From positions 2,170,001 to 2,234,000 of the forward strand of contig NZ_CM001368.1 in assembly GCF_000177215.2 (NCBI RefSeq): a stretch of DNA of 64,000 bases, read 5' to 3'. This stretch comes from Solidesulfovibrio carbinoliphilus subsp. oakridgensis. GTDB taxonomy: Bacteria; Desulfobacterota; Desulfovibrionia; Desulfovibrionales; Desulfovibrionaceae. Of the stretch, positions 1-64,000 are shown piece by piece. The notes below the pieces were generated by a model, which was given only the letters and a program-made list of their open reading frames with translations, did not search any database and had not been told where the DNA came from. The position numbers and the translations under genes were made by a program. Position 1 is the stretch's first letter, and each line of letters begins with the position of its first letter.

Positions 1-1200
1 ACCACCTTCGACGGCCGCATCCTGTCGGCCAACGCCGCCATGGCCCACATGCTCGGCTACGATACGCCCCAGGAGTTCATGGAAACCGTCACCGACGTCG
101 GCCGCCAGCTTTTCCACTCGCCGGACGAACGCCGGCGGATGCTCACGCGCCTTTTGTCCGAAGACAGCGTGCCCGGCCTCCAGCTCCGGTTCCTGCGCCG
201 CGACGGCCAGACCATCTGGGTGCTTTTAAACATCCGGCTGGTGCGCGACGGCAAAGGCAATCCGCTGTATACCGAAGGCACGCTCACCGATGTCACGGCC
301 CGGGTCCGGGCCGAACGCCGTCTGGAAATCTTAAACCGCCACCTGCGCGAGGCCGTCAAGGAACGGACCCGCCGGCTGGCCGAAAAAGCGGCCGAACTCG
401 AAGCCGCCAACCTGCGCCTCCAGGAACTCGACCGGCTCAAATCCGGGTTCCTGGCCACCGTTTCCCACGACCTGCGCACGCCGCTGACGTCCATCATGGG
501 CTTCGCCAAGCTCATCACCCGCGATTTCACCAAATTCTTCAAGCCGTTCGCCTCGGGCCACGAACGCCTGACCCGGCAGGCCGACCGCATCGCCGCCAAC
601 CTCGGCATCATCGAAAGCGAAGGCGAACGCCTGACAAGGCTTGTCAACGACTTCCTCGACCTGTCCAAGATCGAATCCGGCCGGGCCCAGTGGCGCGACG
701 CCACCGTGGACACCGCCGCCCTCATCCTCCGGGCCACCGAAGCCAGCAGCGCCGATTTCGCGGCCAAGCCCGAGGTGGCTTTCACCATGGACGTGGCCCC
801 GGACCTGCCGCCGCTTCGCATCGACCCCGACCGCCTGACCCAGGTGCTGGTCAATCTCCTCGGCAATGCCGCCAAATTCACCGACCAGGGCCACGTCCGG
901 CTGCGGGCCGGCGTCGCGGGGCCGGTCCTTCGCGTGGAAGTGACCGACACCGGCCAGGGCATTCCCCGGGAATCGCTGGAGAAAATCTTCGATAAATTCC
1001 ATCAGGCCCAGGCCGGGGACACCGTCCAGGAAGGCCAGCGCCGCAAAGGCACCGGCCTTGGCCTGGCCATCTGCCGCCAGATCGTCGGGCACTACCAGGG
1101 CCGCATCTGGGCCGAATCCGAACTCGGCCGGGGCAGCACCTTTCTCATGGAGCTTCCGCTCCCCCACCTGTCGCCGGGGGAGAACGAGGACGGAGAATAG
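1..1200 (+). CDS. PAS sensor histidine kinase, 5' end outside window
   Basis: The reading frame is open from base 1, so the true start lies upstream and the protein is N-terminally incomplete (399 residues visible). The visible part begins inside a PAS fold (FDGRILSANAAM, then a PAC-like stretch ending in GTLTDVTA). A charged coiled coil follows, then a HisKA domain with the phosphoacceptor His in VSHDLRTP (about visible residue 156). The HATPase domain has the N box LLGNAAKF, G1 DTGQGIP and G2 GTGLGLAI. No membrane segment is visible in this part. It should autophosphorylate and pass phosphate to a response regulator, but none is encoded next to it on this side. The signal is unknown. Confidence 0.93.
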   Translation, partial: TTFDGRILSANAAMAHMLGYDTPQEFMETVTDVGRQLFHSPDERRRMLTRLLSEDSVPGLQLRFLRRDGQTIWVLLNIRLVRDGKGNPLYTEGTLTDVTARVRAERRLEILNRHLREAVKERTRRLAEKAAELEAANLRLQELDRLKSGFLATVSHDLRTPLTSIMGFAKLITRDFTKFFKPFASGHERLTRQADRIAANLGIIESEGERLTRLVNDFLDLSKIESGRAQWRDATVDTAALILRATEASSADFAAKPEVAFTMDVAPDLPPLRIDPDRLTQVLVNLLGNAAKFTDQGHVRLRAGVAGPVLRVEVTDTGQGIPRESLEKIFDKFHQAQAGDTVQEGQRRKGTGLGLAICRQIVGHYQGRIWAESELGRGSTFLMELPLPHLSPGENEDGE

Positions 1201-1230
1201 AGGCGGGAGAAGGGGAGAGAAGACGAAGAA

Positions 1231-1264
1231 GCCTCCGGCGGCCGGGGGGGATCATCCCCCCCGG
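1231..1264 (+). repeat. GC-rich palindromic intergenic repeat, GCCTCCGGCGG family
   Basis: The constant block GCCTCCGGCGG (1231-1241) is followed by a perfect 11-bp inverted repeat around one central base (1242-1264). The same 23 bases recur at 23551-23573. The repeat lies 30 bp after the kinase stop codon and faces an inverted copy at 1362-1397. It resembles REP-type DNA; a role in 3'-end formation is possible but not shown. Confidence 0.8.
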
Positions 1265-1361
1265 CCCCCCCGGGCGGGGATTTGGGCAGGCGAGTGGTTC
1301 GGCAGTCGTTGGCGGTTGCGCGTCGGTGCGACCGGAATCGGGCCGCCCCCTCCGGGTGGGT

Positions 1362-1397
1362 CCGGGAGGGGGTGACCCCCTCCCGGCCGCCGGAGGC
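1362..1397 (-). repeat. Inverted copy of the GCCTCCGGCGG repeat
   Basis: A perfect 12-bp inverted repeat around a central G (1362-1386) is followed by the reverse complement of the constant block (1387-1397). With the 1231 copy it forms a facing pair filling the 242-bp space between convergent genes. I see no other gene or signal in this gap. Confidence 0.78.
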
Positions 1398-1442
1398 ATC
1401 TTCCCTTCCCCCGTCCCGCCCCGCCCGCCGCCGCGTCCGGGG

Positions 1443-1940
1443 CTACTGGCCGCCCTTCTGGCGCTGCTGGTCGATTTCCTTTTTGAGGCCTTCGCCGTAT
1501 TTGCGGGACTGGATGATGATGTCGTCGACCTTGTCGCCACGAATCTTCATGAGCGAAATCTTATACGCCCCATCGATGGGAATCATGGAGTTCTTGGAAT
1601 CCGCGTACAAGGCGTTCATGGCGCTGACGACCTGGTCCGGGTCCATGCCGGCGTAGGAATTGAAGCAGCCCCGGAAGTTGTTCTCGATGTCCTGGGCCTT
1701 GGCATCCTTTTGCATGGTGCTGATGTCGGTGCACATGATCCGCACGGCCGTGGCCAGGCCGAAGAGGAAGGCCCGTTTTTCCTTTTCGGTGTTGCTGGTC
1801 CAGGCGTGGGCGAACGTGGCGGCGCCGGCCGGGGCCGAGGCGGCCGGAGCCGCGGCCGTGACCTGGGAGGCCGGGAAAGCCGGGACGCGGCCGACCACGA
1901 GCACGAACAGGGCGGCAAAGAGCAGAGCCTTTTTGGACAT
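1443..1940 (-). CDS. Exported protein of unknown function
   Basis: A 165-residue protein starting at ATG 1940, preceded by a good ribosome site (AAGGAG). The N-terminus MSKKALLFAALFVLVVG is a typical Sec signal peptide, followed by an Ala/Pro-rich linker to about residue 45 and then a folded-looking domain with two Cys (near MCTD and RGCF) that could pair in the periplasm. The C-terminus is charged (KKEIDQQRQKGGQ). I do not recognise the family. The gene stands alone and converges on the upstream kinase; the next gene (2103) is divergent. Confidence 0.8.
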   Translation of the reverse strand: MSKKALLFAALFVLVVGRVPAFPASQVTAAAPAASAPAGAATFAHAWTSNTEKEKRAFLFGLATAVRIMCTDISTMQKDAKAQDIENNFRGCFNSYAGMDPDQVVSAMNALYADSKNSMIPIDGAYKISLMKIRGDKVDDIIIQSRKYGEGLKKEIDQQRQKGGQ

Positions 1941-2102
1941 GACGGAATTCTCCTTGGGTGGAAACGCTCGGGCGAGGGCCCGGAAAGATATGGGCCGTAC
2001 CTACGCCAAGGCCGGCCGGCCGGCAAGGGGGCCGCCCTTGACAATCGGGCCGGCTCGGGCTTTGTTGAAGGAACGTCCGAAGTTGCGTCAAAGGAGCCTG
2101 CC

Positions 2103-2717
2103 ATGATCCGATGCCTCCTGGTCTTGCCTGTCCTTGCCCTGTGCCTGGTGGCGGCCGTGCCCGCCCGCGCCGCCGACGCGCCGACCGAAATCGCCGGCCT
2201 GGCCCTTGGCGCCAATGCCGAAGAGTTGCGCGACCGCCTGGACATTTCCCGCATGGCTCCTTTGTGGGACCGGCCCTGGATGATCCGGGCCAACCTCAAG
2301 CCGACCAAGGGTTTCGCCGGCGGCTATGTGATCCTTGGCGGCTGCGCCACCACCAACCGCGTCGAGCGGGTGCGCCTGCAGTACCAGGACGGCTCCATGG
2401 CCCGGTTCGACAAGCTGGCCAAGGCCCTGACCGCCCGCTACGGCCTGCCGACCCCCCTGCCGGGCAAGCCGGGCGGCAAGTACCGGGGCCTGCGCTGGGT
2501 GTTCGGGTCCAACAAGACCAAGGGCATGGACATGCTGCTCGAGCATTTCGAGGGGAGCGGCGAGGACAATCCCACGGGCAACATCATCCGCCTGTCCGAC
2601 AACCGGGCTCTGGCCCAGGAACGGGCCTGCTACGATTCCATGGTGCGGGGCGCGCCCGAGCCCAGGCCCGCCTTTCCCCTCTTCGAGATCGACGACTCCT
2701 GGCTGTTGCCCAAATAG
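2103..2717 (+). CDS. Exported protein of unknown function
   Basis: A 204-residue protein. The frame is open further upstream, but ATG 2103 follows AAAGGAG and begins a clear signal peptide (MIRCLLVLPVLALCLVAAVPARA, cleavage probably after ARA-A). The mature part has a pattern seen in small periplasmic proteins (TEIAGLALGANAEELRDRLD near the start, YGLPTPLP in the middle). No catalytic motif is evident. Two Cys (GGCATT and ERACYD) could form a disulfide. It diverges from the gene ending at 1443 with about 160 bp between them. Function not assigned. Confidence 0.82.
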   Translation: MIRCLLVLPVLALCLVAAVPARAADAPTEIAGLALGANAEELRDRLDISRMAPLWDRPWMIRANLKPTKGFAGGYVILGGCATTNRVERVRLQYQDGSMARFDKLAKALTARYGLPTPLPGKPGGKYRGLRWVFGSNKTKGMDMLLEHFEGSGEDNPTGNIIRLSDNRALAQERACYDSMVRGAPEPRPAFPLFEIDDSWLLPK

Positions 2718-2885
2718 GCGGGTTGCCGCGATCCTTGGGGCGGGACCGGCGGGTTCGCGCGGCCCCGCCCGATGGGGGCCCGGTCGCCAGCGGCCCCTTT
2801 CCGGGGGCCCCGGCCCCCCCTGGCGGCCAGGGCCCTGCCGGCCCCGGGAAGGCGGGCTAACCCTTTGGAAAAGAGCGACGTTTTA

Positions 2886-2915
2886 TTGACACAAAAGCGT
2901 CACCCGGCCTATAAT
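2886..2915 (+). promoter_or_regulatory. Consensus sigma-70 promoter of gap
   Basis: A perfect -35 TTGACA (2886-2891) and a perfect -10 TATAAT (2910-2915) are separated by 18 bp. The predicted start is near 2922, giving a leader of about 90 nt before the GAPDH ATG at 3011. It stands in otherwise GC-rich DNA and suggests strong constitutive transcription. Confidence 0.85.
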
Positions 2916-3010
2916 CCGCCGCGTTTGCGGGCCTCTCCCGTCCGCCGGACGCTCCGGGCCGAGACGCGCCCCACCCCGACAGTCACGACAACTCCCAGGA
3001 GGACCAGGAT

Positions 3011-3994
3011 ATGGCGGTTACGATCGGCATCAACGGATTTGGCCGGATCGGTCGGTACCTGACGCGGCTTCTGGCCGACGACCCCGACATCACCCTCACG
3101 GCCATAAACGCCCGGGCCGACAACGCCCAGCTCGCCCATCTGCTCAAGTACGATTCCGTGCACGGCCGGTTCGCCGGCACGGTGGTCCCCTGCGACGAGG
3201 GCCTCATGATCAACGACAGGCTGGTCCGGATCACCCGCCACGGCGGCGGCGACTGGCGCTGGGCCGATTGCGGCTGCCAGTTCGTGATCGAGACCACGGG
3301 CAAATTCGTGGACCGGGAATCGTGCGAAAAGCACCTGGCCAGCGGCGCGCAAAAGGTGATCATCAGCGCGCCCGGCAAAAACGAGGACGTGACCGTCGTC
3401 ATGGGCGTCAACGACCACGAGCTGGCCCCGGAGCACCGCATCATCTCCAACGCCTCCTGCACCACCAACTGCCTGGCCCCCATCGCCAAGGCCTTAAACG
3501 ACGCCTTCGGCATCCGGCACGGGCTCATGACCACCATCCACTCCTACACCATGAGCCAGCGCATCCTGGACGGCTCCCACAAGGACTGGCGGCGGGGCCG
3601 GGCCTGCGCCCTGTCCATGATCCCGACCACCACCGGCGCGGCCAGGGCCGTGACCAAGGTCATCCCGGCCCTTACCGGCAAGCTCGACGGCATGTCCATC
3701 CGGGTCCCGACGCCAAACGTCTCCGTGGTCGATTTCACCTGCGAGCTCGACAAGCCGACCGATACGGCCGGCATGCTGGCCGTGCTCCAGGCGGCGGCCG
3801 GGGACAACCTCGGGTTCACCGACGAGCCGCTGGTGTCCATCGACTTCGTGGGCGACACCCACGGCGGCGTGGTGGACGCCAAGGCCAGCCAGGTCCTCGA
3901 CGGCACCATGGCCAAGGTGCTCGCCTGGTACGACAACGAGGCCGGGTTCACCAACCAGCTCGTGCGCCTGATCAAGAAAGCTGCCGCCTTTTAG
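3011..3994 (+). CDS. gap: Type I glyceraldehyde-3-phosphate dehydrogenase
   Basis: A 327-residue protein, usual length for the family. It oxidises glyceraldehyde 3-phosphate with phosphate to 1,3-bisphosphoglycerate in glycolysis and gluconeogenesis. Visible features are the dinucleotide-binding motif INGFGRIGR (7-15), the active-site motif SNASCTTNC with catalytic Cys150, His177 in TTIHSYT, and the C-terminal WYDNEAGF. After beta-strand 2, the position where NAD-specific enzymes carry Asp reads INAR, so Ala34 and Arg35 replace the usual Asp-Leu. This may relax or change cofactor preference. ATG 3011 follows AGGAGGACC. The gene is monocistronic by spacing and has its own strong promoter at 2886. 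Confidence 0.97.
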   Translation: MAVTIGINGFGRIGRYLTRLLADDPDITLTAINARADNAQLAHLLKYDSVHGRFAGTVVPCDEGLMINDRLVRITRHGGGDWRWADCGCQFVIETTGKFVDRESCEKHLASGAQKVIISAPGKNEDVTVVMGVNDHELAPEHRIISNASCTTNCLAPIAKALNDAFGIRHGLMTTIHSYTMSQRILDGSHKDWRRGRACALSMIPTTTGAARAVTKVIPALTGKLDGMSIRVPTPNVSVVDFTCELDKPTDTAGMLAVLQAAAGDNLGFTDEPLVSIDFVGDTHGGVVDAKASQVLDGTMAKVLAWYDNEAGFTNQLVRLIKKAAAF

Positions 3995-4181
3995 GCCGTC
4001 CCCCGTTTCCGGACATCCGACCGCCCGCCGGCCCCGTGGCCCGCGGGCGGCCCGCGTTCTTTCCCTCCCCCCCGCCGGCCTGCCCGGCCCTGGCCCCCCC
4101 GCTCTAAAGCAAACGGCCAACCGGCCGATACGCCTTGTGCAAACGGCACTGCGCCGCAAACGCCAGCACGAGGTTTTGGCC

Positions 4182-5342
4182 ATGACCGCGCCCACGACGC
4201 CCCTTTTTCGCTCCCCGCTCATCGTCTCCGCCAGCGAAGGCCATGCCAAGATCGACCGGGACTTTTTAAAGCGCGCCCGCATCTTCGGCGCCCGCCACGT
4301 GACGAGCGGCGCCGAGGCGCTGGCCCACCTGCGGCGCGGCGGGGCGGATCTCATCCTCTGCGACGCGACGCTTGCCGACATGGACGGCCAGGCCTTCGTG
4401 GCCGCCCTGCGGGCCGATCCGGCCCTGGCCGGCATCCCGGTCATCCTGGCCACCGTCGGCGGCCGGCGGGCCGAGGTCCTGGCCGCGGTCAAGCTCGGCG
4501 TGGCCGGCTACTGCCTGCGTCCCTATTCCGAGGACACCTTCCGGCGGCACCTCTCCATGGCCGCCCATGTGGCCCGGTTCGCAGCCGCGGAAAAGGCCGC
4601 CCTGGCCCGGGCCAGGGCCGGCGAGGCCGCGGGCGACCTGGACGGGGCGGCCCGGGACTTTGCCGCCGTGGCCGAGACCCCGGACGCCGCGCCCCGGCTT
4701 TTCGAGGAAGGCATGGCGGCCCTGGCCGTCCGGGACTTCGAACGGGCCATCGTGGCCTTTCACAAGGCCCTGGGCGCAAACGAGCTCTTCGTGGAAGCCT
4801 ATCTCGGCCTGGCCCGGGCCTGGCTGGCCAAGGGCAGCACCCGCCAGTACCGCCAGTACATGAAGCAGGCGGCCTCGGCCTGCGCCCGGGCCCGGCGGTT
4901 CACGGAGCTGCGCGACCAGTTCCTGGCCCTGCTCGCGGCCGACGAGGCCGGGTTCAACCCGTTTCTGGCCCTTGGCAACGAGCTTTTGCGCGACCGGCAC
5001 TACGCCGCCTCCATCTCGCTTTTCCGGCATGCCCAGGAACTGGCCCCGCAAAACGCCGACATTTATCTCAGCCTGTCCAAGGCCTACCATTTCCTGCGCC
5101 GCCCGGATCTGGCCCGGCGGGCCGTGGACAAGAGCCTGGCCTTAAACGACCGCAGCGACGAGGCCCGGGCCCTGCGCCAGCGTCTGGCCGACCGCGACAG
5201 GGAGGGTCTGGCGGCCCCGGGCGCCTTGCCCGGAGGGACCGACGCGCCGCGCTATCCGCTGCTCCTGCGCGGCGTCCTCTACCTGGCCGGCCTGGCCACC
5301 GACGCCCTCGTGCGGCCCCGCCGCCAGGCCAAGGCCGCCTGA
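4182..5342 (+). CDS. Degenerate response-regulator receiver fused to TPR repeats
   Basis: About 386 residues. ATG 4182 is preferred over the in-frame GTG at 4137 because GAGG precedes it. Residues 10-125 form a receiver-like domain with a candidate phosphoacceptor Asp61 in LCDATLADMDG. The N-terminal acidic pair is absent (SASEG) and the near-invariant Lys is Arg (YCLRPY), so phosphorylation may be lost or altered. After a helical linker, residues from about 165 to 345 show at least three TPR-like helical pairs (for example AIVAFHKALGANELFVEAYLGLARAWL). There is no DNA-binding or enzymatic output domain, so it is likely a protein-interaction adaptor. No partner kinase is adjacent. Confidence 0.85.
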   Translation: MTAPTTPLFRSPLIVSASEGHAKIDRDFLKRARIFGARHVTSGAEALAHLRRGGADLILCDATLADMDGQAFVAALRADPALAGIPVILATVGGRRAEVLAAVKLGVAGYCLRPYSEDTFRRHLSMAAHVARFAAAEKAALARARAGEAAGDLDGAARDFAAVAETPDAAPRLFEEGMAALAVRDFERAIVAFHKALGANELFVEAYLGLARAWLAKGSTRQYRQYMKQAASACARARRFTELRDQFLALLAADEAGFNPFLALGNELLRDRHYAASISLFRHAQELAPQNADIYLSLSKAYHFLRRPDLARRAVDKSLALNDRSDEARALRQRLADRDREGLAAPGALPGGTDAPRYPLLLRGVLYLAGLATDALVRPRRQAKAA

Positions 5343-5490
5343 TCCCGCCGCCGGCCCGCCTTATCCAACGGCCCCTTGCCGGGGCCCGCCACGGCCAGCC
5401 CGGCAGGCCGTCCGACAGGCAGATTGCCTTGGGCCGGAAAGTGGGGCATAGCGAGGCCAGGAGCGCCGGTCGGCGCTCCCGGAGGAAGAC

Positions 5491-5778
5491 ATGTCCGAAG
5501 CCGTCACACCCGCCGGACATACCGAAGCGTCTCCCGCCGGCCATATCGAGGCCCAGCCTCCCGGCCGCTTCGAGGCCCTGCCGCCCGGCCGTTTCGAAGC
5601 CCTGCCACCCGGCACGGTGGCCATCTCCCCGGCCGGGGCGGTGTCGACCTCGCCGGCCGGCCATGTCGAGCCCGTGCCCGGAGGCCATGTGGAACCGGCG
5701 CCCGGAGGCCATGTCGAACCCCTTCCCGCCGGGTCCGTGGAAGTCCCCCTCGGCGGCATCGTCAACATCCGGCTCTAG
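5491..5778 (+). CDS. Small octapeptide-repeat protein
   Basis: A 95-residue protein from ATG 5491 with a strong ribosome site (GGAGGA). After MSEAVT the whole sequence is ten tandem octapeptides plus a final partial unit, consensus P-x-G-x-[V/I/F]-x-x-x, for example PAGHTEAS, PPGRFEAL (twice in a row), PAGHVEPV, PGGHVEPA. There is no Cys, no signal peptide and no membrane segment. The regular Pro-x-Gly turn with an alternating hydrophobic residue suggests a short beta-solenoid or beta-roll, but this is inference. Codons differ between adjacent repeats while the peptide is kept, which argues for a translated gene. No known family recognised. A lipoprotein gene follows 51 bp downstream. Confidence 0.7.
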   Translation: MSEAVTPAGHTEASPAGHIEAQPPGRFEALPPGRFEALPPGTVAISPAGAVSTSPAGHVEPVPGGHVEPAPGGHVEPLPAGSVEVPLGGIVNIRL

Positions 5779-5829
5779 TTCCGATTCCACCTCCATTCGG
5801 ACGTACGGGCCGAAACCACCTGGAATGCC

Positions 5830-6159
5830 ATGCACCCAATTCCTGCCATTTCCCGTTGCTTCGCCGCCGGCCTGGCCGGACTTCTCGTGACCGCGGTCCT
5901 CGGCTGCGGCCCGCGCAACACCTGGGTCAACCCGGACCATGGCCAGTTCCTGGTCGAAAAGGTCAAGGTCAACCGCAACGCCTACCTGCGCTACGCCCAG
6001 GCCGAGGAAGAGTCCCGCCGCGACGGCAACGCCGCGGACTCGGCCCGGTACCAGGAAGCCAAGGAGGCGGCCCGCAAGGAATACGACCGGTACAGCCGGG
6101 AGCTGTCCGCGTACAACGCCGCCCACCCGGGCAAGGCCGTCACGGAAGACGCCTTGTAG
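5830..6159 (+). CDS. Small putative lipoprotein
   Basis: A 109-residue protein. The N-terminal hydrophobic segment ends in LLVTAVLGC, a plausible lipobox with Cys26 as the lipidated residue. The mature part is about 80 residues, strongly charged and probably all helical (KVKVNRNAYLRYAQAEEESRRD, then a second helix rich in Glu, Arg and Lys). No enzymatic motif. It follows the octapeptide-repeat gene and may share its transcript. No strong Shine-Dalgarno sequence is visible before ATG 5830, so the start is less certain. It converges on secF and the pair is separated by the hairpin at 6224. Confidence 0.68.
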   Translation: MHPIPAISRCFAAGLAGLLVTAVLGCGPRNTWVNPDHGQFLVEKVKVNRNAYLRYAQAEEESRRDGNAADSARYQEAKEAARKEYDRYSRELSAYNAAHPGKAVTEDAL

Positions 6160-6223
6160 GCCCGCGCCATGGCGCGGCGGCCGGCGGGCAGGCCCGGACG
6201 GCCCGCCGGCCAACCCTGGACAC

Positions 6224-6251
6224 AAAAAAGGCCGCCCCGTCGGGGGCGGCC
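6224..6251 (-). terminator. Intrinsic terminator of secF
   Basis: A 9-bp GC stem (6230-6238 with 6243-6251) and a 4-nt loop. On the minus strand it is followed by a run of T (the A run at 6224-6229). It sits about 38 bp past the secF stop and also separates secF from the convergent lipoprotein gene. Confidence 0.88.
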
Positions 6252-6288
6252 TTGGTCGTCGGAAGCGTCGGAATGGCCCGGGGCTGGC

Positions 6289-7380
6289 TCAGGCCTTGGC
6301 GGGCGCGGTCGTGCCGGCTCCGGCGCCGGCCCGGGGCGTAAGCCCGGAACCGAGGTCCAGCAGGATGGGGCTGGCCACGAAGATCGAGGAATAGGTGCCG
6401 GCCAGGATGCCGATCAGCATGGCCAGGGCGAAGTCGTGGATGACCGCGCCGCCGAGAAAATAGAGGCAGGCGACGGTCAGGAGCGTGGTGCCGGCGGTCA
6501 GGATGGTGCGCGAGAGGGTCTCGTTGACGCTGGCGTTTATGACCTGCTCGAAGGGCAGGGCCTTGCCCACGGCCCGGTTCTTTTCCCGGATGCGGTCGTA
6601 GACGATGATGGTGTCGTTGAGCGAATAGCCGAGGATGGTCAGGAGCGCGGCCACGATGGTCAGGTCGAACTCCTTGTCGAGGAGGGAGAAGATGCTGACC
6701 GTGACGAGGATGTCGTGGAGGTCGGCCACCACCGCCCCGAGGGCGTACTTGAGCCGCATGACGAAACACAGGGCCAGGGTGATGCACATGGCTGCGGCGA
6801 TCAGCCAGACGGTCGAGGCGCCGGCGAGCTTGAGCAGGTAGATGCCGCCGGCCAGGCCGGCCGCCATCATGCCGGCCGCCATCCACCGCTGCTCGAAGCG
6901 GCCGGAAATATAGATGGCGATCAGGAGCACGGAATAGAAAATGGCTTCGAGCGCCTTGCCGCGCAAATCCGCCCCGACCTTGGGGCCGACCATCTCCAGG
7001 CGCTGGACCGCGTAGCCCGAGTCCGGCAGGTTCTTGGCCAGGGCCGCCTCCACCGAGGCCCGCACGGTCTCCTGGTTGACCCCGTTGTCCGAGGCCCGGA
7101 TGAGAAATTCGTTGGCCTCGTCCTGGCCGAAACGCTGGACCACCACGTTGTCGAGGCCCACCTGGTCCACGGCCTTGGTGATGGTCTCCACGTCCAGGGC
7201 CTTGGCGAACCGGACCTGGATGGACAGGCCGCCGGCGAAGTCCACGCCGAAACGGGGGCCGCCCTTGACGGCCAGGGACACGAACCCGGCCACGATGATC
7301 GCCGCCGAAATCAGGTAGGCAAGCTTCCTGTATTTCAGAAAATTGATGTTCGTGCCGGGCTTTATCAGCTCCAGAACCAT
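6289..7380 (-). CDS. secF: Protein translocase subunit SecF
   Basis: 363 residues from ATG 7380, chosen because it follows AGGGGGAG and starts MVLELIKPGTNINFL as SecF proteins do. Longer in-frame extensions upstream look non-coding. SecF and SecD together use the proton motive force to help late steps of Sec export. Visible are TM1 (about residues 18-37), the conserved FGVDFAGG motif opening the periplasmic domain, and five further membrane segments including the LGYSLNDTIIVYDRIREKNR signature of the RND-like core. secD normally lies directly upstream, but here the next genes are hflC and hflK and no secD is in the window. The 283 bp between secF and hflC hold no gene I can support. Confidence 0.95.
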   Translation of the reverse strand: MVLELIKPGTNINFLKYRKLAYLISAAIIVAGFVSLAVKGGPRFGVDFAGGLSIQVRFAKALDVETITKAVDQVGLDNVVVQRFGQDEANEFLIRASDNGVNQETVRASVEAALAKNLPDSGYAVQRLEMVGPKVGADLRGKALEAIFYSVLLIAIYISGRFEQRWMAAGMMAAGLAGGIYLLKLAGASTVWLIAAAMCITLALCFVMRLKYALGAVVADLHDILVTVSIFSLLDKEFDLTIVAALLTILGYSLNDTIIVYDRIREKNRAVGKALPFEQVINASVNETLSRTILTAGTTLLTVACLYFLGGAVIHDFALAMLIGILAGTYSSIFVASPILLDLGSGLTPRAGAGAGTTAPAKA

Positions 7381-7663
7381 CGTCTCCCCCTCTGGGTTGC
7401 TCCGGGAATGGCGGGGAAGGGGCCGGCGGCCGCCGGTTTTTTCCTTCCTCCCGGAAAGGCCATGCACCTTCCGTCAAATGCGCGCGCCTTGTCAAGCGTG
7501 GCGGCCTGGCGGTGGGGTGCCGTGGTGAAAAGCCGGGCCAGGCCGTCCCCAGCCGGCGCGGGCCGGACAAAACGGCAGCCTGTCGGCCGGCCGTCGCGCC
7601 CCCGAAAAGCGGGCCGCCGTCCCGGTCGAACAGGCAGCCGGGACAACGGCCTGGGCACGAGAC

Positions 7664-8512
7664 CTACCGCAGGTACTTGAGAAACGGGCTTTGCGGCGTC
7701 AAAAAAATCCGGGTGTTTTGGGACATGGCCTTCTGGTAGGCTTCGAGGCTGCGGGTAAAGACGAAAAAGTCGGGGGCCTGGCTGACGGCTCCGGCCCAGA
7801 CGGACGTGGCTTCGGCGTCACCGACGCCGCGCAGCACCTCGGCCTGCCGTTCGGCCTCGGCCAAAAGCACGGCCCGGTCCTTGTCCGCTCCGGATTTGAT
7901 CTTCTCCATCTCTTCCCAGCCCTCGGAACGGTAGAGCTTGGCCTGGCGCTCGCGTTCGGCCCGCATGCGGCCGTAGATGGCCTGGGCGTTCTCCGGCGGC
8001 AGGTCGGTCCGCTTGATGCGGACATCGATCACCTCCAGGCCGTAGGGGGACAGGATTTCCGTCGATTTCTTGGTCACTTCGCCCATGATGAAGGCCCGCT
8101 TCGCCGAAACCACGTCCTGGAGGGTGTACTGGCCAAGCGCCACCCGCAGTTCGGCGTAGATGATGTCGTCGAGGCGGGCGTGGGCCCGGCTGACGGTGCG
8201 CAGCGTCCGGTAAAAGAGCAGCGGATCGGTGATGCGCCACCGGGCGTAGTTGTCGACCACCAGGTTTTTCTTGTCCAGCGTCAGGACCTCGGACGCCTTG
8301 GCGTCGTATTCGAGCAGCCGCGAATCGAAAAATACCACGTTTTGGATGAAGGGGATCTTGGCGTGCAGCCCCGGTCCCTTGGTGTCGCCCGTGGGCTTGC
8401 CGAGCTGGAGCACGATGGCCACCTCGGTCTGGTCCACGGTGTAGATGGTCTGGGCCGCGGTCACGAGGCCCACAAAGGCCACGACCGCGATGACGATATG
8501 GGAAATTCTCAC
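7664..8512 (-). CDS. hflC: HflC, SPFH-family protease modulator
   Basis: 282 residues, the usual HflC length. One N-terminal membrane anchor (about residues 5-22) is followed by an SPFH/band-7 domain (about 25-200) and a C-terminal coiled coil (AERERQAKLYRSEG onward). With HflK it forms a large membrane cage around FtsH on the periplasmic side and regulates degradation of membrane proteins. The GKPTGDTKGPGLHAKIPFIQNV region and the Ala/Glu-rich MRAERERQAKLYRSEG helix are characteristic. ATG overlaps the hflK stop by 4 bp, so the two are translationally coupled. Confidence 0.96.
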   Translation of the reverse strand: MRISHIVIAVVAFVGLVTAAQTIYTVDQTEVAIVLQLGKPTGDTKGPGLHAKIPFIQNVVFFDSRLLEYDAKASEVLTLDKKNLVVDNYARWRITDPLLFYRTLRTVSRAHARLDDIIYAELRVALGQYTLQDVVSAKRAFIMGEVTKKSTEILSPYGLEVIDVRIKRTDLPPENAQAIYGRMRAERERQAKLYRSEGWEEMEKIKSGADKDRAVLLAEAERQAEVLRGVGDAEATSVWAGAVSQAPDFFVFTRSLEAYQKAMSQNTRIFLTPQSPFLKYLR

Positions 8513-9642
8513 GGCTTGCCCCCCTTGGCCTTGGCCGGATCGGCCTTTTGCCCCTCGGAGCGGCCGGCCGGATTCTCCGGCGCCGGGACCTGGGGAGCCT
8601 GGCGCAGGGCGTCCAGGGACAGGTAGGGCACGGCCTGCCGGGCCGCGTCGTCGCTTAAGACCAGTTTCTCAAGCCCGGGGTTGGAGAGCAGCGTCTCCAT
8701 GCCTTCGATGTAGAGGCGGTCGCGGGTGATGTCCTTGGCCTTTTCATATTCGACGCGCAGCGCCGAGAACCGGTCCGCGCCGCCCTTGGCCCGGCGGATG
8801 ACCTGTTCCCGGTAGGCGGCGGCCTCGTTCAGGATGGCCGCCGCCCGGCCCCGGGCCTTGGGCAGGATGTCATTGGCGTAGGCGTCGGCCTCGTTGACAA
8901 GACGGACCTTGTCCTCCCGGGCGCTGGCCACGTCCTTGAAGGCGTCCACCACTTCCCGGGGCGGGTGCACGTCCTGGAGCTGCACGGCCAGGACGTCCAT
9001 GCCGCTGTCGTAGCGGTTGAGCATGGCCTGGAGCAGGGCCTTGGCGTCGGTCTGCACCTTGAGCTTGCCGGCCGTGAGCACCGAATCGATCTTGGCGTCG
9101 CCCATGACCTCGCGCATGGCCGCCTCGGCCGCGCTTTTGAGCGTCTGATCGGGATGGTCGATCTTGAAGAGATAATTGACCGGATTATTGACTTGGTATT
9201 GCACGATAAACTGCACGTCCACGATGTTCTCGTCGCCCGTCAGCATGAGCGACTCCTCGGGCACGGCCTTGTTTTGCAACGACGCGCCGTCGCGGCCGTA
9301 GTTCGAGTGGAAGCCCACCTCCACCCGCCGGACCTGGGAAACCTTCGGGGTCTTTACGGTCTCGACGGGAAACGGTAAGTGGTAATGCGGTCCTGGTCCC
9401 GTGGAATAGGCGTAGGCACCGAATCGCTGGACAATGCCGGCTTCGTCGGGCTCCACGATGTAGATGCCGCTGGCCAGCCAGAACACGGCCAGGACAAGGA
9501 TGACGATTTTCGGCCCGCCGGGCAGCCGTCCCTTGAGGGTGGACAGTTTCCGTCCCCAATCCTCGCCCACGCGGCCTGGATCCGGGAGAGGCGATCCCTG
9601 GCGGCGTTTTTGCTCGGTGAGCTTTTCCCAATCCCAGTTCAT
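8509..9642 (-). CDS. hflK: HflK, SPFH-family protease modulator
   Basis: 377 residues when started at ATG 9642 (MNWDWEKL, the usual HflK opening). ATG 9654 adds four residues; neither has a strong ribosome site. A cytoplasmic Arg/Lys-rich tail (to about residue 48) precedes one membrane segment (IVILVLAVFWLASGIYIV), a band-7 domain beginning EPDEAGIVQRFGAY, and a long helical region with PKARGRAAAILNEAAAYREQ. It is the HflC partner in the FtsH-regulating complex and first gene of the pair. It diverges from the phosphomannomutase gene with about 80 bp between starts, so both promoters must lie there or inside the neighbouring gene. Confidence 0.95.
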   Translation of the reverse strand: MNWDWEKLTEQKRRQGSPLPDPGRVGEDWGRKLSTLKGRLPGGPKIVILVLAVFWLASGIYIVEPDEAGIVQRFGAYAYSTGPGPHYHLPFPVETVKTPKVSQVRRVEVGFHSNYGRDGASLQNKAVPEESLMLTGDENIVDVQFIVQYQVNNPVNYLFKIDHPDQTLKSAAEAAMREVMGDAKIDSVLTAGKLKVQTDAKALLQAMLNRYDSGMDVLAVQLQDVHPPREVVDAFKDVASAREDKVRLVNEADAYANDILPKARGRAAAILNEAAAYREQVIRRAKGGADRFSALRVEYEKAKDITRDRLYIEGMETLLSNPGLEKLVLSDDAARQAVPYLSLDALRQAPQVPAPENPAGRSEGQKADPAKAKGGKP

Positions 9643-9724
9643 TCCAGGCGGCATAAGAGAGATAGGGGGGAAGGTCAAGGGACGCCCCGGTCGACCGTTT
9701 TCGCCTGGACCGCAAGGAGATCGC

Positions 9725-11098
9725 ATGAAGCCTGTATTGCCCGGGGTTTTCCGGGCCTATGACATCCGGGGCGTGGTGGACGTGGATTTCGATCCCGAGT
9801 GGGTGGAATGCTTCGGCCGGGCCGCGGGCGTCTATTTCAAGCGCCAGGGTCTTTCCCAGGCCGTGCTCGGCCACGACTGCCGGCTGACCTCCCCCGAATA
9901 CCAGGCCCGGCTGGCCGTCGGCCTGGCCTCCTCGGGCCTCGACGTGGTCTGCCTCGGCATGGTGCCGACCCCGGTCTTCTACTACGCGGTCAAGGCCCTG
10001 GGCCGCAAAGCCGGGATCATGGTCACGGCCAGCCACAATCCGCCGGAGTTCAACGGCTTCAAGGTCTGGTGCGGCGAAACCACCATCCACACCCAGGCCA
10101 TCCGGGAACTCTACGACATCATGGCGGCCGGGGAGTTCGCCTCCGGCTCCGGGATCGTGTGCGAGCACGACATCAAGCCGGCCTATGTGGAGCACGTGGT
10201 GGACCAGATGGTCCTGCCCCGGGCGGTGACCGTGGTGGTCGACGGCGGCAACGGGGCCGGCGGGCTTCTCTGCGCCGAGGTGCTGCGGCAGGCCGGGGCC
10301 CGGGTCATCCCGCTTTTCTGCGAGCCCGACGGCCGGTTTCCGAACCACCATCCCGACCCGGTGGTCCTTCACAACGTGGCCGATCTGGCGGCCCGGGTGG
10401 TGGCCGAGGGCGCGGACTTCGGCGTCGGCCTCGACGGCGACGCGGACCGCATCGGCGTGGTCGACGGCACGGGCCGGCTCCTGTACGGCGACCAGATCCT
10501 GGCCCTCTACGCCCGGGCGGTCCTGGCCAACCATCCCGGCGGCACGGTCATCGGGGAAGTCAAATGCAGCCACCTGCTTTATAAGGATATCGCGGCCCAC
10601 GGCGGCCATCCGGTCATGGCCGCCACCGGGCACTCGCTGATCAAGTCCCGCATGCGCGAGACCGGCGCCATCCTGGCCGGCGAGATGAGCGGGCACATGT
10701 TTTTCGCGGACCGCTACTACGGCTTTGACGACGGCCTCTACGCCGCCGCCCGGCTGGCCGAGATCGTGGCCGCCTCCGACGTGCCGCTGGCGGACATGCT
10801 GGCCGACTGGCCGGCCACGGTCAACACGCCGGAAATCCGCATGGATTGCCCGGACGCCCTCAAGTTCGCGGTGGTCGAGAAGGCCAAGGCCTATTTCAAG
10901 GACCGCTTCGACGTCATCGACGTGGACGGGGTGCGCCTGACCTTTCCGGACGGCTGGGGACTCCTTCGCGCCTCCAACACGCAGCCGGTGCTGGTCCTGC
11001 GCTTCGAGGCCGAGACCGAGGCCCGGCTGGCCGAAATCCGCCGGGTGATCGAGGAGCCGGTGGCCGGCTGGATTGCCGAACTCGGCGGCGTGGCGTGA
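9725..11098 (+). CDS. Phosphomannomutase/phosphoglucomutase
   Basis: 457 residues from ATG 9725, preceded by AAGGAG. It belongs to the alpha-D-phosphohexomutase family, which interconverts hexose 6-phosphates and hexose 1-phosphates for sugar-nucleotide synthesis (LPS and exopolysaccharide). Visible motifs are FRAYDIRG near the start, the active-site serine in TASHNPP (Ser103), the metal-binding loop DGDADR (237-242), the sugar-binding GEMSGH, and the C-terminal phosphate loop RASNTQP. The RASNT variant and overall length fit the AlgC/ManB group with dual mannose/glucose specificity, but which substrate dominates cannot be read from sequence. Confidence 0.95.
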   Translation: MKPVLPGVFRAYDIRGVVDVDFDPEWVECFGRAAGVYFKRQGLSQAVLGHDCRLTSPEYQARLAVGLASSGLDVVCLGMVPTPVFYYAVKALGRKAGIMVTASHNPPEFNGFKVWCGETTIHTQAIRELYDIMAAGEFASGSGIVCEHDIKPAYVEHVVDQMVLPRAVTVVVDGGNGAGGLLCAEVLRQAGARVIPLFCEPDGRFPNHHPDPVVLHNVADLAARVVAEGADFGVGLDGDADRIGVVDGTGRLLYGDQILALYARAVLANHPGGTVIGEVKCSHLLYKDIAAHGGHPVMAATGHSLIKSRMRETGAILAGEMSGHMFFADRYYGFDDGLYAAARLAEIVAASDVPLADMLADWPATVNTPEIRMDCPDALKFAVVEKAKAYFKDRFDVIDVDGVRLTFPDGWGLLRASNTQPVLVLRFEAETEARLAEIRRVIEEPVAGWIAELGGVA

Positions 11099-11144
11099 GT
11101 CCGGCCGGGGGCAGGAGCGGGGCATCGGAGAGGGACGGGGGGAA

Positions 11145-11177
11145 GCCTCCGGCGGCCAAAGGGCTCCCGCCCTTTGG
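11145..11177 (+). repeat. GCCTCCGGCGG repeat with 9-bp hairpin
   Basis: The constant block at 11145-11155 is followed by a perfect 9-bp stem with a 4-nt loop (11156-11177). It lies about 45 bp after the phosphomannomutase stop, the same 3' position as the copy at 1231. Confidence 0.78.
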
Positions 11178-11305
11178 AATCCCGTCACGGGCACGGAACG
11201 GGGCCTTTGTCTGAAGGTGTCCGCCTGCGGGTGGGCGGAAATTTGGGGACGAGGGGTGGCGGGCGACCCGCCCGCCGCCGCCCGGCCCCGGAAACGGAGG
11301 TGACC

Positions 11306-11812
11306 ATGGCCGTGTACGCGCGCCTCGTCCTGACCGTCCTGGCCGTCCTGGCCCTCCTGCCGGCCGCCGGACCGGTCCCGGCCCACGCCCAGGAGCCGGC
11401 CTTTCACCCCAACCCGGCCCTGGGCGAGATGCTGGCCAAAACGCTCTACATCACCCAGCCGACCAATCCCGGCGGCAAGAACATTCTGGACAACAGCTGC
11501 ATCTACAAGGACAGCTTTTCCCTGAGCCCTTCGGAAGAGCTCCTCGACCGATGCGACCTGCCCGCCGCAACCGGCCAGTTCACGGCCCAATACGGCCGGC
11601 CGGACGCCACCTCCCCGGCCCCGGGCGGCAAGACGCTCCTCGAATACTTCCTTTTATTCAACGAGAACGAATACCACGTGAAGGTCTTTATCGGCTGCGC
11701 CGCAGGCAAGACCGAGGCCTTCGCCATGGTCGAATGCAAGCGCGAACGCAACCGGGCCAAGCCCGGCCCGCCCAAGGACAACCGCTCGTTCTGGAAAAAG
11801 ATCCTCCAGTAG
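11306..11812 (+). CDS. Exported protein of unknown function
   Basis: 168 residues from ATG 11306 with an excellent ribosome site (GGAGGTGACC). The signal peptide ends near AHAQ (residue 28). The mature part has four Cys (NSCIY, DRCD, IGCAA, VECK), which probably form two disulfides in the periplasm, and a conserved-looking segment YGRPDATSPAPGGKTLLEYFLLFNENEYHV. The basic C-terminus reads RSFWKKILQ. Family not recognised. It is followed by a long inverted repeat and a convergent gene. Confidence 0.8.
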   Translation: MAVYARLVLTVLAVLALLPAAGPVPAHAQEPAFHPNPALGEMLAKTLYITQPTNPGGKNILDNSCIYKDSFSLSPSEELLDRCDLPAATGQFTAQYGRPDATSPAPGGKTLLEYFLLFNENEYHVKVFIGCAAGKTEAFAMVECKRERNRAKPGPPKDNRSFWKKILQ

Positions 11813-11838
11813 CCGGTTCGGGCCGGCAGCAATCCGAA

Positions 11839-11893
11839 CCGAGGCCGCGGGCCGCCGGGCCGCCCATGGCAACCCGGCGGCCCGCGGCCTCGG
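11839..11893. repeat. 21-bp perfect inverted repeat between convergent genes
   Basis: The arms at 11839-11859 and 11873-11893 are perfectly complementary with a 13-nt loop. The element sits between genes converging from both sides, so it could act as a two-way terminator, but there is no T run. It does not share the GCCTCCGGCGG block. Confidence 0.72.
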
Positions 11894-11976
11894 TGATGTT
11901 GACGCCCGCCGCCCCCGGCCGGGGGCGCTCTCCCGATCCTCGGCCGTGGCCGTCCGGGACGGGCAGCCGTGGCCTT

Positions 11977-12387
11977 TCAGGATGACGTCGAGGTGCCCCG
12001 GTAGGTCGGGGACTTCTCGATCAGGTCGGTCAGGAGGAGCACCATGGACAGGTCCCGCTTGTTGCCGGGCGTTATGGCCGACAACACGTAATCCTTGAGC
12101 GACGCCCCGGTGCCGGGCAGTTCCCGCCCGTCCCCCTGCTTGGTATTGTGCACGGCCTCCAGAAACGAAAGGAGCAGGTACGGCCACACGTCGTCGTAAT
12201 AGAGATGGTAGTCGAGGATCTCCTTTATCTTGAGCACGGCGTACATGATGTTGTCGGTTTCCCTGTAATCCCTGGTCCACAGGTCCCGATCGCTCAGATG
12301 CGGCCGTCTGGGGGACAGATTGGTCGCCATCCCCTGCTGCGGGTCCCGCGCCCGACGATGGTCTTCGATACGGATGATACGGGCCAT
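11977..12387 (-). CDS. Conserved-looking cytoplasmic protein, unknown function
   Basis: 136 residues from ATG 12387, preceded by a strong purine-rich site (GGGAGGGAGG). No signal peptide or membrane helix. The sequence is rich in charged and aromatic residues (DYRETDNIMYAVLKIKEILDYHLYYDDVWPYLLLSFLEAV), which suggests a helical fold. The C-terminus is Ser/Thr rich. I cannot assign a family. It lies divergently from the dehydratase remnant at 12597. Confidence 0.75.
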   Translation of the reverse strand: MARIIRIEDHRRARDPQQGMATNLSPRRPHLSDRDLWTRDYRETDNIMYAVLKIKEILDYHLYYDDVWPYLLLSFLEAVHNTKQGDGRELPGTGASLKDYVLSAITPGNKRDLSMVLLLTDLIEKSPTYRGTSTSS

Positions 12388-12486
12388 GCGCCTCCCTCCC
12401 TGGCGGCAACGCGTCCGGCTCTCCGGCCGGACGCTGGTTCTACCTCCCTTTTCGGCCGGTTGAGGGATTCCTTTAGCGCCGGCGCG

Positions 12487-12533
12487 ATAGTTTATTGCAA
12501 TACTATCATCTTGAAATTATTTAAATAAACTAT
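12487..12533. promoter_or_regulatory. AT-rich inverted repeat, candidate operator/promoter
   Basis: ATAGTTTATT (12487-12496) and its exact complement AATAAACTAT (12524-12533) flank an AT-rich core within GC-rich DNA. A second small inverted repeat (GATAGT/ACTATC) overlaps the left arm. It lies in the divergent space between genes starting at 12387 and 12597 and probably holds promoter elements for one or both. The regulator is unknown. Confidence 0.5.
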
Positions 12534-12596
12534 TTCACGCCGCCAGCACCTCCGCGTAAGGAAAGACGACCCCACCCCGGAGCCTGGAGGAAAACC

Positions 12597-13043
12597 ATGA
12601 GTGATCAAGCCCATACGGCCATGTGGGAAAGCCTCGATCTCGACCTCGAAGCCCACGACGCGCTGCTGGCGGTCCTGGGGAAATGTTACGGCGACATCGA
12701 CCTGTCCCAGGAAGGACGCCTGAAAGGAGCGGAATACCTCGATTTCGTCCTCTCGAAAGTCCATGGCCTGCGGATCCGGGAGATCCAGGAGGCCCAGGCG
12801 GCCGGCAAAAACGTGGTCGGCACCTTTTGCGGGTTCGTGCCGGACGAGCTGACGCCGGCCGCCGGGGCCGTCCAGGCCGGGCTGTACGCCGAGGCCGGGG
12901 CCGGCACGGAAAAAGCCGAAACCATCCTGCCCCGAAACACCTGCGCCCTGATCAAATCCCTTGTCGGCTTCAAGCTGGCCTCGGCCCTCGCTCGGGTCGT
13001 GCCCGCGAAGTCCGGGATGCTTATTTTTAATGCAACACCATAA
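12597..13043 (+). pseudogene. Truncated 2-hydroxyacyl-CoA dehydratase (HgdB-like) N-terminus
   Basis: 148 residues with a good ribosome site (CCTGGAGG). The sequence up to about residue 130 matches the N-terminal part of the 2-hydroxyglutaryl-CoA dehydratase D-component family: an FCGFVPDELTPAAGAVQAGL stretch and then LPRNTCALIKSLVGFKLA. Full-length members are about 370-430 residues and continue with the remaining cluster Cys ligands, which are absent here. After GFKLA the frame drifts into unrelated residues and stops at the AT-rich palindrome at 13042. The most likely reading is a 3'-deleted remnant. A stable short protein cannot be excluded because the start and ribosome site are intact. 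Confidence 0.75.
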
Positions 13044-13063
13044 AAAATACCGGCGTATTTTTT
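13042..13063. repeat. AT-rich hairpin, core of hairpin-element family
   Basis: A perfect 9-bp stem (AAAAAATAC/GTATTTTTT) with loop CGGC. The identical 22 bases recur at 27223-27244 inside the better preserved element there. TGCAACAC (13031-13038) just upstream resembles the right-hand end of that element (CGCAACAC). It lies at the end of the truncated dehydratase gene and may mark the rearrangement that removed its 3' part. Confidence 0.75.
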
Positions 13064-13138
13064 AAAAGCGCGCCGCAGGTTCTTCCCCGCTCCCCGGCCT
13101 CCCGCCTGGATTCCGGTCCTCCGGGCCGCCCTCTCTTT

Positions 13139-13199
13139 GTTGCGATCTGCAACCGTGGGAACCGCCGTTGCATTCTGTAACAGCCTGGTTGGTTACAAC
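13139..13199 (+). promoter_or_regulatory. Cluster of GTTGC-N5-GCAAC-like inverted repeats upstream of porin
   Basis: Three dyads: GTTGC-N5-GCAAC (13139-13153, perfect), GTTGC-N5-GTAAC (13167-13181, one mismatch) and GTTG-GTTA-CAAC (13188-13199). The first two centres are 28 bp apart. An AT-rich tract (13200-13245) follows and probably contains the porin promoter. The arrangement looks like tandem operators for one dimeric regulator. The rest of this 317-bp gap shows no gene. Confidence 0.5.
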
Positions 13200-13360
13200 A
13201 TTTCAATAAATTCATATATTAATAATTTACCTTTTATAACTTGTTTTCCCGTCCAAGGGGGCATACTCCGGGCTCACGACAATCTCCGGATTCGCCCCCG
13301 GACTTGCCGGTGCGTCGATGGCGTCTCGTTCTGCGAGCCCACGATTTGGAGGAAGGAATC

Positions 13361-14839
13361 ATGAAGAGACTTGGATGCCTGGCCCTTGCGGCCAGCATGG
13401 TTTTCGGCGCCCTGGGCGCCGCCCACGCCGCCACCGAGGTCAAGATGACCGGTGACGCCCGCGTGTACGGCAACTTCTTCGAGAACCGCAACTTCACCGG
13501 CTGGAACAAGGCCGGCACGAAAACCGAAGACACCTTCGAGATCTGGGAACGCTTCCGCCTGCGTTCCGACTTCGTGGCCAACGAGGCCGTGAAGTTCCGT
13601 CTGGGGTTGAAGGTCGAAGACGTCTGGGGCCACGGCACCTTCACGGCCGCCAACCCGGATGCCGCCACGTCCTTGCAGGTCGACCTGGCCTATCTGCAGT
13701 TCAAGGTGCCCGGCTGCGACAACATCCAGGTGACGGCCGGTCTGCAGGACGTCAACCTGCCGCAGTCGGCCCTGTTCTACAACAGCCCGGTTTTCAGCGA
13801 CAAGATGGCCGCCCTGACCATCACCGCGCCGCTGATTGACAACACCCTGTCGGTCATTACCGGCTTTGGCCGCCTGATCGACACCAACCGGACCTACGAC
13901 GCCACCACGACCCAGCGGGCCGACGAGCTGGACGCCTACTTCCTGGCCCTGCCCGTCACCCTGGAAGGCTTCAAGGCCACGCCCTGGGGCATGGTCGCCG
14001 TGGCCGGCCGCAACGCCGACTACTCGTACAAGGACACCACGGATACCGTGGATTCCGGCAACTCCTTCGCCAACACCCTGGTCTCCGCCGCCAGTTCCCG
14101 GAACATGACGACCAGCGGCCAGCTCGGCTCCTGGAAGAACTCCCAGAACCCCTACTTCTGGGTCGGCGGCGCGTTTGAAGTGACTGCCCTGGATCCGGTC
14201 CGTTTCTATGCCGACGTGATCTACGGCGCCGGCGCCACTTCCGACCACAAGGCCTCCAGCCGTGGCGGCTGGATGATCGACGCCGGTGCGGAATACACGG
14301 GCCTCGAGGTCGTCACGCCCCAGGTGTTCGCCTTCTGGTCCACCGGTGAGGACAAGTCCACCCGCAACGGCTCCGAGCGTATGCCGTACATGCGTTCCGC
14401 CTGGGGTCCGGGCAACAGCTTCCTCTTCGACGACAGCCAGGAGCTCGGCAAGGGTTCCAACATGTACGCGAGCCCGGTCGGCAACTACGGCATCGGCGCG
14501 TCCTTGAACAACATCTCGTTCATCGACAAGCTGACCAACCGCCTGACCTTCGTGTACATGCGCGGCAACAACTCGCCCCGCGCCATCCGTGACGCGGTGC
14601 TCAACTACAGCAACACCTACTTCACCATGGGGCATGACCTGACCACCAACGAATACCTCATGGGACTCAACTTCGACACCAAGTACATGATCTACGAGAA
14701 CCTGGCCGCCGTCATGGAGACAGGCTGGGCCCACGGTCAGTTCCAGCAGAGCGTCTGGGGCCATCGCCTGGCCCACGAGGCGAACAACAACGACAACAAT
14801 GCCTGGAAGGTCGCTTTCGGCCTGACCTACAAGTTCTAA
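13361..14839 (+). CDS. Major outer-membrane porin of Desulfovibrio type
   Basis: 492 residues. ATG 13361 follows GGAGGAAGG; the longer open frame upstream lacks a ribosome site. A signal peptide ends at AHA-A (about residue 23). The mature protein is rich in alternating aromatic/polar strands and ends in aromatic YKF, typical of a trimeric beta-barrel porin. Segments such as EIWERFRLRSDFVANEAVKFRLGLKVEDVWG and the C-terminal AWKVAFGLTYKF fit the Desulfovibrio outer-membrane homotrimeric porin family. Codon use is strongly biased to C-ending codons, as expected for an abundant protein. It should allow passive entry of small solutes. It is followed by a strong terminator and preceded by the dyad cluster at 13139. 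Confidence 0.92.
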   Translation: MKRLGCLALAASMVFGALGAAHAATEVKMTGDARVYGNFFENRNFTGWNKAGTKTEDTFEIWERFRLRSDFVANEAVKFRLGLKVEDVWGHGTFTAANPDAATSLQVDLAYLQFKVPGCDNIQVTAGLQDVNLPQSALFYNSPVFSDKMAALTITAPLIDNTLSVITGFGRLIDTNRTYDATTTQRADELDAYFLALPVTLEGFKATPWGMVAVAGRNADYSYKDTTDTVDSGNSFANTLVSAASSRNMTTSGQLGSWKNSQNPYFWVGGAFEVTALDPVRFYADVIYGAGATSDHKASSRGGWMIDAGAEYTGLEVVTPQVFAFWSTGEDKSTRNGSERMPYMRSAWGPGNSFLFDDSQELGKGSNMYASPVGNYGIGASLNNISFIDKLTNRLTFVYMRGNNSPRAIRDAVLNYSNTYFTMGHDLTTNEYLMGLNFDTKYMIYENLAAVMETGWAHGQFQQSVWGHRLAHEANNNDNNAWKVAFGLTYKF

Positions 14840-14867
14840 AGACGGCTCGGATTCGCCACGACGCACC

Positions 14868-14892
14868 AAGGGGGCCTTCGGGCCCCCTTTTT
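14868..14892 (+). terminator. Intrinsic terminator of the porin gene
   Basis: A 9-bp stem AAGGGGGCC/GGCCCCCTT closed by a stable TTCG tetraloop and followed by TTT. It starts 29 bp after the porin stop codon. Confidence 0.93.
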
Positions 14893-15050
14893 CGTGGCCG
14901 TCCCTGGTCCGCCGCCTTTCCGTCCGCTCCAGCCCTCTGCCTCCCTGCCGCCCGGATTCCAGGCTGGCCGCCCTGTTGACGCCGCCGGTCCGGGGGGGCA
15001 TGTTTCACCGACACATTCCCGCGTCTTTCGGACGCCGCAAGGAGTACCGC

Positions 15051-15431
15051 ATGGCCAAGCAAACCGTTGCCGCCGACCAGGCCGCCGCCATCGGCCCCTA
15101 TTCCCTGGGGGTATGGGCCGGGGACCTGCTTTTTGTCTCGGGCCAGACCCCCATCGACCCGGCCACGGGCACGGTCGCCGCCACCACCGTGGTCGACCAG
15201 GCCCATCAGAGCATCAAGAACGTGGCCGCCATCCTGGCCGCCGCCGGCCTGACCCTGGACCACGTGGTCAAGGCCACCCTTTTCATCAAGGACATGAACG
15301 ACTTCGCCGCCATAAACGAGGTCTACGCCAGCCATTTCCGCGAGCCCTATCCGGCCCGCTCCTGTGTGGAAGTGGCCCGGCTGCCCCGGGACGTGCTGGT
15401 CGAGATCGAGGTCGTGGCCAGTCGGGTCTAG
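15051..15431 (+). CDS. ridA: RidA-family enamine/imine deaminase
   Basis: 126 residues from ATG 15051, preceded by AAGGAG. RidA (YjgF/YER057c/UK114) hydrolyses reactive 2-aminoacrylate-type enamines released by PLP enzymes. The family pattern is complete: AIGPYSLGVWAGDLLFVSGQ near the start, KATLFIKDMNDFAAINEVYASHF in the middle, and the substrate-binding Arg in PARSCVEVARLP near residue 105, followed by VLVEIEVVA. It is a cytoplasmic trimer in known members. The stop codon is followed directly by a hairpin element (15433-15529). Confidence 0.95.
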   Translation: MAKQTVAADQAAAIGPYSLGVWAGDLLFVSGQTPIDPATGTVAATTVVDQAHQSIKNVAAILAAAGLTLDHVVKATLFIKDMNDFAAINEVYASHFREPYPARSCVEVARLPRDVLVEIEVVASRV

Positions 15432-15432
15432 G

Positions 15433-15529
15433 GGTGCGACCCTTAGAAATTCGCCGGCATTTTTAAGAAAATAATTATACTAGATGGTTATCCATGTAAA
15501 AAGCAGGTACTTTTTTCATGGATGCGACA
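15433..15529. repeat. Diverged copy of the two-hairpin element
   Basis: GGTGCGACCC (15433-15442) and GGATGCGACA (15520-15529) bound two AT-rich hairpins: 15442-15450 with 15459-15467 (8 of 9 pairs), and 15490-15503 with 15510-15523 (13 of 14 pairs). The layout matches the elements at 27156 and 46343: a TGCGAC-like end motif, hairpin, spacer, hairpin, end motif. It starts 2 bp after the ridA stop. The rest of the gap to 15666 shows nothing clear. Confidence 0.65.
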
Positions 15530-15665
15530 GCGCAGGCCCCCGGCGCCGGTTCATTCCCCTGTCTGTGGCATGGCTTTTCCCCTTGGCGTGCCAGTCGCCT
15601 GCCGGCCTTGACTTTCCGGCTGCGGCCATGGATTTTGGCCCATGGCCACAACCTCGGGAGAACCC

Positions 15666-16742
15666 ATGAATGATGTGAAAAGCCCGGGACCGGAACCGGC
15701 GGGCAAGCGTTTTCGCGCGGCCCGGATCTTTTCCGTGCCGGACGACGTGAAGTTTCTGGACACCCTGGAGCTGACCCGCCTCTCGGAAGCCTTCTCCGCC
15801 TGGACCGACCGGGCCGGCCGGCCGGACGTGGCCGTGTCGCGCAACCGGGTCCGCCTGATCTTTCTGCTCCTGCGCCACACCGGGGCCCGCCTCGGCGAGG
15901 TCCTGGCCTTAAACGACCGTCTGGACGTCAACCTCGACAACCTGTCGGTCATGCTCGGCGGCGGCGACGGCGAGGGCCGCGAAGTCCAGATACCGGCCGA
16001 ACTGGGCGACGCCCTGGGTGCGGTGTTCGAGGACCCGGCCTACGGGGCGCTTCGCGGCATGCTTTTCAAGCTCGACCAGGGCCACGTGCGCCGCAAGTTC
16101 TACGAGCGGGCCGAGGAGTGCGGCTTCACCAAGGAGCTGGTCAACCCGAGCACCATCCGCCGGTCCCGGGCCGTGGAGCTCCTGCGCGACGACGTGCCCC
16201 TGCCCGTGGTCCAGCGCATCCTCGGCCATTCCACGGCCGACCTGACCGCCGCCTTCCTCCACCTGCCCGAAGACCAGCGCCGCAAGGTGGAGCGGCAGGT
16301 GCTGACCCGGGAAACCCGCCGCACCAGCGCCCGCAACGCCTTTTTCGGCCGGGTGGCCCAGGTCCAGAAGGGCGACATCCAGTCCCGGGTGGTGGTCGAG
16401 AGCCTGGGCGGCCATGCCGTGTCTTCGGTCATCACCAACGAGAGCATCAAAAACCTCGGCGTGACCGAAGGAAGCTTCGTCACGGCCGAGATCAAGGCCC
16501 CCTGGGTGGTGCTCGAAACCTGCGCCGAGATGCCCCGGGCCACGGCCACCAACCGGTTTCTCGGCGAAGTCGAACTGGTGCGCCTGGGGGAACTGACCTC
16601 CGAGGTCATCGTGGCCCTGTCCGACGGGACCAGGCTCTGCGCGCTGGTCACCACCAAAAGCGCCCGGGAACTGGAGCTGGCCGCCGGCCAGAAGGTCTGG
16701 GCCATGTTCAACGCCTTTGCCGTGGTGCTCCACATGGAGTAG
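15666..16742 (+). CDS. tunR: TunR-like regulator: inactive integrase domain plus two TOBE domains
   Basis: 358 residues from ATG 15666 (GGGAGA upstream). Residues about 25-215 have a tyrosine-recombinase catalytic fold with HTGARLGEVLAL (Arg75), STIRRSRAVELL and LGHS (His188). The catalytic Tyr position is Phe197 (AAFLH), so strand cleavage should be impossible. Residues about 225-290 and 295-358 are two TOBE (Mop) oxyanion-binding domains (FFGRVAQVQKGDIQSRVVVESLGG and TNRFLGEVELVRLGEL). This architecture is that of the TunR tungstate-responsive transcription factors described in sulfate reducers, which control tungstate and molybdate uptake. No tupABC or modABC genes are nearby. A UspA gene follows after 39 bp and may be cotranscribed. 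Confidence 0.85.
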   Translation: MNDVKSPGPEPAGKRFRAARIFSVPDDVKFLDTLELTRLSEAFSAWTDRAGRPDVAVSRNRVRLIFLLLRHTGARLGEVLALNDRLDVNLDNLSVMLGGGDGEGREVQIPAELGDALGAVFEDPAYGALRGMLFKLDQGHVRRKFYERAEECGFTKELVNPSTIRRSRAVELLRDDVPLPVVQRILGHSTADLTAAFLHLPEDQRRKVERQVLTRETRRTSARNAFFGRVAQVQKGDIQSRVVVESLGGHAVSSVITNESIKNLGVTEGSFVTAEIKAPWVVLETCAEMPRATATNRFLGEVELVRLGELTSEVIVALSDGTRLCALVTTKSARELELAAGQKVWAMFNAFAVVLHME

Positions 16743-16781
16743 CGGCCGGGGTCAAACCGCCTGGGGCAGCGTGGGGCGGCC

Positions 16782-17201
16782 ATGAAAAAATGCATCGTGT
16801 GCCTGGACGGCTCCCAGCCGTCGCTTCGGGCCCTGGATCGGGCCCTCACCGAGGCCGATTGCGGCGAAACCGACATCCTGGCCGTCACGGTCGTGGAAGC
16901 CCTGACTTTTTTCGACTGCGACGCCGCGGACTTCGAAACGACCTTTGCCCACATCCTGCGCGAGCCCAAGAAGATCCTGGCCGAGGCCGTGGAATTCGCG
17001 GCCGGCCGGGGCGTGGCCATCCGCACCCTGGCCGTGCCCGGGCGGCCGGCCGAGACCGTGGCCCGCATCGCCCGGGAAGAAGGGACCGACGAGATCTACC
17101 TCGGCAGCCGGGGCAAGGACGACGTGGAGCACCTGCTCCTTGGCAGCGTGTCCACCCGCCTGGTCCAGATCGCGCCGTGCACGGTCATCGTGGTGCGCTA
17201 G
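16782..17201 (+). CDS. Universal stress protein, UspA family
   Basis: 139 residues, one Usp domain. The nucleotide-binding signature G-x2-G-x9-G-[S/T] is present near the C-terminus (GSRGKDDVEHLLLGSVS), ending in the classic APCTVIVVR. The N-terminal strand KKCIVCLDGSQPS carries the Asp that contacts adenine. It is a cytoplasmic dimer in known members, with roles in stress survival. It follows the TunR-like gene closely. The bases right after its stop codon (TGTCGCGTCC, 17202-17211) match one end of the hairpin-element family. Confidence 0.93.
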   Translation: MKKCIVCLDGSQPSLRALDRALTEADCGETDILAVTVVEALTFFDCDAADFETTFAHILREPKKILAEAVEFAAGRGVAIRTLAVPGRPAETVARIAREEGTDEIYLGSRGKDDVEHLLLGSVSTRLVQIAPCTVIVVR

Positions 17202-17211
17202 TGTCGCGTCC

Positions 17212-20004
17212 TCAGAACGTAAGCCGCACCCCCACGGCCAGGGCCGTGTCCGACCGTGTGGCCCCGGCCGTGTTGTCCCAACGCACGGACAGGGAACGCC
17301 CGCCCGAGCCCCGCAGCGAAAGCCCGGCCCCGAACCGGGCCTGATCCCGGTCCGCCTTCCCGCCGGGCGCGGCAAATCCCTGCCCGGGCGCCCCTTCGAA
17401 GGCCGCCGTGACCCGCGGGTTCACGTCGGCGTATTCGTGCCGCCAGCCGCCCCACACGTCCGGCTCCAGGGCCAGATTGCCCCATTCGAACGTCTTGGCC
17501 AGCCGCAGGCCGAGCACGGAGGTCAGGGACGCACTGTCGGCGGCCGGGAAAAGCAGATTGGCCTCCCCGGCCCCGGATTCGCCGTAGGCCTGGCGGAAAA
17601 GGCGCAGGTACTGGGCTTCGAGGAACGGCTCGGCCACAAAGGCGGCGCCAAGGTCCACGGTGCGGCCGGCCCGCAGGTAGGCGAGCAGGTCGCGCATGGT
17701 GCTCTGGCTGTCCGCCGTCGCCCCAAAGAAGGGAATGGGCCGCTCGGCGTGGACCTGGTGCACGCCGTAGGTCAGCAGGGCGTCCACGGCGTACGGGGCG
17801 AAATCGAGGGAGGCATAGGGTCCGATACGCCAGATGTGGTCGTCGCTCTTGCCGCCCCCGGCCGTGAAGTCGGCCCGCGACCAGGCATAGCCCCCGAGAA
17901 TCCCCAGGCGAAGCCCGGGCAGGGCCCGGATGCCGAGGCCGCCCATGGCCCCGGTCAGGTCGCTGTCGTAGCCCGGCGCGCCGCCCCCGGCCCGGCCCAG
18001 GCCATGGCCGCCGTAGAGGGAGCCGAACGCCTCCAGCCGGCCCTCGGCGGCCGTCCCCGGCGTCGCGCCGCCGCCGGCCGGCAGGGCCGCCCGCCAGGGC
18101 GACGGGCCAAATGCCACGCGCCCGGAAAACGCGGACCTGGACACGTCGCCGAGGTCGCCGGCTCCCGGGTCCTGGTCCAGGAATCCCGCCGGCGTCAGGC
18201 CCCGGGCCTCGCCGCTTTGGCCGCGCAGTCCCCGCATGCGGCCGGCAAAGGCGCTGCTGAAGGCCGAGGCCGCGTCCACGGCCAGGACCGTGGCCCGGGT
18301 CTGGGGCGCGGGGCCGAGCTGGGCCGTGGCCCCGGTCGGGTCGCCGCAGCGGTCCAGCAGGCCAAGGAGGCCCTCCATGCCCGGATTGACCGTGGCGGCG
18401 GCCGCGTCCAGGGCCGCGCCCAGGGACCGGTCGGCCGCGGCCCGGGTGTACCAGCCCATGTCCCGCAGTCCCGTCACCGTCAGGTTGGCCCCGTCCGAGA
18501 CGGCCACGCCCCGCACCATGGGCAGGTCGCTCGTGACCGGCAGGCCCGAGGCCGGCACGGATACCGTCTGGGCGTTGATGAGCGTATAGGTCTGGCCATG
18601 GGCCACGTAGCCGGTTTTCTCGAAGGTCAGGGTCAGGGAGGTGCCTGGGCCGAGCCGGACGGCCTCGACGTTTTGCACCGGAGCCGGCGTCGTGCCAAGC
18701 GGCGAAAGGGAAAAGGCCAGGGTGGACGCCCCGGTGGCCGTCAGGCTGTCGTAGCCCCCGCCGAGGTCCACCCGCCCGGACAGGAGGCCGCCGGCCACGG
18801 CCAGCCGGTCCGCCCCCTCCCCGGTCCGCACGGCGTACTCGCCGCCGGCAATGCTGCCGGTGTTGCGGATGACGGTGTCGCCGGCCAGGGCCCGGACGGC
18901 CGTGCCCGGGGAATCGATGCTCCCGGTATTGACCAGGGTGTTGCCGCTGCCGGTCGGGTCGGCCAGGGCCGAGGCCGTGGGCGTCTGGCCGAGAAAGAGC
19001 ACGGCCGTGTCCTCGGTCCCGGAAAGGCCGAACTTCGTCGTGGTCGTGCCGGTGATGGTGCCGTGATTGACCACGGTGTAGCCGGGCGAGGAGACGAGCA
19101 GGCCCTGGCCGCCGGACACCGTCGCCCCGGGGTCGAGCAGGACCGTGTCCCCGCGCGGCTGGAAGAGCCGCCCGGCCCAGAGGGTGTCCAGGTCGCCCGT
19201 GACGTGAAAATCCCCGGAGCCGTTGCCTGCGGTGTAGAGGTAGGCGGTCAGCGGGTACAGGGCGTAGACCGTGTAGGACGTGCCGCCGAGCAGGATGAAT
19301 TCGGACAGCCCCCGGATATTGGCCAGCGCCTCGCCCTGTCCCCAGAGGTAGGTGTAGCCGAGCTGCGTCCAGGGGAAATGGCTCGAACCGTAGGCCTCGG
19401 CCAGCCAGTTGGCGTAATAGGCCTTGAAATTGGCGAAACTTCCGTCGCTCATGCCGGTCGGCTGGACAAAGGCGGCGTTGGTGCCAAGGGACCGCGGCTG
19501 GGCGGCCACGGCCGGGTCCCTGGTCGGCCGCTCGATGGTGTTGCCATCCGGCGTGACGAGCATCTCCACGATCAGGTTGTTGGAATTCGTGGCGGACATG
19601 CCAAGGGCGCGCGAGGTCTCGAGATGGACGTTGGCCGCCGTGACGCCAAGGCCGGCCAGATGGGACTTGAGTTCGCCGCCGATGGTCACCCAGGTGGCGC
19701 TGGTGGCGGCGGTTCCGTAGACCGTGCCCGGACCGCCGGCAAAGGCGCCCAGGTTGTAGGACTCTTTGGTGAACGTGGCCGCCACCAGCCTGCCGTCGAC
19801 ATACGTGTTGCCGTCGCCGGAACCCGGGCCGGTGATGACCTTGAGATTGTCGACCGACCAGGCGGACGGGTTTTGCGCGTTGGCCTGGGCCTCGGCCACG
19901 GCCTGGTCGTAGTCGGATTGCTCGTCGGCCGGGGAACGTTGCGGGAACGCCAGGAAAAAGAAGAACAGCAATACCACGACCGGAAAGGCGGCGGGCCGAT
20001 GCAT
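17212..20004 (-). CDS. Type V autotransporter, beta-barrel C-terminus
   Basis: 930 residues from ATG 20004, chosen for AAGGAG upstream; an in-frame ATG five codons earlier lacks one. A signal peptide covers about residues 1-26 (MHRPAAFPVVVLLFFFFLAFPQRSPA). The passenger (to about 640) has a mixed N-terminal domain and then repetitive beta-helix-like sequence (VVNHGTITGTTTTK, LVNTGSIDSPGTAV, VIRNTGSIAGGEYAV). The last 270 residues form the autotransporter barrel (GAMGGLGIRALPGLRLGILGGYAWSRADF) ending in VGVRLTF with the required C-terminal Phe. It should export its own passenger to the cell surface. No protease triad is obvious, so the passenger may be adhesive. Confidence 0.92.
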   Translation of the reverse strand: MHRPAAFPVVVLLFFFFLAFPQRSPADEQSDYDQAVAEAQANAQNPSAWSVDNLKVITGPGSGDGNTYVDGRLVAATFTKESYNLGAFAGGPGTVYGTAATSATWVTIGGELKSHLAGLGVTAANVHLETSRALGMSATNSNNLIVEMLVTPDGNTIERPTRDPAVAAQPRSLGTNAAFVQPTGMSDGSFANFKAYYANWLAEAYGSSHFPWTQLGYTYLWGQGEALANIRGLSEFILLGGTSYTVYALYPLTAYLYTAGNGSGDFHVTGDLDTLWAGRLFQPRGDTVLLDPGATVSGGQGLLVSSPGYTVVNHGTITGTTTTKFGLSGTEDTAVLFLGQTPTASALADPTGSGNTLVNTGSIDSPGTAVRALAGDTVIRNTGSIAGGEYAVRTGEGADRLAVAGGLLSGRVDLGGGYDSLTATGASTLAFSLSPLGTTPAPVQNVEAVRLGPGTSLTLTFEKTGYVAHGQTYTLINAQTVSVPASGLPVTSDLPMVRGVAVSDGANLTVTGLRDMGWYTRAAADRSLGAALDAAAATVNPGMEGLLGLLDRCGDPTGATAQLGPAPQTRATVLAVDAASAFSSAFAGRMRGLRGQSGEARGLTPAGFLDQDPGAGDLGDVSRSAFSGRVAFGPSPWRAALPAGGGATPGTAAEGRLEAFGSLYGGHGLGRAGGGAPGYDSDLTGAMGGLGIRALPGLRLGILGGYAWSRADFTAGGGKSDDHIWRIGPYASLDFAPYAVDALLTYGVHQVHAERPIPFFGATADSQSTMRDLLAYLRAGRTVDLGAAFVAEPFLEAQYLRLFRQAYGESGAGEANLLFPAADSASLTSVLGLRLAKTFEWGNLALEPDVWGGWRHEYADVNPRVTAAFEGAPGQGFAAPGGKADRDQARFGAGLSLRGSGGRSLSVRWDNTAGATRSDTALAVGVRLTF

Positions 20005-20437
20005 ATCGTCTCCTTGCAATGCGTATGCATCAACAAGTAGAAAACAGGAAATTGCCTGTCAACGAATTTCCGGTTGTGCCATCGGCCCCGCAACTCGATA
20101 TCACTTTCACGATACGACGAATACCGGCTCGGGAGACACGGACGGTTCCCTGGTCCCCCGGGAGTTTCACGATATTTCGTCTTTTTTCCTGAAAGACGCC
20201 GCGTTGCCCAGCCCGTCCTCCCGCTTCCCCCGGCCGGCGCCCGGCCGCGAGGAGGCCCGGCCCCTGGCCGCCGCCGGGCGGGGGCGCGGTAACCGCCGAA
20301 ACGTCCTCGGCAAATTTCCCTGGTCGGAAACGCTGTGCCGGCCGTCTCCAGCCCGCCCGGTCCGGCCGGACCCCTGGCATCGCCCTTGCTTTCCCTCCCC
20401 TGTGCTGCATGACGCCATGGCGTCAGGGAGGAATCGT
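20005..20437. other. Divergent intergenic region, promoters and a 16-bp palindrome
   Basis: On the minus strand TTGACA (20062-20057) is followed 17 bp later by TACTTG (20039-20034), a candidate promoter for the autotransporter with a perfect -35 and a weak -10. Near the right edge a perfect 16-bp palindrome TGACGCCATGGCGTCA (20410-20425) lies just before the ribosome site of the small gene at 20438 and could be an operator. No other gene is visible. Confidence 0.45.
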
Positions 20438-20686
20438 ATGCGCACCCTTATCCGGGCTTGCACCATCGCCGCGCTGCTGTCCCTGTGGCCTGCCGGCTTC
20501 ACGCTGGCCGGCACCGTCTACACCGAAACCTACACCCAGAACTGGACGGTGGAGGACGACCCGTCGCCGCCGGAGGAATATGTGGCCATGGCCCCGGCGC
20601 CGGTGATGGTCGCGCCGGCCGTGCCTCCCGCGCCCCTGCCCGCGCCCGATCCGTACCGCTACTCCTGGATCGCGCCGTCCTATTAG
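20438..20686 (+). CDS. Small exported Pro-rich protein
   Basis: 82 residues from ATG 20438, preceded by AGGGAGGA. The signal peptide runs to about residue 25 (SLWPAGFTLAG). The short mature chain has a Tyr/Thr-rich start (TVYTETYTQNWTVEDD) and then Pro/Ala/Val repeats (APAPVMVAPAVPPAPLPAP) ending in YRYSWIAPSY. There are no Cys or enzyme motifs; it may be a periplasmic or cell-wall spacer protein. It converges on nrfA behind a strong two-way terminator. Confidence 0.72.
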   Translation: MRTLIRACTIAALLSLWPAGFTLAGTVYTETYTQNWTVEDDPSPPEEYVAMAPAPVMVAPAVPPAPLPAPDPYRYSWIAPSY

Positions 20687-20702
20687 TCCCCCCTGTGTCC
20701 CC

Positions 20703-20750
20703 ATAAAAAGCGCGCCCGCCTGTGCATACACAGGCGGGCGCGCCGGTTTT
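20703..20750. terminator. Bidirectional terminator between small exported gene and nrfA
   Basis: A perfect 14-bp GC-rich stem (20711-20724 with 20729-20742) and a 4-nt loop. A runs on the left and TTTT on the right give a T tail in both directions. It should stop nrfA transcription and that of the gene ending at 20686. Confidence 0.92.
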
Positions 20751-20766
20751 CCGGGAACGGGGGGAA

Positions 20767-22233
20767 CTAGAACCGTTCCTGCAGGCCCATGGGGTCCTTG
20801 AATTCCATCTCCGGGTGGCCGGGCAGGTTCTTCGAGCCCCGGCCCTCCAGGTACTTGGCCAGTTCCAGGTCGACCTTGAGCGGCACCTCCACCCCGGCCT
20901 TGGTCAGGGCCTGGCGCAGGTAGCCCTCGGCCTTGACGGCAAAGGCGATGGAGTCGCCGAGGATCCGCAGGGCCTCGGTCGGGTTGTGAAAGCCCATGGA
21001 ATTTTCCGCGCCGATGAACAGGGAGCGGTAGAAGGCCTCCTCGTAGTAGTCCTTGGCCGTGTCGTAGAGAGTCTTGTCAATGGCCTTGCCCGCGTCCCTG
21101 GCCTTGTGTGCGGCCTCGAACAGCTTGGCGGTCACGGCCGTGGCGTTGCCGGCCCGGATCTGGAGCGAGGCCGTGCGGTCCTGGATGGCGAAGACCTGCT
21201 CGCGCAGCCAGTCCGGGGTCTCGGAGTGGCACTGGATGCAGGCCTTCAAGTCGTTTTTGAGCGGGCTGGTCACCCGGTGGTCCGAGATCTTGTGCACCCC
21301 GACCTTGGTGTAGGGCATGTGGCAATCGGCGCACGAGGCCCCGGCCTTCCAGTGGACGCTGTTGTTGGAGAAGAATTCGAATTCCGGGTGGCGGATAAAC
21401 GCCAGCTTGAACCCGGTGACCGTCTGCTTCCATTCCTTGAAGGAGTCGTCGCTGCGCAGCTTCTTGATCACGTCCTCGACGGTGATCCCGCCCCACTTGC
21501 CGTTTTGCCAGGGGAAAAAAAGCCCCACCGACTGCATGTCCGCGTTCTTGGGGATGCTGTAGGTGACGTGGCACTGGGCGCAGACCACCGAGCGCATCTC
21601 CTGGCGGGTCAGCTTTTTCCAGTCCACGCCCATGGATTCGAGGGCCGGCACCAGGGTGAAGCCGCGCGACAGGTTGAGCGTCATGTCCTTGTTGTTGTGA
21701 CAGTCGATGCAGGCCACGCCAAGGGTCCGGAACTGCTCGGGAATCTTATCAAGAACATCCTTGAAGGGCAGCTTGTAATACTCGACGCCCATTTCCTTGA
21801 CCAGCATCGGGGCGTAGGGCGTCTTGCAGCTCAGGCACACGCCGCCGGCCTTCAGGCGGGTGGCGTCGACCTCCAGCTGGTCGCGCAGCATGTAGGCGTG
21901 GCCGCGAGGCTCGTTGTATTCCACGCCAAAACCCCAGCCGTTGAACAAAAGGGCCATGTAGGGAAATTCGGCCAGTTTGTCGTAGGTGATGTTGTCCGTG
22001 GTGAACCCGCGCTTGTACTTGCTCTTGCCCGACGGCTGCGGCACCTCGGTCATCTTCCAGGACTCGTATTCTTCCGGATAGGCCTTGCCCCACACGGTCG
22101 GGTCGATCTCCCCGTCCGGGATGACCACGGTCTTGACGGGCTCGGGTTTGGGCGGCGAACAGGCGTAGGGGACGAACAGGAAGGCGGCAAGGGCCAGGCC
22201 CACCATTGTCTTGCGATACATTTTGCCCCGCAT
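20767..22233 (-). CDS. nrfA: Ammonia-forming cytochrome c nitrite reductase, catalytic subunit
   Basis: 488 residues. It reduces nitrite to ammonium with six electrons in the periplasm. Five haem sites are visible: the catalytic CLSCK (Cys133, Cys136, Lys137, with Lys as haem ligand) and four CxxCH sites (CIDCH, CAQCH, CADCH, CIQCH). The N-terminus has a lipobox-like LFVPYAC (Cys25), so it may be anchored as a lipoprotein. GTG/ATG alternatives exist; 22233 is chosen for AAAGGGA upstream. It follows nrfH by 34 bp, the standard nrfHA operon of Desulfovibrio, where NrfH passes quinol electrons to NrfA. In sulfate reducers this complex also detoxifies nitrite. Confidence 0.98.
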   Translation of the reverse strand: MRGKMYRKTMVGLALAAFLFVPYACSPPKPEPVKTVVIPDGEIDPTVWGKAYPEEYESWKMTEVPQPSGKSKYKRGFTTDNITYDKLAEFPYMALLFNGWGFGVEYNEPRGHAYMLRDQLEVDATRLKAGGVCLSCKTPYAPMLVKEMGVEYYKLPFKDVLDKIPEQFRTLGVACIDCHNNKDMTLNLSRGFTLVPALESMGVDWKKLTRQEMRSVVCAQCHVTYSIPKNADMQSVGLFFPWQNGKWGGITVEDVIKKLRSDDSFKEWKQTVTGFKLAFIRHPEFEFFSNNSVHWKAGASCADCHMPYTKVGVHKISDHRVTSPLKNDLKACIQCHSETPDWLREQVFAIQDRTASLQIRAGNATAVTAKLFEAAHKARDAGKAIDKTLYDTAKDYYEEAFYRSLFIGAENSMGFHNPTEALRILGDSIAFAVKAEGYLRQALTKAGVEVPLKVDLELAKYLEGRGSKNLPGHPEMEFKDPMGLQERF

Positions 22234-22267
22234 GGCTATCCCTTTTTCGGCCGTGGCCGGTTGGCGG

Positions 22268-22729
22268 TTAACGGGTGGCGGGCACGCCGACGTTTTTGTG
22301 CATGACCCGGCGATGGCAGTCCCAGCAGAAACGCTCCTGGCCGATCATCTCCACGGCCGTGGCATGGCAGCGGATGCAGTTGGCCTTGACCACCGCCTTG
22401 CCGTGGTCCGAAATCCGAATCGGGTCCGGCACCCGGCCCGAATGGAACACCACCACGTCCTTCATGCCGTCGATGGACTTCCAGACGAAGTGGTTGGGCA
22501 GGTTGTCGTTTGGCAGGTGGCAGTCCACGCACCGGATGCGCTTGTGGGCCCCCTGGTGGAACCAGGCCTCGAACTCGGCCTCCATGACGTGGCAGGAGGC
22601 GCAGAAATCCGGTGACTCGGACTTGGCCAGAAGCTTCGGCGGCCCGAGGGCCAGAAAAAGCCCCAGGCCGACCGCGGCAAGGCCCACTACGGCCAAAAGC
22701 CGCGCGCCCTTGTTGCCTGCATGCCCCAT
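22268..22729 (-). CDS. nrfH: Cytochrome c nitrite reductase quinol dehydrogenase subunit
   Basis: 153 residues, a NapC/NirT-family membrane cytochrome. One N-terminal membrane helix (about residues 11-30) anchors it. Four haem motifs follow (CASCH, CVDCH, CIRCH, CWDCH), with the CASCHVM arrangement in which Met rather than His binds the first haem iron, as in Desulfovibrio NrfH. It oxidises menaquinol and feeds NrfA. A strong ribosome site (GGAGGGGG) precedes ATG 22729. Upstream, TTGTCA with TACCTT 17 bp later (22789-22761, minus strand) is a weak promoter candidate. No NrfR-like regulator is adjacent. Confidence 0.97.
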   Translation of the reverse strand: MGHAGNKGARLLAVVGLAAVGLGLFLALGPPKLLAKSESPDFCASCHVMEAEFEAWFHQGAHKRIRCVDCHLPNDNLPNHFVWKSIDGMKDVVVFHSGRVPDPIRISDHGKAVVKANCIRCHATAVEMIGQERFCWDCHRRVMHKNVGVPATR

Positions 22730-22981
22730 GGTCCCCCTCCTGACTAGAGTTTTGGAAATAAAGGTACGGCAATCCGGGGTTTATGACAATGCTGCGGACC
22801 GGCAAAATCGCCCATGCGCCAATTTAATGGAATGTATCGGACAAAGGCATGGCCGGGTGATGCACCCCAAATGTCAGCGCACGGATGGGGCCACCGGCGC
22901 GCCACGGCAGCGGCCGGCCATGTCGCTTTTCGCGCCACGGCCCGGCCGACCGGGAAGGACAAAAAGGAGAAAACCGGCGGT

Positions 22982-23362
22982 CTAGCCGCGGATGCCCTGA
23001 CAGCCCCGGCACCGGCGCATCAGGGCTTCGGACAGCCACAGGCCGACAAAGACGCCCAGGGCATTGGCCACGGCGTCGCCCATGCTGGCCGACCGGGCCG
23101 GCAGAAACGACTGGCCCCACTCCAGGAGCCCGCCGAGCGGGATCATGCAGTAGGCGGCTGCCCGGGCCCGCTCGCCGTTGGCAAAGGCCCACAGCGGCAG
23201 CCCGCCGAGCCAGGCGTAGGCCAGGGCATGGTAGAGCTTGTCCGCGTTCCAAAAATCCACGGGCAGCTCGATCTGGTCGCGCAACGACACGTACACGGTC
23301 ACGGCCACGGACACGAGCCACACGGCCATCACGGCCCGGCGAAAAAGCGGTTTTTCGGTCAT
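22982..23362 (-). CDS. VanZ-like membrane protein
   Basis: 126 residues from ATG 23362 (weak AAAGG upstream; an in-frame start 48 bp earlier gives an unlikely basic extension). About four membrane segments are visible. The pattern DKLYHALAYAWLGGLPLWAF, then GGLLEWGQSFLPARSASMGDAVANALGVFVG, matches the VanZ-like family, whose name-giving member modestly raises teicoplanin resistance but whose biochemical role is unknown. The conserved Asp-Lys-x-x-H and E-x-x-Q residues are present. There is no glycopeptide-resistance cluster here, so a housekeeping envelope role is more likely. Confidence 0.82.
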   Translation of the reverse strand: MTEKPLFRRAVMAVWLVSVAVTVYVSLRDQIELPVDFWNADKLYHALAYAWLGGLPLWAFANGERARAAAYCMIPLGGLLEWGQSFLPARSASMGDAVANALGVFVGLWLSEALMRRCRGCQGIRG

Positions 23363-23764
23363 GATCGGCCTTTTGCATCCAAGCCGGGCGGATCGGCGCC
23401 GGAGCGGCACCGGCCGGCGGGCTCTCGGCGAGTCCCTGCGGATGGGGCCAACCTACCGTGTGGCCGACCGAAAGGCCAGCCTGCCGGGCGACGGCGCCCG
23501 GCAGGCTGGAGGAGGACGACGCAGAGACCGGGGCTCTGCCCCGGACCCCGCCGGGGGGGATCATCCCCCCCGGTCCCCCCGAACGGGGTTGGGCAACCCG
23601 AGCCATGCGGGGATAGTGCCCGGAAAAACTCCTCGGGGAGCCCTCGCCCATAAAAAAGGGCCGCCCGCTTGTCACGCGGACGGCCCTTTTCGTTTATCGG
23701 GGGGTCCGGGGGGAATGATTCCCCCCGGCGGGGTTTGGGGCAGCGCCCCAATTCTTCTCTCCCC
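23363..23764. other. 402-bp repeat-filled intergenic region
   Basis: No gene. It holds two short perfect palindromes (23551-23573, 23 bases identical to 1242-1264, and 23706-23728, 11-bp arms around one base). Each is embedded in related GC-rich text (GGGGCTCTGCCCC before the first, CAGCGCCCC after the second). Between them is a terminator at 23651-23690. Confidence 0.75.
23651..23690. terminator. Bidirectional terminator downstream of Tim44-like gene
   Basis: A 10-bp stem AAAAGGGCCG/CGGCCCTTTT (23654-23663 with 23681-23690) plus a 4-bp inner stem after one mismatch, with A and T runs on the two sides. It lies about 75 bp past the stop of the minus-strand gene at 23765. Confidence 0.9.
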
Positions 23765-24694
23765 CTACGCGTCGAGCTGCTGGATGGCGTCGAGGCGCCA
23801 GGTGTCGCCGGGGGTGTCATTGCGGCGGACGAAGTGCCAGACTTCGCGGACCTGCTCGGGCTGGCCGGCTTTGGGATCTTCGCGCAGGAGCGTGTCGAAG
23901 TAGGCCGAGGCGATGGTGGTCGTACCCTGGCTGCGGACTTCGAGCAGCTTGGCGTCGACCAGGAGCACGTCGGTCGGCGTGGGGGTCGGGTCCGCGGCCG
24001 CCTGTTTGCGCACGTCCTCCATGAAGGCCGGGGTGGAAAAGGCCGCGATGTCGGCCAGGTCCCGGGCGCTCCAGGACTTCTGGAGCCGGCCGAAGAGCGC
24101 CTTGGCTCCGGTCAGGAAGTCGTCGACATCAAAGCCGGCCGGCACCTGCGGCCCGGCCGGAGCGGACGCGCCGGCCTGGGGCGAGGCGCCGAGGTTGGAC
24201 CAGCCGTTCGCCGCCGCCTCGCGCAGGGGCTCCCGGACCGGGGGCACGGGCGCGGCCTCGTAGGTGCGGGCCATGGACGGTCCTTCCGAAGCCGTCCGGC
24301 GGGACCGGATGAACCGGTAGAGCAGGTACAGGCCGCCGCCGATCAGCAGCATGTCGAGCAGGCCGGGTCCGCCGCCGCCCACGGCATGGCCGCCGCCGAA
24401 GAGCATCGATCCGACCAGGCCGCCGACGAGCAGGCCGCCCAGCATGCCGCCGAGGCCCGGCCGGGAGAACATGCCGCCCCCGGCGCCCGGTGCGCCCATG
24501 GGGGCCTGCCTCGGGGCGGCCTGCTGGGACCCGAAGGCCCCGGACGGGGCGCCCGTGTCCGGACGGGTGGTCTGGGAAAACGACTGGCGGTTGCCGATGG
24601 AGCCGCCCCCGCCGAGCCGTTTGGCCGAGGCGAAATCCACGGACGCTGCGAGCAGCAAAAAGACAGCCAGGAAAACACCGGTGGCTTTAACCAC
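23765..24694 (-). CDS. Tim44-like domain membrane protein
   Basis: 309 residues, with a superb ribosome site (AAGGAGGAG) before ATG 24694. A signal peptide or anchor (1-24) is followed by a Gly/Pro/Gln-rich region, a Gly-rich membrane segment pair (GLGGMLGGLLVGGLVGSMLFGGG and LLDMLLIGGGLYLLYRFI) and a C-terminal Tim44-like domain (about 185-309) with FDVDDFLTGAKALFGRLQKSWSARDLADIAAFSTPAFM and the closing VWHFVRRNDTPGDTWRLDAIQQL. Bacterial Tim44-like proteins are common in Desulfovibrio, but their role is not established; an association with membrane protein assembly is only suggested by the mitochondrial homologue. Confidence 0.88.
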   Translation of the reverse strand: MVKATGVFLAVFLLLAASVDFASAKRLGGGGSIGNRQSFSQTTRPDTGAPSGAFGSQQAAPRQAPMGAPGAGGGMFSRPGLGGMLGGLLVGGLVGSMLFGGGHAVGGGGPGLLDMLLIGGGLYLLYRFIRSRRTASEGPSMARTYEAAPVPPVREPLREAAANGWSNLGASPQAGASAPAGPQVPAGFDVDDFLTGAKALFGRLQKSWSARDLADIAAFSTPAFMEDVRKQAAADPTPTPTDVLLVDAKLLEVRSQGTTTIASAYFDTLLREDPKAGQPEQVREVWHFVRRNDTPGDTWRLDAIQQLDA

Positions 24695-24923
24695 GAAACT
24701 CCTCCTTGCAAGGCGTCATGATCCGGGCGCATTGCCGCCCGAAAAGGCGCAAAAGCCTGGCTTTCGCCCGCAGCGAGCAGGCGCGGGCGCGTCCACGGGA
24801 CCAATGCCGCGAACACGCCGCAGGCCGGAAGGGTCGCCATCACAAGAGGCGGTCCGGCCGATGACAGGCTTCGATGCTTTGCCTATATCAGGCAGCAAGG
24901 GGGAGCCGTCAAGGGCTACCTGG

Positions 24924-25874
24924 CTACATGGAACATTGTTTAGGCGCGAACGAGACGGCAAAGGCCGAGACGAAAGGCCGGGCCGCAAAGGCCGTTGCGG
25001 CCAGGGGCCACACTGCTTCGGGCCGGCCTGGGCCATGCCTGACCGTGACCGCCTCGGCGTCGAATTCGAGGACAAGCGGCGTCAGTTCATGGTCGCCGTC
25101 GCCGCAGATGCTTTCGCGCACGAGCGGCGCGGCTTCGAGCCGGCCGCCGTCCGGCCCGCGCCCGGTGATGGCCGTGCGCACCGTGGCCACCCGGCAAATC
25201 CGCCCCGCTGCGTCAAAGGCCAGGGAGTTGTCGTCGCCGCTTATGCCCACGGCGTCCGGATCATAGGCCCAGACCGGGCCGACCGGGGTCTGGACCTCCA
25301 GCGGCCGGGCCGGCTCCACGGACCGCAGGGCCCCGCCGGGGTGAAAGGAGAGGCCCAGGCGCACGGGCGCGTTGCCGGCCGGGGTCGGCACGGGCAGTTC
25401 CGTGTCCGGCCAGAGGGTCAGGCTGCGAAGCCGCCCCTCGGGGTCGAAGGCCACGGCCACGAACTTGCCGGCCAGGGGCCCAAGGGGGGTGCGCAGGCGC
25501 AGCGTCTCGGCCAGCCGCCCCTCGTCGGCCTCGGTCCAGTAGCCGGACAGCTTGCCGTTCAAGGGGAATACCCGGGCCACGGCCCCGTTTTCGTGGAACG
25601 TGACCAGCTCGGCCGGCAGCGGTCCGGCCGGGGTTTCGACCACGGTCCGGTTTTCGAGCGGCAGGGAGCGGACCTGCCCGTTCTGGAAAAAGGTCACCGG
25701 CGGCTTGTGCAGGCGGCGGCGGTCGTCGATGGTGTGCTGGGGGGTGAGCCGGCCAAGGGAGGTTTCAAAGGCCACGGGGGCGTCGACGTAGGCCGCAGAC
25801 GGCGTCCCGTCGGGATGGCGGTCCGCCTTCCCTTCGATGGGCACCGGTCCGTAGCGTGTGTGCAGAGTTTCCAT
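24924..25874 (-). CDS. Repeat-containing protein of unknown function
   Basis: 316 residues from ATG 25874 (METLHTRYGPVPIEGKAD). An upstream TTG at 25913 is possible; neither start has a clear ribosome site. There is no signal peptide. The chain shows imperfect repeats of about 40-55 residues built from a strand pair and a TPxGPL turn: VETPAGPLPAELVTFHENGAVARV, LRTPLGPLAGKFVAVAFDPEGRLRSL, VQTPVGPVWAYDPDAV. The pattern FxxxGxxxxL resembles beta-hairpin repeats of the MORN or WVELL kind, but I cannot match a named family. The flanking 229-bp space (24695-24923) shows nothing clear. Confidence 0.75.
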   Translation of the reverse strand: METLHTRYGPVPIEGKADRHPDGTPSAAYVDAPVAFETSLGRLTPQHTIDDRRRLHKPPVTFFQNGQVRSLPLENRTVVETPAGPLPAELVTFHENGAVARVFPLNGKLSGYWTEADEGRLAETLRLRTPLGPLAGKFVAVAFDPEGRLRSLTLWPDTELPVPTPAGNAPVRLGLSFHPGGALRSVEPARPLEVQTPVGPVWAYDPDAVGISGDDNSLAFDAAGRICRVATVRTAITGRGPDGGRLEAAPLVRESICGDGDHELTPLVLEFDAEAVTVRHGPGRPEAVWPLAATAFAARPFVSAFAVSFAPKQCSM

Positions 25875-26063
25875 ACGGTTGCAAAAGCAATATCCGGTCC
25901 AATCTCTTCGCAAACAATTGCCGGGACTTGCAAAACGCTCCCCCCGTCCGGGCTACAGAATTGTCCGCAACTCCGACAAAACCGTCTCCCGCCGGCCCGT
26001 CATACGGCCGTAACGGCCGGCTCCCATACTGGCTTGGCCGCACCTCCAACCCCCGGGGCCGCC

Positions 26064-27173
26064 ATGCTGACGTTCGCCCATTCCACCTATTTCCACGACC
26101 TGCTGGCCAGTTTCACGGCCGGCGTGGTCATCTGCAACGTCCGGGGGCTGGTCTATGCCTCGAACCCGGCCGCCTCGGCCCTGCTCGGGGAGCCGGCCCA
26201 GGCCCTGGCCGATCCGGCCCGGGCCCGGGACATCATCGGCCGGGCCCAAGATCCCCGGGCCCTGGTCCGGTTTCTGGCCGCGCCCATCAAGCACGGCCGC
26301 AAACCCGAGCCCCTCTCCCTGCGCTACCGCCACCCCGACGGCGCGGACCGGCACTTTCGCCTGTCCGGGTCGCTCCTTTTGGAAAACGAGAAGATTTTCG
26401 GCATCCTGATCGAGATCGACGACGTGACGGAGATCCACCGGCTCCACGACCGGGAGCGGGACATGCTCCTTGGCGTCCAGGCCGCGCAACGGGAGCGGAT
26501 CGAGAGCCTCGGCCGGTTCTCCCTGGCCGTGGCCCACCAGATCCGAAATCCCCTCATGGTCATCGGCGGCTTTGCCGGCCGGCTGCTGCGCGGCCGGCCC
26601 CCGGACGATCCCGAGGCCGAAGCCCTGTCCATGATCCTCGACGGGGCCAGGCGCCTCGAAGCCGTGGTCCGGGCCGTCTCCACCTACGCCCGGCGGCGCG
26701 AGGCCGCGCCGGCCATGGTCCGGCCGGCCGACCTGGCCGGCCGGGCCATGGACATGGCCGAGGTCCGCACCGGTCTCCACGCCCCCCTGCTCCTGGACGC
26801 CGGGACCGGGTTTGTCCGGCTGGACGCGGCGCTGACGGTGGAGGCCCTGACCGAGCTTGTGGCCAACGCCCTGGAGGCCTGCGCCCCGGCGGCGGACCAG
26901 CCGATCGCCGTGGCTTTCCGCCGACAGGGGGCGGGGCTTCGCATCGAGGTGGCGGACCAGGGACCGGGCCTGTCCGAGGACATCCGGCCCTTTGTCTTTG
27001 ACCCGTTTTTCACCACCAAGGCCGTCGGCGTCGGCATGGGACTGCCCATTGCCAAACGCAACGTCGAGGAACTCGGAGGCACGCTCACCCTCGAACCCGG
27101 TCCGTCGGGCGGGGTCCTGGCCGTGCTGGCCCTGCCGGACGCCGCCCCTGGCGGCCTCGTGTCGCGTCCCTGA
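26064..27173 (+). CDS. Soluble PAS sensor histidine kinase
   Basis: 369 residues. The frame is open far upstream, but ATG 26064 opens directly on a PAS domain (MLTFAHSTYFHDLLASFTAGVVICN...). PAS covers about 10-125. A linker DRERDMLLGVQAAQRERIESLG leads to the HisKA box with His158 in VAHQIRNPLMVIGG. The HATPase domain has VANALEAC, DQGPGLSEDI and GVGMGLPIAKRNVEELGG. No membrane segments, so it senses a cytoplasmic signal. The HQIRNP kinase core is the type also seen in the globin kinase at 44416. Its last residues (LVSRP) and stop codon are supplied by the hairpin element at 27156-27262. Confidence 0.93.
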   Translation: MLTFAHSTYFHDLLASFTAGVVICNVRGLVYASNPAASALLGEPAQALADPARARDIIGRAQDPRALVRFLAAPIKHGRKPEPLSLRYRHPDGADRHFRLSGSLLLENEKIFGILIEIDDVTEIHRLHDRERDMLLGVQAAQRERIESLGRFSLAVAHQIRNPLMVIGGFAGRLLRGRPPDDPEAEALSMILDGARRLEAVVRAVSTYARRREAAPAMVRPADLAGRAMDMAEVRTGLHAPLLLDAGTGFVRLDAALTVEALTELVANALEACAPAADQPIAVAFRRQGAGLRIEVADQGPGLSEDIRPFVFDPFFTTKAVGVGMGLPIAKRNVEELGGTLTLEPGPSGGVLAVLALPDAAPGGLVSRP

Positions 27174-27262
27174 AATCCTGCATTTTTTCAGGGGTAACCA
27201 TCCCACCTACTTGTCTTCTCGTAAAAAATACCGGCGTATTTTTTGAAGGGTCGCAACACGAG
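27156..27262. repeat. Two-hairpin element with 15-bp terminal inverted repeats
   Basis: A 107-bp element bounded by CTCGTGTCGCGTCCC (27156-27170) and GGGTCGCAACACGAG (27248-27262), complementary at 13 of 15 positions. Inside are an 8-bp-stem hairpin (27168-27193) and a perfect 9-bp AT-rich stem with loop CGGC (27223-27244) whose 22 bases are identical to 13042-13063. It overlaps the end of the upstream kinase gene and lies between convergent genes. It contains no reading frame of note and looks like a small non-autonomous mobile or REP-type element. Confidence 0.82.
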
Positions 27263-27322
27263 GCGCCCGCCGTCCCCGCCACCGACTGCCCGGACCGGAT
27301 CGGGGCGGGTCAAGGCCGGCCG

Positions 27323-27718
27323 CTATTCTTCCAGAAAGGCCGTCTCGCCCCGGGCCGCGACCATGTAGGGCCGGCCCATTTCCTCGAGCATGGATTTGCA
27401 GTGGACGCAGAGCGTGGCGGTCGGCTGGGCCCGGAGCCGGGCCAGGCCGATCTCCTCGCCGCACTCCTGGCAGATGCCGTAGTCCCCGTCCTTGACCCGG
27501 GCCAGGGCCTCGTTGATTTCGCCGATGAGCTGGCGGTCGCGTTCGCGCATGAGGATGGTGAGATGCCGGTCCGATTCGGCCGTGGCCCGGTCGGCCACGT
27601 CGGCAAAGGCGGCCACTTCCCGGGCCAGGACGTCCAGGGTGTCCCGCGACTGGCCGTTTAAAGTTTCGAGCATGTCGCGCAAGACCTGCCGGAACCGATC
27701 CACGTCAAGATGTCCCAT
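27323..27718 (-). CDS. dksA: DksA/TraR-type zinc-finger transcription factor
   Basis: 131 residues. DksA binds in the RNA polymerase secondary channel and works with ppGpp to reset transcription. A long N-terminal coiled coil carries the tip motif DVADRATAESD (about 40-50), corresponding to the Asp-x-x-Asp-x-Ala tip of DksA. The C4 zinc finger is intact (Cys83, Cys86, Cys104, Cys107, with GICQEC and LCVHC). The (p)ppGpp synthetase gene lies about 1.1 kb away at 28862, a suggestive but not operonic proximity. ATG 27718 has a weak GGAGAAAC-like site. Paralogues are common, so it may be one of several. Confidence 0.92.
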   Translation of the reverse strand: MGHLDVDRFRQVLRDMLETLNGQSRDTLDVLAREVAAFADVADRATAESDRHLTILMRERDRQLIGEINEALARVKDGDYGICQECGEEIGLARLRAQPTATLCVHCKSMLEEMGRPYMVAARGETAFLEE

Positions 27719-28021
27719 GGCGTTTCTCCACTGTGCGAAGGGTTGTCAGGGACCCGGCCCGGACGGGGGCTCCCGCGGGGACCGAGCGTTACCCTTGTGC
27801 CTTGGGAAGCTGAAGCCGGGGTGACGGCCGTGTGGAGAGTGCGTGACGGCGGGAAAGGACGGAGAGGCTGGCGGGGCGGCAAAATCTGCCTGGCCCGAAC
27901 CGCAATTTATGGAAAATTCAGTTATTCTAGCCCTGTTTTTGGATGGCAGCCTTCTTGCTTTTCCCCGGGCCATACGGCTCTGTCACACCCAGGAGCCGGA
28001 TCCTGCCGCCCGGAGGCGCAC
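27719..28021. other. 303-bp divergent intergenic region
   Basis: It separates dksA (minus) from the Ala-rich gene at 28022 (plus). An AT-rich stretch near 27905-27945 interrupts GC-rich DNA and is the most likely promoter area for the plus-strand gene. I see no convincing -35/-10 pair and no RNA gene. Confidence 0.4.
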
Positions 28022-28711
28022 ATGGCCACGACCACCACTTCGCCAACCACCAGCGACGTCGCCAATTGGGCCTACCAATACTCGCTGGCCTGCGCCAAGC
28101 TGACGAGCGCCCAGAACAAGGCCAGTTCCTCGGCCACCCGCAGCGCGGACATCACCACGGCCCAGGCGGATTTCAACGCCACCATGAAGAGCCTGGTGCC
28201 GGCCGAGGCCCAATCGAGCGTCCAGTTCCAGTATTTCGACGCCCTGACCGCCTACAACACGAACCTCGGGGCCGCGACTTCGCAGGCCCAGCGCCAGGCC
28301 GCCACCGACAGCCTCAACACCGCCCTTGGCGGCATCACCGTGCCGGCCACCACCACCACGCTGGCGGACGTGGCCGCGGCCAACGCGGCCCAGGCCGCCA
28401 GCGCCGCCGCCGACCTCAAGGCCATGGCCTCCAACGCCGGCGCGGCCTGGGTGTCCGACATGGCCGGCCGGGCCCATTCGTTTAACGCCGCCTCCGCCGC
28501 CACCACCGCCGCCCTCGCCTCCCGGCTGTCCTCCCTCGGCCTGGACCCCTCGGGCCTCACCGCGCCGGCGGTCTCGGTGGCGGCCACCTCGGCCTTCACC
28601 GCGGCCACGGCCGCAGCGGCCACGGGCGGCTCGGCCGGCTCGATCATGAACGCGGCCCTGGTCGGCTCGATCCTGGCCGAGCAAGCCGCGCCGGTCGACA
28701 GTTCCGGGTGA
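28022..28711 (+). CDS. Ala/Thr/Ser-rich protein of unknown function
   Basis: 229 residues from ATG 28022 with GGAGG upstream; an in-frame opening continues to 27710 but looks non-coding. The composition is extreme, with about half of the residues Ala, Ser or Thr. The middle looks helical (ANWAYQYSLACAKLTSAQNKA, SSVQFQYFDALTAYNTNLGAATSQAQRQAATDSL). There is no signal peptide. The C-terminus reads GSIMNAALVGSILAEQAAPVDSSG. It could be a coiled-coil structural or surface protein secreted by a non-Sec route, but that is only composition-based. Own terminator at 28751. Confidence 0.68.
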   Translation: MATTTTSPTTSDVANWAYQYSLACAKLTSAQNKASSSATRSADITTAQADFNATMKSLVPAEAQSSVQFQYFDALTAYNTNLGAATSQAQRQAATDSLNTALGGITVPATTTTLADVAAANAAQAASAAADLKAMASNAGAAWVSDMAGRAHSFNAASAATTAALASRLSSLGLDPSGLTAPAVSVAATSAFTAATAAAATGGSAGSIMNAALVGSILAEQAAPVDSSG

Positions 28712-28750
28712 CCGGCCGGTCCGGCCGCCCCTTTGTCCCAGCCAATTTCC

Positions 28751-28780
28751 AACACCCCGGCCGCAAGCCGGGGTGTTTTG
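28751..28780 (+). terminator. Intrinsic terminator of the Ala-rich gene
   Basis: An 11-bp stem AACACCCCGGC/GCCGGGGTGTT with a 5-nt loop followed by TT (28751-28779). The leading AA and preceding T-poor sequence make it stronger on the plus strand. It also lies past the stop of the convergent RelA/SpoT gene. Confidence 0.88.
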
Positions 28781-28861
28781 CCTTGGCGGGGACCGTTTGC
28801 CGGCAAGGCCGGGCCGGACTGGCGGGGCTAAAGGGCAGCCCGGGGGGCACGGCGCCGGGAC

Positions 28862-31078
<2,217 letters not shown>

Positions 31079-31242
31079 GGCCGGCCCGGCCTCGTCATCC
31101 GGGATGGGGGCTCTTTCCCCTGGTAGGCGTTAAAAACGGCTTCCCCGGGCCGGCGGCCTGCGAGGCGAAAAGACTGCGCCGGACCGACGCGCGGCCCCGG
31201 CCCCCGCAGCGCAAGGGCCAGGGGGCGTGGCCGGCGGCCGGG

Positions 31243-32910
31243 CTACGGTGCCAGGCGAAAGGTCTGCTTGTCCCGGGGAATCCACCACTTGGTGAAATTG
31301 TAGGTGATGCCGGCCGGGGCCACGGCCACATCCTGGAAGCGCGACGACAGGATCGGGAGGGCATAGGGCGCGAAGAGGAAGAGATAGGGCTGGTCCTTGT
31401 GCAGGATCTCCTGGAAGGCGTCGTAGATCTTCTTGCGCTCGGCCTGGTCCACGGTGCGCCGCCCCCGCTCGAGCAGGGCGTCGGCCTCGGGGTTTTTATA
31501 GCCCACGAAGTTGAGCCCGCCGGGAACGGCCCGGCTGCCGTGCCAGACGTCGTAGACGTCCGGGTCCTGGGAGATGGTCCAGCCGAGGACCAGGGCGTCG
31601 AAATTGCCCTTGTCGACGAATTCCTTGATAAAGGAGGCCCATTCCACGGTGCGGATCTCGACCATGACGCCAATGGCCGCAAACTGGCTCTGGATGATGG
31701 TCGCGGCCTTGACCCGCTGGTCGTTGCCCTGGTTGGTCAGGATCGTGAAGCGAAACGGCCGGCCGGAAGGGTCCTCCAGCACGCCGTCGCCGTTTCGGTC
31801 CTGCCAGCCGGCCTCGGCCAGAAGCGACTTGGCCAGGGCCGGATCGAAGGCGTAGTCCTTGATGTCCGTGTCGTACATCCAGGTGCCGGGCTTGTAGGGG
31901 CCGATGGTCGGCAGCCCGAGCCCAAGGAGGGCGCCCTTCACGATATCGTCCTTGTTGACCGCGTGGGCGAGCGCTTGCCGCACCCGGACATCGGCGAAAA
32001 ACGGGCTTTTGAGGTTGTAGCCCAAGTAGGTGTAGGCAAACGACAGGTACTTGAACTTGCGCCAGTCGGCGTCAAAGGCCGGGCCCTTGGTCTGGTAGAG
32101 GTACTGCTGGGGGGTCAGCCCCATCATGTCGATGCCGCCGGCCTTGAGTTCCAGGAACATGGTGGCCGTGTCCGGGATGATCCGGTAGACGACCTGGTCG
32201 ATATAGGGCCGGCCCTCGAAATAGTCGGTATTGACATCGAGGACCAGCCGGCGGCCGGGCTCCCAGGACACGAGCCTGTAGGGTCCGGCGCCCACGGGTT
32301 CCCGGGCGTATTTGGTGTTCATGAGGTCCTGGCCCTCGAGCAGGTGCTTGGGCAGGATGGACCCGGCCCAGGTGACGAGCGACCGGGCGAAGGGCTCGGC
32401 GTAGCGGACCTCGAAGGAGTATTTGCCCGTGACCGTGAAGCTGGCCACGGCCTTGTAGTCCTCGGCGTAGGCGGTGGGGGTCTTGGGGTCGACCATGAGC
32501 TTGTAGGTGAATTCCACGTCCTCGGCCGTCAGCTCCACGCCGTCGGTCCAGCGGATGCCGGGTTTGAGCCAGAACTTGAGGAGCTTGCCGCCGTCCAGAA
32601 CCTCGTAGCGCTCGGCCGCCATGCACTCGAGCTGGATGTCCTTGTCGTAGCGAAGGGGCGAGACGTAGAGGAGGTCGGCCACCTCGTGGGAGGCGGAATC
32701 GGAAGCCAGGGGCGGAATCAGGTTCGACGGCTCGCCGATGGTGGCCATGACGATGCGCCCACCGGGAACCGGCTCGCCGGCCGGGGCCGGCGCAGACTGG
32801 GCCTTGGCCCCGGAATCCGCCTTGGGAGCCGGCGCGGGCTCGCTCTTGCAGCCAGCCAGAACAAGGACCAAGAGGATCAGGCCGTAAATTGTCGCGCGAA
32901 CCGACCGCAT
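31243..32910 (-). CDS. ABC transporter substrate-binding lipoprotein, peptide type
   Basis: 555 residues from ATG 32910, supported by AAAAGGAGAA upstream; the longer frame is not supported. A signal sequence with lipobox LVLVLAGC (Cys20-21 region) shows it is a membrane-anchored lipoprotein, followed by an Ala/Pro/Lys linker. The body belongs to family 5 (DppA/OppA-like): MATIGEPSNLIPPLASDSASHEVADLLY, WLKPGIRWTDGVELTAEDVEFTYKLM, and VNTDYFEGRPYIDQVVYRII are diagnostic. It binds oligopeptides or similar solutes. No permease or ATPase genes are adjacent, so it must pair with components encoded elsewhere. Confidence 0.93.
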   Translation of the reverse strand: MRSVRATIYGLILLVLVLAGCKSEPAPAPKADSGAKAQSAPAPAGEPVPGGRIVMATIGEPSNLIPPLASDSASHEVADLLYVSPLRYDKDIQLECMAAERYEVLDGGKLLKFWLKPGIRWTDGVELTAEDVEFTYKLMVDPKTPTAYAEDYKAVASFTVTGKYSFEVRYAEPFARSLVTWAGSILPKHLLEGQDLMNTKYAREPVGAGPYRLVSWEPGRRLVLDVNTDYFEGRPYIDQVVYRIIPDTATMFLELKAGGIDMMGLTPQQYLYQTKGPAFDADWRKFKYLSFAYTYLGYNLKSPFFADVRVRQALAHAVNKDDIVKGALLGLGLPTIGPYKPGTWMYDTDIKDYAFDPALAKSLLAEAGWQDRNGDGVLEDPSGRPFRFTILTNQGNDQRVKAATIIQSQFAAIGVMVEIRTVEWASFIKEFVDKGNFDALVLGWTISQDPDVYDVWHGSRAVPGGLNFVGYKNPEADALLERGRRTVDQAERKKIYDAFQEILHKDQPYLFLFAPYALPILSSRFQDVAVAPAGITYNFTKWWIPRDKQTFRLAP

Positions 32911-33214
32911 AGTTCTCCTTTTCGCTTGCAACATCCGGCCCAATCGACGTATTGGAGCGAATGCGCAAGGCCTTGTCCCGTTATTCCATATACGGGGCCA
33001 GACGAAATTAAAAGTTCTTTTTCCCCGGCCGCCGGGCTGCAGTCGGCGGGGGTTCGGCCGCCTGGGTCGCGTCGGCAATATTTCCGTTCCAAATCGGTCT
33101 GAAATCCGTTATGTGGTTCGGATAGACCCTCTGCCGCCTGTGCGACGGACCCTTCCCGGTCCGGCCGCCTGCCGGCGGAAGCGTTTTCATGTTCCTTGAA
33201 GGAGTCTTGGGCCC
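32911..33214. other. 304-bp divergent intergenic region
   Basis: It separates the solute-binding gene (minus) from the SNF2 gene (plus). AT-richer patches occur near 32985-33025 and 33075-33125 and are the likely promoter areas. The ribosome site TTGAAGGAG before 33215 is clear. I see no hairpin or further gene. Confidence 0.4.
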
Positions 33215-36200
33215 ATGGCCGCCGGAAACGACAAAACAAAAATCAAGTCCCTGCTGTCGGAGTTCGTCCGGGAGACCATTCCGGAATACATCCTGGACGG
33301 TTCGCATGCCATTGTGGCCGCCGACGGCATCCAGAAACTCACCATCAACCCCCACGAACATTTCTGGGACGTGGAAGGCCAGGTGCAGGGAGACGACTTC
33401 CAGGTCTATGCCTCGGAATTGTCCGTCAATCTCAAAGAAGGAACCATCAATTTCTTCTGCAACTGTCCGGATTCCTTTTCCGGAGTCTGCCGCCACGTCG
33501 GCGCAACGGCGCTCAAGTGGATCCGCAACCTGGACGAGGCCGACGGCGAAGCCCCGGACACCGCCGCCCCGCCGCGCGGCGAATGGCGCCAGACCTTCCG
33601 GACCTATTTCTCCTCGGAACCCGAGCCGGAACCCGGCCGCCACTACCTGATCTTCCGGTTCCACCCCGAGCCGGGCCGGCTGCAGGTGGCCTTTTTCCGG
33701 GCCAGGCAGAACAAGTCCGGCATCTCCCAGGTCCACTCCGAGATCACCCTCGAGCAGATCATCAAGAACCCGGACTGGTCGGAGCTCTCCCCCACCCTGC
33801 CGGTGGTGGCCGAGATGCTCTACCACCACCTGGACTACGCCGGGCACCGGGTGGAGTTGCCGCCGGGACTCTTGGCCTGGTTTTTCTGGGCCATCGGCAA
33901 GGAATACTACCTCTACTGGCGGGACACCGAGCAGCCGGTCCGGATCGAAGCCAAGACCATGCGCCTGCAGCTGGCGCCAAAGCTCACCGAGGACGGGCTG
34001 TCGTTTGACATCCTGCTCGGCAGCCCGGGCAAGAACCCCTTTTCCATCCTCGGCCAGGAGGTCTATTTCTACGGCCAGATGCCGATCTGGGTCTGCTGGA
34101 AAAACGCCTTCTACCCGGTGCAGACGGGACTCCCGCCCCAGCTCGTCTCGGACATGGTCCAGCAGCCGCCGTTCATTCCGACCGCCGACGTCTCCGAGTT
34201 CCTGGACCGGGTCTGGACCCACCTGCCCATGACCGACCTGTACGGCCAGGAGGAATTCCTGGTCAAAATGCAGCCGTTTTTTGTGCCGGCCACCTTTGAT
34301 CCCAAGATCTTCCTGGACGAGGAAGGCAGCCTCCTGACGCTTCAAATCCAGAACGTCTACCAGACCGAGCACGGCGAGATCACGGTCCCGGGCCCCAACC
34401 CCGACCTCATGACCGCCTCCTACCTGCACGCCGGCAAGTCCTATCTGATTGCGCGCGACTGCGACCACGAGCAGACGCTCATCAACATGCTGACCGACAT
34501 GCGGTTTCAGGCCCGAAACAATGCCAACTGGTTCCTGGAGACCGAAGAGGCCATCGTCTTTCTGCTCGACGCCTATCCCAAGCTGGTGGAAAAGTACCGG
34601 GTCTACGGCGAAAAGAACCTGACCCGCTACAAAGTCCGCCTGTCGACGCCGATCATCGTGGCCGAGGTCGAGTCCAAGGAAGAGGAGAAGTGGTTCAACC
34701 TGGACCTGCAAGTCCAGTACGACGACCAGCGGGTGCCGATCGAAAAGATCTGGAAGGCCTGGACCCAGGGCAAGCGGTACGTGCAGTTAAAAGACGGCTC
34801 CTACACCAGCCTGCCCGAGGCCTGGCTCGAAAAGCTGGCCCACAAGCTGCGGGCCCTCGGCTACGACACGGACAAGCCGCCCCAGACCAAGTTCAAGCAG
34901 TTCGAGGCCCCGGTCCTCGACAAGATCCTCGAGGACATGCCCGAGGCCCGCACGGACTCGTTCTGGAACAACCTGCGCCAGAAGATCCACAGCTTCCGGG
35001 AGATCATGCCGGTAAAGCCGCCCAGGGGCCTCAATGCCAGCCTGCGGCCCTACCAGGTCCAGGGCCTGTCCTACCTGAACTTCCTGCGGGAATACGGCTT
35101 CGGCGGCATCCTGGCCGACGAGATGGGCCTTGGCAAGACCGTCCAGACCCTGTCGTTTATCCAGCACAACGTGGAGCGCGGGGCCGGCGGGCCGAACCTG
35201 ATCGTGGTGCCGACCTCGGTTCTGCCCAACTGGGAGCGCGAGGCGGACAAGTTCGTGCCGGAGCTCAAGCAGCTCATCATCTACGGGGCCAGGCGCGAAA
35301 ACATGTTCAAGAAGATCGGCGAGTCCGATCTGGTCATCACGACCTACGCGCTCCTGCGCCGGGACCTCGACGAGCTCTTGAAGTACGACTTCGCCACGAT
35401 CATCCTGGACGAGGCCCAGAACATCAAGAACCCGAACACCATCACGGCCCGGTCCGTGCGGCGCCTCTCCGGCAAGACCCGGCTTTGCCTGTCCGGCACG
35501 CCCATCGAAAACAACCTTTTCGAGCTGTGGTCGCTGTTCGAATTCCTGATGCCGGGTTTCCTCGGCGGCCAGAACGCCTTCCAGCGCGGCATCGTCAAGC
35601 CCATCAAGGACGGGGACGAGGAGACGCTCGACTACCTGCGCGGCCGGGTGCGGCCGTTTATCCTGCGGCGCACCAAGTCCGAGGTGGCCAAGGACCTGCC
35701 GCCCAAGGTGGAAAACGTCTACTACTGCAACCTCCTCGACGAGCAGCTCGAACTCTACGCGGCCCTGGCCAAAAAGCTCAAGGAGCAGGTCCTGGCCACG
35801 GTGGACGAGAAGGGCATGGCCAAGTCGCAGATGTCGATCCTGGACGCGCTCTTGAAGCTGCGCCAGATCTGCTGCCACCCGCGGCTTTTGAAACTCGACC
35901 TGCCGGGTGTGAACACCAACCTGCCCTCGGGCAAGTTCGACGCCTTCAAGGACCTGATCACGGACTGCATCGAGGAAGGCCACAAGGTGCTGGTCTTCTC
36001 CCAGTTCGTGCAGATGCTCCACATCATCCGCTCCTGGATGACCATCAGCCAGATGTCGTTCGCCTACCTGGACGGTTCGAGCAAGGACCGCTTCGACCAG
36101 GTGGACCGGTTCAACGAAGACGAGTCCATCAAGGTGTTCCTCATTTCCTTGAAGGCCGGCGGCACGGGCTTGAACCTGACCAGCGCCGACTACGTCATCC

Positions 36201-36433
36201 ACTACGACCCCTGGTGGAACCCGGCCGTCGAGAACCAGGCCACGGACCGCACCCACCGCATCGGCCAGAAGCGGCAGGTCTTCTCCTACAAGATGATCTG
36301 CCAGAACACGGTGGAGGAAAAGATCCTGAAGCTGCAGGAGCAGAAAAAGGACGTGGCCGAAGCCATCATCCCGGGCCAGGACGCCTTCAAGTCCCTGACC
36401 AGGACCGACCTGGAGTCGCTCTTCGAGGTCTAG
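33215..36433 (+). CDS. SNF2-family ATPase with N-terminal SWIM zinc finger
   Basis: 1072 residues. A SWIM zinc finger lies near residues 82-94 (Cys82, Cys84, Cys92, His94), then a long bacterial SNF2-associated region to about 610. The SF2 core has Walker [13 protein letters not shown], motif [12 protein letters not shown], and a helicase-C half with [26 protein letters not shown] and RTHRIGQKR. Such proteins translocate on double-stranded DNA and may remodel nucleoprotein or RNA polymerase complexes. The bacterial SWIM-SNF2 group has no firmly assigned role. It is single-gene with its own terminator. No methylase or nuclease is adjacent, so a DISARM-type system is not indicated. Confidence 0.93.
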
Positions 36434-36458
36434 CCGGCCACGACGCCACGAACAAACG

Positions 36459-36484
36459 AAAGGGGGCCCCGCGGCCCCCTTTTT
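36459..36484 (+). terminator. Intrinsic terminator of the SNF2 gene
   Basis: A 10-bp stem AAAGGGGGCC/GGCCCCCTTT with a CCGC loop and a T run, 26 bp after the stop codon. Confidence 0.92.
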
Positions 36485-36777
36485 GCTGGCGCATCGCCCG
36501 AGAAGACGGCCCCCTGGCCCACCGGGCCGCGCCGGCCTGGCGACCCGGAATCGGCTCTGCGGAAGCCCCCCGGGCCGGCGGCCTGGCCGTTGTTTTTTGC
36601 CGCATCATCCCAACCTCTTACGCACGGCCACTGCCGCATCAAGAATACCATGGACGCAATTTTGCAAACAACTTTACAAAAATACTGCCATCGAATACGC
36701 TTTTTAATCCTCATACCATCCTATCATCAAGGGACGAAGGGGTCCTCCGCTTCATGATTCCTACCCGGGAGAACGAC
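36485..36777. other. Intergenic region with AT-rich promoter area
   Basis: GC-rich to about 36635, then clearly AT-rich to the chemoreceptor start (for example around 36655-36725). The AT-rich half probably carries the chemoreceptor promoter. The first 600 bp of the chemoreceptor gene is also less GC-rich than its surroundings. Confidence 0.45.
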
Positions 36778-38607
36778 ATGAATCTGGTCAACGGCCTGAC
36801 CTTGCGCACAAAGTTACTGTGTACATTTATTTTTTTGGCCTGCTTTACATTGGCCGTCGGATTGTTCGGAATCAACAGGATGGCATTCATAGGCGACAAC
36901 TCGACGAAGCTTTACCGACAGGCGACACTGCCCTTGTCGTATATCTCCGACATCGCCATTTCGTTCCAGCGTTACCGCGTCAACATGGCCGTCCTTGTGG
37001 GCATCGACGATAAATATGAAAAAACGAAGATGATTGACGGGAACAAGATTCTCTCGGAAAAAATAAACGCCACCATGCCCCTCCTGTCAGAGGCCCTGGC
37101 ATCCGCCGCGGAGAAGAAACTTGTCCGGGAGCTGGAAGAGGCGCGCAACGCGTACATGCAATACGCCGCCCAGGTGACCGGGCTGGTGCTTGCCGGCAAG
37201 GTAGCGGAGGCCGGCACGTTGCTCCAGGGGGAAACGCGACACCGGGCCGACCTGTACAGAGCCCTGATCGACAAGCTGATCACGTCCATAAACGACGACG
37301 GCAAGGCGCTCTCGGACAACAACATCACAAGCGCCGGGGATTCGGCCCGCCTGATGTACGGCATCATCGGGCTGACCTTTGCCATTTCCATTGCCCTCGG
37401 CTTTATCGTCACCAGCAGCATTGCCGCGCAACTGGGAGAGGATCCGCATTACCTGCACGCGGTCGCCGACAGGATCGCCCATGGCGACCTGGACGTGGCC
37501 TTTCGACGGCAGCAAAAACCCGGCGGCGTCTACGCGGTCCTGCAGGACATGGTGGCGGCCATGAAAGCCAGAATCGCGGAGGCGCAAGAAAAGTCGCGGG
37601 AGGCCGGCCAGGAGGCGGAACGCGCCGGGCGGGCCACCGAGGAGGCCCGGGCCGCCACGGCCCAGGCCGAACGCGCCAAGCGCGACGGCATGCTCCAGGC
37701 GGCCGATCGGCTGTCGTCGGTGGTCGGCGTCGTGTCTTCGGCTTCGGAAGAACTGGCGTCCCGGATCGGCCGGTCGAGCGAAGGGGCCGACGAGCAGTCC
37801 CACCGGCTGTCGGAAACCGCCACCGCCATGGAAGAGATGAACGCCACGGTCCTCGAAGTGGCCAGAAACGCTTCCCAGGCCACGGATACCGCCGAGAAAG
37901 CGAAACAAAAGGCCGAGGACGGGGCCGACACCGTCCAGCGGGTCGTCACCGGCATCGGCCAGGTACAAAGCCAGTCCCTGGAACTCAAGTCCGACATGAC
38001 GCTCCTTGGCCAGCAGGCCGAGGGCATCGGGCATATCATGAACGTCATTTCCGACATCGCCGACCAGACCAACCTGCTGGCCTTAAACGCCGCCATCGAG
38101 GCCGCCCGGGCCGGGGAGGCCGGACGCGGCTTCGCCGTGGTGGCCGACGAGGTCAGAAAGCTCGCGGAAAAAACCATGACCGCCACCCAGGAAGTGGGGA
38201 GCGCCATCCGGCAGATCCAGCAGGGCACGCGCAAGAACATCGAGACCGTGGACCGGACGTTTGCCACCATCGAGGAAGCGACCGGCCTGGCCACGGCCTC
38301 GGGCGAGGCCCTGCGCGAGATCGTCCAGTATGTGGACCTGAGCACCGACCAGGTCCGCTCCATCGCCACGGCCTCGGAGGAGCAGTCCTCGGCCAGCGAG
38401 GAGATCAACCGGTCGGTGGAGGACGTCAACCGCATCGCGGCCGACACCCGGGACGCCCTGCGCCTGTGCGCCAAGACCGTGGCGGACCTGGCGCGGCAGG
38501 CCCAGGAACTCGACGCCATGGTCCGGGAAATGCAGGCCGGCGGGGACATGGCGACTGGCGGCCGCGCGGCGCTGCCGGCCGGCGGGCGGCCCCGGGCCAT
38601 CGGCTGA
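36778..38607 (+). CDS. Methyl-accepting chemotaxis protein
   Basis: 609 residues from ATG 36778 (GGGAGA upstream); an in-frame ATG at 36754 adds eight residues. TM1 (about 12-33) and TM2 (about 195-215) flank a four-helix-bundle periplasmic sensor domain. After TM2 the sequence [25 protein letters not shown] is the signature of many Desulfovibrio chemoreceptors. The cytoplasmic signalling domain contains the highly conserved hairpin tip [40 protein letters not shown]. It controls CheA activity in response to an unknown ligand. The periplasmic half has lower GC than neighbours, hinting at domain exchange. A C-terminal Gly/Ala tail lacks a CheR-binding pentapeptide. Confidence 0.95.
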
Positions 38608-38781
38608 CCGGGCCGGAAAACGGCCCGGCGGCAGGAGCCGGCTGTCCCCGCTTGGACCCGGGGCCGCCGGCGCACGGGGCACGGGCGCATTCGTCGCGCC
38701 CGTGCCCCCGCCGACGGCCAGAATCCGCCCCACCCCGGCCCGCGTCTGCCGGCCTCGAAACGTCTGCCCTCCCCCGAAACG

Positions 38782-38819
38782 CCCGAACGCCCGGACGGGG
38801 AACCGTCCGGGCGTTCGGG
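38782..38819. terminator. 17-bp hairpin between chemoreceptor and feoB
   Basis: A perfect 17-bp stem with a GGAA loop (38782-38798 with 38803-38819). It lies 32 bp past the feoB stop and between convergent genes. There is only a short T stretch on the minus side (TTTC), so the terminator call rests mainly on stem strength and position. Confidence 0.7.
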
Positions 38820-38850
38820 AGGCGGGGGCCGCTTGGCGGACGCAAGCCGG

Positions 38851-41037
38851 TCAGGCCAGGGCGCTGCCGATCTGGTAGATGAGGACGGCCACGATGTAGG
38901 CGAAGCCCAGGGCTCCGAAGACCGAAAAGAGCCCCCACTTCCAGTTCGTCTCCTTGGCGATGGCCACCACCGTGACCATGCAGGGCGTGTACAGGAGCAT
39001 GAAGGCGAAGACGGCCAGCACGGCCGGCATGGTCCAGGCCGGATCGGCGGCCAGCTTTTCGCTCAGGGGGTCGGCCTCGTCGGCCGCGACCTCGCCCATG
39101 GAATAGGCCGTGGCCATGGTGGAGACAAAGACCTCCTTGGCCGCGAAGGCCCCGATCAAGGCGATGTTGGCCTGCCAGGGGAAGCCGGCCAGGTTGGTCA
39201 CCGGGGTCAGGGCCTCGCCCACGCGGCCGGCCACGGAATACTTGAGCGCGGCCTCGTTCTGCTCGTCGGAGACGGCCTTCCGGTCCTCTTCGGCCAGTTG
39301 GGCCACGGCCTCTTCGTCGGCCTCGGGATTGGCGGCCTTGACCTTTTCCACCACTGCCTGGCGCTGGGCCTCGTACCGGGCCACCGTGTCCTCGGGCAGT
39401 TCCGGAAAGGTCATGACGGCCCACATGAGGATGGAGACAGCCAGAATCACGGTGCCGGCCTTTTTGATGTACTGCCAGACCCGCTCCCAGGTGTGCAGGA
39501 TGACGCCGCGCAGGGTCGGCAGGCGGTAGGGCGGAATCTCCATGACAAAGGGCGTGCTCTCGCCCCGGATCACGGTCGAGCGCAGGAGCTTTGAGACCAG
39601 GAGCACGAATCCCCAGGCGCAAAGGACCACCAGAAACATGGCCCGGGTCGGGTTGTCCGGGAAAAAGGCGGCCACGAGCATCAGGTAGGCCGTGGTCTTG
39701 GCCCCGCAGACCATGAACGGCGCGGTCAGGATGGTGGCCAGCCGCTCGCGGGGACTGCGAAGGGTCCGGGCGCTCATGACGCCCGGCACGGCGCAGCCGC
39801 CCGGAATGCCGCCCGAAATGATCAGCGGCATGACCGACATGCCGTGCAGGCCGAAAATCCGCAGCACCCGGTCCATCATGTAGGCCACCCGGGCCATGTA
39901 GCCGAGGTCTTCGAGAAAGACGAGCATGAGGAACATGATGCAGATCAAGGGCGTGAAGCTCATGACCGAGCCCACGCCGCCGATGATGCCGGAGACGATC
40001 AGCGACTGGAGATGGCCTTCGGGAATGTAGGCCGTGCCGAGGCCGCTTAACCACTCGAAACCGGCTTCCAGCCACCCCTTGGGATATTCGCCGATGGTGA
40101 AGGTCACCTGGAACATGAGGTAGAGGACGGCCAGCATGATGCACGGCCCAAGGAGCCGGTGGGTGACCACCCGGTCGATGGCGTCGGAGTGGTTGCGCCG
40201 CAGCTCGTCGCCGCCCGCGACCACGCCCTGCTTGAGCAGGCCGTTAATAAATCCGTAGCGCCAGTCGGCGATGATGGCGTCCGGGGTGGTGGCGCTGTTT
40301 TTGAGGGTCACGGCTTCGGCCTCGGCCGTGAGGGCCACGAGCTCGTCGTGGGCCGGGCCGGCCTTTTTCCCTTCAACCATGACCTGTTCGTCGGACTCCA
40401 GGTATTTGACGGCCACCCAGCGCGGATCGTAGCGGCCGGTCAGAAAGCCGGCGTTTTCGATGAGTTGGGTCATCCCGTCGAGGATCGGGTCCAGGTCCGG
40501 GCCGTAGGACAGGCGCAGCGGCTTCCAGACGCCGCCGGTCTTTTTGGCCACGGCGGCCACGGCCTGCATGAGCTCCTCGCGGCCCTGGCCGACGCGGGCC
40601 ACGCAGGGCACCACCGGCACGCCGAGGAGCTTCGAAAGCCGGTCCACGTTGATGGTGACGCCGCTGCGCTTGACCTCGTCCATCATGTTGAGGCCAAGGA
40701 CCAGGGGCGCCCCGATTTCGAGCAGCTGCAGGGCCAGGTAGAGGCTGCGCTCCAGGGCCGTGGCATCGACCATGTTGATGACCACGTCCGGATGCTCGTC
40801 CACGATGACGTTGCGGGCGACGAGCTCCTCCATGGAATAGGAGGTCAGGGAGTAGGTGCCGGGCAGGTCCACCAGATGGCTTATGGTGCCGTTTTGCCGG
40901 TAGGTGCCCTCCAGGCGGTCCACGGTGATGCCGGGGTAGTTGCCGACCCGGGCCGAGCCGCCGGTGATGGCGTTGAACATGGTGCTCTTGCCGCAGTTGG
41001 GCTGGCCGGAAACGGCCACGCGGATGGACTCAGGCAT
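38851..41037 (-). CDS. feoB: Ferrous iron transport protein B
   Basis: 728 residues. The N-terminal GTPase domain has G1 GQPNCGKS, G2 GNYPGITV, G3 DLPGTYSL and G4 LNMMDE. It is followed by a membrane domain with many helices including the gate motifs (SGGIPGGCAVPGVMSARTL, then GAKTTAYLMLV). FeoB imports Fe(II), the main iron form for an anaerobe. Near residue 570 there is an acidic insertion rich in Glu and Ala (VKAANPEADEEAVAQLAEED) between membrane segments. Start ATG 41037 overlaps feoA by 8 bp. A Fur-like site lies in the shared promoter. No FeoC is present. Confidence 0.97.
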   Translation of the reverse strand: MPESIRVAVSGQPNCGKSTMFNAITGGSARVGNYPGITVDRLEGTYRQNGTISHLVDLPGTYSLTSYSMEELVARNVIVDEHPDVVINMVDATALERSLYLALQLLEIGAPLVLGLNMMDEVKRSGVTINVDRLSKLLGVPVVPCVARVGQGREELMQAVAAVAKKTGGVWKPLRLSYGPDLDPILDGMTQLIENAGFLTGRYDPRWVAVKYLESDEQVMVEGKKAGPAHDELVALTAEAEAVTLKNSATTPDAIIADWRYGFINGLLKQGVVAGGDELRRNHSDAIDRVVTHRLLGPCIMLAVLYLMFQVTFTIGEYPKGWLEAGFEWLSGLGTAYIPEGHLQSLIVSGIIGGVGSVMSFTPLICIMFLMLVFLEDLGYMARVAYMMDRVLRIFGLHGMSVMPLIISGGIPGGCAVPGVMSARTLRSPRERLATILTAPFMVCGAKTTAYLMLVAAFFPDNPTRAMFLVVLCAWGFVLLVSKLLRSTVIRGESTPFVMEIPPYRLPTLRGVILHTWERVWQYIKKAGTVILAVSILMWAVMTFPELPEDTVARYEAQRQAVVEKVKAANPEADEEAVAQLAEEDRKAVSDEQNEAALKYSVAGRVGEALTPVTNLAGFPWQANIALIGAFAAKEVFVSTMATAYSMGEVAADEADPLSEKLAADPAWTMPAVLAVFAFMLLYTPCMVTVVAIAKETNWKWGLFSVFGALGFAYIVAVLIYQIGSALA

Positions 41038-41269
41038 CTTGGCACGCCTCCACGGAAATATACTCGGCCTCGCCGTTTCGCAGCGACAAGGTGAATCCCT
41101 TCATGCGCACGGCGACCGGATCGGTCAGGGGCGCGCGGCCGACCACCATGAACTCGGTGCCGGGAACGAGCCCCATGTCCCGGATACGCCGCCCCATCTC
41201 GCCGCAGGCCGTGACCGCACGGATGCAGCCCTTCTGGTTGACGGCCATCTTCCGCATCGAAATCACCAT
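41030..41269 (-). CDS. feoA: Ferrous iron transport protein A
   Basis: 79 residues from ATG 41269, chosen for AAAGGAG upstream; the frame extends further but without coding character. The sequence is an SH3-like FeoA domain (KGCIRAVTACGEMGRRIRDMGLVPGTEFMVVGRAPLTDPVAVRMKGFTLSLR). FeoA is a small cytoplasmic partner needed for FeoB function. Internal ATGs at codons 5 and 8 are possible starts. It overlaps feoB by 8 bp, so the two are coupled. The leader from the predicted promoter is about 170 nt. Confidence 0.94.
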   Translation of the reverse strand: MVISMRKMAVNQKGCIRAVTACGEMGRRIRDMGLVPGTEFMVVGRAPLTDPVAVRMKGFTLSLRNGEAEYISVEACQDA

Positions 41270-41444
41270 GACAAGTCTCCTTTGAAAAACCGTTGCGAAC
41301 CGCGGCGCGCCGCGGCAGGCGTTCCGCCTTCGACTGTACGGACCAAGCGGACGTCCCGTCCCGGACGTGTCCCGGACGCGCGCCGCGTTTGCAGGCAAGG
41401 GATCGCGCGACAGGGCCTTCGGGCCCGGGGCCGCGCAGGAAGAG

Positions 41445-41473
41445 ATGTAAATGAAAGTGAATATCAGTGTCAA
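41445..41473 (-). promoter_or_regulatory. feoAB promoter with Fur-like box in the spacer
   Basis: On the minus strand, -35 TTGACA (41473-41468) and -10 TTACAT (41450-41445) are 17 bp apart. The spacer contains, on the plus strand, TGAAAGTGAATATCA (41452-41466), which matches the 7-1-7 Fur consensus TGATAATNATTATCA at 11 of 14 fixed positions. Binding there would block polymerase, as expected for iron-repressed feoAB. Confidence 0.68.
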
Positions 41474-41790
41474 GTTTCAATCGCGGCATGGCCGTTAAAA
41501 AACAGCCCGGGCCGCAAGGGGCCACGGGGCGCAGGCGACGGGCGGCGGCCAGGCCAAGCCAAGCCAAGCCAAGCCAAGCCAAGCCAAAAGGCCGTGGCGG
41601 GAACCGGACGCGGACGCAAGGGGAAAAGGCCCTGGCCCCGGGAAGGGGCGCCAGGGACGCCGGGCAAAAGGTGAGGCGGGGCAGCGGTGGTGTCCTCGGC
41701 CGCGGGCCAGGCCGGGACGCGGTCCGGTCCGACGGCCGGCAGGCCGGGGAGCCGGGAGTGCGGGGGAAAGGCGGGAAAGGCCGCCCCAGC
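41474..41790. other. Intergenic region between feo promoter and small gene
   Basis: GC-rich DNA with open frames on both strands that look like composition artefacts. Its only clear structure is the pentanucleotide array at 41553-41587. Confidence 0.45.
41553..41587. repeat. Pentanucleotide array, seven GCCAA units
   Basis: Seven perfect tandem GCCAA units. Such arrays gain and lose units by slipped-strand mispairing. It lies 80 bp behind the feoAB -35 box and outside any gene I can support. Confidence 0.9.
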
Positions 41791-42075
41791 TCAGACCAGG
41801 GGGCAGAAGGCGCCGGCCGCGACATGGCCGGCCATGGAGCCGTCGTCGGCGGACTGGCCGGCGGCGTCGGGGCCGGCGCCGCCGCAATCGCCCTGCCGCA
41901 ACCGGTCGCGGAGCACTCCGGCATTGGAACGGGCGATGCCCTGGGCGGTCATCATGTCCTTGAGATCGTGCCGCCGGGAAAATCCCAGGCGGACGTTGCC
42001 GCCGCCGTCCAGGTAGACCCGGCAGCACAGCCGCTCCACCAGAAAAAGCAACGGATCCTGACAAACATCCATCAT
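41791..42075 (-). CDS. Small protein of unknown function
   Basis: 94 residues from ATG 42075 (or 42072), preceded by GGGGGAG. The first half looks like real protein with two adjacent Cys (VERLCCRVYLDGGGNVRLGFSRRHDLKDMMTAQGIARSN). The second half is Gly/Asp/Ala rich and less convincing, ending VAAGAFCPLV. No signal peptide or recognised domain. It is in the same direction as the next gene upstream (42622) with about 100 bp between. Confidence 0.5.
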   Translation of the reverse strand: MMDVCQDPLLFLVERLCCRVYLDGGGNVRLGFSRRHDLKDMMTAQGIARSNAGVLRDRLRQGDCGGAGPDAAGQSADDGSMAGHVAAGAFCPLV

Positions 42076-42178
42076 GACTCCCCCAACCCCTGGTTAGCGG
42101 TTTTGGAACAGCGGGAACAGTCAGAATCAGGTCACGACTTATATGTCAATCGTAACACCGGAGCAAATGAAAGTTTCG

Positions 42179-42622
42179 TCATCCGGCCAGGCGGTCCGAG
42201 GCGAGGGCGGCCAGGGCCGCGAGCAAGGAATCGACATCCCGGAAGGTTTTGGCGCAGGAGCATTCGACCATGCAGTTGACCAGGGAATGGGCGGTGTCGC
42301 CGGCCCCCCGGAAATCCGTGCGCAACCCCCAGGCCGGGAGGCCCCGGGCATAGGCGTAGCCGACTTCCCAGGCCGTGCCGTCGTCCACCTGGGGGCCGTC
42401 GAGCACGGCCACGACCAGATCCGAGGCCTGCAGTCCGGCCACGCAGCCCGCAAAGATGTGCTCCTTGGCCCCGGCCCCCAGGGCGGCCAGGTCGTGGTCC
42501 GCGAAAAAATCGCCCGGCCAGGCCGCGGCCACGCCGGGCAGGCCCCCGGCCAGGTCGCGCAGGTGGGCCATGAAACGCCGTTCGGCCAGGGTGAAAAGCG
42601 GTCCCGCGAGATAGACGCGCAT
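42179..42622 (-). CDS. Nucleoside 2-deoxyribosyltransferase-like protein
   Basis: 147 residues from ATG 42622. The sequence opens MRVYLAGPLFTLAERRF, the classic N-terminus of the nucleoside 2-deoxyribosyltransferase family (YLAGP motif). It continues with a DLVVAVLDGPQVDDGTAWEVGYAYARGLP segment, in which the D-G-T-x-x-E-x-G pattern supplies the catalytic Glu and the Asp near the deoxyribose. In known members these residues exchange the base of deoxynucleosides or hydrolyse deoxynucleoside monophosphates. Length fits. The ribosome site is weak (GGAG 8 bp upstream). Confidence 0.86.
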   Translation of the reverse strand: MRVYLAGPLFTLAERRFMAHLRDLAGGLPGVAAAWPGDFFADHDLAALGAGAKEHIFAGCVAGLQASDLVVAVLDGPQVDDGTAWEVGYAYARGLPAWGLRTDFRGAGDTAHSLVNCMVECSCAKTFRDVDSLLAALAALASDRLAG

Positions 42623-42867
42623 TGAGGGCTCCGATGGGAGGGGAAATCGAGCCGGAAGGCCGGCGCGTTGGCGCGACGATAGCCCGCAAGGCCCCGGCCG
42701 GGCAACTCCCGTCCCGACTCCCGGCTTGACCGCTGGCACGGGATGGTCTAACCACAAGACCGTCGTGATCGTACTGATCCCCACGACCCTCTCACGGCCG
42801 CGTCCGTCCGGGCGAGGCCGATGTTGTTGGTTTTTCCCGACAATCCAACCGATTTTAAGGTATGACG

Positions 42868-43356
42868 ATGGAAAGCATCCCTATTACTGTTGAAGGCTTC
42901 AGGCGGCTCGAACGCGAACTGGAACGGCTCAAGAAGGAGCGGCCGGCCATCATCCTGGCCATCAAGGAAGCCCGCGAGGAAGGCGACCTGCGCGAGAACG
43001 CCGGGTACGAAGCCGCCCGCGAACGCCAGGGCATGCTTGAAGCCCGCATCAATTTCATCGAATCGCGCATGCCGCGCTTCAACGTCATCGACCTTTCCAC
43101 CCTCGGCGGCGACCAGGTCATCTTCGGGGCCACCGTGGAAATCGAGGACGTGGATACGGGCGACATCAAGAAATACACCCTGCTCGGGCCCGACGAGGCC
43201 GAACCGAGCAAGGGCTCCATTTCCATCCTCTCGCCGGTGGGCCTGGCCCTGCTCGGCAAGTACGAAGGCGACGAGATCGTGGTCGACGCCCCGCGCGGCA
43301 AGATCAACTACGAGATCGTGTCCATCACCTTCAACGGCGTCCCCGACCCTTCCTGA
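42868..43356 (+). CDS. greA: Transcription elongation factor GreA
   Basis: 162 residues from ATG 42868; an in-frame ATG at 42862 is only 1 bp from the AAGG site, whereas 42868 is 7 bp away. GreA inserts a coiled coil into the RNA polymerase secondary channel and stimulates cleavage of backtracked RNA. The N-terminal coiled coil has the acidic tip EEGDLRENAGYEAARERQ with the required Asp and Glu. The C-terminal FKBP-like domain reads IFGATVEIEDVDTG, then GSISILSPVGLALLGKYEGDEIVVDAP. It is followed by a hairpin at 43376. Confidence 0.96.
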   Translation: MESIPITVEGFRRLERELERLKKERPAIILAIKEAREEGDLRENAGYEAARERQGMLEARINFIESRMPRFNVIDLSTLGGDQVIFGATVEIEDVDTGDIKKYTLLGPDEAEPSKGSISILSPVGLALLGKYEGDEIVVDAPRGKINYEIVSITFNGVPDPS

Positions 43357-43375
43357 TCCTTTTCCCCGATCCAGT

Positions 43376-43411
43376 GCCAAGGCCCCGCCGCGCCTGCGGC
43401 CGGGCCTTGGC
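43376..43411 (+). terminator. Hairpin downstream of greA
   Basis: A 10-bp outer stem GCCAAGGCCC/GGGCCTTGGC plus a 5-bp inner stem after one C-C mismatch, 20 bp past the stop. The T tail is poor (GTCTCTCG), so confidence is moderate. Confidence 0.65.
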
Positions 43412-43449
43412 GTCTCTCGTGCCCGGCGTTCCGTCTCCAGTTCCGCGCC

Positions 43450-43545
43450 CCGGCCGCAGCCGCGGGTAAAGACGCAGCCGTTGCCGTCCTTGTCGTAGCA
43501 GCCGCCGCAGGAAATGCAGGCGCTCGCTTCCCCGTCCCCGGGCAA
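43450..43545 (-). other. Possible remnant with CxxCxxC motif
   Basis: The minus-strand frame reads CISCGGCYDKDGNGCVFTRGCG, resembling the Cys-rich loop of flavodoxin-like iron-sulfur flavoproteins and FMN reductases (CxxCxxC then DKDGxCVF). Upstream and downstream of it the frame has no family features and runs into the antisense of greA, and no ribosome site is present. It may be a degraded gene fragment; chance is also possible. Confidence 0.25.
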
Positions 43546-43655
43546 GGCGGCACTTTCGCGTGTGCCGGTTTCCCGGGGCAGGCCGGGGCCGCAAAAAAGC
43601 CCGGCCCCCGAGCGGACCGGGCCCTGACGGCCGCAGGCCGACCGTGGCCGGCCGG

Positions 43656-44153
43656 TCAGGACGCGGCGGTGGCGGCGCCGAGGGCGGCCTGCAGCTTGCC
43701 CTCGTCCTCGTGGGACAGCGAGGTCTGGAGCACCCGGCCGCCCGTGCCCGACAGTTCGGCCAGGACCTTGTCCGCCGTCATCTTGCGGATGAGGACGAAA
43801 AGGACCGATGTGCCGGGTTGGAGGGTTTCGGCCAGCTTTTTCATGAAATCGTCGTCAATGCCGACGTCGGAGAGGGCCCCGGCCGTGGCCCCGGCCCCGG
43901 CGCCGACCACCGCGCCGAGAATCGGGTTCAGGAAGATAAGCCCGATCAGCGCCCCCCAGAAGCCGCCACCGATGGCCCCGGAAGCGGCCAGGTGGTACAT
44001 CTGGCTGAGCTTGACCTTGCCGTCCTGCTTTTTGACGGCAACCACCGCGTCCTCGAGATCGACCAGGTATTCCTTCTGCATCTTGAGGAGTTTGAGCCGC
44101 ACCTCTTCCGCCTTGAACATGTCGTCATAGCCCACAACGATCAGATCGCTCAT
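43656..44153 (-). CDS. DUF1269-type membrane protein
   Basis: 165 residues with a good ribosome site (AAGGAG) before ATG 44153. The N-terminal part MSDLIVVGYDDMFKAEEVRLKLLKMQKEYLVDLEDAVVAVKKQDGKVKL is typical of the DUF1269 family. It is followed by a Gly-rich membrane hairpin (ASGAIGGGFWGALIGLIFLNPILGAVVGAGAGATAGAL) and a C-terminal soluble part with the characteristic GIDDDFMKKLAETLQPGTSVLFVLIR. Function is unknown; the glycine pattern suggests tight helix packing or oligomerisation in the inner membrane. Confidence 0.92.
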   Translation of the reverse strand: MSDLIVVGYDDMFKAEEVRLKLLKMQKEYLVDLEDAVVAVKKQDGKVKLSQMYHLAASGAIGGGFWGALIGLIFLNPILGAVVGAGAGATAGALSDVGIDDDFMKKLAETLQPGTSVLFVLIRKMTADKVLAELSGTGGRVLQTSLSHEDEGKLQAALGAATAAS

Positions 44154-44415
44154 ACACGCTCCTTGGTGGCAGGTTTCGCGCGCCCCGGACCGGGGCGGGA
44201 TTCGCTTATCCTCTACTGTCGCATTTCTTCCGGTTTGGCAACCGGTTCAACCCCGGCACCGGTCCGGGCGCCCGCCCCTCCCGGCGCCGGACCGGCCAAG
44301 GTCCCCGTGCGCCGACGACAACCTTTCCACAGGCCGCAAAGCACGGTATGGCTTGGCGACTGGCCCTCGCCGCCCCCTGCGGGCGGCCCCCCAACGTCCG
44401 ACCCGGGAGGCATCC

Positions 44416-45582
44416 ATGCTCCTCTCCGACATCCCCACCGAGCGCCTGCGCCGGTTTCGCGAGCTCCTTGGCCTCTCCGAACTGACGGAAAACCCGCTGG
44501 CCCGGTGGGCCGGCACCCTCGGGGCCGACCCCGAGGCCTTTGCCGACCGCATCCAGGCCTTTGTGCTGGAGATGCCCCAGCTGCGCATCGTCCAGGAGAA
44601 CCTGCCCGACCCGGCCAAACTGCGCCGCAACTGGGGCGAATGGTTTTCCGGGCTCTTCGCCCGGGGCCTTGGCGACGAACTCTTGACCCGCCTGTGGCGC
44701 AGCGGCCAGGCCCACGTGGCCTACAACGTGGACCACCGGCTCATCAGCACCGCCTACGCCCTGGCCCGGGCCTATCTGCACGAACGGGCGGCCGGGGAGG
44801 TTCCCGTCCTGGAGCTGGCCGGGGCCCTCCGGTCCATCGACGCCATGGTCGATTTCAGCCTCCTGGTCGAGACCGACGCCTTTGTCACCTTTGCCACGCG
44901 GTGCGAACTGGAAGTCATCCAGGGCCTGGCCCACCAGGTCCGCAATCCCATCGCGGCCATCGGCGGCCAGGCGAGGCGGCTTTTGCGGCTACGCGGCCAG
45001 GATCCGGACGTGGCCGCTGCGGCCCAGGTGGTGCTGGAGGAGGCCGTGCGCCTGGAGGGGCTGGCCCGGTCCGTCACCCGCTACATGGATGCCACCGAGC
45101 GCGAGCCGACGGCGGCGGCCACCCCGCTCGCCCCGGTCCTGTCCGAGGTCCTGGCCCGGGTCAGGACCCTGCCCGGCGCCGAGGCCACCGCCGTCACCGT
45201 CGCCATCGCGCCGGAAACCGCGGTCATGGCCATGGCCCGGCCGGACCTCGATGCCCTGCTCGCGGCCCTACTCGACAACGCCTTCCGCTACGCCGCGCCC
45301 GAGGACCCGCGCGTCACCATCCACTGCGGCCCAAGCGACGGCCGCCCCGGGTACGCGGTCCTGACCATCGACAACACCGGCCAGACCCTGACCGGCGAAG
45401 AGCTGACCAGCATCTTCAGCCCCTTCCATTCGAGCGAGCCCATGAACACGGGCATGGGCCTGGCCATGGCCAAGACCATCACGCGCAAGTACTCCGGCGG
45501 CATCAGCATGGGCCTGCTCCAGGGCGGCACCCGTTGCGCCGTCACCCTGCCCCTGCCGGCGGAGGAACCTGCATCGGCCTAG
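44416..45582 (+). CDS. Globin-coupled sensor histidine kinase
   Basis: 388 residues from ATG 44416 (GGGAGG upstream). Residues about 5-160 form a globin-coupled-sensor (protoglobin-like) domain: LRIVQENLPDPAKLRRNWGEWFSGLF and then GQAHVAYNVDHRLISTAYALARAYL, in which His100 is the expected proximal haem ligand. The kinase core has phosphoacceptor His173 in LAHQVRNPIAAIGGQ and a HATPase with LLDNAFRYA, a weakened G1 (DNTGQTLTGEEL) and G2 GMGLAMAKTI. It should sense O2, NO or CO through haem and signal to an unlinked regulator. No membrane segments. The 262-bp space upstream shows no clear promoter. Confidence 0.87.
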   Translation: MLLSDIPTERLRRFRELLGLSELTENPLARWAGTLGADPEAFADRIQAFVLEMPQLRIVQENLPDPAKLRRNWGEWFSGLFARGLGDELLTRLWRSGQAHVAYNVDHRLISTAYALARAYLHERAAGEVPVLELAGALRSIDAMVDFSLLVETDAFVTFATRCELEVIQGLAHQVRNPIAAIGGQARRLLRLRGQDPDVAAAAQVVLEEAVRLEGLARSVTRYMDATEREPTAAATPLAPVLSEVLARVRTLPGAEATAVTVAIAPETAVMAMARPDLDALLAALLDNAFRYAAPEDPRVTIHCGPSDGRPGYAVLTIDNTGQTLTGEELTSIFSPFHSSEPMNTGMGLAMAKTITRKYSGGISMGLLQGGTRCAVTLPLPAEEPASA

Positions 45583-45881
45583 GAAGAGACGGAAAAAGCG
45601 CGCCGGCGGCCAACGGGGTGGCGAGGGGCCGGCCCTTGGGGTCCCTGCCGCCCTCCCTCGCGGACACGGTGGCATTGCCTGCTTTTCCCTTGTGTTGCAA
45701 CACAGGAACGGCCGGCCGGGGGGAGCCGCCGTGCGACGCCGGCCCGAGGCCTGGACCGCCCGATGCAAACGCGAGGGGCTTTTTTCCAGAAACCGCTTGC
45801 CAAGGTTTTCCAGGCCTTTTATTTTCGGGGAAACTTGTCCCTGAAACCTCGGGCCGTCCCCGAAAACGCACGGAGTCTTCC
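45583..45881. other. 299-bp intergenic region with short palindrome
   Basis: No gene. A perfect 14-bp palindrome TGTGTTGCAACACA lies at 45691-45704. Its halves match the ends (GTGTTGC and GCAACAC) of the hairpin elements, so it could be a collapsed copy. The rest is GC-rich without other signals. Confidence 0.5.
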
Positions 45882-46343
45882 ATGAAACGACTGCCGCTCG
45901 TCTGGTTGTGCCTTGTCCTGTGCTGTTTGCTGCCCGCCGCCGCCCTGGCCGAAGAACGCGGCTCCAAGGAGGAGGCCATGGCCATGGTGCAAAAGGCCGT
46001 GGCCGCCATCAAGGCCGATGGCCAGGAAAAGACCTTTGCCGCCATCAGCGATTCCAAGGGACCGTTTGTCGACCGCGACCTGTATGTCGTGGTCTACGAC
46101 CTGCATGGCAAGTGTCTGGCCCACGGCGCCAATGCCAAGCAAATCGGCCGGGACCTGACCGAGCTTCGCGACCCGGATGGCAAGTTCTTCATCAAGGAAC
46201 GGATCGAACTGGGCAAGGCCAAAGACAATTTCTGGCAGGACTACAAATATTTAAATCCCATGACCAAGCTGATCGAACCCAAGTCCATGTACATGGAAAA
46301 GACCGGCGACCTCCTGGTCGGCTGCGGCATTTACAAGCCCTAG
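45882..46343 (+). CDS. Exported single Cache-like sensor domain protein
   Basis: 153 residues from ATG 45882 (CGGAGTC upstream). The signal peptide ends at ALA-E (about residue 23). The mature chain fits a single Cache domain: [63 protein letters not shown], then a closing [18 protein letters not shown]. Periplasmic stand-alone Cache proteins probably bind small ligands such as carboxylates. A chemoreceptor gene follows 160 bp downstream with a hairpin element between, suggesting a binding partner, though this is inference. Confidence 0.85.
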
Positions 46344-46450
46344 TGTTGCGGCCCTTGAAAAACACACCCGTGTTTTTCAAGGAAAAAACAATCATCTTCG
46401 GCAGCTATCCCTTGGAAAAGGACATCCTTTTCCAAGGGACGCGACACGAG
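46343..46450. repeat. Two-hairpin element, best-preserved hairpins
   Basis: GTGTTGCGGCCC (46343-46354) and GGGACGCGACAC (46436-46447) are complementary at 10 of 12 positions. Inside are two perfect 13-bp hairpins with 4-nt loops: 46353-46365 with 46370-46382, and 46409-46421 with 46426-46438. The element begins at the last base of the stop codon of the Cache-like gene. Hairpin sequences differ from those at 27156, but the layout and ends are the same. No coding capacity. Confidence 0.82.
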
Positions 46451-46503
46451 GCCGCCCCCGGCTGGCGCATCCGGCGCTCCACAACAAACCCTGCGAGGTT
46501 GCC

Positions 46504-48282
46504 ATGAACGGGATGCGCATGGGGACGCGGATCATCGGCGCGTTTCTCGTGGTTTCGGCCATCGCCCTGGCCGTCGGGATCATCGGCTATCGGGGCTTGC
46601 GCCAGACCTCCTCCTCCATGGAGGACATCGTCAAAAACCGGCTGCCGGGCATCCCGGCGCTCCTGCGCATCGGCACGGCCATGCGCGAGATCATCGTGGC
46701 CCAGCGGACCCTGCTCGTGCCCGGCATCGACGGCGCCTTCGCGGCCGAGCAGACCCAAACCGTGGCCCAGGCCCGGGACGCCATCCGCCAGGCCATGGAC
46801 GACCTCCGGGCTACGGCCGGCACCCCGCAGGAACAGGCCCGCCTCGACGCCCTGGCGGCTGTCCTTGAAAAGACCCGCGCGGCCAACGACCGGCTCTTCG
46901 CCAAGATCCACGAGTGGGAGAAGGACAAGACCGACCTCCTGGCCACCATGGACGTCCTGGCCACCACCTCGGACATGCGGACCACCCACCGGGAAAGCCT
47001 GGCCGCCCTCGACGCCGCCATCACGGCCACCGTGGCGGCGTCCGAGGCGGTCTACCGGGAGGCCGAGGCCGGGGCCCGGGCCGATTCGCGCAACATCTTC
47101 CTCGGCATGGGCGCGGGGGCCCTGCTCGCCCTGGCCTTCGGCATCGGGCTCACCCGCATGATCACCCGTCCCCTGGCCCGGACCGTCGCCTTTGCCGAGG
47201 ACGTCAGCCGCGGGGTTCTCGACCGGGAACCGGACGTGCGGTGCGGCGGGGAGATCGGGGCCCTGGCCAAGGCGCTGTCCCGCATGGTCCGCGAGCTGCG
47301 GCGTCTCTTGGCCGAGGCCCGGGAAAAGGGCGAGGAGGCGGCCCGGGAGGCCGACAAGGCCCGGGAGGCCACGGCCGCCGTGGAGCAGGCCCGCCGGGAC
47401 GCGGCCGAGGCCACGCGCCAGGGCATCGTCCAGGCGGCCTCGGAAATCGAGCAGGTCGTGTCCGTGGTCACCTCGGCCTCGGAACAGCTCTCCACCCAGA
47501 TCGAACTGACCAGCCAGGGCATGGACCGGCAGTCGCGGCGCCTTGGCGGCACGGCCACGGCCATGGACGACATGTCGCGGACCATCGCCGGCGTGGCCCA
47601 GAGCGCCGGCGAGGCCGCCCGCACCGCCGAGGACGCCCGGGCCAAGGCGCAAGAGGGCGAGGCCGTGGTCGGCTCGGTGGTGGCCGGCATCGGCGAGGCC
47701 CAGGCCCTGGCCCTTGGCCTCAAAAAGGACATGGCCGCCCTTGGCGGCCAGGCCGAGGGCATCGGCCGGGTCATCGGCGTCATCAACGAGATCGCGGACC
47801 AGACCAACCTCCTGGCCCTGAACGCGGCCATCGAGGCGGCCCGGGCCGGCGAGGCCGGGCGCGGTTTCGCCGTGGTCGCCGACGAGGTCCGAAAACTGGC
47901 CGAAAAGACCATGGTGGCCACCCGCGAGGTGGACACGGCCATCCGCGACATCCAGCAGGGGGCCCGCACCAACATCGAGGGCGTGGACCGGGCCGTGGCC
48001 GCCATCGAGACGTCCACCGGCCTGGCCCACACTTCGGGCGAGGCGCTGGCCGCCATCGTGCGCCTGATCGAGCTGACCTCCGGCCAGGTCCGCTCCATCG
48101 CCGAGGCCTCCCAGCGGGAGGCGGCCGAAGGCGACGAGATCGACCGCTCGATCCAGGACGTGACGGTCATCGCGGCCGAAACCGCCCAGGCCATGGGCCA
48201 GGCCACCCAGGCCGTGGCCGAGCTGGCCCGGCAGGCCCACGTGCTCCAGGAGCTCGTGGCCGACATGCAGTCCCAGTCTTAG
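46504..48282 (+). CDS. Methyl-accepting chemotaxis protein
   Basis: 592 residues. TM1 (about 8-30) and TM2 (about 198-220) flank a helical periplasmic domain (MCP four-helix type). A HAMP domain follows (about 220-275: [23 protein letters not shown]), then a coiled coil and the signalling domain with the conserved tip [40 protein letters not shown]. It differs from the 36778 receptor in having a normal HAMP. Ligand unknown; the neighbouring exported Cache-like protein could present one. GAGG upstream of ATG 46504. Confidence 0.95.
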
Positions 48283-48411
48283 GGTCGGCCCTCGAAGTCC
48301 GTGCAGGCCCATTTTCACCGCACCATACGGAAAAGCTGGTTCTCGTAGGGGAGCGGCACGGGCCGGCCGTCTTCGCTCCGCCCCATTTCCCCCGCCTCGC
48401 CCCTTCCCCCA

Positions 48412-48444
48412 AAAACAAAGGCCGCCCCCGTGAAGGGGCGGCCT
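48412..48444 (-). terminator. Intrinsic terminator of glnN
   Basis: A 10-bp stem AGGCCGCCCC/GGGGCGGCCT (48419-48428 with 48435-48444). On the minus strand it is followed by a T-rich stretch (AAAAACAAA on the plus strand, 48411-48419). It lies 47 bp past the glnN stop. Confidence 0.88.
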
Positions 48445-48490
48445 CGTTTCGCCGGGTGGACGCGGATCCCCCGGCGCGATGGTCCGGCAA

Positions 48491-50671
<2,181 letters not shown>

Positions 50672-51051
50672 AGGGTCCTCTTGCATTTGTGTTGAACAGG
50701 TTTCACGTGGAGACAACCGCGCCTGCGCCGCCTGCCGCCCTCCCGGCCTTTTCGCGCCGGGACCGGATACAACAAGGCGCCATGGCGAAGCGGCGACCCC
50801 GGGCCTTCCGCTTCGACGCCCGTGGCAGGTCCTGTCGCGGCCGGCAAAAAAATTTTCTGCGCCTCTCGCCACACGGCCGACATCTCTCCTTGACCGTGAG
50901 CGAACTCTCAATAATGTAAAATGCCGGTCCCGTCCAGACCGAATGCGGGGACCCGCCCCCGGCCCGTCGCAAAAGGCCGGGCCGGGCACGGGGAAGGCCG
51001 GGGCCGGATACGGTCCGACGGCACGGACAAGAGGGAAAGGGAACGGCGGGG
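50672..51051. other. 380-bp region upstream of glnN
   Basis: Leader and promoter region of glnN, between it and the merR-type gene in the same direction. An AT-richer patch lies at about 50908-50925, and TTGACC/TAATGT (50890-50917) on the plus strand is a possible promoter facing away from glnN, of unknown use. No convincing gene or sigma-54 site. Confidence 0.4.
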
Positions 51052-51372
51052 CTAGTCGCCAAGGAGCTTTCTGATGGCCAGGAGCTCTTCGTAGACCTCC
51101 CGCAGCACGTCGCGGCCGGAGCCGGGGCCCGGGCCGGAAGCCGGGGCGGCCGACAGGCGGCGCCTGGCCCCGTCGATGGTCAGCTTCTCGTCGTAGAGGA
51201 GGGTTTTTATGCGGCGGATGAGGGCGAGATGTTCCTCGGTGTAGAGCCGCTGGCCCTTGGGGGTGCGCACCGGCACGAGCTGGGGAAACTCCGACTCCCA
51301 GAACCGCAGCACAAAAGGCTTAAGTCCCGTCAGACCGGCAATCTCGCCTATCTTGTAGGTCCTTAACGCCAT
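51052..51372 (-). CDS. MerR-family transcriptional regulator
   Basis: 106 residues from ATG 51372. The N-terminal winged helix-turn-helix is clear ([72 protein letters not shown]). It is followed by a Gly/Pro linker and a short dimerisation helix ([15 protein letters not shown]). There is no effector domain, so it may respond to no metal or small ligand. In other Desulfovibrio, from memory, such a gene follows pheT; here it is separated from pheT by the hydrolase and toxin-antitoxin genes. No strong ribosome site. Confidence 0.9.
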
Positions 51373-51392
51373 AGCGGCCAAACATGCGCCAA

Positions 51393-51440
51393 GCCCGCCC
51401 CCGGGTCAAGCCCGGCGGCGGGCTTGACCCGGGGGCGGGC
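51393..51440. repeat. 22-bp perfect inverted repeat in merR-hydrolase space
   Basis: The arms at 51393-51414 and 51419-51440 are perfectly complementary with a GCGG loop; the core is CCGGGTCAAGCCCG. It lies 21 bp upstream of the MerR-type start and 171 bp before the hydrolase start. It could be a regulator site or a REP-type element. Confidence 0.78.
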
Positions 51441-51610
51441 CCGGACGGGAATCCTGCCCCACGTCTTTACATGGCCCGTGGGGACTGCTACAGCCGATAT
51501 GCTCGGGAAAGCCCCTGTCGTTCCCGAGCCCCGCCGCGCACCTCCGGCCACGGCGGCCGAAGGACGGCGCATCCAGGCGGCAAAGCCCAACCGAGGAGGC
51601 AAAAAAGGCC

Positions 51611-52435
51611 ATGGCCATGCTCACCACCAAGGACGGCACACAGCTCTATTACAACGACTGGGGCACGGGCCAGCCCGTCGTGTTCAGCCACGGCTGGCCC
51701 CTTTGCGCCGACGCCTTCGAGGACCAGATGTTTTTCCTGGCCCAAAACGGCTACCGGGTCATCGCCCACGACCGCCGGGGCCACGGCCGCTCCAGCCAGC
51801 CCTGGCGCGGCAACGACCTGGACACCTATGCCGACGACCTGGCCGAACTGGTCGATGCCCTGGATCTCGGCAACGCCGTGCACATCGGCCACTCCACCGG
51901 CGGCGGCGAGGTGGTGCGCTACATCGGCCGCCACGGCACGGGCCGGGTGTCCAAGATCGTGCTGATCGGGGCCATCCCGCCGCTCATGCTCCAGACGCCG
52001 GCCAATCCGGGCGGTTTGCCGCTCTCGGTTTTCGACGCCATCCGCGACGGCGTGCTGGCCGACCGGTCCCAGTTCTTCAAGGACCTGAGCCTGCCCTTCT
52101 ACGGCTACAACCGGCCCGGCGCCACGGTCTCGCAAGGCGTGCGCGACAGCTTCTGGCTCCAGGGCATGATGGCCGGCTTCCCGGCCTGCTATGACTGCAT
52201 CCAGGCCTTCTCGGAAACCGACCTGACCGAGGATCTCAAAAAGATCGATGTGCCGACGCTCTTTCTGCACGGCGACGACGACCAGATCGTGCCCATCGAC
52301 GCCTCGGCCCGGATGGCGGTCAAGCTGGTTACGGACGCGCGGCTCAAGGAATATCCGGGCGGCCCCCACGGCATCTGCACGACCCGGAAAAACGAAGTCA
52401 ACGCCGATATCCTGGCGTTTTTGAAGCCGCAGTAG
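51611..52435 (+). CDS. Alpha/beta hydrolase, non-haem haloperoxidase/esterase type
   Basis: 274 residues. The fold of cofactor-free chloroperoxidases and arylesterases is evident: [36 protein letters not shown], nucleophile Ser95 in GHSTGGGEV, Asp near 224 in HGDDDQIVP and His253 in GGPHGI. It probably hydrolyses esters; the in vitro perhydrolysis of this family does not reveal the natural substrate. ATG 51611 has GAGG at an unusual 13-bp distance, and ATG 51617 is possible. No partner gene. The space after it (52436-52774) carries only a hairpin. Confidence 0.93.
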
Positions 52436-52774
52436 ACGACAGAGGCTCCAGACTGCCGCCCCGGTCCGCCCCCCGGCTCTTTATGCCGGGGCCGGGCCAC
52501 GGCCGGCGGCAGCAGGAGTGCAAAGGACGGCGCTCTTTTCCGGACCCAGGGGGGACGGGGTGGCGGGCTCTTTTCCCGCCGCCCCGCCTCTGCATGCACC
52601 GCCGGGCGGCTTTGGCCGCGTGTACCCCACCCCCGGCGCGGGGCCCGGAAATCCGGCCGGCCGTTTCCCATAAAAAAGCCCCGGCGCCAACCCGCCGGGG
52701 CTTGCTTGTGGCCGGGACGGGGCGGCAAGGCCCCGCCACGGCGTAGCGGCGGGCCGTTCGGAAAACCCCTTCCC
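52436..52774. other. Intergenic region with a hairpin terminator
   Basis: GC-rich, no gene. A 10-bp stem AGCCCCGGCG/CGCCGGGGCT (52677-52686 with 52693-52702) follows an A run at 52672-52677. The T tail is therefore best on the minus strand, which has no minus-strand gene ending nearby except pheT at 53806. It may also stop the hydrolase transcript. Confidence 0.55.
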
Positions 52775-52803
52775 TTGACTTCAGGCTGCATGGTTTTTAT
52801 AAA
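52775..52803 (+). promoter_or_regulatory. Promoter of the toxin-antitoxin pair
   Basis: TTGACT (52775-52780) and TATAAA (52798-52803) separated by 17 bp. Transcription would start near 52810, leaving a leader of only about 11 nt that still includes the TTGGAG ribosome site before ATG 52821. Confidence 0.7.
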
Positions 52804-52820
52804 TTTTTTGGAGCAACCAC

Positions 52821-53273
52821 ATGAGCCTTTCCAAAAAGTCCAAGGCCGACTCGCGGTGTCCGCCTCCCTCCCCGCCCCCTTCGGCATGCGCCCCCAATGC
52901 AGGGGACAACGCCATTGTGGTGACGATCACCTCCGCTGCCGCAGGTTCACCGGCCAAAGGCTCTGTTCTGTCCGAAAAAATGACCCTCCGGATGGGACGA
53001 CCCCGGAAACCCTCCTGGTCGTCTCCACTCAGGGAACCGAGAGGCCCTTTCAAGGAGCAGCCCGCCGGGACGCGCTCACGACACAAGCTCGCCTCCCGTT
53101 TGCTCGGACGTGCCGCCGAGGTCCTTGGCGGCGAGGAGCAGGCGCGGCAGTGGCTCACCAGCCCCAACACGCTTTTCGACGGCCGCGCGCCCATCGACTA
53201 CGCCGAGACAGCCGAAGGGATGGCCCTTGTCCTCGATGTCCTCGGACGCATCGAATACGGCGTCTTTAGTTGA
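52821..53273 (+). CDS. Xre/MbcA/ParS-like antitoxin, unusual N-terminus
   Basis: 150 residues. The C-terminal 60 residues match the antitoxin toxin-binding domain (ASRLLGRAAEVLGGEEQARQWLTSPNTLFDGRAPIDYAETAEGMALVLDVLGRIEYGVFS). The N-terminal 85 residues are Pro/Ser/Arg rich (CPPPSPPPSACAPNAGD) and do not resemble the helix-turn-helix usually found there, so DNA binding may be lost or the segment may reflect frameshift damage. It precedes the RES toxin gene with a TGATG overlap, the normal order. It should neutralise the toxin and, with it, may autoregulate the operon. Confidence 0.82.
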   Translation: MSLSKKSKADSRCPPPSPPPSACAPNAGDNAIVVTITSAAAGSPAKGSVLSEKMTLRMGRPRKPSWSSPLREPRGPFKEQPAGTRSRHKLASRLLGRAAEVLGGEEQARQWLTSPNTLFDGRAPIDYAETAEGMALVLDVLGRIEYGVFS

Positions 53274-53731
53274 TGGAGGCCTGGCACGTCTTTCGGGCCA
53301 GGCACGCGGCAACCGCCTTGTCAGGCGAAGGCGCGCGCCTCTACGGAGGCCGCTGGAACGACAAAGGGACGAGCACGGTCTATGCGGCCTCGTCCCTTTC
53401 CTTTGCCTGTCTCGAAATCCTCGTCCACGTCCCGCGCTCGGCGGACCTCCTGCGGCAGTACGCCTGCATCCGCCTGGAGTTCGACGCCCGATTGGTCCAA
53501 CGCGTTTCCGTGGCCGCTTTGCCGGTGGATTGGCAGCGACCGGAACACCCCGCCTGCAAAAAAATCGGCGAGGCGTGGGCGAAGGGGAAGACAACGCCGG
53601 TTTTGGCGGTTCCAAGCGCCCTCATTCCCCAGGAAACCAACTACCTGCTCAATCCTCTGCACTCCGCCATGGCCCTGATCGGGGTCTCTCCGCCGACACC
53701 TTTCGCCTTCGACCCCCGTCTAGCCAAGTAG
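53273..53731 (+). CDS. RES-domain toxin
   Basis: 152 residues from ATG 53273, overlapping the antitoxin stop by one base. The RES domain is named for conserved Arg, Glu and Ser; visible are ARLYGGRWND (Arg27), SLSFACLEILVH (Glu48) and VPSALIPQETNYLLNPLH. In characterised members the toxin degrades NAD+ and arrests growth until antitoxin masks the active site. The gene looks intact. It is followed, tail to tail, by pheT only 74 bp away. Confidence 0.9.
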   Translation: MEAWHVFRARHAATALSGEGARLYGGRWNDKGTSTVYAASSLSFACLEILVHVPRSADLLRQYACIRLEFDARLVQRVSVAALPVDWQRPEHPACKKIGEAWAKGKTTPVLAVPSALIPQETNYLLNPLHSAMALIGVSPPTPFAFDPRLAK

Positions 53732-53805
53732 TCTTGTCCGCTCCCGCCTCTCTCCGGTGCGGCCGGTCAAGGACGGGAACAGGTGCGGCCAGCCACCCCC
53801 CGCCG

Positions 53806-56211
53806 CTACGGCCGCGTCACCGGCAGGCTGGCAAGGACCGCCTGGGCGAGCCCCTCGTGGACCTTGTCCACGTCCTTGTCCTTGAGCGTCTTCTCGGCGT
53901 GGCGGTAGGTGAGGCGGAAGGTCAGGCGACGGTCGGTCCCGTCTTCCGGTTTGTAGGCGTCGATGAGCTGCACGTCCTCGAAAATGGGGGCCTTGGCCTC
54001 CCGGATGGCGGCCAGGACCGCGCCCACGGTCACGCCGGCCGGGGCGGCCAGGGTGATGTCGCGCCGCACGGGCGGAAATCCCGGCAGCGGCGCGAACCCG
54101 GGCTTGTAGCCTGTGGCCAGGGCGAAAAGCAGGTCCAGGTCCAGCTCGGCCAGCCACAGGGCGGTCCGGGCGTGGAAGGCGTCGGCCACCTCGGGCGCCA
54201 CCTGGCCAATGAGCCCGAGACGCTTGTCCCCGAGCCGGACCTCGACCTGGGGGGCCAGCCATTGCAGGGTCTCTTCCCGGACGAAGGCCGCCTCGGGCAG
54301 GTGGAGATGCCGCAAAAGCCCCTCGACCAGGCCTTTGATGTCGGCGTAGCCCGCCTCCTCGTCCCGGGGCCAGGGCCAGCCCTCGGGATGGCGCGCGCCG
54401 TGCAGCACCAGGCCGAGCCGGCCGGCTTCCCGGGCCGTGGACTCGGCCTCGGCGTCGGCGGTGAAAATCCGGGCCACTTCAAAGAGCCGCAGGTTGGCGT
54501 TGCCCTGGGCCAGGTTGTGGCGCACGGAGCCAAGAAGCCCCGGCGCCAGCATGGGCCGCATGACGTTCTGGTCCTCGGACAGGGGATTGGCCACCGACAC
54601 CCGGCAGGCGGCGTCCAGGCACAGGAGATCCAGGTCGCCGTGGCCGACGAAGCTGTAGTTGACGGCCTCGCGAAGCCCGACCCCCACGCAGTAGGCCCGC
54701 ACCCTGGCCCAGAAGCCGAATTCCGTTTCCCCGGGCACCTCGTCCAGGGACTTGGACACCCTGGGCAGGCGGGGCGCGATCCTATCCAGGCCGTAGACCC
54801 GGCCCACTTCCTCGATCAGGTCGGCCTCGCGTTCGAGGTCCAGGCGGAAAGGCGGCGGGGTCACGACCATGACGCCAGTCGGATCGGTGCCGGTCAGTTC
54901 GCAGCCCAGGGCGGCGAGCGTCTTGCGGCAGAAGGCCTCGGGCATGTCCTCGCCAAGGAGCATGGTGGCCCGGGCCGGCCGGAAACCGATGGCGCGCGGC
55001 ATAAAGGGCCTGGGTTCGGCCAGGGCCACGCCGGGCAGGGCCATGCCGCCGGCGGTTTCGAGCATCAGGGCCACGGCCCGGTTCATGGCGTAGACCGAAC
55101 CGACCTGGTCCACCCCGCGCTCGAACCGGTAGGAGGCCTCGCTCGGAAGCGACAGGCGGCGGGCGGTCTTGCGGATGGCGCCCGGGCGAAAGACCGCGCA
55201 TTCGAGGAGCACGTCCGTGCTTCCCGCCTCCATTTCGCTCACGGCTCCGCCCATGACCCCGGCCAGGGCCACGGGCTTTTCGGCGTCGCAGATGAGGAGA
55301 TCCCGGACGGTGAGGCTTCTTTCCTGGCCGTCCAGGGTGGTGATCCGCTCGCCTTCGGCGGCGTTTCGGACCTTGACCAGGTTGCCGGCGAGTTTTTTCC
55401 GGTCAAAGGCGTGCAGGGGCTGGCCGAGCTCGAAAAGGACGTAGTTGGTGGCGTCGACGATGTTGGAGATGGGCCGCTGGCCGATGGCCAGAAGCCGCCA
55501 GCGGATGCGGTCCGGGGACGGGCCGACCGTGACGCCGGAAAGGAGCTTGGCCCGGTAGACCGGGCACTCGGCCGGATCCGTGATCTCGATGGCCACTTCC
55601 ATGCCCGCGTCCGGCCCGGCTTCCGGGTAGGACACCTCGGGCAGGGTCAGGGGCAGGTCGAAGGCCATGGCCGTTTCCCGGGCGATGCCAAGGACGCTCA
55701 GACAATCGGCCCGGTTGGGCGTGATGGAGACGTCGAGCACGCAGGTGTCGAGGCCGAGGGCCTCGGGCAGGGGCGCCCCGACCTTGCACGTCCCGGGCAG
55801 GACCATGATGCCGCCGCTGCGCTCCTCGGCCAGTCCCAGCTCGGATTCCGAGCAGATCATGCCAAAGGACTCCTGGCCCCGGATCTTGCCTTTCTTGATG
55901 ACAAGGCCCCCGGGCAGGGACACGCCCACCGTGGCCACGGGCACGAGCTGGCCGGCGGCGACGTTCGGCGCGCCGCAGACGATGGAAAGGACTTCCGGGC
56001 CGCCGACGTCCACGGTGCAGCAGGACAGGTGGTCGGAGTCGGGATGCGGCGCGCAGGTCAGGACCTTGCCGACCACCACGCCCATGATGGCCTCGAAGGG
56101 ATTTTTGATCTCCTCGATTTCGAGGCCGAGCATGGTGAGCCTGTCGGCCAGCTCCTGCGGCGTGCCGGCATAGGGCGTGAATTCGCGAAGCCAGGAAAGA
56201 CTGAGCAGCAT
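53806..56211 (-). CDS. pheT: Phenylalanyl-tRNA synthetase beta subunit
   Basis: 801 residues, normal length. It forms an alpha2-beta2 enzyme with PheS; the beta subunit carries tRNA binding and editing. Domains visible are an OB-fold EMAP-like part (VVVGKVLTCAPHPDSDHLSCCTVDVGG, about 45-155), B3/B4 editing (about 210-390: PVYRAKLLSGV; EMEAGSTDVLLECAVFRPGAIRKTARRL), B5, and the C-terminal ferredoxin-fold anticodon-binding domain ending in KDKDVDKVHEGLAQAV. ATG 56211 begins MLLSLSWLREF as expected. It is the last gene of the cluster starting with thrS, and a 44-nt perfect palindrome separates it from pheS. Confidence 0.97.
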   Translation of the reverse strand: MLLSLSWLREFTPYAGTPQELADRLTMLGLEIEEIKNPFEAIMGVVVGKVLTCAPHPDSDHLSCCTVDVGGPEVLSIVCGAPNVAAGQLVPVATVGVSLPGGLVIKKGKIRGQESFGMICSESELGLAEERSGGIMVLPGTCKVGAPLPEALGLDTCVLDVSITPNRADCLSVLGIARETAMAFDLPLTLPEVSYPEAGPDAGMEVAIEITDPAECPVYRAKLLSGVTVGPSPDRIRWRLLAIGQRPISNIVDATNYVLFELGQPLHAFDRKKLAGNLVKVRNAAEGERITTLDGQERSLTVRDLLICDAEKPVALAGVMGGAVSEMEAGSTDVLLECAVFRPGAIRKTARRLSLPSEASYRFERGVDQVGSVYAMNRAVALMLETAGGMALPGVALAEPRPFMPRAIGFRPARATMLLGEDMPEAFCRKTLAALGCELTGTDPTGVMVVTPPPFRLDLEREADLIEEVGRVYGLDRIAPRLPRVSKSLDEVPGETEFGFWARVRAYCVGVGLREAVNYSFVGHGDLDLLCLDAACRVSVANPLSEDQNVMRPMLAPGLLGSVRHNLAQGNANLRLFEVARIFTADAEAESTAREAGRLGLVLHGARHPEGWPWPRDEEAGYADIKGLVEGLLRHLHLPEAAFVREETLQWLAPQVEVRLGDKRLGLIGQVAPEVADAFHARTALWLAELDLDLLFALATGYKPGFAPLPGFPPVRRDITLAAPAGVTVGAVLAAIREAKAPIFEDVQLIDAYKPEDGTDRRLTFRLTYRHAEKTLKDKDVDKVHEGLAQAVLASLPVTRP

Positions 56212-56219
56212 GATGATGT

Positions 56220-56274
56220 GCCTCCGGCGGCCGGGGAGGGAACCCCTTTTTGCAAAAAGGGGTTCCCTCCCCGG
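56220..56274 (-). repeat. GCCTCCGGCGG repeat with 44-nt perfect palindrome
   Basis: The constant block (56220-56230) is joined to a perfect palindrome with two 22-nt arms and no loop (56231-56252 with 56253-56274). It sits between pheS (stop at 56372) and pheT (start 56211), inside the operon. Transcribed, it would form a very stable hairpin with internal AAAAA/TTTTT. It may lower pheT expression or protect the upstream message. Confidence 0.85.
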
Positions 56275-56371
56275 ACCCCACCCTCCCTAAAAACTCTCCA
56301 CGGGGTAGGCGGAGCGTTGGCCAGGAAGGGGCCTGGGCTGTGCCCAGGCGGGTTCGGGGGGAAGCCCCTGA

Positions 56372-57418
56372 TTAAAACTGGCTGAGAAAACGAATGTCGT
56401 TTTCGAAAAACATCCGCAGGTCGCCGATGCCGTACTTGAGCATGGTGACGCGCTCCACGCCCATGCCGAAGGCGAAACCGGTGTAGCGCTCGGTGTCGTA
56501 GCCCACGGCGGCAAACACGTTGGGGTCGACCATGCCGCAGCCGAGGATCTCGACGAACCCGGTCCCCTTGCACACCCGGCAGCCGCCGGCCGCGGTCGAG
56601 CCCTTGCCGCCGCACAGGACGCACGAGATGTCCACCTCGGCGCTCGGCTCGGTAAAGGGGAAAAAGCTTGGCCGGAACCGGACCTTGGTGGCCGGCCCGA
56701 AGATGCGGCGCACGAAGGCGGTCAGCGTGCCGCGCAGATCGGCCATGGACACGCCCTCGTCCACGAGGAGCCCCTCGATCTGATGGAACATGGGCGTGTG
56801 GGTGAGATCCGAGTCCCGGCGGTAGACCTTGCCCGGGGCGATGACCGCGATGGGCGGCTTTTGGGCCAGCATGGTGCGGATCTGGAGCGGCGAGGTGTGG
56901 GTGCGCAGCACCACCGCGTCGGAGATGTACAGCGTGTCCTGCATGTCCCGGGCCGGGTGCTCGGGAGGCATGTTGAGGGCTTCGAAATTGTAGTAGTCGG
57001 TCTCGATCTCCGGGCCGGTGACGATGGAAAAGCCGAGTTCACCAAGGGCCTTGCAGATCTCGGCCGTGACCAGGGTCACGGGGTGCAGGCTTCCGGCAAA
57101 GGGGGCGAGTCCCGGGGTGGTGGGATCGAAATCGGCCAGTTCCGCCTGGCGGGCCAAACGGGAAAGCGCCGCCAGCCGGGCCTCGTAAAGGCCGGTCAGC
57201 GACTCCTTGACCGTGTTGGCGGCCCGTCCGGCCTCGCGCCGGCCGTCGGCGTCAAGGGCCGGCAGCTGGGCCATGAGCCCGGCCAGCCGGCCCTTGCGGC
57301 CAAGGTAGGCGACCCGGATCTCCTCGAGGTCCTCAAGCGCCAAGGCCTGGTCGAGACGCGCGGCGCACTCCCCGACCAGGCCCTCAAGCTCGACAACGAG
57401 CGTGGGTCTGCTGCCCAC
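56372..57418 (-). CDS. pheS: Phenylalanyl-tRNA synthetase alpha subunit
   Basis: 348 residues. The start is GTG 57418, one base past the rplT stop, with AAGGCGG upstream. The catalytic class II core is clear: motif 2 [24 protein letters not shown], and motif 3 in [18 protein letters not shown] Cys-rich insert with two CxxC pairs (VLCGGKG and GCRVCKG) near residue 280 is common in many bacterial PheS proteins. The N-terminal coiled coil (1-85) binds tRNA. It is coupled to rplT upstream and followed by the palindrome and pheT. Confidence 0.97.
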
Positions 57419-57419
57419 T

Positions 57420-57773
57420 TTAGGCCGCCTTGGATTTGGCCAGCTCCACCAGCTTCTGGAAGCCGTCCTTTTCGCGCACGGCCATGTCGGCCAGGACCTT
57501 GCGGTCGAGTTCCACGCCGGCCAGGATCAGGCCGCGCATGAACACGCTGTAGGACAGGCCGTTTTCCCGGGCCGCGGCATTGATGCGGATGATCCAGAGC
57601 TTGCGCATCTGGCGCTTTCTCTGCTTGCGGTCGCGGTAGGCGTAGACGAGCGAGCGCTCGGCGACTTCGCGTGCGGTTTCGTACAGCTTGCTGCGGGCTC
57701 CGACGTAGCCCTTGGCCATCTTCAAATATTTCTTGTGCCGTTTGTGTGCGGCTTGTCCACGTTTGACGCGCAT
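57420..57773 (-). CDS. rplT: 50S ribosomal protein L20
   Basis: 117 residues, normal length. It opens [37 protein letters not shown], the canonical L20 start, and ends [14 protein letters not shown]20 binds 23S rRNA early in 50S assembly and in other bacteria represses its own operon. It is 40 bp after rpmI and 1 bp before the pheS start. The ribosome site is the AAGGAG within the rpmI-rplT space. Confidence 0.98.
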
Positions 57774-57813
57774 GGTGTAAGCTCCTTATGCGTGGTATGA
57801 GCGGCGCCCGACG

Positions 57814-58011
57814 CTAGGCGTAGGGCAGAAGCCGGCGCACGGCCTTGACGTTGGCCGAATCGACCAGGGCGCCCTGGCCCAGGCGGCGCGAGCGCTTGGC
57901 GTTTTTCTTGGTCAGGATATGGCGCAGGTTCTGGCGGCGGCGGGTGAACTTGCCGGAACCGGTCTTGCCAAAGCGCTTGGCCGCGCTGCGGTTGGTTTTC
58001 ATCTTGGGCAT
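57814..58011 (-). CDS. rpmI: 50S ribosomal protein L35
   Basis: 65 residues from ATG 58011 (AAAGGAG upstream); the longer open frame includes the end of infC and is not used. The sequence MPKMKTNRSAAKRFGKTGSGKFTRR... is diagnostic of L35, ending RRLLPYA. It is a small basic 50S protein, in the standard infC-rpmI-rplT order. Confidence 0.98.
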   Translation of the reverse strand: MPKMKTNRSAAKRFGKTGSGKFTRRRQNLRHILTKKNAKRSRRLGQGALVDSANVKAVRRLLPYA

Positions 58012-58037
58012 GCGGGACTCCTTTGACCGCGCGGTTT

Positions 58038-58580
58038 TTAGGCCGGCGCGGGGGTTTTCTTCACGAGCGGGGCGAGCAGCATGGTCATCATGCGCCCTTC
58101 GGTGCGCGGCTCCTGCTCCACCTTGGCCGTTTCCCCCAGATCCGCCACCACCCGATGCAGGATGATGAGCCCCCGATCCTTGTGCACGATTTCGCGGCCG
58201 CGGAAAAACACCGTGACCTTGCAACGATCGCCCTCTTCGAGAAAACGGCGAATGTGCTTGAGCTTGGTCTGGTAATCGTGCTCGTCGGTTTTGGGCCGGA
58301 CCTTGATTTCCTTGAGCAGGACCGTCGTCGATTTCTTCCGGGCCTCCTGCAGCTTTTTCTGCTGCTGGTATTTAAATCGCCCGAAATCCATGATCCTGCA
58401 CACGGGCGGCTCGGCATTGGGCGCGACCTCGACAAGATCGAGTCCCTTTTCCTGAGCCATGCGCAACGCCTCGCTGGTGGGAATGATACCCACCTGCTCG
58501 CCGTCATCGGCTATCACCCGTACTTCACGGGCCCGAATCCGGTGGTTGCACCGGGGGTCACTACTGGGAGCGGAAGTTAT
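58038..58580 (-). CDS. infC: Translation initiation factor IF-3, likely AUA start
   Basis: 180 residues when started at ATA 58580. There is no ATG in the right place: the frame offers GTG 58595 (no ribosome site) and ATA 58580, which has GGAGGG 8 nt upstream. infC in many bacteria uses a non-AUG start that IF-3 itself discriminates against, giving autoregulation. The protein has N-terminal [61 protein letters not shown] and the C-terminal [41 protein letters not shown]. It overlaps the thrS end by 20 bp. Confidence 0.93.
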
Positions 58581-60504
58581 AGCGCATCCCTCCACGCTTA
58601 AACGGTTCCTGGCAATCGGCCGTGATGAGCAGCACTACCTCGTCGAGGGTCTTGACTCCAAGATTGTCCCCGGACCGCAGCCGCACGTTCAGGCCGCCGA
58701 GCTCCTTTTCCTTGTCCCCTGCCACGAGCATGTAGGGGATCTTCTCCACCTGGGCCTCGCGAACCTTGAAGCCCAGTTTCTCGTTGCGATCATCGAGTTC
58801 GGCCCGGATGCCGGCTTCGAGAAGCCGGGCCAGGGCCTGTTCCGCAAATTCTTTCTGCGCGTCCGTCACGATGAGGATGCGGGCCTGGACCGGCGCGAGC
58901 CATGTCGGCAAGGCCCCGGCGGTGTGCTCGATCAGGACGCCGAGGAAGCGTTCGACCGCCCCGAGGATGACCCGGTGGAGCATCACGGGCCGCTTACGCT
59001 CCCCATCTGCATCCGTATAGACGAGATCGAAGCGATCCGGCAAGGTAAAGTCGCACTGCACGGTGGCGCACTGCCACCGGCGCTCTAAGGCATCCTTGAG
59101 CTTGATGTCAATCTTGGGTCCGTAAAACGCGCCGTCGCCCTCGTTGATGTCGTAAGGCAGGCCAAGCGACTCCAGGGCGTCGGTCAGGGCCTTGGTGGCC
59201 CGCTCCCAGTCCTCGTCCGCGCCGATGGACTTCTCCGGCCGGGTGGACAGCTCGACCTCGTAGTCGAAGCCGAAAAGCCCGACCACGTCCTGGACGAACT
59301 TGATCACACCCGTGATCTCTTCGAGCAGCTGGTCCGGGCGGCACAGGATATGGGCGTCGTCCTGGGTGAACTGGCGCACCCGCAAAAGTCCGTGGAGCAC
59401 ACCCGACTTCTCGTGGCGGTGGACCACGCCGAGTTCGAAATAGCGCTGGGGCAGGTCGCGGTAGCTGCGGATGCGCGACTTGTAGATGAGCATGTGCGCC
59501 AGGCAGTTCATGGGCTTGATGCCGTAGGACTGCTCGTCGATCTCGGTGAAGTACATGTTCTCGCGGTAGTTGTCGTAGTGGCCGGACCGCTCCCACAACT
59601 CGCGGCGCAAAATCAGCGGACCGCGCACCAGGCTGTAGCCGCGCTTCAGGTGTTCCCGGCGCTCGAAATCCTCGAGAATGGTGCGCACCAGTTCGCCCTT
59701 GGGATGCCAGATGGGCATGCCGGCCCCGACTTCCTCGGAAAAGCTGAAAAGGTCGAGCTGGGTGCCAAGCTTTCTGTGATCGCGCTTTTTCGCCTCTTCC
59801 AGGTGCTTGAGGTAGGTCTTGAGGTCGGCCTCGGAGGCGAAGGCCGTGCCGTAGATCCGCTGGAGCATGGGCCGCTTTTCGTCGCCGCGCCAGTAGGCGC
59901 CGGCCACGGAAAGAAGCTTGACCGCCCGGACCATGCCCGTGGTCGGCACGTGCGGCCCCCGGCACAGATCCGTGAAGAGACCGTGGCGGTAGAGCGAGAC
60001 CGTGTCGCCGACGATGTTCTCGTCCATGATCTCAAGCTTGTAGCTCTCGCCCTGGGAGGCGAAAAGTGCCTTGGCGTCGGCCTTGGGCACGTAGGTGCAG
60101 GAAAAAGGATGATTGGCGGCGATGCTTGCGCGCATCTCCGCCTCAATGGCTTCGAGGTCCTCGGGGGTGAACGGCCGCTCGAAGGCGAAATCGTAGTAGA
60201 AGCCGTTCTCGATGGCCGGGCCGATGGTGACCTGGACGGACGGGAAGAGCTTTTTGACGGCCTCGGCCATGATGTGGGCGGCCGAGTGGCGGATGATGGA
60301 GAGGCCCAGGGGCGAGTCGACGGCAACCGGTTCGAGTTCGCGGGCGTCCTCGGGCAGGGGCGCGGTCATATCAACGGGCTGGCCGTTGACCAAGCAGGCC
60401 ACGGAATTTTTGAAACGCTTGCCGGAAATGGCGCGAGAAAGGACCTGGCCGCACGATTCGCCGGCCGCCGCTTCCAGGGAAGTATCCTCGATTGTGACCT
60501 GCAC
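58561..60504 (-). CDS. thrS: Threonyl-tRNA synthetase
   Basis: 647 residues, normal length. The start is GTG 60504 with GGAGAAGG upstream. Domains are TGS (about 1-62), the editing domain N2 (about 63-225, with [16 protein letters not shown] and the zinc-like CRGPHVP), the class II catalytic core ([27 protein letters not shown], zinc ligand Cys in NCLAH, motif 2 [31 protein letters not shown]) and an anticodon-binding domain. It charges tRNA-Thr and edits Ser-tRNA-Thr. First gene of the thrS-infC-rpmI-rplT-pheS-pheT cluster; tRNA-Val lies just upstream in the same direction. Confidence 0.98.
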
Positions 60505-60547
60505 GTCGCCTTCTCCGCAGGGGATTTGGCCCCCCCACCGCTCTATA

Positions 60548-60571
60548 AAGAAAGGGAGGCCGAAGCCTCCC
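60548..60571 (-). terminator. Hairpin between tRNA-Val and thrS
   Basis: A 7-bp stem GGGAGGC/GCCTCCC with a CGAA loop (60554-60560 with 60565-60571). It is followed on the minus strand by a T-rich stretch, consistent with termination of the tRNA-Val transcript just before thrS. Confidence 0.8.
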
Positions 60572-60581
60572 TGTGCTTACA

Positions 60582-60656
60582 TGGTAGGAACGGGGAGATT
60601 TGAACTCCCGACCCCTTGCGTGTCAAGCAAGTGCTCTCCCCCTGAGCTACGCTCCT
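60582..60656 (-). tRNA. tRNA-Val (anticodon GAC)
   Basis: A 75-nt cloverleaf including an encoded CCA end. The 7-bp acceptor stem is AGGAGCG with CGTTCCT (one G-T pair), the D-arm is GCTC/GAGC, the anticodon stem is CTTGC/GCAAG with loop TTGACAC, and the T-arm is GGGAG-TTCAAAT-CTCCC. The anticodon GAC reads GUC and GUU valine codons. The AT-rich foreign block begins on its 5' side. Confidence 0.97.
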
Positions 60657-61003
60657 ATAAACAGAATCAGGGAAGGGGATATCTATTCCGAACTCTTCCC
60701 GAAGTCAACCCTAAATTTTCCATTCCCCAGAAATTTTCGGGTACCAAAGACGTTGGCGCTTGTTGGCTCGTCGTTGGTCGGAGGGGACTACACTCCCACG
60801 GGGTGGGAGGTCAAGAAATTTTTCGTGGGGAGGTTGAGAAAAAGGACGTTGGAGAAAGGTTGTTATTGTAAATAATTAATTATTTAAATATGTTGGCTGA
60901 AGAATACGCTTATGTACCAACGGGCAAAAGGTTAAACTAACAAACAACTGTTGGCCTCATCATCAATCTAAATAGCTGGACAATTGACTTTGGGAAAGAA
61001 CTA
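60657..61003. other. 347-bp junction into AT-rich DNA
   Basis: GC content falls sharply from about 60690 onward. No reading frame of note and no second tRNA. A small G/C-rich patch with CCCACGGGGTGGG-like self-complementarity (60795-60808) is the last typical host-like sequence. I found no duplicated piece of the tRNA to mark an attachment site. Confidence 0.6.
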
Positions 61004-63982
61004 TTAACTTACACCTCTAAGGTGACGAATAAGTCGAGGCAAATCAAAATCTATTCTTCTATTTTCCCAGCCTCTTAATATTTTCGCAATGTTTTCATCT
61101 GATTCATTTGCAAGCCATCCCATTACATCCATTTGCATCTTATGGCGATTTTTATAATAATAGTCAGCTAATCTGGTCGCATCTACTCGTTCAAAATCCA
61201 TTTTCACGAGTCTAAACGCATCAAAACTTGAAACTCCCGCGTCTACCAAGTAAGCAACGGATAAGACTTCTCCACTATAACAAGCCAATCCCCTCCTCGT
61301 ACATTCATCCTCAAGCAAACAATGAAAAGCATAAATCCCCCATGGCAATATATATTGCACTCGAGAGTAAATTACAGACACCAATTCCTCAAGCGAACTA
61401 TCAAATCCGGCTTCTTTTTTAACCGCTGCCAAAGGGATTCCAGACAGCCATTTGAGTACAACATCTGACATAAAACTTTGCAGTTTCCCCCCTTCTATTT
61501 CCGCCATTCTTTTAACTATCGGACGAATCAAATATTCAACTTGATCAAAATTAAGCCTTCCACCATGCATGACTCCGCTCATATTTTCAATCTTCCAATC
61601 GTCAAGCGAAGCTATGTAATTGCACAACTCTGATACTGTTTCTAGAGATAAACCAAGCTGAGCGAGTAATTCAACCGGTGGAGAGTTGTCTTTAGCTATG
61701 AAAGAATCAACAACTTCATTTTGAGCCAAAAAAAACTTCAAAGAAGCAACTTTTTCGTCAGCCGACAAAAAACAGTAAGCAAACGTTCCTTCTAAGATTG
61801 ACTCAATATTTATATCAATTTTCGTAGCTTTAGCATGGATAAGACCAGTACGCAACAAATTGACAGCGCCTTTAACTTTTCTTGGAGCTCCATTAGGCAA
61901 TACTGTTTCAGTAAAATCTTTAAATTCAAATTGTCCCGCCTCAATTATTTCTAAAATTTCCTTAAGTGCCTTAGCAAGAGCACTTTCTACTGGTGTAGAT
62001 TTAAAGAGAGATGGTTCCAAGTAATCATCAATCACCGCATCAATTTTATCTAAGCCTAAACTTGGTTCGAAAAGAATGGCTTGTCCCTCTTTATCATATC
62101 CAGGTCGTCCAGCTCGACCGGCAATATTCCAAAAATTTCTTGGAGTGACCGGTGAATACTTTGAAGGTCTACCTTTTTCTGGAGGTTCTCGTAGAGCCAA
62201 TGATTGTACGATAACCGAAGAAAATGGAAAATTTACACCTTCCGCTAATGTTGTGGTAGCAAAAACATATTTAATTAAACCAATTTTAATTGCATCCTCG
62301 ACGGCACATCGAACTCTAGGCGGAAGCCCTGCATGGTGATATGCTATTCTGTGTTTGATTAAACTCCTCATTTCAACGACACTATCCATTTCCCTTTCAA
62401 GACGCGAATCTAAACGCAAGTACTCATCACTGAAGAGCTCCTCTTTTGTCAGACATGGCAGCACAGATTTTTCGTCTAGCCATTTTTTCATTGACTTTGC
62501 AATATTTTGGCTTGTTTTTTTTCCTTTAGCAACAGTCAACACTGGTCCTGCAATTGAAAGCCTTTCTGCAAGCTGTACTAATTGCCGTTCTTGTGTTTTT
62601 TCAGGATTAGAAACAATTTGAAGGTCTAATATTCCTGGGTATTCTATTATGCCCCGTTTGTTTCTAATCTTATAAATTCCAACACGCATTCTTGTTGATC
62701 TATTATCAAGCACAATATCACGTGGGTTCTTTCCTACCCAGCGTGTCAAATCTCCGAGATTCGGAGCCACAGCAGAAAGGAACACAATTCTAGGAGGATT
62801 AGCATAATAATTTTTTAGTCTCCAAATATAAAGCTCCAACAAACTGCCACGGGTTCCGGACTCAATATGATGCGCTTCATCAATCACTATCAACGAAACT
62901 AACTGGAGAAAATCAACACCTAGGCGCAAAAGCAAATCTGCCTTCTCAGGTGTCAGCACAACAACCGAAGCTGTTTCGAGTTTTTCTTCTTCATCTGAAC
63001 TCAATTCAGACAGTTGTGGCGTCACTTCTGCTACATAAATCTCAAGAATATTAAATGCACTACTTAAATCTTTAACAACCTCATACACCAGCGCTCTTGA
63101 AGGTACAATATAAAGTACTTTTGATTGCCTCTTCTTATATAGTGTCTCTAGAATCAATAACCTTGCCAAAAAAGTCTTCCCGGTTCCTGTGGGAGATGCA
63201 AACCCCCAACTATCATATTTAGTATCAAGAAGACCATTTCTCAAAGCCTGAACTTGAGAATTCCAAAATTCAGCAGGAAAACCAATAATTTTTAGCAAAC
63301 TAAATATGGAATTTTCAACATTTTCTCTCGTTGAAAGTGCTAAACGTTTTAATAGAACAGCTTTCAGGGCATTGAGTTCTGAACAAGTTAGCTCCACCGA
63401 ATTATGCTTCGCAATATCAGCCAAACATCCAACAAGAAAATGGTCTTTTACGATTGATTCGCCCTGCTCATAGCGTGAAAGTTGGATCGAATCACTGGAG
63501 AGAACCAAACTAGAAATATTCTTTGTCTTATCTGCATTTTCCTCTAAATAGTTTGTAAAAGAAAAATCACTCACAAGAGACCTAAACGGGCCCTTCCGAA
63601 CAAAAAAATCTTTTAAAATGGGATGAATCATCTCATCCTTTAAGATTGAAGCAGAAAGGCTGGGTAAATCAGCTAATTCGTACAATATTGCTGCACGCAT
63701 TTTAAGCTTTTGCACAGTCCTTTCGCACAATGTCTTTACATTCGATAAATTTTCAGATATTTCTGCAGCAATACGAATCACTTTTCTTGAAGAGTCCATA
63801 TCCCAATCTGGCACGCTTACAAGTACACATTCGATGAAGTATGCCAATCTTGAAACTGATGTATCAAACGGAAAAATTGCTTGATCCAGGCGATTAATAA
63901 TAAGCGACCGCTTAACCCATGCCCAATCTGCCACAAAAGACGTCTCTTTCATGGAAGAAGTTATCTCTTCTAAAGTAAACAT
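61004..63982 (-). CDS. Ski2-like DEAD/DEAH-box helicase, probable defence gene (HamB-like)
   Basis: 992 residues, codon use and base composition (AT-rich) unlike the rest of the window. An N-terminal helical region (1-240) of unknown fold precedes the SF2 core: Walker A SPTGTGKT (263-270), DEAH (DEAHHI, about 368-373), motif III FLSAVAPN, motif V TTLAEGVNFP and motif VI NIAGRAGRPGYD, the last two typical of Ski2/Hel308-like enzymes. A long C-terminal region follows. Size and core fit HamB of the Hachiman anti-phage system, in which hamA lies immediately upstream. Here upstream is the window end: the last 18 bases could encode the tail of an overlapping gene, but this cannot be confirmed. ATG 63982 has no clear ribosome site. 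Confidence 0.8.
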   Translation of the reverse strand: MFTLEEITSSMKETSFVADWAWVKRSLIINRLDQAIFPFDTSVSRLAYFIECVLVSVPDWDMDSSRKVIRIAAEISENLSNVKTLCERTVQKLKMRAAILYELADLPSLSASILKDEMIHPILKDFFVRKGPFRSLVSDFSFTNYLEENADKTKNISSLVLSSDSIQLSRYEQGESIVKDHFLVGCLADIAKHNSVELTCSELNALKAVLLKRLALSTRENVENSIFSLLKIIGFPAEFWNSQVQALRNGLLDTKYDSWGFASPTGTGKTFLARLLILETLYKKRQSKVLYIVPSRALVYEVVKDLSSAFNILEIYVAEVTPQLSELSSDEEEKLETASVVVLTPEKADLLLRLGVDFLQLVSLIVIDEAHHIESGTRGSLLELYIWRLKNYYANPPRIVFLSAVAPNLGDLTRWVGKNPRDIVLDNRSTRMRVGIYKIRNKRGIIEYPGILDLQIVSNPEKTQERQLVQLAERLSIAGPVLTVAKGKKTSQNIAKSMKKWLDEKSVLPCLTKEELFSDEYLRLDSRLEREMDSVVEMRSLIKHRIAYHHAGLPPRVRCAVEDAIKIGLIKYVFATTTLAEGVNFPFSSVIVQSLALREPPEKGRPSKYSPVTPRNFWNIAGRAGRPGYDKEGQAILFEPSLGLDKIDAVIDDYLEPSLFKSTPVESALAKALKEILEIIEAGQFEFKDFTETVLPNGAPRKVKGAVNLLRTGLIHAKATKIDINIESILEGTFAYCFLSADEKVASLKFFLAQNEVVDSFIAKDNSPPVELLAQLGLSLETVSELCNYIASLDDWKIENMSGVMHGGRLNFDQVEYLIRPIVKRMAEIEGGKLQSFMSDVVLKWLSGIPLAAVKKEAGFDSSLEELVSVIYSRVQYILPWGIYAFHCLLEDECTRRGLACYSGEVLSVAYLVDAGVSSFDAFRLVKMDFERVDATRLADYYYKNRHKMQMDVMGWLANESDENIAKILRGWENRRIDFDLPRLIRHLRGVS

Positions 63983-64000
63983 GCTGACTTTATCGCTTCC

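Follow-up and report, generated by a model that had tools for sequence, protein, structure and literature searches.

The window, i.e., the whole stretch of 64,000 nucleotides analysed here, carries three copies and some remains of a family of small repeats, two of them at the ends of long open frames (24351-27173 and 43560-46343). The features are the following, with positions counted within the window.

12987..13083, minus strand: family relic of 97 bp (E 1e-5), with hairpin 1 kept and another body
15431..15529, plus strand: diverged copy C of the putative MITE, 99 bp as drawn, with the stop codon TAG at 15429-15431
17199..17213, plus strand: solitary end-like sequence TAGTGTCGCGTCCTC, at the stop codon of a called gene
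27159..27259, minus strand: copy A of the putative MITE, 101 bp, with both target copies CTC/GAG
27171..27173, plus strand: TGA within copy A, which ends the upstream open frame 24351-27173 (from the ORF list and the sequence)
46341..46342, plus strand: TA of the CTAG target of copy B (from the sequence)
46343..46447, plus strand: copy B of the putative MITE, 105 bp, GTGTTGCG...CGCGACAC, with two hairpins of 13 and 14 bp
46448..46451, plus strand: GAGG, the presumed decayed second target copy of B

Paired ends had been placed at 27156 and 46343 by the original prediction, and both good copies (A and B) have them beyond chance: the pattern GTGTYGCG-N70-100-CGCRACAC has 2 matches in the window, against a mean of 0.00 over 100 dinucleotide shuffles. 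The limits had to be corrected to 27159-27259 and 46343-46447, since the outer bases included earlier belong to the target site. With another copy of the genome (L001) as BLAST query, A, B and C are matched at E-values of 7.6e-10, 4.9e-9 and 1.2e-10, respectively. The diverged copy suspected near 15433-15529 is hence a family member, refined to 15431-15529, and the fragment proposed at 13042-13063 does derive from the family, but is only a part of the 97-bp relic at 12987-13083, which was outside the training set of the covariance model described below. Copy A is oriented opposite to B and C. The three copies are 99-105 bp long (the median over 124 copies is 103 bp) and contain no transposase gene. 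All elements had also been said to start at or near a stop codon, which holds for B and C, as both start at a TAG (46341-46343 and 15429-15431), but not for A, where the TGA lies inside the element. The TAG stop of the frame 43560-46343 is made of the TA at 46341-46342 and the first G of copy B. The GAGG after copy B presumably reflects a change of TAG into GAG, i.e., A>C as seen from the element end. Separately, a direct repeat of 300 bp with 77% identity links 37941-38240 and 47676-47975 within the ORFs 34690-38607 and 46504-48282; it encodes a putative chemoreceptor signature.

The repeat family is real and has tens of copies in this genome. BLAST with L001 returned 42 matching pieces at E<=1, including A, B and C, the weaker of which are partly palindromes matching on the opposite strand. 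A covariance model built from 15 copies of the genome, with A, B and C included, gave 30 matches with 31 candidates scored and 61 with 150 scored, and both counts include some single copies hit on both strands; among the matches listed for the 150, at least 44 distinct places can be told apart, 4 of them hit on both strands. This search, which the original prediction had suggested, has found further copies in relatives as well: 18 of 119 genomes have matches, namely all 14 of the genus (this one included) and 4 others of the bacterial family, and the remaining 101 have none. Each of the other 13 genus members has 3 to 31 matches. At the gathering score of Rfam the sole match in the window is a tRNA, so that the element has no Rfam family, and we have found no description of the repeat family in the open-licence part of PubMed Central. 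In G007 (L152; cf. L066 of G009), a second, different family member seems to lie at the right-hand copy of the target of an older one, since the end of the left flank of L152 resembles that of a family member; this would be a tandem insertion. Another dispersed palindromic repeat, around GGACCCGCCGGGGGGATTATCCCCCCGG, was met in the right flank of L080 in G005 (query 2080-2160) and has dozens of matches in G005, G007, G009 and G012.

As to the structure, two hairpins with 4-nt loops had been described for each element. This is correct for copy B (z -8.65 against shuffles), whose predicted hairpins have stems of 13 and 14 bp and loops of 4 nt, but not for copy A (z -3.5), where only one hairpin is found as described (10 bp, 4-nt loop); its other hairpin, CCCTGAAA/TTTCAGGG, would enclose a loop of 10 nt and is absent from the predicted minimum fold. 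Copy C folds with a z of -2.41, and a 52-base piece of the 13042 fragment, with a z of -0.68, folds no better than shuffles. Among the 15 copies of the genome, 91.3% of the cells are paired, compared with 46-57% when the pairing is slid. Compensatory change, which had been named earlier alongside module exchange, is only partly borne out by these copies: they have 11 doubly changed cells, where shuffles give 4.5 ± 1.8 (0/500), but their total of 6 doubly changed pairs is reached in 51 of 500 shuffles and is not significant. In several members (L016, L018, L022, L023, L026 and the window relic at 12987-13083) the ends or hairpin 1 are common to the family and the inner parts are others, including a GTTCTCGAAATTCG hairpin and TTTTTAATGCAACAC, the latter resembling an inverted end. 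Judged by their sequences, these mixed inner parts look as if modules had been exchanged.

Empty orthologous sites were sought with joined flanks, and 16 insertions were aligned to relatives. A single CTAG is present in at least one relative at 6 of the 16 (L067, L077, L078, L150, L154 and L158), and the filled counterparts read CTA[G...C]TAG or CTC[G...C]TAG. For L150 and L158 the CTAG is empty in all three relatives, and for L077 and L154 the other relatives read TTAG. Another 5 of the 16 are empty but not CTAG (L066, L072, L087, L151 and L160; the readings met among these sites are CTTG, CAAG, CTAA/TCAG, CTCG and CTGA). Another 4 are unclean: the orthologue of L070 holds a shortened copy, and L068, L080 and L084 align poorly. 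L165 is ambiguous and was not counted: two relatives have CTAG there, but the TGTCGCGTCC after it may be a solitary end or the result of three substitutions. The alignments indicate that insertion duplicates the TA of a CTAG target, which is what the comparison with empty sites, proposed along with the original prediction, has yielded. The orthologues of the sites in the window are diverged: the 9 loci aligned for B show no family member around the joint, and the 3 for A are too far diverged for a statement. For the site of C, 1 of 13 loci (L329, in G006) carries another family-like element behind the corresponding stop codon, the downstream sequence of the other 12 having been partly inspected; this suggests an independent insertion at the end of that gene. 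Solitary end-like sequences at CTAG (17199-17213 in the window; L368 and L365) are perhaps the remains of deleted elements, and those of L368 and L365 are equally explained by three substitutions.

We have further looked for an autonomous partner. Matches to DDE_3 (IS630-type) occur in 4 of the 14 genus genomes, this genome not among them, and 2 of the 4 loci, L130 (G010) and L131 (G011), sit between CTAGTGTTGCGTCC and its inverted copy; the other two (G005 and G009) have no such ends. The L130 element is 1,123 bp long (931-2053) and encodes a transposase of 346 aa, which scores 236.7 bits with the IS630 model NF033545 (cut-off 100) and 90.1 bits with DDE_3 (cut-off 28.6). It is bordered by CTA + GTGTTGCGTCC... 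and ...GGACGCGACAC + TAG, and L131 ends on the right with ...GGACGCAACAC + TAT, its flanks being CTA and TAT. Since the two elements align over 928-2055 (89% identity) but their flanks do not, the ends of the IS630 element are fixed by this comparison. Ends of the form CTAGTGTTGCGT are common to several more distant IS630 elements, and the IS630 relatives L229 and L230 have different ends. By eye, only about 12-20 end bases are shared between the MITE and the IS. This genome yields 0 matches to DDE_3 (E<=1e-5) and 0 to the L130 protein (E<=1e-30). With no detectable partner transposase, the copies in it are probably stranded. An L130-type protein is likewise missing from G005, G007, G009 and G012, where the youngest copies are found. 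At L226 and L240, an IS630 element lies inside the middle of a palindrome, with GTTGTGGGTCTAG on both sides.

Overall, we consider it very likely, from sequence comparison, that the repeats are IS630-associated MITEs, which would have been moved in trans into the TA of CTAG with duplication of this TA. The original idea of small non-autonomous elements is well supported by the many copies, the empty orthologous sites, and the autonomous relative with the same ends. The elements would be gene-less units of ~100 bp with IS630-type terminal inverted repeats, GTGTYGCG(T/A)CC. The ends, the target and the TA duplication can be read from the comparison, and the movement by cut and paste and the IS630 transposase as its enzyme are deduced. 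The rebuilt CTAG would restore a TAG stop on both sides, survivors would collect at gene ends, and the TA used by the stop codon would be retained as the spare one decays.

The link to stop codons follows from the target. The first base of the element is G and its last is C, so CTAG is rebuilt on both sides (C-TA-[G...C]-TA-G), together with any TAG stop. A preference of IS630 for the TA in CTAG was reportedly the subject of a paper by Tenzen and Ohtsubo in 1991, to go by its title. CTAG is scarce in the window, with 24 occurrences against 205 expected from base composition and 62.5 from trinucleotides. By a crude calling of 48 genes, 9 of the 24 are stops, and this calling missed at least the stop of the gene before copy B. 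As CTAG is scarce and often a stop, the counts suggest that surviving insertions collect at stop codons. At least one TAG end closes an open frame of >=78 codons in 91 of the 123 copies whose flanks are long enough, or in 87 of 110 once the copy set is cleaned, and part of this is background, since off-frame controls are open for >=78 codons in 175 of 492 cases. A paired comparison is cleaner: where CTA and CTC ends stand opposite each other, the CTA ends close such a frame in 31 of 36 and the CTC ends in 10 of 36, and the 31 and the 10 are unchanged after cleaning of the copy set. The insertion sequence of L130 lies within a gene-like frame, so stop codons are not the sole target.

The flanks were compared in 124 copies with at most two end mismatches. 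They are CTA/CTA in 29, CTA/CTC in 37, CTA/other in 36, and other combinations in 22; with 13 misplaced or odd-length copies removed, the numbers are 29, 37, 31 and 14 (n=111). The median distance to the young consensus is 9 for CTA/CTA (n=29), 19.3 for CTA/CTC (n=37), and 28.1 for CTA/other (n=36), an age order in which subfamily and age are mixed, as the consensus was hand-written from the subfamily of G005, G007, G009 and G012. These flanks bear on the suggestion that the repeats are substrates of a REP-associated transposase, i.e., REP/BIME-like units moved as single strands by a RAYT and inserted after CT. The repeats are palindromic and near genes, Y1_Tnp is matched in 8 of the 14 genus genomes, and the 37 copies of 124 that combine a CTA with a CTC flank are as CT^[CGTGT...ACACT]AG predicts. 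Nevertheless, CTAG stands at both ends of most copies nearest to the young consensus; on this ground, with the same mixture of subfamily and age, we have rejected that CTC...TAG junctions arise by single-strand insertion. Moreover, this genome is without a Y1_Tnp match at E<=1e-5, 0 of 15 Y1_Tnp loci have an element end within one mismatch, and the TA duplication and an IS630 element with the same ends exist. With ends, target and partner all of IS630 type, a RAYT origin is highly improbable.

For the IS630-associated MITEs, it seems that the TA copy serving as a stop is kept and the other decays, mostly by A>C. With orthologues collapsed, the single changes opposite the CTA end in 106 insertions are A>C 29, T>C 5, A>G 5, T>G 4, A>T 2, C>T 1 and T>A 1, and 13 are multiple. 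In the flanks of orthologous copies at 12 sites, 91 changes of the A/C type stand against 250 transitions. We have asked whether CTAG is generally mutable in this way, using an alignment of G009 with G005 (178,281 sites), in which CTAG was counted from both genomes. Of 108 counts, 62 are 31 conserved sites counted twice and 46 differ, of which 16 read CCAG or CTGG, 5 CTCG (at least one of them at an element end) and 0 CGAG. CTAG elsewhere thus changes mostly by transitions, and general CTAG mutability was rejected as the cause. The element borders, with 29 A>C and 4 T>G against 10 transitions, differ from CTAG in the genome (Fisher p 3e-5, the one element-end CTCG left out), so the A>C bias belongs to the border. 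One orthologous set combines CTA in G005 (L087) and CTC in G007 (L163) with CTCG at the empty site in G009, so that no fixed timing or direction can be given to A>C. Such a preference is not predicted by IS630 transposition. It is rather unlikely, yet conceivable, that an element-linked process turns the spare TA into TC at the base touching the element and locks the element in place; candidates would be cleavage by the transposase followed by faulty repair, or a processing event at the base of the hairpin, and the change would remove a TA flank presumed to be needed for excision.

The evolution of the folded parts was followed in 18 comparisons of orthologous copies at 14 sites. Changed positions make up 3.5% of both the ends (14 of 396) and the hairpin-1 stem (15 of 425), against 9.0% of the linker (40 of 443), 14.7% of the second arm (73 of 496) and 27.8% of the loop (20 of 72). 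The linker differs from the ends and from the stem with a Fisher p of about 0.001, and the stem differs from the second arm with p 4e-9. The slower stem change agrees with selection for the fold once the element has inserted, or else with unequal mutation, and the folded element would be a possible structured 3' end for the host. Such later use in mRNA stability or termination, which is compatible with an origin as MITEs, has in our opinion a modest chance of being correct. The slow ends and hairpin-1 stem are in its favour, but comparisons made within one site depend on each other, part of the contrast could come from a mutable loop or from unequal mutation, the young subfamily pairs its second arm weakly, and copies are gained and lost between close species. 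In addition, a scan for canonical terminators, i.e., a G+C-containing stem followed by a T-run, gives 25 terminator-like sites in 26600-46550 (copy C and the relic lie outside this range) and at none in A or B, which speaks against the proposal that the elements double as terminators. The same scan bears on a simpler account, that these are ordinary intrinsic terminators whose likeness is chance or convergent. Hairpins with T-runs 3' of genes would agree with this, but ends and body are conserved in tens of copies and the unoccupied orthologous sites refute it as the origin, so that we give it practically no chance.

By analogy, the IS630-associated MITEs are RUP-like in kind. According to PMC2229807 and PMC3049150, RUP, which goes with IS630-Spn1, is a 107-bp gene-less repeat with IS630-like ends and a TA-containing target, tightly folded with its ends paired. 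In those accounts, however, RUP belongs to another host phylum and inserts in or near IS elements, rather than at CTAG, often a stop, as here; furthermore, this genome has no transposase for the present family, and the likeness drawn here is one of description. Correia/NEMIS of Neisseria, also likened by description, is in PMC2229807 about 107 or 155 bp long with terminal inverted repeats and a terminal TA. IS630 and ISY100 are described in PMC2170065 as moving by cut and paste into TA, which is duplicated, and unlike the MITE family they carry their own transposase. MITEPsy1 of Pseudomonas syringae is similar in its 100 bp and its insertion at CTAG or YTAA, but according to PMC3189936 it duplicates a 4-nt target, has other ends, and is likened to ISPsy2, listed as 'IS5?'.

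Taken together, the family offers a clear case for small transposons gathering at gene ends, where a rebuilt CTAG is also a rebuilt stop and insertion should carry a low cost. Comparing filled with empty sites among closely related species provides a way to trace how MITEs age, and it bears both on the one-directional change of a flank base and on whether the host may retain the hairpins.
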